Source of the DNA: Sisyra terminalis
Taxonomy: Eukaryota > Arthropoda > Insecta > Neuroptera > Sisyridae
NCBI GenBank assembly: GCA_958496175.1
Contig: OY292280.1
Span: 11,966,001-12,030,000, forward strand
Direction of reading: 5' to 3'
DNA: 64,000 bases
Made by a program: the position numbers and the translations under genes. The notes beneath the pieces were generated by a model. That model searched no databases. It worked only from the letters and a program-made list of their open reading frames with translations, and had not been told where the DNA came from. Of the stretch, positions 1 through 64,000 are shown in pieces. Positions within the stretch are counted from its first letter, which is position 1. Every line of letters starts with the position of its first letter.

Positions 1-169
1 AAGTGGCTTCGAAAAGGAGAATTTCATCTTTAATCCAATATAACCATACTTTATTGTCCTGAAGCATATCCAGGAAAATTTAATGGATCAGAAGTAAAAT
101 TTGGTATGATGCACTATTTTTAAGCGATTCGAACAGTGTACCAAATAATATTAATACCTTTTTTTCCAG

Positions 170-282
170 CTTCTAGATTAAAGGGTGCATTCGTTTCATT
201 ATCATTCTATGGGAACATGGAGGAAAGTTGGGAAATCGAGTTGGCGAAAAATGTGAAAGAATCCGAAAAAGTGGGTTTACAT
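170..282 (+). CDS. Exon-like segment, SFYG/MEESW family, type 1 (copy in A1)
   Basis: A polypyrimidine tract plus CAG ends at 169. The segment is open in the frame reading SRLKGAFVSLSFYGN then MEESWEIELAKNV, and a GTAATT donor candidate follows at 283. An ATG in good context (AACATGG) lies inside it. The same segment occurs in A' (38151-38263, minus) and A'' (56344-56456). A related 131-bp version occurs in D1 (54054-54184) and D1' (40653-40783, minus). Repeated conservation of frame and acceptor suggests a real exon or an exon captured by a repeat. I do not recognise the protein, and the downstream exon is not identified. The weak donor leaves open that it is a decayed copy. Confidence 0.3.
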
Positions 283-290
283 GTAATTTT

Positions 291-312
291 TATTATTATT
301 ATTATTATTATT
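291..312 (+). repeat. (ATT)n microsatellite
   Basis: A pure ATT run follows the exon-like segment. The corresponding run in A' (near 38127-38147) has a different length and the one in A'' is much shorter, which fits replication slippage after duplication. Confidence 0.95.
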
Positions 313-1270
313 GGGACTAAAAGCATGATCATCCTTTCCATGATTTTATAAATTGGTACTTTAATCACTTAGTTATAAGGAATGTTTTTTAGTTTTGTAG
401 CAATTTAGCATTTAGTTTTTAAGGGTTGAAATTTTCTTTTCGCTTATGACACTAGAGAATTGTATAGTGCGCTTTACGCCGATTGGAATAACTGTATCAC
501 ATAAGCCAAAAGAATGTAGAAATTGCAACGTTGCATTATTGGTGAGTGGTTATTTTTTAAGGAATGTGTATATCTACGTAAACTGTTATGGCTATCCACT
601 GATAAATATCACAAATAATGAATTTATAATTCTTTTTCAAAATTTTCTGTTTTTTGTGGTCTTAACCGTTTACGTAGGTATTCGTGGATTAGGCCTCCAA
701 GGGGACACCACATTAAAAGAAAACGCGCCTAGTACTCTACCGCAAAGGTGGTGAGGAAAAGAGTACATACCAAAAATAAATTTTGATGATGAATGATTTT
801 TTGACACATTTTTGCGAAGAAAAGTAGCCAACAAAATAGTAGACATAGTATGGATTTAAAAATTTTTTAAAGATTGTAATTGTTTGAACAAATCATACAG
901 TCTTTATCAATATCATACTAATCTCAATAGAATATCTTTGGAAAATATTTTGCAATACTGTTTTTACTTTACAATAGAGAATAGAATGTTTTATTCCATC
1001 TTCTGATAATAATCATTTAAATTCCTATTAATTTGAGTCATCGTAGTATTTCAATGATAGTTTGATATGCTATGGACAATAGTTATGAGTTTTAAAGAAA
1101 ATTAATTTTAATTTATTCATTTATATTGTCTAACAAATCAAGTAGCTTCTTTCAAAGAGAAGGAAAAGTAGCTGTTGAAGTTCAAATTATAATTCATAAA
1201 AATCTATTGAACAAATGTTCATTTTTCCAGTCGTTAAGAACCATAAAAAGGCCAGAAATTAATATTATAA

Positions 1271-1578
1271 ATCACTCATATCGATTTAAATCGATCAACA
1301 ATTAAAAATCAATCATTTTTCACATACGCGCATCATTTCTATTTGAATTTTTCGCCAATTGCATTTGCATTGTTCAAATGTCAAATTTGTCATACTTTAT
1401 ATGCAACCCGGTGCACATAACAAAAGCGCAATAAAGCGAAGGATATTAATGACATCTATTACGGTTCCCTTGCTTGACCATTTATGAGCGTAGCAATTTT
1501 AAAGGGCTTATGGATGAATTTTGCACAAATTTAGCATTTATTTTCAATAATTGATTGATTTAAATCGATGTGAGTGAT
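1271..1578. mobile_element. 308-bp palindromic MITE-like element (A1 copy)
   Basis: The ends are inverted repeats of about 30 bp beginning ATCACTCATATCGATTT, and the interior has no coding capacity. Copies lie at about 36860-37166 (A') and 57434-57739 (A''). A clean target-site duplication is not visible because the copies were carried along by duplication of A. The interior (TTTGCAT...ATGTCAAA...GCAACCCGGTG) is homologous to part of the 742-bp satellite, which makes it a candidate donor of that satellite segment. Confidence 0.55.
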
Positions 1579-1665
1579 AATAACAATGATTTTAGAGGAA
1601 ACTAAAGTTTTATTCCACTGATATTTATAATATCAAAATTGATTATTATCTGTTATTTTTCCTTT

Positions 1666-2302
1666 TAGATTAGAGTCGATAATTTTTGAGACGAAAAAAA
1701 ATTATAGTAGAATGAAACCCATTGGAAAAGGTAGAGAATATAACAAAAATGAAAGAAAAAATAAATTACTGGTGATCTGTGTACGGGCAGGGGGAGGGGG
1801 TGAGTTTTTAAGGGTAAAAAACGGTTAATCTCGATTTCCGGTAAAACTGCAAGTCCTATGAAAGAAAGTTAAAAGGCAAAGTTGTAGGTAATTAAAAGAT
1901 CTACAACTTTTGTTTCGACACTTTTTTCTCATAACCTCAAAATTTATGTGAAAAATTCGAATAACCGAGTTTTTGGTTTTTTATTTTTTGCAAAAAAAAA
2001 TATTTTTTCACGAAATTTGGTGAAAACTTACCTTTGAATGTCCCAAACATACAGTAATTTTCTTGATTTAAAATATTCATTTTTTCACCTTATTTTGACT
2101 TAATATCCAAAAAGCACCCTAATTTTCAATCGAAAATTCTCACGTCAAAATATCTGCTTTTTTAAAAAAGTTGGTGTGTTTTTTGTTTGTTGAAATCTCT
2201 ACTTTCCGATGGTATAAAAAAATATACACTACAATGGTAAATGTTCTCAGAAAATACAAATAATGATTGCACAAATGCACAAATTTATGTTCAAATTGTC
2301 AT
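1666..2302. other. Segment present in A1 and A' but replaced in A''
   Basis: A1 and A' share this stretch; A'' carries different sequence at the same place (57826-58532). It includes a perfect 10-bp stem (AAAGTTGTAG / CTACAACTTT) with a 13-nt loop at 1878-1910, and G-rich and C-rich patches. It contains no supportable gene. It looks like an insertion or replacement that happened before A1 and A' separated. Confidence 0.6.
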
Positions 2303-2395
2303 GAAACGATATTGCGGGTGTCCTTTGGCATATAAGACAAAAATTTTTGACGAAGCAAAATCTGGAAACAAGGATCATTGTTAATTAGTGATATT
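2303..2395 (+). repeat. Single diverged segment of the 339-bp satellite monomer
   Basis: The stretch beginning GAAACGATATTGCGGGTG matches the most conserved part of the 339-bp monomer, followed by diverged matches up to the CATTGTTTAATAATC-like part. It lies outside any array. A' has the same segment inverted near 36042-36136, and A'' has a longer version. Confidence 0.7.
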
Positions 2396-2443
2396 ATAAG
2401 CTGTGTGGAATAAAAATCAATCATTATAAATTATAAAAAAAAA

Positions 2444-2516
2444 TGGACCTTAACGAGATTCGAACACGGGACCCCGGCTCTAGCAGCGGGGCACTTACTC
2501 ACTCCACTACATGCAG
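2444..2516 (-). mobile_element. tRNA-like Pol III module (SINE head), type A, in A1
   Basis: Read on the minus strand it has a box A-like TAGTGGAGTGAG (2498-2509; consensus TRGYNNARNNGG), a CCCCG/CGGGG anticodon-arm-like stem, a box B-like TGTTCGAATC (complement near 2457-2467), and then a T-run. Acceptor and T stems do not pair properly, so it is a degenerate tRNA-derived promoter module and not a working tRNA gene. Further copies are at 35921-35992 and 58675-58748. Confidence 0.5.
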
Positions 2517-3144
2517 ATATAATCATATTCCGTTGAAACTTATATATAAACAATTCTTATGAGATTTCCAGAAAATTAAAAAATTTTTTGGTCGAAATAA
2601 ATAGAATACTCCGAAAATATTCGAACCATAGCTGGTCCGTGTTAAAATTGGAAAAGTTGTCGAAAAACATGGAAACATTTTAATGTCCTTCCCATCAATT
2701 TTCGATATTTAAAATTTTTACTATCAGACCAATGTTGATAAATACAATGGAATTCTTCCAAAGGTGACTTATGGACGTTATGGACTAATATTATTCTTTA
2801 TCATTGTATTTATTTACTAAAGTTTTGGTGTGAAAATTCCAATAATGTAAAAGGAAAAAAAGTGATATATCGAAAATTTCAAAATAGATTTACACCTTCT
2901 CATACGTACAATAACAATAACAGGTAATTTCGCCTGAAGCATTGAACTTAAAACCCTTGAAACATAATGACGCAATTGTCAAATTGTTTTATATACATAT
3001 TTACAAAGGGGTAGATTAAATGAAATATGTATAGAACATTCCTTAAATAACATTTATTATTCCACTTGCTCTTTAATAACCAAAGAATTGCTCCGCTTTT
3101 GAATTTCAAAATAGGAAATATTTTCACCAGACCTTATAAGTTGG

Positions 3145-3260
3145 TTATGCTCTCTATGCTGTGACGGGTGAACTCTTAGAACGTATTCCATTCGAACCAA
3201 CTTAAGTTTGTAGTGCCACCTATGCGACCAAAGCATGAACTTCCATCAAATTTCGAGGCG
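3145..3260 (+). repeat. CTTAAG...GTGCCACCT conserved block, A1
   Basis: This roughly 110-bp block contains CTCTATGCTG, GTGAACTCTTA, CTTAAGTTTGTAGTGCCACC. It is shared with A' (35177-35292, inverted), A'' (59376-59491), the left B arm (9820-9905, inverted) and the right B arm (17190-17285). It links A and B as descendants of one module. Its function is unknown. Confidence 0.7.
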
Positions 3261-3884
3261 CATGTCAGCGTACTTATAATTCAAAATATTAAACGTATTA
3301 AACAATTAAAATTTGAATTAAAAACTTGCACATTTTTGTGTTCTTTAATCATCAATATTTTTCGGAATAAGGATCTTAATTGCTTTTATAACAACTACTT
3401 ATAGTCAAGGATCCCCCTGCAGAAAAGTGTAGTGATCAAATTTATGCTAAAAACCTAATTTTTACGCATATTTATCATTAAAAGAATAAATTTCTACTAG
3501 GTTGTCTATCAAAATGTGGCCGCTAGTATTTTTAATTAAATTATTTTTAATTGATTTTTCGCAAATTTTTTTTTTATTTGTTTTTCAAATAAAATATCAT
3601 CCACTTCACAGCAATATGTATAATAGGGAGTCCGTTATTTCCCAAATTGATTTTTTTACAGCGATCGCCTCCTGAATTTTTGGTTTAATATATAAAAAAA
3701 ATTATCCAATACAATTAAGCTCTTAATTTCTTGATTAAACCGTCCCGGAATCATGTCACTTTTACCATTTAAATAACATGGGATTATTTGACTTTTTACC
3801 ATTTAATTTTTTTTCTCAGAAACAAATGAATAAAATTATTTAAAGTCAAACTATTTCGACGTAAAATTTAACGCTCTACAAAAA

Positions 3885-3946
3885 ATGTCTGTTATGAATA
3901 TTCGATTAAATAACTCAATTAAAAGTTACTCAACATTTAACTTGTG
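3885..3946 (+). repeat. Junction/terminal repeat, left end of the satellite block
   Basis: This 62-65 bp sequence runs from GTCTGTTATGAATATTCG to CAACATTTAACTTGTG, and the 339-bp satellite begins immediately after it. The inverted counterpart is at 34491-34555. A pair in the same configuration bounds the 0.5-kb element at 60112-60630, so it behaves like a terminal inverted repeat. Confidence 0.65.
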
Positions 3947-6900
3947 TATATCCTTTTTATGCACTCGAAAATTGTCCTTTTTGAAACTTTGAAACGATAT
4001 TGCGGGTGTTCTTTTGCACACAGGATAAAAATTTTTTCACTCCACATCTCACGTAAGGACATTGTTTAATAATCCGTTGCGAAAATAAGCTGTTATAAGG
4101 AAAAGTCACCCCTCAAAAATGTCCTTTTTTTCAAGTCAATTTGGTGCAAGCGTTTTCACCTCCTTAATTTCCCAATTTAATTTTCCAAGGATCTAGTGAT
4201 CCAATGCTTATGATTTTTTGCATAGTGGTTAAGGATGATTTATCTTATAATATGCAATTCAATTTTGGCGAAACAAAACATCCCTTATATCCTTTTTATG
4301 CACTCGAAAATTGTCCTTTTTGAAACTTTGAAACGATATTGCGGGTGTTCTTTTGCACACAGGATAAAAATTTTTTCACTCCACATCTCACGTAAGGACA
4401 TTGTTTAATAATCCGTTGCGAAAATAAGCTGTTATAAGGAAAAGTCACCCCTCAAAAATGTCCTTTTTTTCAAGTCAATTTGGTGCAAGCGTTTTCACCT
4501 CCTTAATTTCCCAATTTAATTTTCCAAGGATCTAGTGATCCAATGCTTATGATTTTTTGCATAGTGGTTAAGGATGATTTATCTTATAATATGCAATTCA
4601 ATTTTGGCGAATCAAAACATCCCTTACATCCTTTTTATGCACTCGAAAATTGTCCTTTTTGAAACTTTGAATCGATATTGCGGGTGTTCTTTTGCACACA
4701 GGATAAAAATTTTTTCACTCCACATCTCACGTAAGGACATTGTTTAATAATCCGTTGCGAAAATAAGCTGTTATAAGGAAAAGTCACCCCTCAAAAATGT
4801 CCTTTTTTTCAAGTCAATTTGGTGCAAGCGTTTTCACCTCCTTAATTTCCCAATTTAATTTTCCAAGGATCTAGTGATCCAATGCTTATGATTTTTTGCA
4901 TAGTGGTTAAGGATGATTTATCTTATAATATGCAATTCAATTTTGGCGAATCAAAACATCCCTTACATCCTTTTTATGCACTCGAAAATTGTCCTTTTTG
5001 AAACTTTGAATCGATATTGCGGGTGTTCTTTTGCACACAGGATAAAAATTTTTTCACTCCACATCTCACGTAAGGACATTGTTTAATAATCCGTTGCGAA
5101 AATTAGCTGTTATAAGGAAAAGTCACCCCTCAAAAATGACCTTTTTTTCAAGTCAATTTGGTGCAAGCGTTTTCACCTCCTTAATTTCCCAATTTAATTT
5201 TCCAAGGATCTAGTGATCCAATGCTTATGATTTTTTGCATAGTGGTTAAGGATGATTTAATTTTTAATATGCAATTCAATTTTGGCGAAACAAAACATCC
5301 CTTATATCCTTTTTATGCACTCGAAAATTGTCCTTTTTGAATCTTTGAAACGATATTGCGGATGTTCTTTTGCACACAGGATAAAATTTTTTTCACTCCA
5401 CATCTCACGTAAGGACATTGTTTAATAATCCGTTGCGAAAATAAGCTGTTATAAGGAAAAGTCACCCCTCAAAAATGTCCTTTTTTTCAAGTCAATTTGG
5501 TGCAAGCGTTTTCACCTCCTTAATTTACCAATTTAATTTTCCAAGGATCTAGTAATCCAATGCTTATGATTTTTTGCATAGTGGTTAAGGATGATTTAAT
5601 TTTTAATATGCAACTCAATTTTGGCGAAACTAAACATCCCTTATATCCTTTTTATGCACTCGAAAATTGTCCTTTTCGAAACTTTGAAACGATATTGCGG
5701 GTGTTCTTTTGCACACAGGATAAAAATTTTTTCACTCCACATCTCACGTAAGGACATTGTTTAATAATCCGTTGCGAAAATTAGCTGTTATAAGGAAAAG
5801 TCACCCCTCAAAAATGTCCTTTTTTTCAAGTCAATTTGGTGCAAGCGTTTTCACCTCCTTAATTTCCCAATTTAATTTTCCAAGGATCTAGTAATCCAAT
5901 GCTTATGATTTTTTGCATAGTGGTTAAGGATGATTTAATTTTTAATATGCAATTCAATTTTGGCGAAACTAAACATCCCTTATATCCTTTTTATGCACTC
6001 GAAAATTGTCCTTTTTGAAACTTTGAAACGATATTGCGGGTGTTCTTTTGCACACAGGATAAAAATTTTTTCACTCCACATCTCACGTTAGGACATTGTT
6101 TAATAATCCGTTGCGAAAATTAGCTGTTATAAGGAAAAGTCACCCCTCAAAAATGTCCTTTTTTTCAAGTCAATTTGGTGCAAGCGTTTTCACCTCCTTA
6201 ATTTCCCAATTTAATTTTCCAAGGATCTAGTAATCCAATGCTTATGATTTTTTGCATAGTGGTTAAGGATGATTTAATTTTTAATATGCAATTCAAGTTT
6301 GGCGAAACTAAACATCCCTTATATCCTTTTTATGCACTCGAAAATTGTCCTTTTTGAAACTTTGAAACGATATTGCGGGTGTTCTTTTGCTCACAGGATA
6401 AAAATTTTTTCACTCCACATCTCACGTAAGGACATTGTTTAATAATCCGTTGCGAAAATTAGCTGTTATAAGGAAAAGTGACCCCTCAAAAATGACCTTT
6501 TTTTCAAGTCAATTTGGTGCAAGCGTTTTCACCTCCTTAATTTCCCAATTTAATTTTCCAAGGATGTAGTAATCCAATGCTTATGATTTTTTGCATAGTG
6601 GTTAAGGATGATTTAATTTTTAATATGCAATTCAAGTTTGGCGAAACTAAACATCCCTTATATCCTTTTTATGCACTCGAAAATTGTCCTTTTTGAAACT
6701 TTGAAACGATATTGCGGGTGTTCTTTTGCTCACAGGATAAAAATTTTTTCACTCCACATCTCACGTAAGGACATTGTTTAATAATCCGTTGCGAAAATTA
6801 GCTGTTATAAGGAAAAGTCACCCCTCAAAAATGACCTTTTTTTCAAGTCAATTTGGTGCAAGCGTTTTCACCTCCTTAATTTCCCAATTTAATTTTCCAA

Positions 6901-9425
6901 GGATCTAGTAATCCAATGCTTATGATTTTTTGCATAGTGGTTAAGGATGATTTAATTTTTAATATGCAATTCAATTTTGGCGAAACTAAACATCCGTTAT
7001 ATCCTTTTTATGCACTCGAAAATTGTCTTTTTGAAACTTTGAAACGATATTGCGGGTGTTCTTTTGCACACAGGATAAAAATTTTTTCACTCCACATCTC
7101 ACGTAAGGACATTGTTTAATAATCCGTTGCGAAAATTAGCTGCTATAAGGAAAAGTCACCCCTCAAAAATGACCTTTTTTTCAAGTCAATTTGGTGCAAG
7201 CGTTTTCACCTCCTTAATTTCCCAATTTAATTTTCCAAGGATCTAGTGATCCAATGCTTATGATTTTTTGCATAGTGGTTAAGGATGATTTTTCTTATAA
7301 TATGCAATTCAATTTTGGCGAAACAAAACATCCCTTATATCCTTTTTATGCACTCGAAAATTGTCCTTTTTGAAACTTTGAAACGATATTGCGGGTGTTC
7401 TTTTGCACACAGGATAAAAATTTTTTCACTCCACATCTCACGTAAGGACACTGTTTAATAATCCGTTGCGAAAATTAGCTGTTATAAGGAAAAGTCACCC
7501 CTCAAATATGACCTTTTTTTCAAGTCAATTTGGTGCAAGCGTTTTCACCTCCTTAATTTCCCAATTTAATTTTCCAAGGATCTAGTGATCCAATGCTTAT
7601 GATTTTTTGCATAGTGGTTAAGGATGATTTAATTTTTAATATGCAATTCAATTTTGGCGAAACAAAACATCCCTTATATCCTTTTTACGCCCTCGAAAAT
7701 TGTCCTTTTTGAAACTTTGAAACGATATTGCGGGTGTTCTTTTGCACACAGGATAAACATTTTTTCACTCCACATCTCACGTAAGGACATTGTTTAATAA
7801 TCCGTTGCGAAAATTAGCTGTTATAAGGAAAAGTCACCCCTCAAAAATGTCCTTTTTTTCAAGTCAATTTGGTGCAAGCGTTTTCACCTCCTTAATTTCC
7901 CAATTTAATTTTCCAAGGATCTAGTAATCCAATGCTTATGATTTTTTGCATAGTGGTTAAGGATGATTTAATTTTTAATATGCAATTCAATTTTGGCGAA
8001 ACTAAACATCCCTTATATCCTTTTTATGCACTCGAAAATTGTCCTTTTTGAAACTTTGAAACGATATTGCGGGTGTTCTTTTGCACACAGGATAAAAATT
8101 TTTTCACTCCACATCTCACGTAAGGACATTGTTTAATAATCCGTTGCGAAAATTAGCTGTTATAAGGAAAAGTCACCCCTCAAAAATGACCTTTTTTTCA
8201 AGTCAATTTGGTGCAAACGTTTTCACCTCCTTAATTTCCCAATTTAATTTTCCAAGGATCTAGTGATCCAATGCTTATGATTTTTTGCATAGTGGTTAAG
8301 GATGATTTAATTTTTAATATGCAATTCAATTTTGGCGAAACAAAACATCCCTTATATCCTTTTTATGCACTCGAAAATTGTCCTTTTTGAAACTTTGAAA
8401 CGATATTGCGGGTGTTCTTTTGCACACAGGATAAAAATTTTTTCACTCCACATCTCACGTAAGGACATTGTTTAATAATCCGTTGCGAAAATTAGCTGTT
8501 ATAAGGAAAAGTCACCCCTCAAAAATGTCCTTTTTTTCAAGTCAATTTGGTGCAAGCGTTTTCACCTCCTTAATTTCCCAATTTAATTTTCCAAGGATCT
8601 AGTGATCCAATGCTTATGATTTTTTGCATTGTGGATAAGGATGATTTAATTTTTAATATGCAATTCAATTTTGGCGAAACAAAACATCCCTTATATCCTT
8701 TTTATGCCCTCGAAAATTGTCCTTTTTGAAACTTTGAAACGATATTGCGGGTGTTCTTTTGCACACAGGATAAAAATTTTTTCACTCCACATCTCACGTA
8801 AGGACATTGTTTAATAATCCGTTGCGAAAATTAGCTGCTATAAGGAAAAGTCACCCCTCAAAAATGACCTTTTTTTCAAGTCAATTTGGTGCAAGCGTTT
8901 TCACCTCCTTAATTTCCCAATTTAATTTTCCAAGGATCTAGTGATCCAATGCTTATGATTTTTTGCATAGTGGTTAAGGATGATTTATCTTATAATATGC
9001 AATTCAATTTTGGCGAAACAAAACATCCCTTATATCCTTTTTATGCACTCGAAAATTGTCCTTTTTGAAACTTTGAAACGATATTGCGGGTGTTCTTTTG
9101 CACACAGGATAAAAATTTTTTCACTCCACATCTCACGTAAGGACACTGTTTAATAATCCGTTGCGAAAATTAGCTGTTATAAGGAAAAGTCACCCCTCAA
9201 ATATGACCTTTTTTTCAAGTCAATTTGGTGCAAGCGTTTTCACCTCCTTAATTTCCCAATTTAATTTTCCAAGGATCTAGTGATCCAATGCTTATGATTT
9301 TTTGCATAGTGGTTAAGGATGATTTATCTTATAATATGCAATTCAATTTTGGCGAAACAAAACATCCCTTATATCCTTTTTATGCACTCGAAAATTGTCC
9401 TTCTTGAAACTTTGAATCGATATTG
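3947..9425 (+). repeat. 339-bp satellite array, left (about 16 monomers)
   Basis: The word CCCTTATAT or its variant recurs at 4282, 4621, 4960, 5299 and 5638, exactly 339 bp apart, and continues to 9366 with one single-base deletion near 7027. Monomers read GCACTCGAAAATTGTCC, GAAACGATATTGCGGGTG, CACACAGGATAAAAA, CAAGCGTTTTCACCTCC, TAGTGGTTAAGGATGA. Sequence variants show a five-monomer higher-order period: CTGCTATAAGG at 7141 and 8836, and GGACACTG at 7446 and 9141, are both 1695 bp apart (5 x 339). Short open frames inside are by-products of the repeat. The array ends inside a monomer at GATATTG, where B begins. Confidence 0.98.
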
Positions 9426-9819
9426 TGATATTGATTCGAAAATCAGTTTTATTTAACGATGTTAAATGTGATTGAAGATTGGATGGTTTGATGATTACTT
9501 CTGCCACTTGGATTGTTGATTTCATCCCTTAAACGAGCTTTGTTTTTGAAATAATTTGCACAGCATGTACGGGAGAACTTAAACTTTCTGTTGGGATTTC
9601 TCCATTGTAAGTTTTTAAAATTTTTCCCAGTTTCCATTTATTCATTTTCATCTTTTATGTGTGAAAAATCAAAGCAGTAAGTTCATAATTCTGTTTTTAA
9701 ATTATTGCTTTTTTCTAACAAATCTCATTTGTTGACAATTCGAATTGTTTAGAATTTAGAATTAAGACAACGCCAAAATGCATTCGACTTTTGTTGGAAG
9801 CTGTAAGTACATCCAGCTG

Positions 9820-9905
9820 ACTCACAGGTGGCACTAAAAACTTAAGGTGGTTCCATTGACATACATGTCAAAAATTCACACGTTGTAGCATAGATGGAGG
9901 TACGA
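9820..9905 (-). repeat. CTTAAG...GTGCCACCT block in the left B arm
   Basis: This is the reverse-complement relative of the block at 3145-3260. On the minus strand it reads CTATGCTACAACGTGTGAA, CCACCTTAAG, TTTAGTGCCACCTGTGAG. Its mirror partner is at 17190-17285. Confidence 0.65.
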
Positions 9906-10437
9906 TACATGTCAATGTGACAGCTAATTTTTGAAAGTTATTAGTTCATAATTGACTTTAGTTTATCCAAATAAATTTAATATTTAATGTTATGGTTGTT
10001 TGAGCTGATGGCTAATGTTACATTTTAACTTAATAAAATCAAAATCGAATTAAATAAATGTGAAACATGTAATATTTATTGTAAAATTGTAGGTATGGAC
10101 GTAATGTTTATATGAACTTATATGTACGTTCTGTTACTTTTGTAGATATTTTCCAATGTTTAACTAACTAATGAACGATAAAAATGTATTTTTGAAATAT
10201 ATTTAAAAAATATTCATCCAGAGAAGAATCTAATCAAATAATCTGCAAATGTAAGCCACTGGGAGTGCAGCCTAAGTATTGTGAATATCAGAAGAATATC
10301 TCAATCCACGGGATAAACAGGAATTAGAATAAAACATCAGGTTTTGATCACCGAATTAGGCATAATAGCGACCTAAACTATGGTTGTAATTGTAAGTCCT
10401 TTTTATTGAGAGCTGATTTTGCAATACAGTTAATAGT

Positions 10438-10533
10438 AATTCAATTTTAAATGGCAGCAATTTTCTGCGAAATAAAACTATCCCTTATATCCTTTTTATG
10501 TACTTGAAAATTGTGCTCATTGAAACTTTGAAA
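10438..10533 (+). repeat. Isolated diverged 339-bp-satellite segment in B
   Basis: AATTCAATTTT, CATCCCTTATATCC-like sequence, TTTTTATGTACTTGAAAATTG and TTGAAACTTTGAAA follow the monomer order but are clearly diverged. This single copy sits away from the arrays. Confidence 0.6.
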
Positions 10534-10719
10534 AAAAACCCTTATCAGGAAAAGCAATCTTGCACATATCTGTTTTTGTTAATAAATGCTGAAGTTTGGC
10601 AACCATTGTTTCATTATGGAAATTATGTACATGAGCTGCGCCATATGTTCCCTAGTCTACATGTTAATGTAGCTAGAAAGTATAATTTGTTTAAATATTA
10701 ATAAAATATATTTTTACAG

Positions 10720-10801
10720 ATCCAAATTACCAAGAAACTAAGGACAAAGACATTGTTTTTGCGCTGAAGAATGTATCATCTTTTTGGGAGATAAATGATT
10801 G
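10720..10801 (+). pseudogene. Exon-like segment 1 of B (82 bp)
   Basis: It is preceded by TATATTTTTACAG and open in the frame PNYQETKDKDIVFALKNVSS followed by FWEINDW. It is followed by GTAATT here and by consensus GTAAGT in the mirror copy (16289-16370). Joining it to the next exon-like segment (10878-10958) in phase creates TGA at the junction, so a simple two-exon reading is broken. I do not recognise the product. Confidence 0.3.
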
Positions 10802-10877
10802 GTAATTAGCTGTACTTTTGAGACCTCCAAATATTTTATTATTGATTTTTGATTATTTATTGATTTTTTCGTTCCAG

Positions 10878-10958
10878 AAGAAGCTGACCGATGAGAACGG
10901 AGAATTATTCATTGGAGTTGAGATGTTCCTCATTTCCAAATGGACGTTTGAGGAATAA
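10878..10958 (+). pseudogene. Exon-like segment 2 of B, 3'-terminal
   Basis: The segment follows an acceptor TTTTTTCGTTCCAG. It is open as KKLTDENGELFIGVEMFLIS, KWTFEE and then stop. An overlapping 66-codon frame (10891-11091) is also open and identical in both arms. AATAAA occurs near 11279. The mirror copy at 16132-16212 is identical. Identity extends equally into the non-coding flanks, so it reflects recent duplication or conversion of the arm and is not evidence of coding constraint. Confidence 0.3.
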
Positions 10959-11414
10959 ATGTGGATCGTTGGAGGATCATCAATCAAATTCCTGTGGGAT
11001 ATCATTTCCGCAATTGATATCTACCAAGAAGATCACTAATGGATTTACTACAACAATCTGTGCTGTAAATTGTGTTTTAATAATTCAGTGAATGTGAAGT
11101 GATAAAGTGGTTTAAGTGACAAATAGTGAAAATATCTGAAAAATCAAGAAAATTGTATTAACTTAATATTTCTATATGATTGTAATAATTGATACTTTTA
11201 CATAAATTATATAAACTATTGTAATAATGGAAAAACTAATATTGTAATTTATCATAAACTGTATTGATATTTAACATTAATAAATTTATTTTAATTGAAT
11301 ATATTTTTTCAATTCGATTTTCCGCACCCATCCTCTTGAATTTTATATTTCAGAGTTAAGATACAAAGAAAAGTTAAGATAATGCAACGAAGAGGTAAGT
11401 AAGGTAAGTTCAAT

Positions 11415-11439
11415 ATTATTCGATAGATTATCGAATAAT
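11415..11439. promoter_or_regulatory. 11-bp perfect inverted repeat ATTATTCGATA-GAT-TATCGAATAAT
   Basis: This dyad has a 3-bp spacer and is surrounded by further TTCGATA/TATCGAA half sites (11440-11460). The mirror copy is at 15651-15675. It could be a protein-binding dyad; no factor is assigned. Confidence 0.5.
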
Positions 11440-11748
11440 TCGATAAAGCCAATATCGAAAAATATCTCAACTTTTTGAAGTCCTTGTCGTTTTTTCATTA
11501 TATATAAATTTTAATTTTCTGAAGATATTCTATTGAAATACAAATTCGTTTTTTTCGAAAAAAAGGATCAAGGACCTTAAAATGTTGCAATGTTTTTAGT
11601 CCAATTTTCCAACTTTAACATGGAGCAGCTATGGTTCGAATATGGTCGGGAAATTCTAATTCCTTCGATTGAAAAATTTTTTCACTTTTCTCCAAATCTC
11701 ATAAGAATTGTTTATATATGAGTTTTAACGTCATTTACATATATCATC

Positions 11749-11824
11749 TGATAGCCGAGTCGTCATGGTCGCCGTTGCTGTTGTCGGAGTCGTGGTCCCT
11801 GGTTCGCATCCCGATTGGTCCCGG
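11749..11824 (+). mobile_element. tRNA-like Pol III module, type B, copy 1
   Basis: Box A TAGCCGAGTCG (11752-11762) matches TRGYNNARNNG at all positions. Box B GGTTCGCATCC (11801-11811) differs from GGTTCGANTCC at one position. Their spacing is 49 bp and a T-run follows at 11826. The flanks (about 300-450 bp) match the type A module of A', so both derive from one SINE-like unit. Confidence 0.55.
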
Positions 11825-12020
11825 ATTTTTATAATTTCTAATAATTGATTTCTCTTCCTTACAGCATATAATATCACTAATTAACATTAATTCTTAATTT
11901 CAGACATTGTATCATCGAAATATTCGATCGAACAGTTCCAGCCTTTCGGGGTTGGAAATGATTGATCGATCGATCGATGATGCAATATGTTTTTCATTTT
12001 ATTTTTGCTCAATGGATTTG

Positions 12021-12078
12021 TGACGTCACTCTTTTCGTATATATGACGTCACACATACGTCGCCACCCAATGACGTCA
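12021..12078. promoter_or_regulatory. Triple TGACGTCA (CRE/ATF-type) cluster, copy 1
   Basis: Perfect 8-bp palindromes TGACGTCA lie at 12021-12028, 12044-12051 and 12071-12078, with start-to-start spacings of 23 and 27 bp. The same triad with the same spacing is at 13401-13458 and, inverted, at 15016-15073. TGACGTCA is the consensus site of CREB/ATF bZIP proteins. Actual binding is inference. Confidence 0.6.
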
Positions 12079-12185
12079 TTCCCGAAAAATGACTGAATTT
12101 TCGATTTGCGGGAAGTAGGATTCTGGGAATGGCTTAGCTGCGTCACGGGAGGCCTAAAAAAATATCCTAAAGTCAATTTTTTCCG

Positions 12186-12206
12186 TTTTTTTTTTTTGGG
12201 GGGGGG
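12186..12206 (+). repeat. Poly-T/poly-G tract (T12G9)
   Basis: Twelve T followed by nine G. The related tract in copy 2 is T12G8 (from 13568), and the mirror copy is C9A9 (near 14889). Length differences mark slippage. The tract could affect replication or R-loops. Confidence 0.85.
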
Positions 12207-12399
12207 CCTCGAATTTTCGAATTTATTGAAATGGGATTTCGGGAATGGCTTAGTTACGCTCCGAGAAGCCTTAAAATCATTTTTAATTATATAATTTGTC
12301 ATTTTTTGGCGAAAATTTTTCGGCCGCATTCCTGAAAAATCCCAAAAATAGGTCTAATTTGGCGATTTTCTTCACTTTTTCCAACTTTAAAGCCATTTG

Positions 12400-12475
12400 T
12401 AGCGATAACTATCGATCGTAGGGTAACGATAGTAGGCTCATTCGATAGCTCTAGAATTACTCTATCGATGGTGTA
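12400..12475. promoter_or_regulatory. CGAT-rich cluster (six CGAT words in about 75 bp), copy 1
   Basis: CGATAACTATCGATCG, ACGATAG, TTCGATAG and CTATCGATGG are packed together. Copies lie at about 13785-13860 and 14620-14700 (inverted). TATCGAT words resemble the DREF/DRE element (TATCGATA) of flies, but the exact octamer is not present. Confidence 0.4.
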
Positions 12476-13131
12476 AATTTGGTCCCGGAAAAGCTTAAGG
12501 GGAAAAACTTTTTTTTTCCACTTCTCAGAAATTTCATTTCGTCGACCAAATGTACGTCGATTTTTTCCAAAAAATTATTTGTCGAATTTCTCGATGAAAT
12601 TTACACCATAGCTGTATTACGTTACGATCGAAACATAAATCCAATAAAACCTAAATTTTTCGATATCGTTAATGGTTTTTTCGATATTTAAAATTCACTT
12701 ATTGTGCTAGCTAATGCTATTTAAATACAAATTAGTTTTCTTGAAAAAAAGGGTCAAGGACCTAAAAAATTTCTATTGTGGATTCTCATCTTTTCCGATC
12801 GTAACATAGAGCACCTAAGGTTAAATTTTTTCCGGAAAATTCCAAGGAAATCGTTCGATTGTAAAAAATTAAAGTTAATTAATTCGTTATTAAAGTATTA
12901 TTTATTATGCAAGATAATGCTATTCAAACACAAATTTGTTTTTGTCGATAAAAAGGACCTTAAAATGTTGCAATGTTTTTATTCAAATTTTCCAACTTTG
13001 ACATGGAGCAGCTATGTTTAAAATATTTTTGGAAAATTCCAATTCCTTCGATCGAAATTTTTTTTCAATTTTCCCCAAATCTCAATAGAATTGTTTATAT
13101 ATGAGTTTTAATGTCATTTACATATATCATC

Positions 13132-13207
13132 TGATAGCCGAGTCGTCATGGTCGCCGTTGTTGTTGTTCGGAGTCGAGGTCCCTGGTTCGCATCCCGATT
13201 GGTCCCG
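13132..13207 (+). mobile_element. tRNA-like Pol III module, type B, copy 2
   Basis: This second copy lies in the tandem duplication. Box A TAGCCGAGTCG is at 13135-13145 and box B GGTTCGCATCC at 13185-13195; both are intact. The central region differs slightly from copy 1 (TTGTTGTTCGG versus CTGTTGTCGG). Confidence 0.55.
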
Positions 13208-13400
13208 GATTTTTATAATTTCTAATAATTGATTTCTCTTCCTTACAGTTTATAATATAACTAATTAACATTAATTCCTCATTCCAGACATTGTATCATC
13301 GAAATATTCGATCGAACAGTTCCAGCCTTTCGGGGTTGGAAAAGATCGATCTATCGATGATGCAATATATTTTTCATTTTATTTTTGCTCAATGGTTTTC

Positions 13401-13458
13401 TGACGTCACTCTTTTCATATATATGACGTCACACATACGTCGCCACCCAATGACGTCA
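13401..13458. promoter_or_regulatory. Triple TGACGTCA cluster, copy 2
   Basis: TGACGTCA at 13401-13408, 13424-13431 and 13451-13458. All three octamers are intact and spacing is identical to copy 1, although bases between them vary (CTTTTCGTAT versus CTTTTCATAT). Confidence 0.6.
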
Positions 13459-14226
13459 TTCCCGAAAAATTCGAAAAATAAACGAATTTTCGGGAAGTAG
13501 GATTCTGGTAATGGCTTAGTTACGTCATGGGAGGCCTAAAAAACATATCCTGAAGTCAATTTTTTCGTTTTTTTTTTTTGGGGGGGGGACCTCGAATTTT
13601 CGAATTTAGTAAAATGGGATTTCGGGAATGGCTTAGTTACGCTCCGAGAAGCCTAAATATCATTTTTAATTATATAATTTTTCATTTTTTGGCGAAAAAT
13701 TTTTGGGCCGGTTTTCTGAAAAATCCCAAAAGTAGGCCTAAATTGGCGTTTTTTTTCACTTTTTCCAACTTTAAAGCCATTTGTAGCGATAACTATCGAT
13801 CGTAGGGTAACGATAGTAGGCTCATTCGATAGCTCTAGAATTACTCTATCGATGGTGTAAATTTGGTCCCGGAAAAGCTTAAGGGAAAAAACTTTTTTTT
13901 TCCACTCCTGAGAAATTTTATTTCGTCGACCAAATGTACGTCGATTTTTTCCAAAAAATTATTTGTCGAATTTCTCGATGAAATTCACACCATAGCTGCA
14001 TTACGTTACGATCGAAACATAAATCGAATAAAACCTAAAGTTTTCGATATCGTTAATGGTTTTTTCGATATTTAAAAATCACCTTTTGTGCTACTTAAAT
14101 ACAAATTTGTTTTCTTGAAAAAAAGGATCAAGGACCAAAAATTTGTCCAATGTGGATTCACATCTTTTCCGATCGTAGCATGGAGCACCTATGGTTAAAA
14201 TTTTTCCGGAAAATTCCATGAAAATC

Positions 14227-14250
14227 GTTCTGGTGACCATTTGATCAAAA
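14227..14250. other. Spacer at the centre of palindrome 1
   Basis: Left-arm CCGGAAAATTCC...GAAAATC and right-arm GATTTTATTGGAATTTTCCGG are inverted partners. The 24 bp between them (starting GTTCTGGTGACC) are not palindromic. The centre is at about 14238.5. Such a short spacer should let the arms extrude as a cruciform or fold in RNA. Confidence 0.9.
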
Positions 14251-15015
14251 GATTTTATTGGAATTTTCCGGCAAAATTTTAACCATAGGTGCTCCATGCT
14301 ACGATCGGAAAAGATGTGAATCCACATTGGACAAATTTTTGGTCCTTGATCCTTTTTTTCAAGAAAACAAATTTGTATTTAAGTAGCACAAAAGGTGATT
14401 TTTAAATATCGAAAAAACCATTAACGATATCGAAAACTTTAGGTTTTATTCGATTTATGTTTCGATCGTAACGTAATGCAGCTATGGTGTGAATTTCATC
14501 GAGAAGTTCGACAAAAAATTTTTTGAAAAAAATCGACGTACATTTGGTCGACGAAATAAAATTTCTCAGGAGTGGAAAAAAAAAGTTTTTTCCCTTAAGC
14601 TTTTCCGGGACCAAATTTACACCATCGATAGAGTAATTCTAGAGCTATCGAATGAGCCTACTATCGTTACCCTACGATCGATAGTTATCGCTACAAATGG
14701 CTTTAAAGTTGGAAAAAGTGAAAAAAAACGCCAATTTAGGCCTACTTTTGGGATTTTTCAGAAAACCGGCCCAAAAATTTTTCGCCAAAAAATAAAAAAT
14801 TATATAATTAAAAATGATATTTAGGCTTCTCGGAGCGTAACTAAGCCATTCCCGAAATCCCATTTTACTAAATTCGAAAATTCGAGGTCCCCCCCCCAAA
14901 AAAAAACGAAAAAATTGACTTCAGGATATGTTTTTTAGGCCTCCCGTGACGTAACTAAGCCATTACCAGAATCCTACTTCCCGAAAATTTGTTTATTTTT
15001 CGAATTTTTCGGGAA

Positions 15016-15073
15016 TGACGTCATTGGGTGGCGACGTATGTGTGACGTCATATATATGAAAAGAGTGACGTCA
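15016..15073. promoter_or_regulatory. Triple TGACGTCA cluster, mirror copy
   Basis: TGACGTCA at 15016-15023, 15043-15050 and 15066-15073, with the spacings 27 and 23 bp in mirrored order. Confidence 0.6.
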
Positions 15074-15270
15074 GAAAACCATTGAGCAAAAATAAAATGA
15101 AAAATATATTGCATCATCGATCGATCGATCATTTCCAACCCCGAAAGGCTGGAACTGTTCGATCGAATATTTCGATGATACAATGTCTGGAATGAGGAAT
15201 TAATGTTAATTAGTTATATTATAAACTGTAAGGAAGAGAAATCAATTATTAGAAATTATAAAAATCCGGG

Positions 15271-15342
15271 ACCAATCGGGATGCGAACCAGGGACCACGA
15301 CTCCGACAACAGCAACGGCGACCATGACGACTCGGCTATCAG
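15271..15342 (-). mobile_element. tRNA-like Pol III module, type B, mirror copy
   Basis: On the minus strand box A TAGCCGAGTCG (15328-15338) and box B GGTTCGCATCC (15279-15289) are both intact, with the same T-rich sequence downstream. Confidence 0.55.
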
Positions 15343-16131
15343 ATGATATATGTAAATGACGTTAAAACTCATATATAAACAATTCTTATGAGATTTGGAG
15401 AAAAGTGAAAAAATTTTTCAATCGAAGGAATTAGAATTTCCCGACCATATTCGAACCATAGCTGCTCCATGTTAAAGTTGGAAAATTGGACTAAAAACAT
15501 TGCAACATTTTAAGGTCCTTGATCCTTTTTTTCGAAAAAAACGAATTTGTATTTCAATAGAATATCTTCAGAAAATTAAAATTTATATATAATGAAAAAA
15601 CGACAAGGACTTCAAAAAGTTGAGATATTTTTCGATATTGGCTTTATCGAATTATTCGATAATCTATCGAATAATATTGAACTTACCTTACTTACCTCTT
15701 CGTTGCATTATCTTAACTTTTCTTTGTATCTTAACTCTGAAATATAAAATTCAAGAGGATGGGTGCGGAAAATCGAATTGAAAAAATATATTCAATTAAA
15801 ATAAATTTATTAATGTTAAATATCAATACAGTTTATGATAAATTACAATATTAGTTTTTCCATTATTACAATAGTTTATATAATTTATGTAAAAGTATCA
15901 ATTATTACAATCATATAGAAATATTAAGTTAATACAATTTTCTTGATTTTTCAGATATTTTCACTATTTGTCACTTAAACCACTTTATCACTTCACATTC
16001 ACTGAATTATTAAAACACAATTTACAGCACAGATTGTTGTAGTAAATCCATTAGTGATCTTCTTGGTAGATATCAATTGCGGAAATGATATCCCACAGGA
16101 ATTTGATTGATGATCCTCCAACGATCCACAT

Positions 16132-16212
16132 TTATTCCTCAAACGTCCATTTGGAAATGAGGAACATCTCAACTCCAATGAATAATTCTCCGTTCTCATC
16201 GGTCAGCTTCTT
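16132..16212 (-). pseudogene. Exon-like segment 2, mirror copy
   Basis: Identical to 10878-10958: acceptor CGTTCCAG, then an open frame ending in KWTFEE and stop. See that entry for doubts about coding. Confidence 0.3.
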
Positions 16213-16288
16213 CTGGAACGAAAAAATCAATAAATAATCAAAAATCAATAATAAAATATTTGGAGGTCTCAAAAGTACAGCGACTTAC

Positions 16289-16370
16289 CAATCATTTATC
16301 TCCCAAAAAGATGATACATTCTTCAGCGCAAAAACAATGTCTTTGTCCTTAGTTTCTTGGTAATTTGGAT
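16289..16370 (-). pseudogene. Exon-like segment 1, mirror copy, with consensus donor
   Basis: Same 82 bp as 10720-10801 but followed by GTAAGT, a full-consensus splice donor, where the left copy has GTAATT. This arm may therefore be closer to the original spliced form. Confidence 0.35.
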
Positions 16371-17189
16371 CTGTAAAAATATATTTTATTAATATTTAAA
16401 CAAATTATACTATCTAGCTACATTAACATGTATAGGTACTGGGGAACATATGGCACAGCGCATTTATATAATTTCCATAATGAAACAATGGTTGCCAAAT
16501 TTCTGTATTTATTAACAAAAACAGATATGTGCAAGATTGCTTTTCCTGATAAGATTTGTTTTTTCAAAGTTTCAAAAAGTAAAATTTTCAAGCACATAAA
16601 AACGATAGAGATAGTTTTCTGTCGCAGAAAATTGCTGCCATTTAAAACTAAATCATTCTTTACTGTATTGCAAAAATCAGCTCTCCATGAGGAGGACTTT
16701 CAATTACAACCATGGTTAAGGTTGCTATTATTCCTAATTCGGTGATCAAAACCTGATCTTTTATTATCTTCCTGTTTATCCCGTGGATTGAGATATTCTT
16801 CTGATATTCACAATACTTAAGCTGCACTCCCAGTGGCTTACATTTGCAGATTATTTGATTAGATTCTTCTCTGTATGAATTATTTTGAAATATATTTTAA
16901 AAATACATTTTTGTCGTTCATTAGTTAGTTAAACGTTGGAAAATATCTACAAAAGTAACAGAAAGTACATATAATCTCATATAAACATTGCGTCCATACC
17001 TACAATTTCACAATAAACATTATCTGTTTCACATTTATTTGATTCGATTTTGATTTTATGAAGTTAAAATGTTACATTGGTCATCAGCTCAAACAACCAT
17101 AACATTAAATATTAAATTTATTTGGATAAACTAAAGTCAATTAAGAACTAATAACTTTCAAAAATTAGCTGTCACATTGACGTGTATCG

Positions 17190-17285
17190 TACCTCCGTCT
17201 ATGCTAGAACGTGTGAACTCTTGACAAGTATGTCAATTAAACCACCTTAAGTTTTTAGTGCCACCTGTGAGCCAGGTGGATGTAC
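17190..17285 (+). repeat. CTTAAG...GTGCCACCT block in the right B arm
   Basis: CTCCGTCTATGCTAGAACG, GTGAACTCTTGACAAG, ACCACCTTAAG, TTTTAGTGCCACCTGTGAG. It is the mirror partner of 9820-9905 and a homologue of the A-module block. Confidence 0.65.
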
Positions 17286-17773
17286 TCATAGCTTCCAACA
17301 AAATACGAATCGCATTTTAGCGTTGTCTTAATTCAAAAATCTAAACAATTTGAATTGTCAACACAGTCATAAAAAGTGTTAGAAATAAGCAATAAATTTA
17401 AAAATTGAATATAATAACTTGCTTTTTTTGATTTTTCACACATAAGAGTTGAAATTGAGTATGAAATAAAGGCATGTCAATCGAAAACTTAAGTTCATCC
17501 GTACATGCTGGGCAAATTTTCCCGAAAACAAAGATCGTTTAAGGGATAAAATTGACCATCAAAGTGGCAGAAGTAATCATCAAATTTCAAGGGCTTGTAA
17601 CGTCGTCAAATAAGGGATGGTTTTCGATCCAGATAAAGTTTCGGGTTCATAACAATGTATTGAACGATAATATAACAATCTATTTCAAATTCGAGAAAAG
17701 AAAATTTTTCACCAAAATAAACCGTGGGTTAAGCATCGTTGATTTTGCACGAAAATCGTAAACTTTATAAATA

Positions 17774-17958
17774 AATTATTAAACAATGTCCTTACATGAG
17801 ATTTGGAGTGAAAAAATTTTTATCCTGTGTGCAGAAGGACACCCGCAATTTCGCTTCAAAGTTTCAAAAAGGACAATTTTCGAGTGCATAAAAAGGATAT
17901 AAGGGATGTTTTGTTTCGCCAAAATTGAGTTGAATATTATAGACAAAATCATTAACCA
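17774..17958 (-). repeat. Partial 339-bp satellite monomer (stub)
   Basis: It runs from ATTATTAAACAATGTCC through GAGTGCATAAAAAGGATAT to CATTAACCA on the plus strand, in the same orientation as the right array. It is diverged and about half a monomer long. It occupies the place where the left arm has its full array, so C plus the 742-bp satellite appear to have split the right array from B'. Confidence 0.75.
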
Positions 17959-18610
17959 ACTTTACTTTATTTCTATCGACGACTTCAAAAGGTGCCACTT
18001 AGATACAACTATAATTGCTTTAGCTTATTATTTTTATGAATACTGGAAACTGTAATTACATTAAAAAAAAACACAAAACTTTTCAACATAATAATTTAGT
18101 TTGTTGACAGAAAATTGTAATATAAAGCATGTAATAAACATTGCTGCCCCTTCCTTCTGGAGACTAACTCTTATTGAAAAGTACACATTCCCCGCGTTCC
18201 AGAAAATAATTTCGAAAATAACATTATGAACCTTAGCTCGAATTATTTTATAATTTTTTAAACGTTGTAGCAGATTTAGCATTATCCAAGGTACACCACA
18301 AGGAAGTCTGCTAAATTTGTTTCTATATACAATTAATTATATAAAGATATCGGTATTATTAACTTACTAATTTACTTTATCGAATAATAGTAATACTAAT
18401 TCTAAACCAACTGTCGGTTTTTTTCATTGCCTGGGAAGTAAACATGTAAATATAAAATACATAAATATTTGTTCCTAAAAACAAAAATCTTCCTTTCGTT
18501 AACGAAAAAAAGGTTTTCAATATTAAAATTATTAGTTACCACAAATGTAAATCCAGAGATCAAATATCAAGATCCCTTGTATAAAATTCATTTGCGATCC
18601 AAATATTTTA
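17959..18610. other. Unique segment C, left part, no gene seen
   Basis: AT-rich sequence found once in the window. A 73-codon frame on the minus strand (18061-18282) has no recognisable features and biased composition, and I do not support it as a gene. TATAAAATTC near 18580 could be a promoter for the downstream frame. Confidence 0.5.
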
Positions 18611-18838
18611 TTGGATAATGGGGAAATGATCGAAGAAAATGTGAACTGGCGATTGCTAGAAGAAATTTTTAGCGATCAATGGGATATCCTGATGTGGTGT
18701 GCCCGGAGAGGGTTTATTAAAAATACACGACAGTGCCATTATTGCCATATTATAAGATGCAAGGATGGTTTTCCATGGTTCTGTTCGATTTGCAATAAGG
18801 TAACAAGCATCCCATCGACCCCTGAAACACCAAATTAA
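18611..18838 (+). pseudogene. Merlin/ISXO2-type transposase, N-terminal zinc-ribbon fragment
   Basis: This 75-codon frame reads WDILMWCARRGFIKNTRQC, then a C-x2-C ... DGFPWFC ... C-x2-C arrangement (CHYC and CSIC). Merlin-type (IS1016/ISXO2-like) DDE transposases begin with a short helix ending W-x-x-x-x-G-L/F-I, followed by a four-cysteine ribbon with a D-G-x-x-W-x-C motif, and this fits well. The DDE catalytic region, which should follow, is missing: the frame ends in a proline-rich tail and the satellite starts 250 bp later. AAG|GTAACA after the second cysteine pair may be a splice donor, so this may be a first exon. AATAAA lies just after the stop. This is the only recognisable protein domain in the window. 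Confidence 0.6.
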
Positions 18839-19089
18839 ATAAATCAAATGCTTAGACATTTTTTGGTACTGAAAAACTGTTGCTTTTACCTTCGGCGAAC
18901 TTAAGTTTTGGTGGCATTTTCGCAGTAGCTTAAATTTTAAAGCATTCAGCAATTTGTAAATTCAAAACATTATTTGGACATAAAGCTTTGAAGTAAATGA
19001 AATTGGCGCCTAGAATTTTTTAGAAATCATACACTTTGTGCCATCTAGAGGAAATGAGCTTCATGAAATTCAAATTTGGCCGGCAATTA
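18839..19089. other. Unique segment C, right part, nothing supportable
   Basis: AT-rich bridge between the transposase fragment and the first satellite unit. It contains GTGCCATCTAGAGG, resembling the short GCCATCTA words near 60.5 kb, but no gene or clear repeat. Confidence 0.5.
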
Positions 19090-22000
19090 GGAAACTTTAA
19101 GGGTGGTTTGCCCCTTTATTTTGTAGAATTCGATTATGATTGGGGTAAAATTGAAAGCTAATGAATTATTCTATCGATTGCTACTAAAAACTAACCAATA
19201 TCTCCAAGCAATTACTTGAAAATTTGATTTTCCCTCGATGACTCTTAACCTTAATAAAATGCTGCTTAAATCATGTGATTTCGCGTAAAAAGTAATTAAA
19301 ACATTACAATTATGTAAAATTGATGGTTTAAAGCTAAATTTGACACTTAAATGCTGATAAAAGGTCTACTTTTCGAGAAATAAGCGTCTAAAGGGGGTCT
19401 GGCATTATCTTCATTTAGGGCCAATAATATCTTTATTTCTTCACTCCTATCGCCATAAATCGATCAACTATTAGTAAAGAATTCAAAATATAACATTTTT
19501 TACACTCGAACATCCCTTAAAATTGTATTTTTAACCAATTCTATTTGCATGTTTAGCTAATGTCAAAGTTGTTTATATGTTGCTTTATAGGCAACCCGGT
19601 GAGCATCAAAAAAACAAAATTCGGCGATTTGCCCATTTTCAACATGTCAACATTTAGTATTCTAACTCAAATTTTAGACATTTAAGGGTGATTTTCTTTA
19701 TGCCCAATAATGATTGGGATATCAATTGAAAGCTTATGAATTACTCTATTGATTTATGTAGAAAAACAACCAATATATTTAAACTAGGACATTAAAATTT
19801 CAGTATCCGTAAGCGACTACTACCCTTTCGGACATTTAAGGGTGGTTTGCCCCCTTTATTTTAAAGAATCCGATTATGATTGAGGTAGCAACTGAAAGCT
19901 AATGAGTTACTCTATCAAATGATATCAAAAAATAACCAATATCTCCAAGCAATTACTGGAAAATTTGATTTTCCCTAGGTGACTCTAAGCCTTTATAAAA
20001 TGGTACCGAAATCATGTTATTTCACGTAAAAAGTAATTAAAAACGGTACACTTATTTAAAATTAATGGTTTACAGCTAAATTTGACACTTAAATGCTGAT
20101 TAAAGGTCTACTTTTCGAGAAATAAGCGTCTAAAGGGGGTCTGGCATTATCTTCATTTAGGGCCAATAATATCTTTATTTCTTCACTCCTATCGCCATAA
20201 ATTGATCAACTATTAGTAAAGAATTCAAAATATAACATTTTTTACACTCGAACATCCCTTAAAATTGTATTTTTAACCAATTCTATTTGCATGTTTAGCT
20301 AATGTCAAAGTTGTTTATATGTTGCTTTATAGGCAACCCGGTGAGCATCAAAAAAACAAAATTCGGCGATTTGCCCATTTTCAACATGTCAACATTTAGT
20401 ACTCTAACTCAAATTTTAGACATTTAAGGGTGATTTTCTTTATGCCCAATAATGATTGGGATATCAATTGAAAGCTTATGAATTACTCTATTGATTTATG
20501 TAGAAAAACAACCAATATATTTAAACTAGGACATTAAAATTTCAGTATCCGTAAGCGACTACTACCCTTTCGGACATTTAAGGGTGGTTTGCCCCCTTTA
20601 TTTTAAAGAATCCGATTATGATTGAGGTAGCAACTGAAAGCTAATGAGTTACTCTATCAAATGATATCAAAAAATAACCAATATCTCCAAGCAATTACTG
20701 GAAAATTTGATTTTCCCTAGGTGACTCTAAGCCTTTATAAAATGGTACCGAAATCATGTTATTTCACGTAAAAAGTAATTAAAAACGGTACACTTATTTA
20801 AAATTAATGGTTTACAGCTAAATTTGACACTTAAATGCTGATTAAAGGTCTACTTTTCGAGAAATAAGCGTCTAAAGGGGGTCTGGCATTATCTTCATTT
20901 AGGGCCAATAATATCTTTATTTCTTCACTCCTATCGCCATAAATTGATCAACTATTAGTAAAGAATTCAAAATATAACATTTTTTACACTCGAACATCCC
21001 TTAAAATTGTATTTTTAACCAATTCTATTTGCATGTTTAGCTAATGTCAAAGTTGTTTATATGTTGCTTTATAGGCAACCCGGTGAGCATCAAAAAAACA
21101 AAATTCGGCGATTTGCCCATTTTCAACATGTCAACATTTAGTACTCTAACTCAAATTTTAGACATTTAAGGGTGATTTTATTTATGCCCAATAATGATTG
21201 GGATATCAATTGAAAGCTTATGAATTACTCTATTGATTTATGTAGAAAAACAACCAATATATTTAAACTAGGACATTAAAATTTCAGTATCCGTAAGCGA
21301 CTACTACCCTTTCGGACATTTAAGGGTGGTTTGCCCCCTTTATTTTAAAGAATCCGATTATGATTGAGGTAGCAACTGAAAGCTAATGAGTTACTCTATC
21401 AAATGATATCAAAAAATAACCAATATCTCCAAGCAATTACTGGAAAATTTGATTTTCCCTAGGTGACTCTAAGCCTTTATAAAATGGTACCGAAATCATG
21501 TTATTTCACGTAAAAAGTAATTAAAAACGGTACACTTATTTAAAATTAATGGTTTACAGCTAAATTTGACACTTAAATGCTGATTAAAGGTCTACTTTTC
21601 GAGAAATAAGCGTCTAAAGGGGGTCTGGCATTATCTTCATTTAGGGCCAATAATATCTTTATTTCTTCACTCCTATCGCCATAAATTGATCAACTATTAG
21701 TAAAGAATTCAAAATATAACATTTTTTACACTCGAACATCCCTTAAAATTGTATTTTTAACCAATTCTATTTGCATGTTTAGCTAATGTCAAAGTTGTTT
21801 ATATGTTGCTTTATAGGCAACCCGGTGAGCATCAAAAAAACAAAATTCGGCGATTTGCCCATTTTCAACATGTCAACATTTAGTACTCTAACTCAAATTT
21901 TAGACATTTAAGGGTGATTTTCTTTGTGCCCAATAATGATTGGGATATCAATTGAAAGCTTATGAATTACTCTATTGATTTATGTAGAAAAACAACCAAT

Positions 22001-25000
22001 ATATTTAAACTAGGACATTAAAATTTCAGTATCCGTAAGCGACTACTACCCTTTCGGACATTTAAGGGTGGTTTGCCCCCTTTATTTTAAAGAATCCGAT
22101 TATGATTGAGGTAGCAACTGAAAGCTAATGAGTTACTCTATCAAATGATATCAAAAAATAACCAATATCTCCAAGCAATTACTGGAAAATTTGATTTTCC
22201 CTAGGTGACTCTAAGCCTTTATAAAATGGTACCGAAATCATGTTATTTCACGTAAAAAGTAATTAAAAACGGTACACTTATTTAAAATTAATGGTTTACA
22301 GCTAAATTTGACACTTAAATGCTGATTAAAGGTCTACTTTTCGAGAAATAAGCGTCTAAAGGGGGTCTGGCATTATCTTCATTTAGGACCAATAATATCT
22401 TTATTTCTTCACTCCTATCGCCATAAATCGATCAACTATTAGTAAAGAATTCAAAATATAACATTTTTTACACTCGAACATCCCTTAAAATTGTATTTTT
22501 AACCAATTCTATTTGCATGTTTAGCTAATGTCAAAGTTGTTTATATGTTGCTTTATAGGCAACCCGGTGAGCATCAAAAAAACAAAATTCGGCGATTTGC
22601 CCATTTTCAACATGTCAACATTTAGTACTCTAACTCAAATTTTAGACATTTAAGGATGATTTTCTTTATGCCCAATAATGATTGGGATATCAATTGAAAG
22701 CTTATGAATTACTCTATTGATTTATGTAGAAAAACAACCAATATATTTAAACTAGGACATTAAAATTTCAGTATCCGTAAGCGACTACTACCCTTTCGGA
22801 CATTTAAGGGTGGTTTGCCCCCTTTATTTTAAAGAATCCGATTATGATTGAGGTAGCAACTGAAAGCTAATGAGTTACTCTATCAAATGATATCAAAAAA
22901 TAACCAATATCTCCAAGCAATTACTGGAAAATTTGATTTTCCCTAGGTGACTCTAAGCCTTTATAAAATGGTACCGAAATCATGTTATTTCACGTAAAAA
23001 GTAATTAAAAACGGTACACTTATTTAAAATTAATGGTTTACAGCTAAATTTGACACTTAAATGCTGATTAAAGGTCTACTTTTCGAGAAATAAGCGTCTA
23101 AAGGGGGTCTGGCATTATCTTCATTTAGGGCCAATAATATCTTTATTTCTTCACTCCTATCGCCATAAATCGATCAACTATTAGTAAAGAATTCAAAATA
23201 TAACATTTTTTACACTCGAACATCCCTTAAAATTGTATTTTTAACCAATTCTATTTGCATGTTTAGCTAATGTCAAAGTTGTTTATATGTTGCTTTATAG
23301 GCAACCCGGTGAGCATCAAAAAAACAAAATTCGGCGATTTGCCCATTTTCAACATGTCAACATTTAGTACTCTAACTCAAATTTTAGACATTTAAGGGTG
23401 ATTTTCTATATGCCCAATAATGATTGGGATATCAATTGAAAGCTTATGAATTACTCTATTGATTTATGTAGAAAAACAACCAATATATTTAAACTAGGAC
23501 ATTAAAATTTCAGTATCCGTAAGCGACTACTACCCTTTCGGACATTTAAGGGTGGTGTGCCTCCTTTATTTTAAAGAATCCGATTTTGATTGAGGTAGCA
23601 ACTGAAAGCTAATGAGTTACTCTATCAAATGATATCAAAAAATAACCAATATCTCCAAGCAATTACTGGAAAATTTGATTTTCCCTAGGTGACTCTAAGC
23701 CTTTATAAAATGGTACCGAAATCATGTTATTTCACGTAAAAAGTAATTAAAAACGGTACACTTATTTAAAATTAATGGTTTACAGCTAAATTTGACACTT
23801 AAATGCTGATTAAAGGTCTACTTTTCGAGAAATAAGCGTCTAAAGGGGGTCTGGCATTATCTTCATTTAGGGCCAATAATATCTTTATTTCTTCACTCCT
23901 ATCGCCATAAATCGATCAACTATTAGTAAAGAATTCAAAATATAACATTTTTTACACTCGAACATCCCTTAAAATTGTATTTTTAACCAATTCTATTTGC
24001 ATGTTTAGCTAATGTCAAAGTTGTTTATATGTTGCTTTATAGGCAACCCGGTGAGCATCAAAAAAACAAAATTCGGCGATTTGCCCATTTTCAACATGTC
24101 AACATTTAGTACTCTAACTCAAATTTTAGACATTTAAGGGTGATTTTCTATATGCCCAATAATGATTGGGATATCAATTGAAAGCTTATGAATTACTCTA
24201 TTGATTTATGTAGAAAAACAACCAATATATTTAAACTAGGACATTAAAATTTCAGTATCCGTAAGCGACTACTACCCTTTCGGACATTTAAGGGTGGTGT
24301 GCCTCCTTTATTTTAAAGAATCCGATTTTGATTGAGGTAGCAACTGAAAGCTAATGAGTTACTCTATCAAATGATATCAAAAAATAACCAATATCTCCAA
24401 GCAATTACTGGAAAATTTGATTTTCCCTAGGTGACTCTAAGCCTTTATAAAATGGTACCGAAATCATGTTATTTCACGTAAAAAGTAATTAAAAACGGTA
24501 CACTTATTTAAAATTAATGGTTTACAGCTAAATTTGACACTTAAATGCTGATTAAAGGTCTACTTTTCGAGAAATAAGCGTCTAAAGGGGGTCTGGCATT
24601 ATCTTCATTTAGGGCCAATAATATCTTTATTTCTTCACTCCTATCGCCATAAATTGATCAACTATTAGTAAAGAATTCAAAATATAACATTTTTTACACT
24701 CGAACATCCCTTAAAATTGTATTTTTAACCAATTCTATTTGCATGTTTAGCTAATGTCAAAGTTGTTTATATGTTGCTTTATAGGCAACCCGGTGAGCAT
24801 CAAAAAAACAAAATTCGGCGATTTGCCCATTTTCAACATGTCAACATTTAGTACTCTAACTCAAATTTTAGACATTTAAGGGTGATTTTATTTATGCCCA
24901 ATAATGATTGGGATATCAATTGAAAGCTTATGAATTACTCTATTGATTTATGTAGAAAAACAACCAATATATTTAAACTAGGACATTAAAATTTCAGTAT

Positions 25001-28000
25001 CCGTAAGCGACTACTACCCTTTCGGACATTTAAGGGTGGTTTGCCCCCTTTATTTTAAAGAATCCGATTATGATTGAGGTAGCAACTGAAAGCTAATGAG
25101 TTACTCTATCAAATGATATCAAAAAATAACCAATATCTCCAAGCAATTACTGGAAAATTTGATTTTCCCTAGGTGACTCTAAGCCTTTATAAAATGGTAC
25201 CGAAATCATGTTATTTCACGTAAAAAGTAATTAAAAACGGTACACTTATTTAAAATTAATGGTTTACAGCTAAATTTGACACTTAAATGCTGATTAAAGG
25301 TCTACTTTTCGAGAAATAAGCGTCTAAAGGGGGTCTGGCATTATCTTCATTTAGGGCCAATAATATCTTTATTTCTTCACTCCTATCGCCATAAATCGAT
25401 CAACTATTAGTAAAGAATTCAAAATATAACATTTTTTACACTCGAACATCCCTTAAAATTGTATTTTTAACCAATTCTATTTGCATGTTTAGCTAATGTC
25501 AAAGTTGTTTATATGTTGCTTTATAGGCAACCCGGTGAGCATCAAAAAAACAAAATTCGGCGATTTGCCCATTTTCAACATGTCAACATTTAGTACTCTA
25601 ACTCAAATTTTAGACATTTAAGGGTGATTTTCTATATGCCCAATAATGATTGGGATATCAATTGAAAGCTTATGAATTACTCTATTGATTTATGTAGAAA
25701 AACAACCAATATATTTAAACTAGGACATTAAAATTTCAGTATCCGTAAGCGACTACTACCCTTTCGGACATTTAAGGGTGGTGTGCCTCCTTTATTTTAA
25801 AGAATCCGATTTTGATTGAGGTAGCAACTGAAAGCTAATGAGTTACTCTATCAAATGATATCAAAAAATAACCAATATCTCCAAGCAATTACTGGAAAAT
25901 TTGATTTTCCCTAGGTGACTCTAAGCCTTTATAAAATGGTACCGAAATCATGTTATTTCACGTAAAAAGTAATTAAAAACGGTACACTTATTTAAAATTA
26001 ATGGTTTACAGCTAAATTTGACACTTAAATGCTGATTAAAGGTCTACTTTTCGAGAAATAAGCGTCTAAAGGGGGTCTGGCATTATCTTCATTTAGGGCC
26101 AATAATATCTTTATTTCTTCACTCCTATCGCCATAAATCGATCAACTATTAGTAAAGAATTCAAAATATAACATTTTTTACACTCGAACATCCCTTAAAA
26201 TTGTATTTTTAACCAATTCTATTTGCATGTTTAGCTAATGTCAAAGTTGTTTATATGTTGCTTTATAGGCAACCCGGTGAGCATCAAAAAAACAAAATTC
26301 GGCGATTTGCCCATTTTCAACATGTCAACATTTAGTACTCTAACTCAAATTTTAGACATTTAAGGGTGATTTTCTATATGCCCAATAATGATTGGGATAT
26401 CAATTGAAAGCTTATGAATTACTCTATTGATTTATGTAGAAAAACAACCAATATATTTAAACTAGGACATTAAAATTTCAGTATCCGTAAGCGACTACTA
26501 CCCTTTCGGACATTTAAGGGTGGTGTGCCTCCTTTATTTTAAAGAATCCGATTTTGATTGAGGTAGCAACTGAAAGCTAATGAGTTACTCTATCAAATGA
26601 TATCAAAAAATAACCAATATCTCCAAGCAATTACTGGAAAATTTGATTTTCCCTAGGTGACTCTAAGCCTTTATAAAATGGTACCGAAATCATGTTATTT
26701 CACGTAAAAAGTAATTAAAAACGGTACACTTATTTAAAATTAATGGTTTACAGCTAAATTTGACACTTAAATGCTGATTAAAGGTCTACTTTTCGAGAAA
26801 TAAGCGTCTAAAGGGGGTCTGGCATTATCTTCATTTAGGGCCAATAATATCTTTATTTCTTCACTCCTATCGCCATAAATCGATCAACTATTAGTAAAGA
26901 ATTCAAAATATAACATTTTTTACACTCGAACATCCCTTAAAATTGTATTTTTAACCAATTCTATTTGCATGTTTAGCTAATGTCAAAGTTGTTTATATGT
27001 TGCTTTATAGGCAACCCGGTGAGCATCAAAAAAACAAAATTCGGCGATTTGCCCATTTTCAACATGTCAACATTTAGTACTCTAACTCAAATTTTAGACA
27101 TTTAAGGGTGATTTTCTATATGCCCAATAATGATTGGGATATCAATTGAAAGCTTATGAATTACTCTATTGATTTATGTAGAAAAACAACCAATATATTT
27201 AAACTAGGACATTAAAATTTCAGTATCCGTAAGCGACTACTACCCTTTCGGACATTTAAGGGTGGTGTGCCTCCTTTATTTTAAAGAATCCGATTTTGAT
27301 TGAGGTAGCAACTGAAAGCTAATGAGTTACTCTATCAAATGATATCAAAAAATAACCAATATCTCCAAGCAATTACTGGAAAATTTGATTTTCCCTAGGT
27401 GACTCTAAGCCTTTATAAAATGGTACCGAAATCATGTTATTTCACGTAAAAAGTAATTAAAAACGGTACACTTATTTAAAATTAATGGTTTACAGCTAAA
27501 TTTGACACTTAAATGCTGATTAAAGGTCTACTTTTCGAGAAATAAGCGTCTAAAGGGGGTCTGGCATTATCTTCATTTAGGGCCAATAATATCTTTATTT
27601 CTTCACTCCTATCGCCATAAATTGATCAACTATTAGTAAAGAATTCAAAATATAACATTTTTTACACTCGAACATCCCTTAAAATTGTATTTTTAACCAA
27701 TTCTATTTGCATGTTTAGCTAATGTCAAAGTTGTTTATATGTTGCTTTATAGGCAACCCGGTGAGCATCAAAAAAACAAAATTCGGCGATTTGCCCATTT
27801 TCAACATGTCAACATTTAGTACTCTAACTCAAATTTTAGACATTTAAGGGTGATTTTCTTTATGCCCAATAATGATTGGGATATCAATTGAAAGCTTATG
27901 AATTACTCTATTGATTTATGTAGAAAAACAACCAATATATTTAAACTAGGACATTAAAATTTCAGTATCCGTAAGCGACTACTACCCTTTCGGACATTTA

Positions 28001-28698
28001 AGGGTGGTTTGCCCCCTTTATTTTAAAGAATCCGATTATGATTGAGGTAGCAACTGAAAGCTAATGAGTTACTCTATCAAATGATATCAAAAAATAACCA
28101 ATATCTCCAAGCAATTACTGGAAAATTTGATTTTCCCTAGGTGACTCTAAGCCTTTATAAAATGGTACCGAAATCATGTTATTTCACGTAAAAAGTAATT
28201 AAAAACGGTACACTTATTTAAAATTAATGGTTTACAGCTAAATTTGACACTTAAATGCTGATTAAAGGTCTACTTTTCGAGAAATAAGCGTCTAAAGGGG
28301 GTCTGGCATTATCTTCATTTAGGGCCAATAATATCTTTATTTCTTCACTCCTATCGCCATAAATCGATCAACTATTAGTAAAGAATTCAAAATATAACAT
28401 TTTTTACACTCGAACATCCCTTAAAATTGTATTTTTAACCAATTCTATTTGCATGTTTAGCTAATGTCAAAGTTGTTTATATGTTGCTTTATAGGCAACC
28501 CGGTGAGCATCAAAAAAACAAAATTCGGCGATTTGCCCATTTTCAACATGTCAACATTTAGTACTCTAACTCAAATTTTAGACATTTAAGGGTGATTTTC
28601 TTTATGCCCAATAATGATTGGGATATCAATTGAAAGCTTATGAATTACTCTATTGATTTATGTAGAAAAACAACCAATATATTTAAACTTGGACATTA
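19090..28698 (+). repeat. 742-bp satellite array (about 13 units)
   Basis: GCAACCCGGTGAGC recurs at 19591, 20333, 21075, 21817, 22559, 23301, 24043, 24785, 25527, 26269, 27011, 27753 and 28495, always 742 bp apart. Units are nearly identical except the first, whose left 300 bp are clearly diverged (an edge unit). Each unit contains two related blocks of about 154 bp, both starting GACATTTAAGGGTG (for example 19677 and 19831). Variants fall in two main forms: type a (CTTTATGCCC, GGTTTGCCCCC, GATTATGATTG) and type b (CTATATGCC, GGTGTGCCTCC, GATTTTGATTG), plus a' with TTTTATTTATGCC. Order from 19591: a a a' a a b b a' b b b a a. Confidence 0.98.
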
Positions 28699-31600
28699 AG
28701 GACAATTTTCGAGTGCATAAAAAGGATATTAGGGATGTTTTGTTTCTCCAAAATTGAATTGCATATTATAAGATAAATCATCCTTAACCACTATGCAAAA
28801 AATCATAAGCATTGATTCACTAGATACTTGGAAAATTAAATTGGGAAATTAAGGAGGTGAAAACGCTTGCACCAAATTGGCTTGAAAAAAAGGTCATTTT
28901 TGAGGGGTGACTATTCCTTATAACAGCTAATTTTCGCAACGGATTATTAAACAATGTCCTTACGTGAGATGTGGAGTGAAAAAATTTTTATCCTATGTGC
29001 AAAAGAACACCCGCAATATCGTTTCAAAGTTTCAAAAAGGACAATTTTCGAGTGCACAAAAAGGATATAAGGGATGTTTTGTTTCGCCAAAATTTTATTG
29101 CATATTTTAAATTAAATCAATCTTAACCACTATGCAAAAAATCATAAGCATTGGTTCACTAGATACTTGGAAAATTAAATTGGGAAATTTAGGAGGTGAA
29201 AACGCTTGGACCAAATTGGCTTGAAAAAAAGGTCATTTTTGAGGGATGACTTTTCCTTATAACAGCTAATTTTCGCAACGGATTATTAAACAATGTCCTT
29301 ACGTGAGATGTGGAGTGAAAAAATTTTTATCCTATGTGCAAAAGAACACCCGCAATATCGTTTCAAAGTTTCAAGAAGGACAATTTTCGAGTGCATAAAA
29401 AGGATATTAGGGATGTTTTGTTTCACCAAAATTGAATTGCATATTATAAATTAAATCATCCTTAACCACTATGCAAAAAATCATAAGCATTGGTTGACTA
29501 GATCCTTGGAAAATTAAATTGGGAAATTAAGGAGGTGAAAACGCTTGCACCAAATTGGCTTGAAAAAAAGGTCATTTTTGAGGGGTGACTTTTCCTTATA
29601 ACAGCTAATTTTCGCAACGGATTATTAAACAATGTCCTTACGTGAGATGTGGAGTGAAAAAATTTTTATCCTATGTGCAAAAGAACACCCGCAATATCGT
29701 TTCAAAGTTTCAAGAAGGACAATTTTCGAGTGCATAAAAAGGATATTAGGGATGTTTTGTTTCACCAAAATTGAATTTCATATTATAAATTAAATCATCC
29801 TTAACCACTATGCAAAAAATCATAAGCATTGGTTGACTAGATCCTTGGAAAATTAAATTGGGAAATTAAGGAGGTGAAAACGCTTGCACCAAATTGGCTG
29901 GAAAAAAAGGTCATTTTAGAGGGGTGACTTTTCCTTATAACAGCTAATTTTCGCAACGGATTATTAAACAATGTCCTTACGTGAGATGTGGAGTGAAAAA
30001 ATTTTTATCCTATGTGCAAAAGAACACCCGCAATATCGTTTCAAAGTTTCAAGAAGGACAATTTTCGAGTGCATAAAAAGGATATTAGGGATGTTTTGTT
30101 TCACCAAAATTGAATTGCATATTATAAATTAAATCATCCTTAACCACTATGCAAAAAATCATAAGCATTGGTTGACTAGATCCTTGGAAAATTAAATTGG
30201 GAAATTAAGGAGGTGAAAACGCTTGCACCAAATTGGCTTGAAAAAAAGTCATTTTTGAGGGGTGACTTTTCCTTATAACAGCTAATTTTCGCAACGGATT
30301 ATTAAACAATGTCCTTACGTGAGATGTGGAGTGAAAAAATTTTTATCCTATGTGCAAAAGAACACCCGCAATATCGTTTCAAAGTTTCAAAAAGGACAAT
30401 TTTCGAGTGCACAAAAAGGATATAAGGGATGTTTTGTTTCGCCAAAATTGTATTGCATATTTTAAATTAAATCATCCTTAACCACTATGCAAAAAATCAT
30501 AAGCATTGGTTCACTAGATACTTGGAAAATTAAATTGGGAAATTAAGGAGGTGAAAACGCTTGCACCAAATTGGCTTGAAGAAAAGGTCATTTTTGAGGG
30601 GTGACTTTTCCTTATAACAGCTAATTTTCGCAACGGATTATTAAACAATGTCCTTACGTGAGATGTGGAGTGAAAAAATTTTTATCCTATGTGCAAAAGA
30701 ACACCCGCAATATCGTTTCAAAGTTTCAAGAAGGACAATTTTCGAGTGCATAAAAAGGATATTAGGGATGTTTTGTTTCACCAAAATTGAATTGCATATT
30801 ATAAATTAAATCATCCTTAACCACTATGCAAAAAATCATTAGCATTGGTTGACTAGGTCTTTGGAAAATTAAATTGGGAAATTAAGGAGGTGAAAACGCT
30901 TGCACCAAATTGGCTTGAAAAAAAGGTCATTTTTGAGGGGTGACTTTTCCTTATAACAGCTAATTTTCGCAACGGATTATTAAACAATGTCCTTACGTGA
31001 GATGTGGAGTGAAAAAATTTTTATCCTATGTGCAAAAGAACACCCGCAATATCGTTTCAAAGTTTCAAGAAGGACAATTTTCGAGTGCATAAAAAGGATA
31101 TTAGGGATGTTTTGTTTCACCAAAATTGAATTTCATATTATAAATTAAATCATCCTTAACCACTATGCAAAAAATCATAAGCATTGGTTGACTAGATCCT
31201 TGGAAAATTAAATTGGGAAATTAAGGAGGTGAAAACGCTTGCACCAAATTGGCTGGAAAAAAAGGTCATTTTAGAGGGGTGACTTTTCCTTATAACAGCT
31301 AATTTTCGCAACGGATTATTAAACAATGTCCTTACGTGAGATGTGGAGTGAAAAAATTTTTATCCTATGTGCAAAAGAACACCCGCAATATCGTTTCAAA
31401 GTTTCAAAAAGGACAATTTTCGAGTGCACAAAAAGGATATAAGGGATGTTTTGTTTCGCCAAAATTGTATTGCATATTTTAAATTAAATCATCCTTAACC
31501 ACTATGCAAAAAATCATAAGCATTGGTTCACTAGATACTTGGAAAATTAAATTGGGAAATTAAGGAGGTGAAAACGCTTGCACCAAATTGGCTTGAAGAA

Positions 31601-34490
31601 AAGGTCATTTTTGAGGGGTGACTTTTCCTTATAACAGCTAATTTTCGCAACGGATTATTAAACAATGTCCTTACGTGAGATGTGGAGTGAAAAAATTTTT
31701 ATCCTATGTGCAAAAGAACACCCGCAATATCGTTTCAAAGTTTCAAGAAGGACAATTTTCGAGTGCATAAAAAGGATATTAGGGATGTTTTGTTTCACCA
31801 AAATTGAATTGCATATTATAAATTAAATCATCCTTAACCACTATGCAAAAAATCATAAGCATTGGTTGACTAGATCCTTGGAAAATTAAATTGGGAAATT
31901 AAGGAGGTGAAAACGCTTGCACCAAATTGGCTTGAAAAAAAGGTCATTTTTGAGGGGTGACTTTTCCTTATAACAGCTAATTTTCGCAACGGATTATTAA
32001 ACAATGTCCTTACGTGAGATGTGGAGTGAAAAAATTTTTATCCTATGTGCAAAAGAACACCCGCAATATCGTTTCAAAGTTTCAAGAAGGACAATTTTCG
32101 AGTGCATAAAAAGGATATTAGGGATGTTTTGTTTCACCAAAATTGAATTTCATATTATAAATTAAATCATCCTTAACCACTATGCAAAAAATCATAAGCA
32201 TTGGTTGACTAGATCCTTGGAAAATTAAATTGGGAAATTAAGGAGGTGAAAACGCTTGCACCAAATTGGCTTGAAGAAAAGGTCATTTTTGAGGGGTGAC
32301 TTTTCCTTATAACAGCTAATTTTCGCAACGGATTATTAAACAATGTCCTTACGTGAGATGTGGAGTGAAAAAATTTTTATCCTATGTGCAAAAGAACACC
32401 CGCAATATCGTTTCAAAGTTTCAAGAAGGACAATTTTCGAGTGCATAAAAAGGATATTAGGGATGTTTTGTTTCACCAAAATTGAATTGCATATTATAAA
32501 TTAAATCATCCTTAACCACTATGCAAAAAATCATAAGCATTGGTTGACTAGATCCTTGGAAAATTAAATTGGGAAATTAAGGAGGTGAAAACGCTTGCAC
32601 CAAATTGGCTTGAAAAAAAGGTCATTTTTGAGGGGTGACTTTTCCTTATAACAGCTAATTTTCGAAACGGATTATTAAACAATGTCTTAACTTGAGATGT
32701 GGAGTGAAAAAATTTTTATCCTGTGTGCAAAAGAACACCCGCAATATCGTTTCAAAGTTTCAAAAAGGACAATTTTCGAGTGCATAAAAAGGATATTAGG
32801 GATGTTTTGTTTCACCAAAATTGAATTTCATATTATAAATTAAATCATCCTTAACCACTATGCAAAAAATCATAAGCATTGGTTGACTAGATCCTTGGAA
32901 AATTAAATTGGGAAATTAAGGAGGTGAAAACGCTTGCACCAAATTGGCTGGAAAAAAAGGTCATTTTAGAGGGGTGACTTTTCCTTATAACAGCTAATTT
33001 TCGCAACGGATTATTAAACAATGTCCTTACGTGAGATGTGGAGTGAAAAAATTTTTATCCTATGTGCAAAAGAACACCCGCAATATCGTTTCAAAGTTTC
33101 AAGAAGGACAATTTTCGAGTGCATAAAAAGGATATTAGGGATGTTTTGTTTCACCAAAATTGAATTGCATATTATAAATTAAATCATCCTTAACCACTAT
33201 GCAAAAAATCATAAGCATTGGTTGACTAGATCCTTGGAAAATTAAATTGGGAAATTAAGGAGGTGAAAACGCTTGCACCAAATTGGCTTGAAAAAAAGTC
33301 ATTTTTGAGGGGTGACTTTTCCTTATAACAGCTAATTTTCGCAACGGATTATTAAACAATGTCCTTACGTGAGATGTGGAGTGAAAAAATTTTTATCCTA
33401 TGTGCAAAAGAACACCCGCAATATCGTTTCAAAGTTTCAAGAAGGACAATTTTCGAGTGCATAAAAAGGATATTAGGGATGTTTTGTTTCACCAAAATTG
33501 AATTTCATATTATAAATTAAATCATCCTTAACCACTATGCAAAAAATCATAAGCATTGGTTGACTAGATCCTTGGAAAATTAAATTGGGAAATTAAGGAG
33601 GTGAAAACGCTTGCACCAAATTGGCTTGAAAAAAAGTCATTTTTGAGGGGTGACTTTTCCTTATAACAGCTAATTTTCGCAACGGATTATTAAACAATGT
33701 CCTTACGTGAGATGTGGAGTGAAAAAATTTTTATCCTATGTGCAAAAGAACACCCGCAATATCGTTTCAAAGTTTCAAAAAGGACAATTTTCGAGTGCAC
33801 AAAAAGGATATAAGGGATGTTTTGTTTCGCCAAAATTGTATTGCATATTTTAAATTAAATCATCCTTAACCACTATGCAAAAAATCATAAGCATTGGTTG
33901 ACTAGATCCTTGGAAAATTAAATTGGGAAATTAAGGAGGTGAAAACGCTTGCACCAAATTGGCTTGAAGAAAAGGTCATTTTTGAGGGGTGACTTTTCCT
34001 TATAACAGCTAATTTTCGCAACGGATTATTAAACAATGTCCTTACGTGAGATGTGGAGTGAAAAAATTTTTATCCTATGTGCAAAAGAACACCCGCAATA
34101 TCGTTTCAAAGTTTCAAGAAGGACAATTTTCGAGTGCATAAAAAGGATATTAGGGATGTTTTGTTTCACCAAAATTGAATTGCATATTATAAATTAAATC
34201 ATCCTTAACCACTATGCAAAAAATCATAAGCATTGGTTGACTAGATCCTTGGAAAATTAAATTGGGAAATTAAGGAGGTGAAAACGCTTGCACCAAATTG
34301 GCTTGAAAAAAAGGTCATTTTTGAGGGGTGACTTTTCCTTATAACAGCTAATTTTCGAAACGGATTATTAAACAATGTCTTAACTTGAGATGTGGAGTGA
34401 AAAAATTTTTATCCTGTGTGCAAAAGAACACCCGCAATATCGTTTCAAAGTTTCAAAAAGGACAATTTTCGAGTGCATAAAAAGGATATA
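28699..34490 (-). repeat. 339-bp satellite array, right, inverted (about 17 monomers)
   Basis: The same monomer as 3947-9425 on the opposite strand, next to A'. Diagnostic differences are array-specific: most right monomers read GCACATAGGAT where left ones read GCACACAGGAT (complement sense). Variants form recurring groups: GAATTGCATATTAT, GAATTTCATATTAT and TGTATTGCATATTTT types alternate with AAAAAAAGTC, GAAGAAAAGG and GGAAAAAAAGG types. The rare variant AATGTCTTAACTTGAG occurs at 32681 and 34374, 1693 bp apart, i.e. five monomers of which two are 338 bp. The array joins the 742-bp satellite at a short GGACA overlap and ends exactly at the A' terminal repeat. Confidence 0.98.
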
Positions 34491-34555
34491 CACAAGTTAA
34501 ATGTTGAGTAACTTTTAATGGAGTTATTTAATCGAATATTCATAACAGACCTTTT
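34491..34555 (-). repeat. Junction/terminal repeat, right end of the satellite block
   Basis: CACAAGTTAAATGTTGAG ... AATATTCATAACAGACC is the inverted counterpart of 3885-3946. The two bound the 30.5-kb interval of satellites and B/B'. Confidence 0.65.
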
Positions 34556-35920
34556 TTGTAGAGCGTTAAATTTTACGTCGAAATAGTTCGACTTTAAATA
34601 TTTTCATTCATTTGTTTCTGAGAAAAAAAATTAAATGGTAAAAAGTCAAATAATCCCATGTTATTTAAATGGTAAAAGTGACATGATTCCGGGACGGTTT
34701 AATCAAGAAACTAAGAGCTTAATTGTATTGGATAAATTTTTTTATATCTTAAACCAAAAATTCAGGAGGCGATCGCTGTAAAAAAATCAATTTGGGAAAT
34801 AACGGACTCCCTATTATACATATTGCTGTGAAGTGGATGATATTTTATTTGAAAAACAAATCAAAAAAAATTTTGCGAAAAATCAATTAAAAATAATTTA
34901 ATTAAAAATACTAGCGGCCACATTTTGATAGACAACCTAGTAGAAATTTATTCTTTTAATGATAAATATGCGTAAAAATTAGGTTTTTAGCATAAATTTG
35001 ATCACTACACTTTTCTGCAGGGGGATCCTTGACTATAAGTAGTTGTTATAAAAGCAATTAAGATCCTTATTCCGAAAAATATTGATGATTAAAGAACACA
35101 AAAATGTGCAAGTTTTTAATTCAAATTTTAATTGTTTAATACGTTTAATATTTTGAATTATAAGTACGCTGACATGCGCCTCGAAATTTGATGGAAGTTC
35201 ATGCTTTGGTCGCATAGGTGGCACTACAAACTTAAGTTGGTTCGAATGGAATACGTTCTAAGAGTTCACCCGTCACAGCATAGAGAGCATAACCAACTTA
35301 TAAGGTCTGGTGAAAATATTTACTATTTTGAAATTCAAAAGCGGAGCAATTCTTTGGTTATTAAAGAGCAAGTGGAATAATAAATGTTATTTAAGGAATG
35401 TTCCATAATTATTTCATTTAATCTACCCTTTTGTAAATATGTATATAAAACAATTTGACAATTGCGTCATTATGTTTCAAGGGTTTTAAGTTCAAAGCTT
35501 CAGGCGAAATTACCTGTTATTGTTATTGTACGTATGAGAAGGTGTAAATCTATTTTGAAATTTTTGATATATCACTTTTTTTCCTTTTACATTATTGGAA
35601 TTTTCACACCAAAACTTTAGTAAATAAATACAATGATAAAGAATAATATTAGTCCATAACGTCCATAAGTCACCTTTGGAAGAATTCCATTGTATTTATC
35701 AACATTGGTCTGATAGTAAAAATTTTAAATATCGAAAATTGATGGGAAGGACATTAAAATGTTTCCATGTTTTTCGACAACTTTTCCAATTTTAACACGG
35801 ACCAGCTATGGTTCGAATATTTTCGGGATATTCTATTTATTTCGACCAAAAATTTTTTTAATTTTCTGGAAATCTCATAAGAATTGTTTATATATAAGTT
35901 TCAACGGAATATGATTATAT

Positions 35921-35992
35921 CTGCATGTAGTGGAGTGAGTAAGTGCCCCGCTGCTAGAGCCGGGGTCCCGTGTTCGAATCTCGTTAAGGTCC
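35921..35992 (+). mobile_element. tRNA-like Pol III module, type A, in A'
   Basis: Box A-like TAGTGGAGTGAG is at 35928-35939. CCCCG (35946-35950) can pair with CGGGG (35961-35965). Box B-like TGTTCGAATC is at 35971-35980, and a nine-T run (35994-36002) sits where a Pol III terminator would be. T-stem pairing is only partial and the acceptor stem does not pair. The downstream 90 bp (GATTGATTTCTATTCC...CTTATAATATCACTAATTAAC) match those after the type B modules. Confidence 0.55.
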
Positions 35993-36859
35993 ATTTTTTT
36001 TTATGATTTATAATGATTGATTTCTATTCCACACAGCTTATAATATCACTAATTAACAATGATCCTTGTTTCCAGATTTTGCTTCGTCAAAAATTTTTGT
36101 CTTATATGCCAAAGGACACCCGCAATATCGTTTCATGACAATTTGAACATAAATTTGTGCATTTGTGCAATCATTATTTGTATTTTCTGAGAACATTTAC
36201 CATTGTAGTGTATATTTTTTTATACCATCGGAAAGTAGAGATTTCAACAAACAAAAAACACACCAACTTTTTTAAAAAAGCAGATATTTTGACGTGAGAA
36301 TTTTCGATTGAAAATTAGGGTGCTTTTTGGATATTAAGTCAAAATAAGGTGAAAAAATGAATATTTTAAATCAAGAAAATTACTGTATGTTTGGGACATT
36401 CAAAGGTAAGTTTTCACCAAATTTCGTGAAAAAATATTTTTTTTTGCAAAAAATAAAAAACCAAAAACTCGGTTATTCGAATTTTTCACATAAATTTTGA
36501 GGTTATGAGAAAAAAGTGTCGAAACAAAAGTTGTAGATCTTTTAATTACCTACAACTTTGCCTTTTAACTTTCTTTCATAGGACTTGCAGTTTTACCGGA
36601 AATCGAGATTAACCGTTTTTTACCCTTAAAAACTCACCCCCTCCCCCTTCCCGTTCGCAGATCACAAGTAATTTATTTTTTCTTTCATTTTTGTTATATT
36701 CTCTACCTTTTCCAATGGGTTTCATTCTACTATAATTTTTTTTCGTCTCAAAAATTATCGACTCTAATCTAAAAGGAAAAATAACAGATAATAATCAATT
36801 TTGATATTATAAATATCAGTGGAATAAAACTTTAGTTTCCTCTTAAATCATTGTTATTA

Positions 36860-37166
36860 TCCTTACATCGATTTAAATCAATCAATTATTGAAAATAAAT
36901 GCTAAATTTGTGCAAAATTCATCCATAAGCCCTTTAAAATTGCTACGCTCATAAATGGTCAAGCAAGGGAACCGTAATAGATGTCATTAATATCCTTCGC
37001 TTTATTGCGCTTTTGTTATGTGCACCGGGTTGCATATAAAGTATGACAAATTTGACATTTGAACAATGCAAATGCAATTGGCGAAAAATTCAAATAGAAA
37101 TGATGCGCGTATGTGAAAAATGATTGATTTTTAATTGTTGATCGATTTAAATCGATATGAGAGATT
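36860..37166. mobile_element. Palindromic MITE-like element, A' copy
   Basis: Mirror of 1271-1578, with ATCGATTTAAATC-type ends; one terminal repeat has drifted (GAGAGATT for GAGTGAT). Confidence 0.5.
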
Positions 37167-38150
37167 TATTTTAATAATTTCTGGTCTTTTTATGGTTCTT
37201 AACGATTGGAAAAATGATCATTTATTCAATAGATTTTTATGAATTATAATTTGAACTTCAACAGCTACTTTTCCTTCTCTTTGAAAGAAGCTACTTGATT
37301 TGTTAGACAATATAAATGAATAAATTAAAATTAATTTTCTTTAAAACTCATAACTATTGTCCATAGCATATCAAACTATCATTGAAATACTACGATGACT
37401 CAAATTAATAGGAATTTAAATGATTATTATCAGAAGATGGAATAAAACATTCTATTCTCTATTGTAAAGTAAAAACAGTATTGCAAAATATTTTCCAAAG
37501 ATATTCTATTGAGATAAGTATGATATTGATAAAGACTGAATGATTTGTTCAAACAATTACAATCTTTAAAAAATTTTTAAACCCATACTATGTCTACTAT
37601 ATTGTTGGCTACTTTTCTTCGCAAAAATGTGTAAAAAAATTATTCATCATCAAAATTTTTTTTTAGTATGTACTCTTTTCCTCACCACCTTTGCGGTAGA
37701 GTACAAGGCGCGTTTTCTTTTAATGTGGTGTCCCCTTGGAGGCCTAATCCACGAATACCTACGTAAACGGTTAAGACCACAAAAAACAGAAAATTTTGAA
37801 AAAGAATTATAAATTAATTATTTGTGATTTTAATCAGTGGATAGTCATAACAGTTTACGTAGATATACACATTCCTTAAAAAATAACCACTCACCACTAA
37901 TGCAACGTTGCAATTTCTACATTCTTTTGGCTTATGTGATACAGTTATTCCAATCGGCGTGAAGCGCAATATACAATTCTCTAGTGTCATAAGCGAAAAG
38001 AAAATTTCAACCCTTAAAAACTAAATGCTAAATTGCTACAAAGCTAAAAAACATGCCTTATAACTAAGTGATTAAAGTACCAATTTATAAAATCATGGAA
38101 AGGATGATCATGCTTTTAGTCCCAATAATAATAATAATAATAATAATTAC

Positions 38151-38263
38151 ATGTAAACCCACTTTTTCGGATTCTTCCACATTTTTCGCCAACTCTTTTT
38201 CCCAACTTTCCTCCATGTTTCCATAGAATGATAATGCCACAAATGCACCTTTTAATCTGGAAG
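38151..38263 (-). CDS. Exon-like segment, SFYG/MEESW family, type 1 (A')
   Basis: On the minus strand: acceptor TTTTTTTCCAG, an open frame SRLKGAFVALSFYGN then MEESWEKELAKNV, and GTAATT at the 3' side. Compared with the A1 copy the frame is kept while several residues differ. The upstream D2' block supplies a TATA/initiator-like promoter and a non-coding exon, but the donor of that exon is decayed (CATCTTTAATTC in place of CATCTGTAAGCC as in D1). Confidence 0.3.
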
Positions 38264-39115
38264 CTGGAAAAAAAGGTATTAATATTATTTGGTACACTGT
38301 TCGAATCGCTTAAAAATAGTGCATCATACCAAATTATACTTCTGATCCATTAAATTTTCCTGGATATGCTTCAGGACAATAATTTATGGTAATGATGAAT
38401 TAAAGATGAAATTCTCCTTTTCGAAGCCACTTCCACGACGAATCCAAATCCGAATGGCACTAAACACTAACTTAAACACTTTAACACTAATTCCTGAAGG
38501 GAATAACACTTTCACAACACTAATCACTTAGCCCGAAACGCGTAATCCAGAATGTGTGACGGAAGCGCACTCACTAATACATTTTTATACACTTTGTCCA
38601 TTCCAATAATTATTTAAAGACGAAGGAAGAAAAAAATAATTAGTAAGAAAAAACCTTGACTCTATCTCTATGCTACAATAGAGAGCAACAACATTTTGGC
38701 AATCCCTGCTACAAGGGACATCCCCATTTACCTGCCTGTTACATTGAAACCACTTTAGCCACCAGCTACTTAACTCTACTAAACTAATCGTTGCAACCAG
38801 GATTCGAACTCGTACCCAACATCAATTGATGTCCTGGAATCCAATACCTATCGAATCGCGAACAAAAATGCACTTTATTTGTACGGATAATCACTTGAAG
38901 TTAACACTTATTTTTTTTAAAAAGTTTCTTTAAAGTCCCCGAAAATGCATTTTATTTACAAAAACTACTTTAACAAACCGCGCGCGGAAAAAAAACAACG
39001 GAAAGTGACCTAAAGTGGTTCCACTAAAGAGCCCAAACCCCCTAGCTGAAAAGGAATCAAGTGGGGTTAGGTAAAAAAAACTACGAACTTAACTTTAACC
39101 GAAGTCCTCGTCTGC
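38196..39115 (-). repeat. Module D, copy D2'
   Basis: This roughly 920-bp unit starts (minus strand) at GCAGACGAGGACTTC and runs to the MEESW exon. It is also present at 40705-41634 (D1'), 53203-54120 (D1) and 55491-56410 (D2). Order inside: GTTCCACTTTAGG-type sequence, CGCGCGCGG, two AAATAAA signals, the tRNA-like/hairpin segment, TATAAAAATG, then the non-coding exon. The D units flank palindrome 2 symmetrically and all point outward. Confidence 0.88.
38648..38863 (-). mobile_element. tRNA-like plus double-hairpin segment (D2')
   Basis: Minus-strand copy of the segment described at 53455-53670. Box B-like GAGTTCGAATCC and both TTGTAGC-loop hairpins are intact; the final T-run follows CAAGG in place of CAAGC. 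Confidence 0.5.
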
Positions 39116-40652
39116 TACAAACGCCTTCCAGGAACAGCTACTCCAAGGCACAGCTTCCATCTCCAGCTCTATAACTCCAGGAATTGAAGATCACTAAAGT
39201 TCTCAAAAGCACTTTTATAACCGATCGCGACACGACACGAACTTTCGTGTATCTTTCCCGAAACTTTTGCGGAACTTTCGAATAACAATTTAAAGTTTAC
39301 GCTTTATAACTTAAAAGCGTTGATTTGTTAAAATTCGCGGATTCCGGATAATGTATTCAACGTAGAATACATAGTTAAAACGCGCGCGTAACGCAACGGA
39401 ATTTTTTACGGCGAAAGTCGAAACGATTCACTACACTGAACTCCTTTTCTTTTTAACTAGAAAAGAAAAAAAAGGATAAGTATAGAAAGATACACTATAC
39501 TTTAACTTAAATATAGATACTTACGAGGAGGATAAAACCCCGTTTACTGCAAATATCCTCGAAATACACCAACTGCCGATAATGACGCTTATCCTCCTAG
39601 CTACGTTCATCCAGTAGAACCAATATATAGAATCCCTCTAAATCTTCCATAATTCCCGAAGCTGGATGTTGCAGAATCTATTGATCCTTAATTTCAATCT
39701 TTATGCAATAATAATTGAAGTAGAAACTATTATTAGCATGAAACAATCAAGTTAGTTCCAAAGTCTCTTACCAAAAATGACTTGAAACAATTGGATTAGA
39801 ATGGTAAATATTATGTCTAAACTTAAATACATACGAGAAAAATGATTCCATTGCAGTCTTCAAAGTTTCTTAGATTTGGGAAAAACGGCTTAAATTACTT
39901 TAATCTCTATTAAGACGTTGATACTATTGGCGAATAGCAGAGATCCTCGATCTTCACAAAATTAAACTTTCGTTCCACAATGTCCTCAACTTGTATTATC
40001 AATTATTTAAAATAATGCAACTAAATATTCTCAAATATCTCATTTTTATTTGAACGGCGATTTTTTAAAGCAATCTAAAAAAAAGTAGATACAACCGTTT
40101 ACCGTTTACCTTGTCCGTTTTACAAACATATCAATTTCCAAGATCTAACAAATAAGATTTTCCATAAATCTTCCTATCACTTCGCTGTAATATATGTTAG
40201 ACCGTTAAACAATTAACATTGACTATTTTCATAACATACAAAACTTTTATTGTACTTAGAAGGATATAAACTTTAGCAAGAATTAATGGTTCACTTATTT
40301 ATGGAAATTGTGATGACTGATACCTAGAAAAAAAATCTACACCAAATACATTTGCTATTATGGAAGAAAAGTTAAACTGAAATATTTTTGGTACTTTTTT
40401 TTCTGGATGGAAAATGGAATTTTATACCACCAGAATTTTGGGTGCCTCTATGTATTCTTCTGGGGTATTTCTATGATTCAATGAATATCAATAATTTTGA
40501 GACATTTACTTCCATCAACAGCAATAACTACTCTTTGTTACCAATTATCTTCCATTACCTCGTAAAGCATAAAAATTATTGGAACTTTTCCTGAAACTGC
40601 AGAAACACATTAATTTTGTCCATTCAAATCCCACATAAATATTGAATCTTAC
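39116..40652 (-). repeat. Module F', between D2' and D1'
   Basis: Inverted partner of 54185-55490 with sizeable indels (about 1.54 versus 1.31 kb). It contains a CpG-richer, promoter-like region next to D2' and AT-rich intron-like sequence otherwise. A 68-codon frame on the plus strand (40388-40594) is antisense to intron-like sequence and is not supported as a gene. Confidence 0.8.
39185..39219 (-). promoter_or_regulatory. Core promoter candidate in F'
   Basis: TATAAAAG (39212-39219, minus strand) lies about 34 bp upstream of an initiator-like TTCAATTCC. It is followed by a short frame MEAVPWSSCSWKAFVADEDF, whose counterpart in the right arm is 55446-55517. Upstream sequence is locally rich in CG words. 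Confidence 0.4.
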
Positions 40653-40783
40653 CAAAGCTTTACAGTGACATGGTAAATTCTCATAGAAGTTCTTGACGAT
40701 GATCCTGATTTCCAACTCCATCATCCAAGTTTCCTTCATGTTTCCATAGAATGATAATCCCACGAATGCATCGTTTAATGAAT
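40653..40783 (-). CDS. Exon, SFYG/MEESW family, type 2 (D1')
   Basis: Exactly 131 bp between CTCTCCAG and GTAAGA on the minus strand, as in D1. The frame is open throughout: SLNDAFVGLSFYGN, then MKETWMMELEIRIIVKNFYE, then NLPCHCKAL. Compared with D1 it has about a dozen amino-acid changes, many conservative (I/V, D/N, E/K), but no stop and no indel. The protein is not recognised. Preserved length, frame and both splice sites in two diverged arms argue for an exon that is, or recently was, functional. Confidence 0.45.
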
Positions 40784-41634
40784 CTGGAGAGATAAAATAT
40801 TAATATTATTTGGTACACTGGTCGAATCGCTTAGAAATAGTGCATCATACCAAATTTTACTTCTGATCCATTACATTTTCCTGGATATGCTAGAGAACGA
40901 TGTTGGTGTAATGATGGGTTAAAGATGAAATTCTCCTTTTCGAAGCTATTCCACGACGAGTCCAAATCCGAAAGGCACTAATCACTCACTTAAACACTTT
41001 AACACTAATTCCTGAAGGGAATAACACTTTCTCAACACTAATCACTTAGCCCGAAACGCGTAATCCAGAATGTGTGACGGAAGCGCACTCACTAATATAT
41101 TTTTATACACTTTGTCTACTCAAATAATTATGTAAAGACGGAGGAAGAAAAAAAATAATTAGTAAGAAAAAAGCTTGACTCTATCTCTATGCTACAATAG
41201 AGAGTAACAACATTTTGGCAATCCCTGCTACAAGGGACATCCCCATTGACCTGCCTGTAACATTGAAACCACTTTGGCCACCAGCTACTTAACTCTACTA
41301 AGCTAATCGTTGCAACCAGGATTCGAACTCGTGCACAACATCAATTGATGTCCAGGAATCCAATACCTAACGAATCGCGAACAAAAATGCACTTTATTTG
41401 TACGAATAATCACTTGAAGTTAACACTTATTTTTATTAAATGTTTCTTTAAAGAACCCGAAAGTGCATTTTATTTACAAAAACTACTTTAATAAACCGCG
41501 CGCGGAAAAAAAAACAACGGAAAGTGACCTAAAGTGGTTCCACTAAAGAGCCCAAACCCCCTAGCTGAAAAGGAATCAAGTGGGATTAGGTAAAAGAAAC
41601 TACGAACTTAACTTTAACCGAAGTCCTCGTCTGC
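40705..41634 (-). repeat. Module D, copy D1'
   Basis: Same layout as D2', with TATAAAAATATATTAG and the GCGCTTCCGTCACAC initiator region intact on the minus strand. It is joined at GCAGACGAGG to exon-like E sequence rather than to F. Confidence 0.88.
41166..41382 (-). mobile_element. tRNA-like plus double-hairpin segment (D1')
   Basis: Minus-strand copy of 53455-53670; hairpins and box B-like motif are conserved and an AAGCTTTTTT end is present. Confidence 0.5.
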
Positions 41635-41697
41635 ATCTCAATTCCTCCGTCCATGGTTTGTTGTCCATCAACCACTGGTATTCGATGATATTGAGTC
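41586..41697 (-). pseudogene. Exon-like segment Y (left arm)
   Basis: Acceptor GATTTTTTTACAG, then an open frame TQYHRIPVVDGQQTMDGGIE, MQTRTS and a tail ending SFT-stop. The right-arm copy (53140-53251) keeps the same length, frame and acceptor. It spans the E/D1 boundary (GCAGACGAGG at 41634), so the D junction falls inside an open frame. The product is unknown. Confidence 0.3.
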
Positions 41698-44600
41698 CTG
41701 TAAAAAAATCATCAGTATTAGTTTATTGTTTTACAGGAATGTTATTGATTTATGTATAGCTATTTTTTGTTTGTCGCTTATTGGATTATGCATTGAAAAA
41801 TGAAATAACAATTTTGAGTATTAATTTTCTTTTGAAAATCCTATTAAAGTTAGCTATTGTCATATTTTGAAATTATTATAAACTTCTAATGTTACGAGTG
41901 GGTAGGTGATTTCAATACACGTACGATATGATAGTTGCCTACACACAAACATTTTCAAACTTGCGCAGTCTACAATTTAAGCTGCAAGTACGTCATATCG
42001 CTTGAAATGATAGAAGTCACTGGTTTGAGCCTGGGATAAAGGGTATTTTTTCTTACGTAGCATTGAAATCCCCAATGTATAGAATGTACAATTTCCCAAC
42101 TTTGGGGATGAGAATCGAAAAGTTAAAGATTACTTTTTTGAACAATGAGAAAAAATGTTAACGTGATTCATCATAGATCAATTGAAAATTGACAATCTAT
42201 ATATTTCATTTCGCTTCATGTTAAATAAAATAGAAATGGATTTCTTTTTTCGGAAATTGTAATGCATTTGATAATGACGATTTTCTTTGCAGAAATTTTA
42301 CCAAGTGGGACTTACGGAAAATTAAAAAAAAATGTGTTTCAGTTTTGAAAATAAACGTTTCATTGATTTTTCTTAGTGTTTTTAGAAAATTTATTGATTT
42401 TTCGAAAATTTCGATCATTGACTTTCAAAGATTTGACTATGTCATATCGGTCACATAATCTCGATGCATGGCAAATTTCATTACAGTGGCTCCCTCCCAC
42501 ATCATTGTCAAATGCACTACCCAAGATGGCGACAATTTTTTGAAATTTTTGGAAATGATTTGTAAATGAAAATTTAAGAAAATTTCCACTAACCCCAACA
42601 TCTGGATAACGATGACTTGATGCAAAACACATTCCACTATCACTTTAAACACTTTTCACCACTTTACAACTACTTTATACCGAATTTTGGGAGAATTTTC
42701 CGGACCGAACTTCAACCTTTGGAATCGCGGAGCATACTAAATGATGGATACGCATTTGCCCTGCTACCTGGCCAACTGGTACTGCGTTGGTCGCTTCAAG
42801 TGCTCTCCTTGCGTTCGTGCGTAATTCACTGCAAATTTAATAGAGAAATTAGAAAAAATTAATTTTAAAATTTTAAAATAATTCATATAAAATTTATTTC
42901 ATGACCTACAACAACTAGTGTTCGACTACAATTACTGTAAAAGGGCTCTTATAAATATTTGTAATAATTAATTTGAAAAAAATAAAATTAAAGAAATATT
43001 TTTTAAATAGGTATATCAATGAGACTCGAACTTTTTGGAATTTAAACCCGAAAATTTCTGGAATAAATTATTTCCAACAAAATAATGTTTTTTTTTATTT
43101 TATCCATTTTTTCTTTTACTCCTTTTTCAAGAAATTTTGGAAAATGTAGAGTTTTACTAAGCATTATGAATTTTCCCGTTGATTAGGAACCAATTTAATT
43201 ATAATGAAATTTACTCTTTTGTTTTCAATTGTGGATTCAAATAGGTCAAATACCTCAATGGTCAGAAACATCTTTGAATGAAAGATGACTCCAGAATTAC
43301 CTTCCATTGTTTCTATTTGAGCATTCAATTCCTTTTATTTCTACAATCATCATAAGTAGCTCATTTTCTCAATAAAAATTTGCCCCATCCAAATGTAATG
43401 TCGACAATTTCGGCTTTTTCTTGGTCACCAATTAATCGGTTTGAATTTCTACTTACAATTTTATTCGCCACTGCAACTTCTTAAAATGTCCTGGATCGAT
43501 CTCTAGATAACTCATTTTCAATTTTTCCTAGATATACAAATGATTGATTAACATTAATCTATTCGATTGATCAAATTCGACACTTTATTGATTGCCATGA
43601 AGTTGCAGCATTAATTTTTTTGAGAGATACACATATCTAATATCTGATTGTCAAAATGAGATACATAGAACTATGTTTTATATATCGTTGAAATTTACAC
43701 TTCATGAAGACGAAACTTTTAGGAATATGATTTAACTTTTATGAGACTTTAAAGTAGATCACGAGTTCACAAACCACAAATAAAAGATTTTGAATGATTC
43801 TGAGATTGAAATCCATATTGTATATCTATCTAATCATTTTTGATTACCAATGTACATATAATAATAAACATGTCGAAGAATGTTTGTCAGGAATCATTCG
43901 GGTATCAACACCTTTTCCTATTATATCCAGGATCCCTTTTCTTTCAAGAAGATTACGATTAAAGTTCAACAATACATGCACGGTCGGGTCTCAAAAATTA
44001 CTTTTCTCTTTTAAGGTTCAAACAGAACTATTCCCATCCGTACATCACACTGTACAGGACTTCTCTTCCCGATTCTTAAGCCAAATTAATTTTCTTAAAT
44101 TTTCAATCAGATCACCCAAAAAACACTTTTTGACCAATACCATTCCAGATCGTGGACCTATTTTAAGTGGCCAGAGGCCACTTTGAACCCAAATTTTGCC
44201 ATCATAAAACTCAAACACAATTAAGTAAAGTAATAAACGACAATTTCAAAGTTTTGCAAAGTTCTATTATTTAGGCGTGAAACATATAATAAAAAGTGCA
44301 ATAAAAGTCGGCGACAATTATTGCAAACTTGCCAGGTCTTTGAGGGTCATCACCGACATATATATTTATCCTTATAAGTACGCTTAAAAATATTTGGCTT
44401 ATTGTCTGAAAGAGCTCTCTAAAGTACTTAAACCACTTGAGATTTGTTTTTCAAATTTTTATTTTGCCCATTCTTTTGTTCGTCAACAGTTTTCGCTTGT
44501 TCGTTATTATTTTATATATGAAAAATAAACAAATTTGAAGAAATAGAAACTTAAAATTAGCCTTTTATTTTTTTATAGATGCGGTCTTTTTTTCTTTGGT

Positions 44601-46792
44601 ATCGATGTATTTCTAAAGATCTTCATTTGTTCGTGTAAAATCTACATTTGTTCGTCTTTGAATTATTGTATTTTGTAAATAAAAACCAAAAATACTAAAA
44701 ATGACTTACATGAAAATAAGCACACTACTATGTTCCATCGCTTTAATATGAAATACAAGGACACCTATGAGAAATTGGAGGTGATTTCTATTCAAACAAA
44801 TTAGTTTTACAATAATTAATGTTTAATTTATTATAAAATTAATCTGTAAAATAAGAAATAAAATTCATCAAAACGGCGAATGTTTCAGAAACCAAATATG
44901 TATGTTTCATTAATATTAGGAGATTTAAACCATTGAAACCGATGCTGCCAAGTTTAAATTATTAAATTTTACTTATTTTCGTTCCTCGATATCAATATTT
45001 CTCTAAATTAATAGTAGCGTTATTACAAAGGATAAGTGATTTAAAGATCTCAGATACTTTGTTCCGTCGTTCCCTGGTAGATGACGGGACGGGGGTTCAG
45101 CATTGTTAATGAAATTAAATTATTCCTGATTTGCCATTTTAATCGAATTTATGGGAATCAACGAGAAATTTCCAGAATGATTATTGCAAACGGTAATTTT
45201 TTTCAGGGGTTATTTTCTGATCATTAATATCTACCTAAAAGGTATATAGAATTGCACATACACTTCTAATGGCTATCTAAGGAAGTAAATTAATGACCTA
45301 TGAAAATCAAAAACTCAAATTGATGTTCTTAGTAATAATTTTGTAATTATTTATATAATAATTAATGTAATGTATAATAATAATGTAATAATTTGTATTT
45401 GTGGTTAATAGTTTGAAAAATTCATAGAATTGTTTTAGGTATGTAAACAGGAAGTATCCTGTTTAGAAATTACAAGTGATAACAGTGGTTACCAACTTGT
45501 TTAGTTGTTGTAAACATTCATATAAAATTCATTCTAAAATTATTTTGTGCTCTATATAATTAAGGACTTTTTAACCAATTATTTTTAGGTAGGATTTTAT
45601 ATTTAATTGTATGATTTATTTATTTAATAAATATTTTTAGTCATTGGTCAAGTCTTTCCTGAATTCTCGATTACAGGTATATATAACATTGAGACTCGAA
45701 CTGTTTTAAAAGCTGGAATAATAATTCCCAAAACAAAAACTAATATCAAATTTGAATTTCAAAGTTCTCAATGAGGTAGGTACTTAAGGGCAAAGATATA
45801 ATTTTGAGGTGAACGAACATCATGAAAACTAATCCTAGTTGTCCTAGTTTTGCCCTTAAAGTTGTAGTTGTACTAGATTGTTTTAGATAAGTACCAAGTA
45901 TTTCAACTACCGAAATTCGCATAGGACTTTAAATATTCTGACGTAAAAGGATTGAATTAGGCAAAAATTCTACGATTCTTAAAAAGATACCATTGTAAGG
46001 ATCTCCAGTTTGTTCGGAATGTCCCTGGAATGACAGTTCTCTAACTGTCAGTGATGTAACAATTGAAAAACGTGATAGGTCAAATTGGAGAGTAAATTCT
46101 ATAAAAATATATTTATTATACTTTACAGATATACTTTAAGATATTCCATACATTCATAGTGAAACTAACTCAAATAAATTTTTGATTTTGAATTGTCCGT
46201 ACATTCTTCGCCTTTAAAATTTTGCCGCCCCTAAAATCGCGCTGCCCTAGGTCCGGGCTTATTTAAATTAGATGTTTGAAGGGAATTTAGAACCAAATAT
46301 CGAATAAATTCGCGAATTGAATGACAAAATCACCAGACAGTTATGTATATAAGAGTTATTTGTACAATGAAATTATGTTACTTATTGGTCAATATTTCGT
46401 ATCATCTAATTTACTGAAATTTGTTTAGCTTTTTACTTTCCCGCGCGTTTTTTTAAACTAAATTCATAATTATCCTCTTTGTCATTTTTGCATCTCTTTG
46501 TTTTAATTGGTTCTAATGCACTAAAGTCTACTATACTGATATTCTTTTTTTGGCTTATTTGTAATAACTGTGAAGAAAATTAGATTTCCGCTTCCGGAAA
46601 ATTGCAATTTTAAATGTTTTATACGTTTTATTACTAATTTTTGGTACCTATACTGTTTTTTGAAAAATCCCTCAATTGACTAAACTACCCAAACTTCTTT
46701 GGGTCAAAAATGACAAAAGAATTACGAAACATTGATTCCACTTGATTATTCGATTAAGCTTGTTTTTGAAGGGGAAATGCGAAGTAATAATA
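41635..46792 (-). repeat. Palindrome 2 left inner arm (module E)
   Basis: Reverse complement of E' (48191-53202). Positions add to 94837 near the D1 side and about 94863 to 95108 toward the centre. Similarity is roughly 90% by eye with many small indels, clearly older than the core of palindrome 1. A 130-codon frame at 43794-44186 is the longest in the window, but its partner in E' is interrupted, so I do not call it a gene. TTTGTTCGTC words are scattered over 44460-44660. Confidence 0.88.
42675..42828 (-). promoter_or_regulatory. Highly conserved GC-richer block X (left arm): exon and/or promoter
   Basis: About 240 bp around here (42590-42830) are identical to the right arm (52009-52245) although flanking sequence differs at many places. 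On the minus strand an acceptor (TTTGCAG) opens a 50-codon frame ELRTNARRALEATNAVPVGQ ... SQNSV-stop. TATAAAG overlaps the stop and is followed by an AGTG-rich leader and then ATGTGTTTTGC. The block may be a last exon, a core promoter, or both. Confidence 0.4.
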
Positions 46793-47075
46793 TATTATGG
46801 GTAGGGGCACGGTCAATGGAGACTCCGTCTAAATGTTACTTTCAAAAGTGCCACTACTAAAAGCCTTGCCAATGAGAATTGCCAATGAGAGTTCCCTCTC
46901 TTGAACAAGGTTCGGCGCGCGTTTGAATCGGGGAACCTTGCCAGGAGAGGGAACCTCGTCAGGAGAGGGAACTCTCATTGGTAATTCTCATTGGCAATGG
47001 CTTTAGGTAGTGGTATTTTTGAAAGAAATATTTAGACGGAGTCTCTATTGACCGTGCCTCTATACATAATACAAT
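46793..47075. mobile_element. Small foldback element near the centre of palindrome 2
   Basis: GGCACGGTCAATGGAGACTC...GAGAGTTCCCTCTC at the left is matched in inverse by GAGAGGGAACTCTCATTGG...GAGTCTCTATTGACCGTGCC at the right. The arms are about 100 bp with a GC-rich loop including CGGCGCGCG. Only a half copy (right-arm orientation) occurs at 48200-48300. No target duplication can be defined because it sits inside a larger inverted repeat. Confidence 0.6.
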
Positions 47076-47320
47076 GGTACTTCGAATTTTGTTTTTTACA
47101 CCATCAGTAATCCATTGTAGCGTCATTGACTCCACTTTTCGGTAGTTCTTTTATAGGAACAAAAAATAAGAGTATTATTTCTCATTTATTAATTACAATG
47201 TAAGGTTCATTACTCATGACGAAAAGTTCTTTAGAATCGTCCACTGGTGACCCTTACTTTTGAGAAATTCCCACAAGTTAACCCCTCGACTTTTGATTTT
47301 TTAATTTTTTTTTTTGTTTA
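47076..47320. other. Non-palindromic central segment, nothing supportable
   Basis: AT-rich unique stretch between the foldback and the minisatellite. No gene, repeat or site is recognised beyond a short CCATTGTAGCGTCATTG-type sequence. Confidence 0.5.
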
Positions 47321-47443
47321 TTCGTGTTTGTTCGTCAATATAATTTATTTGTTCGTGTTAGTTCGTCATTATCCTTAATTTCTTCGTGTTTGTTCGTCAA
47401 TATCTTTAAGTTTTTCGTGTTTGTTCGTCAAATTTTTCGTTCT
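47321..47443 (+). repeat. 31-bp minisatellite, four units
   Basis: TTCGTG starts units at 47321, 47352, 47383 and 47414, exactly 31 bp apart. Each unit contains TTCGTGTTTGTTCGTCAATA or a close variant. It lies at the geometric centre of palindrome 2 (about 47418). Related TTTGTTCGTC words occur in E (44460-44660) and at 47575. Confidence 0.9.
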
Positions 47444-47499
47444 TAGTTAATGTATAAAAAAATGATCAAGTTTGCAAAATTAAAACCCCAAAAATAGCC

Positions 47500-48190
47500 C
47501 CCGAGTTATAAATACGGTCTTTTCTTTACTTGGAGTTGATGTCTTTTTACAGATTTTCATTTGTTTCTGTAAGATCTTCGTTTGTTCGTCCTGGAATTGT
47601 TGTATTTTTTAAGAAAAAGCCAACAATATAAAAAAATAACTTACAAGAAAATAAGCACTCCATTATGCTCCATTGCTTAAATACGGAATATAAAGACATC
47701 TGTAGAAAATTGGAGGCGGTGATTTCTATTCACAATAATTAATGTTAGATAAATTATGAAGTTTGTAACCAAAAAAATAAACAATAAAGTTCCCCAAACC
47801 GGCAAGCACTTCAGAACTAGGTGTAGATATTATTCAGCAAATATTAACTACAGGAAAAAATAATAACTTTTTGTAATGATTATAAGTGTAAATTTCTTTT
47901 TAAAAAATGACAATTCAGGAATTATTTAATTTCATTAACAATGCAGACCATACGCCTCGTCATCTACCGGCAAATGACAGAAAATAGTAATTGTTTGTGA
48001 TTTTTAAATCACTTGTCATTTGTCAAAATGCTATTTTTAAATTAGAGAAATATTAATATGAAGGAAAGAAAATAAGTACAAATTAATAATTTAAACTTGC
48101 TAACATCGGTTTCAATGGTTTAAATCTCCAAAAATAAATGAATCATACACACATGGCCTCTGGAGTAGTCGTCGCTTTGATGAATTTTAT
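47500..48190. repeat. Diverged inner copy of E sequence, rearranged
   Basis: 47500-47840 matches 44580-44940 directly (TCTTCGTTTGTTCGTC..., AACTTAC...GAAAATAAGCAC). 47880-48190 matches E' 49730-50030 directly, which is the inverse of 44840-45130 (TTTCATTAACAATGC..., CGTCATCTACC). Half of the copy is therefore inverted relative to E. This points to an older, nested inverted duplication at the same centre. Confidence 0.7.
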
Positions 48191-51100
48191 TTTACAGATT
48201 GCAAACTTCATAATATTCTCATTGGGAATTCTCATTGGCAATGGCTTTAGGTAGTGGTATTTTTGAAAGAAATATATAGCGAAGGCTCTCTTGGTCGTGC
48301 CCACATGCATAATACATTAATACTTCATATTTCCCATTCAAAAACAAGTTTAATCGAATGATCAAGTGGAATAAATGCTTCGTAATTCTTTAGTCATTTT
48401 TGACCCAAAGAGGTATGGGTAGTTTAGTCAATTGAGGGTTTTTCCAAAAAGAAATATAGGTACCAAAAATTAGTAATAAAACGTATAAAACATTTAAAAT
48501 TGCAATGTTCCGGAAGCGGAAATCTAATTTTCTTCACAATTATTACAAATAAGCCAAAACAAGAATATCATTACAGTAAACTTTAGTGCATTAGAACCAA
48601 TTAAAACAAAGAAATGTAAAAATGACAAATAGGATTATTATGAATCAAGTTTAAAAAAACGCGCGGGAAAGTAAAAAGCTAACCTAATATCAGTAAAATA
48701 GATGATACGAAGTAATGACCAATAAGTAACATAATTTCATTGTACAAATAACTTTTATACGAAACTGTCAGGTAATTTTTTTATTCAATTCGCGAATTTA
48801 TTCGATATTTGATTGTAAATTTCCTTCAAACATCTAATTTAAATAGGCCCGGGCCTAAGACAGCGCGATTTTAGGGGCGGCAAAATTTTAAAGGCGAAGA
48901 ATGTACGGATAATTCAAAATCAAAAATTTATTTAAGTTAATTTCACTATGAATGTATGGAATATCTTAAAGTATATTTATAAAGTATAATAAATATATTT
49001 TTATAGAATCTTCTCTCCAATTTGACTTATCACGTTTTTCAATTGTTACATCACTGGCAATTAGAGAACTGTCATTCCAGGGACATTCCGAACAAATTGG
49101 AGATCCTTACAATGGTATTTTTTTTAAGAATCATAGGACTTTTTGCCTAATTCAATCCTTTTACGTCAAAATATTTAAAATCCTATGCAAAATTGGTAGT
49201 TGAAATACTTGGTACTTATCTAAAACAATCTAGTACAACTACAACTTTAAGGGCAAAACTAGGACTACTAGGATTACTTTTCATGATGTTCGTCCATCTT
49301 AAAATTATATCTTTGCTCTTAAGTACGTCATTGAGAACTTTGAAATTCAAATTTGAATTTAGTTTTTGTTTCGGGAATTATTATTCCAGCTTTTAAAAGA
49401 GTTCGAGTCTCAATGTTGTTATAAAATAATTCTTTAATTTTTTCAAACTACTATCCCCAATTATAAATTATTACATTAATTAGTATACATTACATTAAAT
49501 ATTATAAAAATTGTTACACAACTATTATTTAGAACATCAATTTGAGTTTTTGATTTTCATTAGTCATTAATTTGCCTCCTTAGATAACCATTAGAAGTGT
49601 ATGCGCAGTTCTATATACTTTATAGGTAGGTATTAATGTGCAGATAATAACCCTTGAAAAAAAATAACCGTTTGCCATAATAATTACTGGAAATTTCTCT
49701 GGATTCCCATAAATTCGATAAAAATGACAAATCAGGAATTATTTAGTTTCATTAACAATGCTGAACCCACGTCCCGTCATCTACCAGGGAACGACGGAAC
49801 AAAGTTACTGTGATCTTTAAATCACTTGTCCTTTGTAATAACGCTATTTTTAATTTAGAGAAATATTGATATCGAGGAACGAAAATAAGTAAATTTTAAT
49901 AATTTAAACTTGGCAGCATCGGTTTCAATGGTTAAAATCTCGCAATATTAATGAAACATACACATTTGATTTTTGAAACATTCGCCGTTTTGATGAATTT
50001 TATTTCTTATTTTACAGATTAACTGCTTAATAAAGCAAACATTAATTATTGTAAAACTAATTTGTTTGAATAGAAATCACCTCCAATTTCCCATATGTGT
50101 CCTTATATTTCATATTTAAACGATGGAACATAATAGTGTGCTTATTTTCATGCAAGTCATTTTTAATATTTTTGGTTTTTATTTAAAAAATACAATAATT
50201 CAAAGTTAAAGAAACGTAGATCTTACACGAACAAATGTAGATCTATAGAAATACATCGATTCCAAAGGAAAAAAAGACCGCATCTAATAAAAAATGAAGG
50301 GTAATAACTTTAGGTTTCTATTTCTTCAAATATGTTTATTTTTCATATCAAAACTAAGAACGAACAAGCGAAAACTGTTGACGAACAAAAGAATGAGCAA
50401 AATAAAAATTTGAAAAACAAATTTCGAGGGGTTTAAGTACTTTAGGGAGCTCTTTCAGACAATGGACCAAATATCTTTATGCGTACTTATAAGGATAAAT
50501 ATATATGTCGAAGATGACCCTCGAAGACTTGGCTGGTTTGCAATATTAGTCATCGACTTTTATTGCACTTTTTATTATATGTTTTAAGCCTAAATAATAG
50601 AACTTTGCAAAACTTTGAAATTGTCGTTTATTACTTTACTTAATTGTGTTTGAGTTTTATGATGGCAAGATTTGGGTTCGAAGTGGCCTCTGGTTACTTA
50701 AAATGTGGCCACGATCGGGAATGGTATTGGTCAAAAAGTGTTTTTGGGTGATCTGATTGGTTAATTTAAGAAAATGTTTTTGGACTAAGGATCGAGAAGA
50801 GAAGTCCTGTACAGTGTGATGTACGGACTGGAACAGTTCTGTTTGAGCCTTAAAAGAGGAAAGTAATTTTTGGGACACGACCGTGGATGCATTATTGAAC
50901 TTTAATCGTCATCATTTTAAAAGAAAAGGGATAATGGATACAATAGGAAAAGGTGTTGATACCCGAATGATTCCTGACAAACATTCTTCGAGATACATAT
51001 TAATATATGTATATTGGTAATCAATAATAATTAGGTAGATATACAATATGTATTTTAATTTCAGAATCATTCAAAATCTTTTATTTGTGGTTTGTGAACT

Positions 51101-53202
51101 AGTGATCTACGTTAAAGTCTCATAAAAGTTAATTCATATTCGTAAAAGTTTCGTTATCATGAAGTGTAAATTTCAAAGTTATTTAAAACATAGTTCTATG
51201 TATCTCATTTTTACAATTAGATATTAGATATGTGTATCTCTCAAAAAAATTAGTGCTGCAACTTCATGGCAATCAATAAAGTGTCGAATTTGAGCAATTG
51301 AATGTATTAATGTTAATCAATCATTTGTATATCCAGGAAAAATTGAAAATGAGTTATCTAGAGATCGATCCAAGATATTTAAAGAAGTTGCAGTGGTGAA
51401 TAAAATTTTCAGTTGAATCCCAAATTGATTAATTGGTGACCAAGAAAAAGCCGAAATTGTCGCCATTACATTTGAATGGGGCAAAAGTTTTATCGAGAAA
51501 ATGAGCTACATATGATGACTGTAAAAATATAAGGAATTGAATGATCAAACGGAAATAATAGTAGGGAATTCTAAGTCATCTTTCATTCAAAAATGTTTCT
51601 GACCATTGAGTATACCTATATGAATCCAGAACTGAATACGAAAGGGTAAATTTCATTTTAATTAAATTGGTTCAAAATCAACGGGAAAATCCATGGTGTT
51701 TAGTAAAACTCTACATTTTTCAAAATTTGAGAAAAAAGATTGATAGAAACAATGGACGAAATGAAAAAAACAATGCTTTGTTGGCATGATTTTTTCCAGA
51801 AATTTATTAAGTTCGAGACCCATTGATATATTTAAAAAATATGTCTTTAATTTTAATTTTTTTAAATTATTTATTTCAAATATTTATTAGAGTCCTTTTA
51901 CAGTAATTGTGGTCGAACAGTAGTTGTTGTAGGTCATGAAATCAATTTTATATGAATTATTTTAAAATTTTAAAATTAATTTTTAAATTTTATCTAATAA
52001 AATTGCAGTGAATTACGCACGAACGCAAGGAGAGCACTTGAAGCGACCAACGCAGTACCAGTTGGCCAGGTAGCAGGGCAAATGCGTATCCATCATTTAG
52101 TATGCTCCGCGATTCCAAAGGTTGAAGTTCGGTCCGGAAAATTCTCCCAAAATTCGGTATAAAGTAGTTGTAAAGTGGTGAAAAGTGTTTAAAGTGATAG
52201 TGGAATGTGTTTTGCATCAAGTCATCGTTATCCAGATGTTGGGGTTAGTGGAAATTTTCTTCAATTTTCATTTTGAAATCATTTCCATAAATTTCAAAAA
52301 ATTGTCGCCATCTTGGGTAGTGCATTTGACAATGATGTGGGAGGGAGCCACTGTAATGAAATTTGCAATGCATCGAGATGATATGACCGATATGACATTG
52401 CCAAATCTTTGAAAGTCAATGATCGAAATTTTCGAAAAACCCATAAAATTTCTAAAAAAACTATCGAAAATCAATGCAACGTTAATTTCCAAAACTGAAA
52501 TACATTAGTTTTAATTTTCCGTAAGTCCCACTTGGTAAAAATTTCTGCCAAAAAAAACTCGTCATTATCAAATGCATTACATTTTTCGAAAAGAAATCCA
52601 TTTCTATTTTATTTAACATGAAACGAAATGAAATGTATAGATTGTTAATTTTCAATTGATTTGTGACGAATCGCGTTAACATTTTTTCTCACTGTTCCAA
52701 AGAGTAATCTTTAACTTTTCGATTCTCCTCCCCAAAGTTGGGAAATTGTACATTCTATACATTGGGGATTTCAATGCTACGTAAGAAAAAATACCCTTTA
52801 TCCCAGGCTCAAACCAGTGACTTCTATCATTTCAAGCGACATGACGTACTTGCAGCTAAAATTGTAGACAGCGCAAGTTTGAAAATGTTTGCGTATAGGC
52901 AACTAACATGACGTACGTGCATTGAAATCACCTACCCACTCGTAACATTGGAAGTTTATATTAATTTCAAAATATGACAATAGCAAACTTTAATAGGATT
53001 TTCAAAAGAAAATTAATACTCAAAAGTGTCATTTCATTTTTCAGTGCATAATCCAATAAGCGACAAACAAAAACTAGCTAAACAAAAATCAATAAAATTC
53101 CTGTAAAGCAATAAACTAAAACTGATGATTTTTTTGCAGGACCCAATATCATCGGATACCAGTGGTTGATGGACAACAAACCATGGACGGAGGAATTGAG
53201 AT
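48191..53202 (+). repeat. Palindrome 2 right inner arm (module E')
   Basis: Inverted copy of E. It starts with a half copy of the foldback and ends at the D1 junction. A paired marker is GTCCCGTCATCTACCAGG (49771-49790) against CCTGGTAGATGACGGGAC (45073-45090). Otherwise it is AT-rich and non-coding apart from blocks X and Y. Confidence 0.88.
52009..52245 (+). promoter_or_regulatory. Conserved block X (right arm): exon and/or TATA promoter
   Basis: Acceptor AAAATTGCAG ends at 52008. The frame 52010-52162 (starting ELRTNARRALEA) ends at TAA within TATAAAG (52158-52164). About 30 bp further the leader GTGGTGAAAAGTGTTTAAAG resembles the AGTG-rich leader of the D exon. The sequence is identical to the left arm over about 240 bp, while the intron-like flank (TTTTATCTAATAAAATTGCAG versus TTTCTCTATTAAATTTGCAG) differs. 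This suggests constraint or local gene conversion. Confidence 0.4.
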
Positions 53203-53251
53203 GCAGACGAGGACTTCAATCAAAGTTATGTCCGTAGCTTCTTTTACCTAA
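53140..53251 (+). pseudogene. Exon-like segment Y (right arm)
   Basis: Acceptor GATTTTTTTGCAG, then an open frame TQYHRIPVVDGQQTMDGGIE, MQTRTSIKVMSVASFT and stop, the same length as the left-arm copy. It contains ACCATGG, a good start context. It lies in the direction D1-A'', i.e. consistent with rightward transcription of this arm. Confidence 0.3.
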
Positions 53252-53454
53252 TCCCACTTGATTCCTTTTCAGCTAGGGGGTTTGGGCTCTTTAGTGGAAC
53301 CACTTTAGGTCACTTTCCGTTGTTTTTTTTTCCGCGCGCGGTTTATAAAAGTAGTGTTTGTAAATAAAATGCACTTTCGGGTTTTTTAAAGAAACATTTA
53401 ATAAATATAAGTGTTAACTTCAAGTGATTATCCGTACAAATAAAGTGCATTTCT

Positions 53455-53670
53455 GTTCGCGATTCGTTAGGTATTGGATTCCAGGACATCAATTGATGTT
53501 GGGTACGAGTTCGAATCCTGGTTGCAACGATTAGCTTAGTAGAGTTAAGTAGCTGGTGGCCAAAGTGGTTTCAATGTTACAGGCAGGTCAATGGGGATGT
53601 CCCTTGTAGCAGGGATTGCCAAAATGTTGTTACTCTCTATTGTAGCATAGAGATAGAGTCAAGCTTTTTT
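53455..53670 (+). mobile_element. tRNA-like plus double-hairpin segment (SINE-like), D1
   Basis: Box A-like TTAGGTATTGG (53467-53477) and box B GAGTTCGAATCC (53507-53518) flank a perfect palindrome ACATCAATTGATGT (53486-53499). A second box A match TAGCTTAGTAG lies at 53532-53542. Two hairpins follow: TCCC-TTGTAGCA-GGGA (53600-53615) and CTCTAT-TGTAGC-ATAGAG (53635-53652), which share the loop word TGTAGC. T6 at 53665-53670 could terminate Pol III. Four copies occur in the window. It looks like a tRNA-derived SINE or small structured RNA; expression is not shown. Confidence 0.5.
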
Positions 53671-53760
53671 CTTACTAATTATTTTTTTCTTCCCTCGTCT
53701 TTAAATAATTTTTTGAGTAGACAAAGTGTACAAAAATATATTAGTGAGTGCGCTTCCGTC

Positions 53761-53914
53761 ACACAATCTGGAATACGCGTTTCGGGCTAAGTGATTGGTG
53801 TTGTGAAAGTGTTATTCCCTTCAGGAATTAGTGTTGAAGTATTTAAGTGAGTGATTAGTGCCATTCGGATTTGGACTCGTCGTGGAAGTGGTTTCGGAAA
53901 GGAGGATTTCATCT
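53761..53914 (+). other. Non-coding first exon candidate (D1)
   Basis: It runs from the initiator region (GCGCTTCCGTCACAC) to the donor ATCT|GTAAGC at 53914/53915. It is 154 nt without a single ATG and rich in AGTG words, typical of a 5' untranslated exon. A 139-bp intron-like gap leads to the acceptor of the next exon. In A1/A', D2' and D2 the donor is decayed to CATCTTTAAT. Confidence 0.45.
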
Positions 53915-54053
53915 GTAAGCCATCATTACACCAACATCGTTCTCAAGCATATCCAGGAAAATGTAATGGATCAGAAGTAAAATTTGGTATGAAACTTTAT
54001 TTTTAAGTGTTTTGAACAGTGTACCAAACAATATTAATATTTTATCTCTCCAG

Positions 54054-54184
54054 ATTCATTAAACGATGCATTCGTGGGATTATCATTCTATGGAACCATG
54101 GAGGAAAGTTGGAGGATGGAGTTGGAATTCAGGATTATCATCAAGGACTTCTATGAGAATTTATCATGTCTCAGTAAAACTTTG
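54054..54184 (+). CDS. Exon, SFYG/MEESW family, type 2 (D1)
   Basis: 131 bp bounded by TTTATCTCTCCAG and consensus GTAAGA. Open frame: SLNDAFVGLSFYGT, then MEESWRMELEFRIIIKDFYE, then NLSCLSKTL. ACCATGG inside gives a plausible start (MEESW...). The preceding untranslated exon is 139 bp upstream with a good donor, so D1 alone shows a complete promoter-exon-intron-exon-donor layout. Downstream exons are not identified. The protein family is unknown to me. Confidence 0.45.
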
Positions 54185-55490
54185 GTAAGATACAATATTT
54201 ATGTATGATTTGAATGGAAAATTAATATGTTTTTTCAGTTCCAGGAAAAAATCCAATAATTTTTATATTTTAGGAGGTAATGGAAGATAATTGGTAACAA
54301 AGAGTTGTTATTGCTATTGATGGAAGAAAATGTCTCAAAATTATTGATTTTCATTTAATCACAGAAATGGCCCAGCAGAATACACAGAGGAACCTAAAGT
54401 TCTGGTGATATAAAATTCCGTTTTCCATCCAAAAAAAAGGACTAATAATATTTCAGATTATCTTTTCTTCCCTACTATCAAATGGATATGTTTGTAAAAA
54501 GAACAAGGTAAACGGTTGTATCTATATTTTTTTAGATTGCTTTAAAAAATCGCCGTTCAAATAAAAATGAGATATTTGAGATATTTAGTTGCACCATTTA
54601 AAATAATTGATAATACAAGTTGAGGACATTGTGGAACGAAAGTTTAATTTTGTGAAGATCAAGGATCTCTACTATTGCCAATAGTATCAACTTCTTAATA
54701 GAGATTAAAGTAATTGAAGCCGTTCTTCTCAAATCTAAGAAACTTTGACGACTGCAATGGAATCATTTTTCTCGTATGTATTTAAGTATACACATGATAT
54801 CTACCATACTAATTCAATTGTTTCAAGTCATTGTTGGTCAGAAACTGTGGAATTAATTGAATAGTTTCATACTAATAATAGTTTCTACTTCAATTATTAT
54901 TGCATAAAGATTGAAATTAAGGATCAATAGATTCTGAAACATCCAGCTTCGGGAATTATGGAAGATTTGGAGGGATTCTATATATTGTTTCTACTGGATG
55001 GACGTCGCTAGGAGGATAAGCGTTATTATCGGCGGTTGGGGTATTTCGAGGATATTTGCGGTAGACGGGGTTTTTTCCTCCCCGTATGTGTCTATATTTA
55101 AGTTAAAGTATTGTATATCTTTCAAAATTATCCTTTTTTTCTTTTCTAGTGAAAAAGAAAAGGAGTTCAGTGTAGTGAATCGTTTCGACTTTCGCCGTAA
55201 AAAATTCCTTTTCGTTACGCGCGGGTTTTAACTATGTATTCTACGTTGAATACATTATCCGGAATCCGCGAATTTTAACAAACCAACGCTTTTAAGTTAT
55301 AAAGCGTAAACTTAAAAACGTTTTTCGAAAGTTCCGCGAAAGTTTCGGGAAAGATACACGAAAGTTCGTGTCGCGTCGCGATCGGTTTTATAAGTGCTTT
55401 TGAGAACTTTAGTGATCTTCAATTCCTGGAGTTATAGAGCTGGAGATGGAAGCTGTGCTTTGGACTTGCTGTTCCTGGAAGGCGTTTGTA
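54185..55490 (+). repeat. Module F, between D1 and D2
   Basis: Inverted partner of 39116-40652. The first kilobase is AT-rich and intron-like. The last 300 bp become CG-richer (TCGTGTCGCGTCGCGATCGG) and end in the TATA region. A 77-codon frame (54998-55231) is interrupted in the left arm and is not supported. Confidence 0.8.
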
Positions 55491-55517
55491 GCAGACGAGG
55501 ACTTCGGTCAAAGTTAA
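55386..55517 (+). promoter_or_regulatory. Core promoter candidate and short leader frame in F
   Basis: TTTTATAAG (55386-55394) lies about 33 bp upstream of an initiator-like TTCAATTCC. A 23-codon frame follows at 55446-55517 (MEAVLWTCCSWKAFVADEDF + GQS). The mirror copy at 39185-39219 has canonical TATAAAAG and a 20-residue version of the frame. Conservation of TATA, spacing and frame in both arms supports a promoter; whether the peptide is made is unknown. Confidence 0.4.
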
Positions 55518-55743
55518 GTCCGTAGTTTTTTTTACCTAATCCCACTTGATTCCTTTTCAGCTAGGGGGGTTGGGCTCTTTAGTGGAACCACTTTAGGTCA
55601 CTTTCCGTTGTTTTTTTTTCCGCGCGCGGTTTATTAAAGTAGTTTTTGTAAATAAAATGCATTTTCGGGGACTTTAAAGAAACTTTTTAAAAAAAATAAG
55701 TGTTAACTTCAAGTGATTATCCGTACAAATAAAGTGCATTTTT

Positions 55744-55958
55744 GTTCGCGATTCGTTAGGTATTGGATTCCAGGACATCAATTGATGTTGGGTACGAGTT
55801 CGAATCCTGGTTGCAACGATTAGCTTAGTAGAGTTAAGTAGCTGGTGGCCAAAGTGGTTTCAGTGTTACAGGCAGGTAAATGGGGATGTCCCTTGTAGCA
55901 GGGATTGCCAAAATGTTGTTGCTCTCTATTGTAGCATAGAGATAGAGTCAAGCTTTTT
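55744..55958 (+). mobile_element. tRNA-like plus double-hairpin segment (D2)
   Basis: Copy of 53455-53670. Box B GAGTTCGAATCC, the ACATCAATTGATGT palindrome and both hairpins are unchanged. The few differences (TCAGTGTTAC versus TCAATGTTAC, GTAAATGG versus GTCAATGG) fall outside the stems. Confidence 0.5.
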
Positions 55959-56017
55959 TCTTACTAATTATTTTTTTCTTCCCTCGTTTTTAAATAATTA
56001 TTGGAATTGACAAACTG

Positions 56018-56050
56018 TATAAAAATATATTAGTGAGTGCGCTTCCGTCA
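56018..56050 (+). promoter_or_regulatory. Core promoter candidate (TATA/initiator), D2
   Basis: TATAAAAA at 56018-56025 is followed 32 bp later by CCGTCACAC, a fair insect initiator context, then CG-rich leader sequence (TTACGCGTTTCGGGC). Homologous sites: 38582-38589 (minus) and the D1' copy keep TATA; D1 has lost it. Confidence 0.45.
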
Positions 56051-56343
56051 CACATTCTGGATTACGCGTTTCGGGCTAAGTGGTTAGTGTTGTGAAAGTG
56101 TTATTCCCTTCAGGAATTAGTGTTAAAGTGTTTATGTGAGTGATTAGTGCCATTCGGATTTGGATTCGTCGTTGAATTGGCTTCGAAAAGGAGAATTTCA
56201 TCTTTAATTCATCATTACCATACATTATTGTCCTGAAGCATATCCAGGAAAATTTAATGGATCAGAAGTAAAATTTGGTATGATGCACTATTTTTAAGCG
56301 ATTCGAACAGTGTACCAAATAATATTAATACCTTTTTTTCCAG

Positions 56344-56456
56344 CTTCCAGATTAAAAGGTGCATTCGTGGCATTATCATTCTATGGAAACATGGAGGAAA
56401 GTTGGGAAAAAGAGTTGGCGAAAAATGTGGAAGAATCCGATAAAGTGGGTTTACAT
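56344..56456 (+). CDS. Exon-like segment, SFYG/MEESW family, type 1 (A'')
   Basis: Acceptor TTTTTTTCCAG, open frame SRLKGAFVALSFYGN then MEESWEKELAKNV, followed by GTAATT. One conserved-position change versus A' (E to D before KVGLH). Confidence 0.3.
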
Positions 56457-57433
56457 GTAATTATTATTATTATTAATGGGACTAAAAGCATGATCATCCT
56501 TTCCATGATTTTATAAATTGGTACTTTAATCACTTAGTTATAAGGCATGTTTTTTAGCTTTGTAGCAATTTAGCATTTAGTTTTTAAGGGTTGAAATTTT
56601 CTTTTCGCTTATGACACTAGAGAATTGTATAGTGCGCTTTACGCCGATTGGAATAACTGTATCACATAAGCCAAAAGAATGTAGAAATTGCAACGTTGCA
56701 TTAGTGGTTAGTGGTTATTTTTTAAGGAATGTGTATGTCTACGTAAACTGTTATGACTATCCACTGATAAATATCACAAATAATGAATTTATAATTCTTT
56801 TTCAAAATTTTCTGTTTTTTGTGGTCTTAACCGTTTACGTAGATATTCGTGGATTAGGCCTCCAAGGGGACACCACATTAAAAGAAAACGCGCCTAGTAC
56901 TCTACCGCAAAGGTGGTGAGGAAAAGAGTACATACCAAAAATAAATTTTGATGATGAATGATTTTTTGACACATTTTTGCGAAGAAAAGTAGCCAACAAA
57001 ATAGTAGACATAGTATGGATTTAAAAAAAATTTAAAGATTGTAATTGTTTGAACAAATCATACAGTCTTGATCAATATCATACTAATCTCAATAGAATAT
57101 CTTTGGAAAATATTTTGCAATACTGTTTTTACTTTACAATAGAGAATAGAATGTTTTATTCCATCATCTGATAATAATCATTTAAATTCCTATTAATTTG
57201 AGTCATCGTAGTATTTCAATGATAGTTTGATATGCTATGGACAATAGTTATGAGTTTTAAAGAAAATTAATTTTAATTTATTCATTTATATTGTCTAACA
57301 AATCAAGTAGCTTCTTTCAAAGAGAAGGAAAAGTAGCTGTTGAAGTTCAAATTATAATTCATAAAAATCTATTGAATAAATGTTCATTTTTCCAATCGTT
57401 ATGAACCATAAAAAGACCAGAAATTATTAAAAT

Positions 57434-57739
57434 AAATCTCTCATATCGATTTAAATCGATCAACAATTAAAAATCAATCATTTTTCACATACGCGCATCA
57501 TTTCTATTTGAATTTTTCGCCAATTGCATTTGCATTGTTCAAATGTCAAATTTGTCATTCTTTATATGCAACCCGGTGCACATAACAAAAGCGCAATAAA
57601 GCGAAGGATATTAATGACATCTATTACGGTTCCCTTGCTTTACCACTTATGAGCGTAGTAATTTTAAAGGTCTATGAACGAATTTTGCCCAAATTTAGCA
57701 TTTATTTTCAATAATTGATCGATTTAAATCGATGTAAGG
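57434..57739. mobile_element. Palindromic MITE-like element, A'' copy
   Basis: Same 0.3-kb element as 1271-1578, with ATCGATTTAAATCGAT ends and the GCAACCCGGTGCAC core shared with the 742-bp satellite. Confidence 0.5.
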
Positions 57740-57825
57740 ATAATAATAATTATTTTAGAGGAAACTAAAGTTTTATTCCACTGATATTTATAATATCAAA
57801 ATTGATTATAATCCGTTATTTTTCC

Positions 57826-58532
57826 TTTCTTTTACTATGTTTTTTATTAGCATCTATCAAACGAAGAAAATAAATAAAATTTCGGTTATAAATATTATTT
57901 GAAGTACGTGCTTTGTGTTCTAGATTTTTTTCGTCGAAGAGAAATGATTTTTTTTATCTTAAATCCATTATGATATTATCGTCTTAAAGTATTAGTATAA
58001 GAGTTGATAGGATCAGAAAAAAAATCGGTTAAGAATTTAATTGAATTTGAAAAATTTTATAGAAAATTCTTAGAAAATTCGTTAGAATCAACGACTCAAG
58101 TGTAATTTAGCACATCCACAATCTGGCAATGTTGCAATTTCGCCTTTGTTTTTGATTTAATTCGTGATTTTTTTGATGATTTAATTCTAATATGGGATAA
58201 TTCTCTCTTTTGTGACTTAATTTTCATTATGGACCGATTTAATCGTGAATTAAATTAAAAACAAAGTCGAAACTTTAACATTGCCAGATTGTGGGTGTGG
58301 TAACGTACACATGAGTCGAATCAACATTAAATTTTCCTTTAATATTTGAACCAAAGCTACAACTTCTTTCGTTATCGTTTACGTTTTCCCAAGGATATAA
58401 TTGTTAAATGTGAATATTTTTATGCAATATCGTTAAGGATGATTTAGTCTTAATTATTCTTTTTAATTTCAATGAAAGAAACCATCTCTTATATCCGTTT
58501 TATGTACTTGAAAAATTTCCTTTTTGAAACTT
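57826..58532. other. A''-specific central segment
   Basis: It replaces the 1666-2302 segment of A1/A'. It contains a MITE with a clean 8-bp target duplication (58093-58317) and runs without a break into a long satellite-like segment at its right end, suggesting A'' is nearer to the original state. Confidence 0.65.
58093..58317. mobile_element. 225-bp MITE with 8-bp target-site duplication, copy 1
   Basis: The ends are inverted repeats GACTCAAGTGTAATTTAGC / ...GTACACATGAGTC, continuing inward for over 60 bp (CCACAATCTGGCAATGTTG). GAATCAAC occurs directly on both sides (58085-58092 and 58318-58325). An 8-bp duplication fits Merlin, hAT or P-type elements. The related copy at 61508 begins GGCTC, and a leading GG would fit Merlin. 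Confidence 0.85.
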
Positions 58533-58620
58533 AGAAACGATATTGCGGGTGTCCTTTGGCATATAAGACAAAAAATTTTGACGAAGCAAAATCTGGAAAC
58601 AAGGATCATTGTTAATTAGT
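58425..58620 (+). repeat. Isolated diverged 339-bp-satellite monomer segment in A''
   Basis: GTTAAGGATGATTTAGTCTT, CATCTCTTATATCCG, TTTTATGTACTTGAAAA, GAAACGATATTGCGGG and the following bases keep monomer order over nearly 200 bp. It is the longest single-copy relative of the satellite in the window and a candidate for the pre-amplification sequence. Confidence 0.7.
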
Positions 58621-58674
58621 GATATTATAAGCTGTGTGGAATAGAAATCAATCATTATACATTATAAAAAAAAT

Positions 58675-58748
58675 TGGACCTTAACGAGATTCGAACACGG
58701 GACCCCGACTATAGCAGCGAGGCACTTACTCACTCCACTACATGCAGA
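58675..58748 (-). mobile_element. tRNA-like Pol III module, type A, in A''
   Basis: Box A- and box B-like motifs are kept, but the anticodon-arm stem is damaged (CCCCGACT...AGCGAGG on the plus strand), so no pairing pressure is evident in this copy. Confidence 0.45.
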
Positions 58749-60111
58749 TATAATCATATTCCGTTGAAACTTATATATAAACAATTCTTATGAGATTTCC
58801 AGAAAATTAAAAAAATTTTTGGTCGAAATAATTAGAATATCCCGAAAATATTCGAACCATAGCTGGTCCGTGTTAAAATTGGAAAAGTTGTCGAAAAACA
58901 TGGAAACATTTTAATGTCCTTCCCATCAATTTTCGATATTTAAAATTTTTACTATCAGACCAATGTTGATAAATACAATGGAATTCTTCCAAAGGTGACT
59001 TATGGACGTTATGGACTAATATTATTCTTTATCATTGTATTTATTTACTAAAGTTTTGGTGTGAAAATTCCAATAATGTAAAAGGAAAAAAAGTGATTTA
59101 TCGAAAATTTCAAAATAGATTTACACCTTCTCATACGTACAATAACAATAACAGGTAATTTCGCCTGAAGCATTGAACTTAAAACCCATGAAACATAATG
59201 ACGCAATTGTCAAATTGTTTTATATACATATTAACAAAGGGGTAGATTAAATGAAATAATTATGGAACATTCCTTAAATAACATTTATTATTCCACTTGC
59301 TCTTTAATAACCAAAGAATTGCTCCGCTTTTGAATTTCAAAATAGGAAATATTTTCACCAGACCTTATAAGTTGGTTATGCTCTCTATGCTGGGACGGGT
59401 GAACTCTTAGCACGTATTCCATTCGAACCAACTTAAGTTTGTAGTGCCACCTATGCGACCAAAGCATGAACTTCCATCAAATTTCGAGGCGCATGCCAGC
59501 GTAGTTATAATTCAAAATATTAAACGTATTAAACAATTAAAATTTGAATTAAAAACTTGCACATTTTTGTGTCCTTTAATCATCAATATTTTTCGGAATA
59601 GGGATCTTAATTGCTTTTATAACAACTACTTATAGTCAAGGACCCCCCTGCAGAAAAGTGTAGTGGTCAAGTTTATGCTAAAAACCTAATTTTTACGCAT
59701 ATTTATCATCAGGAGAATAAATATCTACTAGGTTGCCTATCAAAATGTGGCCGCTAGTATTTTTAATTAAATTATTTTTAATTGATTTTTCGCAAAAATT
59801 TTATTGATTTGTTTTTAAATTAATATATCGTCCACTTCACGGTAATATGTATAATAGGGTGTCCGTTATTTCCCAAATTGATTTTTTTACAGCGATCGCC
59901 CCCTGAATTTTTAGTTTAAAATATAAAAAAAAATATCCAATACAATTAAGTTCTTAATTTCTTGATTAAACCGTGCCGGAATCATGTTACTTTTACCATT
60001 TAAATAACATGGGATTATTTGACTTTTTACCATTTAATTTTTTTTCTCAGAAAAAAATGAATGAAAATATTTAAAGTCAAACTATTCCGACGTAAAATTT
60101 AACGCTCTACA

Positions 60112-60630
60112 AAAAAGGTCTCTTATGAATTTTCGATTAAATCACTCCATTAAAAGTTATTCAACATTTCACTTGTGCCTAATATAAATCTTGCAATATT
60201 TTCAACTTTTTGCTCATTTTTACTTTTTTTAACTATAAAATCATTGGAAGGGAAGATAAAAATTATTATCATTAGAGCGCAAGTGATTATTTGTGTTAAT
60301 TTTATGGCTTCAATTGAAAATTAAACAAAAAAATCATTTTTTGACAATTAAAACAGGTGACATAAGATCCGAATTGGCTAAAGTCGTGAAATTCAATTTA
60401 TCCAGGATAAATTTTCGTACTTGAATCAATATTTTGTACCTACGAAGTGAATTTCATACTAATTAATGATACTAAACAAAAGTTCAATTAAAATTCGAAT
60501 TTTTACCATTTCACCTGACGCCATCTATGAGAAATTTCTTAGAAATTGTAGTCAACATAGACACAAGTTAAATGTTGAATAACTTTTAATGGGGTGATTT
60601 AATCGAAAATTCATAAGACACCTTTTTTTA
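60112..60630. mobile_element. 0.5-kb element bounded by the satellite-block terminal repeat
   Basis: The left end 60113-60177 (GGTCTCTTATGAATTTTCG ... CACTTGTG) is repeated in inverse at 60562-60627 (CACAAGTTAAATG ... CATAAGACACC). About 385 bp of AT-rich, non-coding sequence lie between. The left repeat is the right end of A''. The same pair in the same orientation bounds the 30.5-kb satellite/B block. Confidence 0.6.
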
Positions 60631-61507
60631 ACAATACCATTTATTAAACCGCAACTGAAAGAAAATTGAAGGAATATGAAAAAAAAGCCAACATTTATTT
60701 CAATATTTTATTTGATTAAACAATAAAATACAAAAATCTTACATTTCTATTTAAATAAAATCAATAAGTTTTCACTAAATAAATTAACGGTTCAACAAGG
60801 GTTTTAAGGGAGTACATACTATGAAAAAGCGAAAATTTCAAAAAGGAAAAACACCAACTTATAGATATTCATAAATAGTTGAGATTTTCTTTTGTAAGAT
60901 ATATTCTTACATGTGGTTAGCATATAAATAAATGATTTACCATGATTTTCAAGTAATATAATTAATGTAAATGTTAGTAAATTATATAAACAAAAGTCGA
61001 TATATAATTATAATTAAAAATTAAAATATATGCAGAAAAATGAAAATTGTAACAGAACTCTTTTTATATTCTATCATCTAACAACTTTCGAGGAAAAGAA
61101 AAGCTGCCATTGTTGAGTTGTAGTTGAGTTTCATGGATAATTTGTTATTCCGTGGATTAATTAAAACAAAAAACAAGAGTAAGTTATCAAAATCAACTTA
61201 AAACAAAATATTTATTCTATTCTTGAGGCATTGTTTTCTAAATTATCCAAGAAAAATGTCCACAACTGGCAAAAACCCTGTTATAATCAAACAATCAATT
61301 TAACTATTGTCTTAATTGACATCAACTTTTGATTTTCCACAATGATTTTATTGCTTTACAACCATTGATATTTACCAATCAGAATAGACTGACAAAACTT
61401 AAATCCAATTCATCTAATTTTGGAAATCGAAAAAAAAATCCACAGCAAAAAAAAAGAGTTCAATTCCGTAGAATTGCTCGCTTTTTAATCGTTTTATGTT
61501 AAATATC
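60631..61507. other. AT-rich interval, no gene seen
   Basis: Low-complexity A/T-rich DNA with frequent stops in all frames. I see no repeat shared with the rest of the window. Confidence 0.6.
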
Positions 61508-61730
61508 GGCTCAAGTGTACTTTAGCACACCCACAATCTGGCAACGTTGCATTTTCGACTTTGTTTTTAATTTAATTCGCGATATTTTTGCTGATTTAAT
61601 TCTAATATGGTATAGTTCTCTTTTGTGGCAAAATTTTTATTATGGACCGATTTAATCGCGATTTAAATTAAAAACAAATGCGAAAATGCAACATTGCCAG
61701 ATTGTCGGTGTGCTAAAGTACACATGAGCC
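61508..61730. mobile_element. 223-bp MITE, copy 2
   Basis: Same family as 58093-58317, with ends GGCTCAAGTGTAC / GTACACATGAGCC. The flanking octamers TAAATATC (61500-61507) and AAAATATC (61731-61738) match at 7 of 8 bases, supporting the 8-bp duplication. The terminal repeats are better matched than in copy 1. Confidence 0.8.
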
Positions 61731-61739
61731 AAAATATCA

Positions 61740-62894
61740 GTCTAAGATCCGGCTGCAAAATTGGTAGTTAAATTAAATATACTTGTTAAGTATTTTTACA
61801 AGTGGAGGAATTCATTTTTGGTAGGGTGCCAATTTTTTATTCCAGGTACTATTAATTTAAATATTATTAATTGATTTTTAGAGGAAAATTTACTTGATAT
61901 CTTATGGAAACAAAATCTAGCCCACCACACAACAGTGTATTAAAGAGGTTTACAAAATCACGGGTGCCACTGATTAATTAGTCCCAATCACTAGGGTACC
62001 ACTTGTAAAAGTATGATTTTGTTAAAAACTTCGTTCATAACGTATATAGATGCCATTTATACCACATTAAAGCTATTTTTTTTTGATATTTATTGATATT
62101 AGAGTGCCTGTAAAAATTAGTCTAAAGTCGAGGATACCCACCCTTAAAGAGGCTACTTTTTGAAAATAAAGTGACATAGAGTGATGCGCGACGCTACTAG
62201 TTAGACAAAGATGCTAAATGTAGGCTGTTCAGGTTTTTTGAATCATGGCGCCTAACTCGACAAATGAGGTTCTCAACTAATGGTCTCCGTAACAATACGA
62301 ACGATTTGACTTGTAAAGTAGAATCGTTCTTACACCATTGGTTGAGAGCCACACTTATGGAGATATGCGTAATAACCCGAAAAAGCGCATGCTTCTGGTG
62401 TTTAGCATCCTTGTCTAACTATTAGAATCGTGCATCATTCTAGGTCACTTGATTTTCAAAAACTAGCCTCTTTAAGGGTAGGCACCCTCGACTTAAGTCT
62501 TTTTTTTTACCGGCACCCGTATATCATTAAATACAGAAAAAAAATAGCATTAATGTGGTATAAATGACATTCATCTACGTTATAAAGAAAATTATCAAAA
62601 AAAACAAATTTTTTTACTTGTGGCACCGTGGTGATTGGGATTAATTAATCAGGGGTACCCGTGATTTTTTAAATCTCTTTTAACACTGTTGTGTTGTGGT
62701 CCAGGTTTGGTTTCCATACGATATCAAGTAAATTTTCTTCTAAAAGTCAATAATATTTAAATTAATAGTATCTGCGACCAATTTTTAATAGGCACCCTAT
62801 CAAAAATGAACTACCCTAGTTGTTTAAATACTTAAAAAGTTGATTTAATTTAACTACGTTATTCATGTATCAATTTCACTGCAAGATCTTAGAC
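61740..62894. mobile_element. 1.15-kb long inverted-repeat element
   Basis: GTCTAAGATC (61740) pairs with GATCTTAGAC (62885-62894). Inside, GTAGTTAAATTAAAT, TTACTTGATATC, CACAACAGTGT, GGGTGCC/GGCACCC and AAAGAGGCTA segments are mirrored around about 62310. Arms are roughly 500 bp and about 85% alike by eye. There is no open frame of note. It is a candidate non-autonomous foldback transposon abutting the MITE. Flanking duplication is not clear. Confidence 0.75.
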
Positions 62895-64000
62895 CATAAT
62901 ATAGGTTATAAACATTTTTTTTTTGTAAATTTTGGAAAATCTAACCATTAGAATCCAAGTATAAGTAAAAGAAAATACAAAGATTGGAGGAACCTCTTTA
63001 AAAATTGGTTTTAGCAAAACATTAATATTTAATTGTTGTGTTTTTTCAAGGGAAAGAGGAATAGGATTGTAAACTTCCGCTTAAACTTGGACTTTTAAAA
63101 GCCAACTTTTCACTTTTAAGTTTAGAATTGGATGCGAATTTTATTTTGGTTTAGGAAAAAGGATTTTACATTGATCGAGCATCCGAAATTGCACAATAGA
63201 GATCTTAACACAAAATTAATTACTTCATATATATGAGATACCATTTTTGATTCTTAAGTATTCCAAACGATAGTCTTTTGTTAAAATATTATTGGCCTCG
63301 TCTATTCTGTGGTACATTTTTTTACATTTAACAAATAAAGCAATTTTGTCTTAAACCATACAATACACGGTATGTTCCAATATCACCATTATGACGTCAT
63401 AATGTGAAAATTACATAGGAAAAGCCGATGTTTCCTGATTACGTTACATGAGGTCGCTGAAGTGATGGTGAGTTGGTAATTCTATGTTTTTGTGAACAGA
63501 TTTCATAGTTTAATTCGGGTCTTTTTTTTTAAATTTTATCAGCATTGGATATGGTCAACATGGTCAACTTCTTTATAATTTCTAGAGGAAAATGTTCACA
63601 TTTATTGTGAATTTTGTGTAGTGATCAAATTATTCACATTGAATATTGGTTGCTCAATGTCCAAATCGACCTTTCTACGAAATTCAAGCAATTCAACCGA
63701 CTTGAACCATAATTTTTTCTCCGAGTCCTCAGAAAATACCAACTATTGAATACCGAAAATCAAACATATTTAAATTACCACTAAGTTTTTGGGTATTTTG
63801 AGGATGAATAATCTATCAAAAGTTAGTCAATTTGGTTTTCGGTACTTCAAATTTGGGTTTAAACTTCATTTTCTCGTCAAGTAACTAGTTTTGTATGGTT
63901 TTAGAACAATAATGCGCATGTTTGATAAAAGAAAAAACAGTACATACATTAAAATTCAATTTCGTTCAGAACTGAATGCTGAATAAAAAAAAAAAGATAC
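62895..64000. other. Right-end interval, no gene seen
   Basis: AT-rich DNA with no supportable coding region or repeat shared with the rest of the window, apart from one CRE-type palindrome. It ends in a short A-run (AATAAAAAAAAAAAG) that may be incidental. Confidence 0.55.
63388..63403. promoter_or_regulatory. 16-bp palindrome ATTATGACGTCATAAT with a CRE core
   Basis: Perfect 16-bp dyad centred on TGACGTCA. It is the only such octamer I see outside the three triads in B/B'. Possible bZIP site; no adjacent gene is recognised. Confidence 0.4.

Follow-up and report, generated by a model that had tools for sequence, protein, structure and literature searches.

A non-satellite palindrome at the point where a 339-bp satellite flips direction in Sisyra terminalis

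Results

Mirror-image architecture of the window

The window, the whole 64,000-nucleotide stretch analysed here (C7:11,966,001-12,030,000, contig OY292280.1, of the 376.6-Mb Sisyra terminalis genome), is composed of a chain of giant mirror-image repeats, roughly symmetric from ~-22.6 to 57.9 kb in window coordinates. Self-BLAST confirmed the two overlapping inverted repeats with one common arm (A') described in the first-pass annotation, and revealed a greater extent than had been claimed. Around the first centre, 1-9425 aligns with 38432-29014 (96.8% identity) and B 9487-12859 with 17584-14244 (92.4%). Around the second, A' 34491-36134 aligns with 60177-58534 (96.7%), the A' side 36772-40137 with 57828-54480 (95.6%), and E 40343-45437 and 45685-46890 with 54490-49422 (91.1%) and 49417-48217 (91.2%), respectively. 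Identical settings applied to 20 Markov-1 resampled windows returned no non-self hit. Paired arms diverge by 1.8-9% and carry private indels, including one-sided stretches of ~205 and 247 bp. The arms of the first palindrome, put at ~38 kb in the annotation, do align; the palindrome is truncated at the window edge, with base 1 falling within a D copy (1-244, minus strand) that forms the cut end of a third, E-type palindrome running beyond the window to ~-22.6 kb.

The B palindrome and its opposed satellite arrays

A 339-bp satellite array, sat339 (3947-9425, plus strand; 16.2 copies), leads into the B arm (9487-12859, plus), which self-comparison divides into Bx (9487-11490) and b1 (11494-12859). 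The adjoining b2 (12883-14230, plus) meets b1' head to head at ~14,237, placing the palindrome centre at the 14.2 kb proposed earlier, and the B' arm (14244-17584, minus) continues with b1' from 14244 and then Bx'. b1 is an additional direct copy beside b2, and b1' combines, as a mosaic, stretches resembling b1 with others resembling b2. Beyond B', a sat339 fragment (17775-17958, minus) is read as the inner remnant of the right array, the main body of which is inverted and holds 17.1 copies (28698-34490, minus). Module C (17959-19095, plus) adjoins a sat742 array with a 742-bp unit (19096-28699, plus; 9,604 bp, 12.9 units); both had been placed between B' and the inverted sat339, and both are there, with the correction that the block (~17959-28698) occurs on one arm only and is flanked on both sides by inverted sat339 pieces.

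The B palindrome spans 8.1 kb in the window and ~3.7 kb on C2, and its sat339-like content is restricted to short pieces at 10417-10533 and 16562-16678. Divergence of sat339 is 2.2% within an array and 4.0% between the two arms of the window. Monomer-by-monomer register between the opposed arrays was rejected, the comparison revealing no register memory.

Modules A, D, F and E

Module A (245-3946, plus), the right arm of the left-hand E-type palindrome, terminates in a sharp end (...TTTAACTTGTG). This A tip, ending in ACTTGTG, abuts three different outer sequences, and a decayed sat339 piece lies inside A. The shared arm A' (34491-38188, minus) is followed by D1 (38189-39115, plus), F (39116-40137, plus) and the E arm (40343-46890, plus), which contains D2 (40712-41634, plus) and, at ~45438-45684, the 247 bp missing from E'. 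An unstranded spacer (46891-48216) with a 31-bp minisatellite at 47317-47431 separates E from E' (48217-54490, minus), beyond which the F'-D1'-A'' arm (54480-60177, plus) runs to the A tip. A fourth A-tip copy (60562-60657, minus) faces the A'' end. A'', annotated as a copy of A, aligns with A', except that a 706-bp stretch (57829-58534) replaces the 638-bp stretch common to A and A' (1665-2302, plus; 99.4%). A MITE-like insertion in A'' (58092-58315, unstranded), bounded by an 8-bp direct repeat GAATCAAC, is a by-eye reading.

Coding content

Only two stop-to-stop frames of at least 120 aa are present in the 64 kb. Six-frame Pfam scans of 1-4500, 9401-14260, 17449-20003, 38401-47800 and 60001-64000, together with scans of ten single frames, gave nothing above cut-off; the intervals outside these scans (4501-9400, 14261-17448, 20004-38400 and 47801-60000) consist mostly of second copies, plus the A''-only stretch 57829-58534. 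Weak rows (E 0.012-0.16) all fell short of the curated threshold and were discounted. No transposase domain, including the MULE-type transposase with a PHD finger, was recognised in the modules that Pfam covered. Within the window, neither Rfam at gathering threshold nor a tRNA scan in the bacterial setting returned anything. Homologue searches with three short frames found none, two candidates in one search falling below threshold, and pattern scans of IMG/VR, bacterial and archaeal genomes gave 0 matches. One frame (18551-18835) may resemble the N-terminus of Merlin/ISXO2-like transposases, a reading unsupported by Pfam even at E 10. No target-site duplication was found at the two places tested, outside 34491/60177 and at the C2 copy; flank lost through recombination would mask such a duplication.

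Copies elsewhere in the genome

Genome counts refer to the best 40 of 1,410 B-centre, 40 of 496 Bx and 40 of 210 E-centre candidates and to all 19 C candidates. The best 40 B centres, window included, comprise 39 on C7 and one on C2, with 87-100% identity per half match, and the best 40 Bx candidates comprise 38 on C7 and two on C6. The 40 E-centre candidates scored gave 57 matches, and every one of the 10 long matches (covering 309-501 of the 501 bases) lies on C7; the 19 C candidates gave 23 matches, of which five, window included, are near-full and again all on C7. These B- and E-centre counts bear out the amplified unit offered as one option in the first-pass annotation. The outcome that it named as contrary to its proposal, modules occurring elsewhere singly and in non-inverted form, did not occur.

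C7 measures 22.7 Mb versus 64.7 Mb for C2. The 1.5 kb read at each C7 end contains a 67-bp satellite, and nowhere in it do TCAGG or TTAGG units occur three in a row. By one marker, C7 gene density is ordinary: among the kinase matches listed (126 of 471 candidates scored), 8 of 139 fall on C7, which makes up 6.0% of the genome.

Seven of at least 40 B loci, chosen non-randomly, were read in detail. Opposed sat339 flanks B on both sides at five: the window, C7:4.6 Mb, C7:13.1 Mb, C7:14.04 Mb and C2:11.9 Mb. Full arrays stand on both sides at all of these except 14.04 Mb, where an array on one side faces a 125-bp remnant on the other. On either side of B the arrays measure from ~1.6 kb up to 16 kb or more, the upper figure being reached on both sides at 13.1 Mb. 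At C7:13.7 Mb the satellite is a 286-bp piece on one side of B only, and at C7:22.0 Mb it runs in the same direction on either side. At 4.6 Mb, A_dist-like sequence (84%), oriented as in the window, lies outside the left array, and an E palindrome lies beyond the right one; the window has A on both sides.

Identity tracts within and between loci

A 1,056-bp tract of B/B' (10809-11864, plus) is free of differences, within arms that diverge by 9.1% outside it; the longest identical run among 2,000 random placements was 169 bp. Excess identical runs also occur in A/A', where a 624-bp difference-free tract (1789-2412, plus) is a further probable conversion tract, and in E/E', while the same run-length test gave no excess for E2/E2'. 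Judged from sequence, the B/B' tract is a sign of probable recent gene conversion between arms. A single age for the palindrome was rejected because divergence forms a patchwork along the arms.

For 13 of the 18 b copies at the seven loci, the closest copy is one from the same locus; for the other five, two of them in the window, it comes from another. Mean b-copy divergence is 3.8% within loci and 6.0% between loci, and 0 of 10,000 shuffles of the labels reached so low a within-locus value. Between loci, B is ~6% divergent and the satellite 3-30%, a satellite difference that may reflect old variants rather than movement of the core. When arrays were compared on at most 12 full-length monomers each, an array's nearest match among the others was its opposed partner in three of the four dyads with two full arrays; the window's arrays stand at 2.8-3.6% divergence from the 13.1-Mb arrays and at 3.9% from one another.

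Discussion

What recurs is sat339(+)-B|B'-sat339(-), in which a palindrome of non-satellite sequence occupies the spot where the 339-bp satellite flips direction. The nearest published pattern we found, and one absent from the options of the first-pass annotation, is the macro-dyad symmetry of satellites in Tribolium madens, T. freemani and T. castaneum, said there to be documented so far only in Tribolium, with its function a hypothesis based on shape (PMC13081366). That report describes kilobase satellite subarrays opposed around a conserved inversion point, array lengths that vary, and one satellite held as a cassette inside another (PMC13081366), all of which resemble the arrangement here: kilobase subarrays oppose each other around one inversion point, and the inversion site is conserved and repeated in the genome, as counted from the best 40 of 1,410 B centres. 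The Tribolium inversion sites are diverged satellite subunits, with transition zones free of extrinsic elements (PMC13081366), whereas here the inversion point is a ~4-8 kb palindrome that is not satellite-derived; and the Tribolium arrays are described there as putative (peri)centromeres of all chromosomes (PMC13081366), whereas 39 of the best 40 of 1,410 B centres lie on C7. Our literature search, mainly of open-access titles, turned up no published system with these modules or arm lengths.

We take as the best reading a structure like the T. madens macro-dyads, differing in its non-satellite palindrome at the inversion point and in its restriction largely to one chromosome; on balance, the window probably belongs, as a single node, to a network of such dyads that is concentrated there. 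Under such a scheme, an inverted duplication at the B centre would have created the dyad, and the arms, paired as a cruciform, hairpin or in synapsis, would repair each other via gene conversion. Each sat339 array could then expand and contract by unequal exchange, and the cassette could spread along C7 through ectopic exchange or because amplified copies reinsert, in rare cases reaching C2 and C6. E|E' would represent a second palindrome family, joined to the first through the common arm A. The same-direction arrays at 22.0 Mb and the lone short piece at 13.7 Mb run counter to a macro-dyad, as do the affinity of the window's arrays to those at 13.1 Mb and the b copies closest to another locus.

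The main rival takes every palindrome for a giant, non-autonomous DNA transposon of the foldback class (Tetris, Galileo, Rehavkus or FB type), with tandem repeats in its terminal inverted repeats and its transposase encoded elsewhere; we regard this as possible though unlikely. The layout claimed for such an element stood up: long inverted termini carry tandem repeats, and the domain order matches that of Tetris of Drosophila virilis, whose long inverted arms comprise flanking, tandem and inner domains around a middle, with internal tandem repeats able to expand into satellite (PMC4079207). The decayed sat339 piece in A recalls a 37-bp stretch shared in Tetris, and the sharp tip against three outer sequences also speaks for this rival. 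In Rehavkus-1_TC, a DNA transposon, the inverted termini hold satellite arrays (TCsat23, 164 bp; PMC10218199, PMC6446971). Galileo F copies, like the arrays here (16.2 versus 17.1 copies), differ in tandem repeat number between arms, and chimeric Galileo copies are ascribed to exchange and conversion (PMC3573991). B is also more alike across loci than the satellite, and the A_dist-like flank at 4.6 Mb, recurring as in the window, counts toward a transposon and against a macro-dyad. The marks of transposition looked for count against it: no matching duplication was found at either place tested, and Pfam returned no transposase domain for the modules it covered. Tetris has target duplications of 8-10 bp (PMC4079207), Galileo one of 7 bp and a P-superfamily transposase (PMC3573991), and the group of Rehavkus-1_TC a 9-bp duplication and a PHD-finger transposase (PMC10218199, PMC6446971), neither of which was found here. 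Scale differs too, with arms of at least 11 kb here against at most 1,735 bp in Tetris and ~1.26 kb in Galileo, and 9.5 kb in total for Rehavkus-1_TC. Outer flanks, moreover, vary between the window and 4.6 Mb, and the best 40 of 1,410 B copies lie almost all on one chromosome.

A bolder extension of the macro-dyad reading, which we consider quite unlikely, makes the B palindrome a transposase-free, self-propagating inversion seed that would move by recombination among satellite arrays, mainly of one chromosome, flipping the flanking satellite and building macro-dyads; mirror orientation of copies around ~19-20 Mb of C7 would then mark a megabase-scale dyad or centromere.

Sex-chromosome ampliconic palindromes have large arms, undergo arm-to-arm conversion and bear genes. 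That C7 is an X, Y or W whose palindrome arms are kept by conversion strikes us as distinctly improbable. Signs of arm-to-arm conversion are present (the 1,056-bp tract and within-locus similarity), the scored copies sit mostly on C7 and C7 is small beside C2; but no gene was recognised in the window's arms from frames or Pfam on the modules scanned, and kinase matches listed place genes on C7 at ordinary density. An assembly or read-folding artefact is very improbable: assemblies are notoriously prone to error at inverted repeats and satellites, and polishing could in principle yield long identical tracts, yet read folding is hard to invoke because arm-to-arm divergence is 1.8-9% and private indels and one-sided stretches occur beside a 1,056-bp difference-free tract, and similar architecture recurs at further loci, including C2.

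In the macro-dyad reading that we prefer, it is the nature of the core that matters. Because this core is non-satellite and sequence-tagged, one can ask directly whether it is mobile, whether conversion takes place between the arms of a dyad, and whether special chromatin is marked by the core or by the satellite. Identical tracts, scattered as a patchwork, offer a measurable record of conversion in DNA without a recognised gene.

Results

Modules run across the window in the order A - sat339 - B|B' - (C, sat742) - sat339' - A' - D-F-D-E|E'-D-F-D - A'', with primes marking further copies or opposite arms. The 339-bp satellite sat339 forms arrays at 3947-9425 (plus) and 28698-34490 (minus, sat339'), and the 742-bp array sat742 occupies 19096-28699. 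Self-comparison bears out the inverted pairs named in the first-pass annotation, with arm identities of 96.8% for the A-sat pair, 92.4% for the B pair, 95.6-96.7% for A'/A'', and about 91% for the E pair; 20 Markov-1 resampled windows contain no comparable inverted match. The first palindrome is centered on the b2/b1' junction near 14,237, its core B consisting of Bx, b1 (an additional direct copy), and b2 on the left and b1' and Bx' on the right. A 184-bp sat339 fragment (17775-17958) lies just outside B' and is oriented like the right-hand array, so that C and sat742 are flanked by two pieces of sat339', which accounts for the asymmetry of this block. A small hairpin containing TTGCCAATGAGAA and GGGAACCTCGCCAGGAGA repeats lies at the edge of the E spacer (46866-47000). 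CpG observed/expected is 1.01 over 1-64000, with no sign of methylation-driven CpG loss.

The assembly comprises 376,648,809 bases in 11 contigs, including C7 (22,747,876 bases), which carries the window at 11,966,001-12,030,000. The 25 kb to the left of the window contain a further E-type palindrome whose left edge carries A_in; E2 was detected on a single side, and the right arm includes an extra F-D-E0 copy. Joined to the window, this flank yields a chain that is roughly symmetric between about -22.6 and 57.9 kb (window coordinates), in which -22580..-12918 mirrors 57873..48217 (93.3%), -9009..-2075 mirrors 45143..38206 (91.8%), and -1711..9425 mirrors 40137..29014 (96.4%). The palindrome first annotated at about 38 kb is thus a real inverted repeat but not a whole one, being part of an approximately 80-kb structure. 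The right-hand limit of the repeat is at 60,177, and the 25 kb right of the window contain duplicates of its right flank and a small number of matches that are short or diverged.

The A tip is found at 3946, 34491, 60177, and 60562, the last in a fourth copy (60562-60657) beyond the repeat end. It ends in ACTTGTG, similarity stopping sharply against three different outer sequences, and is likely the terminus of an older mobile element. Two MITE-like hairpin elements, at 58092-58315 and, again right of the repeat end, at 61507-61728, are 87.5% alike and show 8-bp direct repeats by eye (GAATCAAC, exact; TAAATATC/AAAATATC, 7/8). Direct repeats of 8 bp are left by hAT-like or P-like elements.

Sequence appears to be copied between the palindrome arms. 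Over 1,056 bp (10809-11864), B and B' show no difference, although they diverge by 9.1% outside this tract; randomizing the placement of their differences (n=2,000) gives a longest difference-free run of 169 bp. Identical tracts reach 624 bp between A and A' (longest random, 550) and 259 bp between E and E' (longest random, 141). The excess of identical runs is weaker for pairs involving A'' (p 0.0015-0.029) and for b1/b2 (p 0.002), and is not found in E2/E2' (p 0.145). Sites grouping two of the three A copies are clustered in the left part of A, with 0 of 2,000 shuffles having as few runs; no such clustering is found in the right part (p 0.158). The b1' copy is a mosaic, following b1 over its first 300-370 bp and mostly b2 over the remainder. 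Site counts (D1 with D1' at 38 sites versus 3) indicate that the D1/D2 duplication predates the palindrome.

Within each sat339 array of the window, monomers differ by 2.2%, compared with 4.0% between the two arrays. All 33 complete monomers have their four nearest relatives in their own array, and matching position in the opposed arrays adds no similarity (3.9-4.0%). Monomer relationships indicate that the two arrays turn over separately.

A 400-bp B-centre probe yields 80 half matches distributed over 40 places, of which 39 are on C7 (window included) and one is on C2; these counts are lower bounds because scoring covered the best 40 of 1,410 candidates, and the copies are not independent. 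For the Bx probe, C7 has 38 of the 40 places scored and C6 the other 2 (best 40 of 496 candidates). With 40 of 210 candidates scored, the E-centre probe gives 57 matches; 10 are long (309-501 of 501 bases) and all lie on C7, and 47 are shorter pieces on C1-C7. Module C has 23 matches. Five of these, counting the window's own, are nearly full-length and lie on C7 (four at 99-100%), and the others are short pieces on C1, C2, C4, and C7. The C-sat742 block also adjoins the B palindrome at C7:14.04 Mb.

Seven of at least 40 B loci were read, namely the window, five others on C7 (4.6, 13.1, 13.7, 14.04, and 22.0 Mb), and C2:11.9 Mb; the selection took in the closest relatives, a copy carrying C, a distal copy, and the copy on C2. 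In five of the seven, sat339 runs in opposed directions on the two sides of B, forming a dyad. These arrays extend at least 16 kb on each side at 13.1 Mb, and at 14.04 Mb one of the two is reduced to a remnant of 125 bp. The 13.7-Mb locus has a sat339 fragment on one side of B only; at 22.0 Mb, the sat339 stretches on the two sides run in one direction, and an additional half B is present. The C2 unit is a palindrome of about 7.65 kb (95.7%). At 4.6 Mb, an E palindrome lies outside the right array and an A_dist-like stretch (C7:4588154-4589102, 84%) outside the left one, oriented as in the window; by this similarity, A_dist-like sequence is a recurrent flank of the two loci.

Across the seven loci, the nearest relative of a b copy is at the same locus in 13 of 18 cases and at another in 5, with mean differences of 3.8% within and 6.0% between loci (0 of 10,000 label shuffles as low). 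Divergence of sat339 between loci ranges from 2.8% to 29.8%, with at most 12 full-length monomers compared per array. Four dyads have two full arrays, and in three of these no other array is closer than the opposed arm. The exception is the window, whose arms are 3.9% apart versus 2.8-3.6% to the 13.1-Mb arrays. The range of divergence between loci differs for core and satellite: the core may have passed from one older array to another by movement or conversion, or the arrays may have expanded from distinct old variants.

Scored B centres on C7 crowd at 17.2-18.5 and 20.3-22.3 Mb, their better-matching strand being minus in 11 of 12 at 14.2-20 Mb and plus in 23 of 23 beyond 20 Mb (best 40 of 1,410 candidates). 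The Bx pattern is similarly divided: every scored place at 17.2-18.6 Mb is plus, and beyond 20 Mb all but two are minus (best 40 of 496). A megabase-scale mirror at C7:17.2-22.7 Mb is possible, the B-type orientation below about 18.6 Mb being mostly reversed above about 20.3 Mb. With protein-kinase domains as gene marker (126 of 471 candidates scored), C7, which is 6.0% of the genome, carries 8 of 139 matches, none beyond 14.11 Mb among the matches listed; by this one marker, its gene density is ordinary and its distal part gene-poor. Both C7 ends (1-1500 and 22746377-22747876) consist of a 67-bp satellite in opposite orientations, and runs of TTAGG or TCAGG are absent from the 1.5 kb read at each, which suggests a satellite-type telomere.

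Discussion

The structure shares central features with the satellite macro-dyads of PMC13081366; compared with these, the inversion core here is non-satellite and the scored copies are mostly on one chromosome. The shared features, together with the different core and chromosome binding, lead us to class it, on balance, as a variant of the macro-dyad.

The main rival, a foldback transposon, appears rather unlikely: the layout works like the flanking, tandem, and inner domains of Tetris, but neither of the two places tested shows a target duplication, and none of the scanned modules yields a transposase domain. A short open frame at 18551-18835 is reminiscent of the start of a Merlin/ISXO2-like transposase; Pfam gives no such match even at E 10.

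As a variant macro-dyad, the structure would have begun with an inverted duplication that created the dyad. Hairpins or synapsis would then bring the arms together, and exchange or circular DNA may have carried the dyad along C7.
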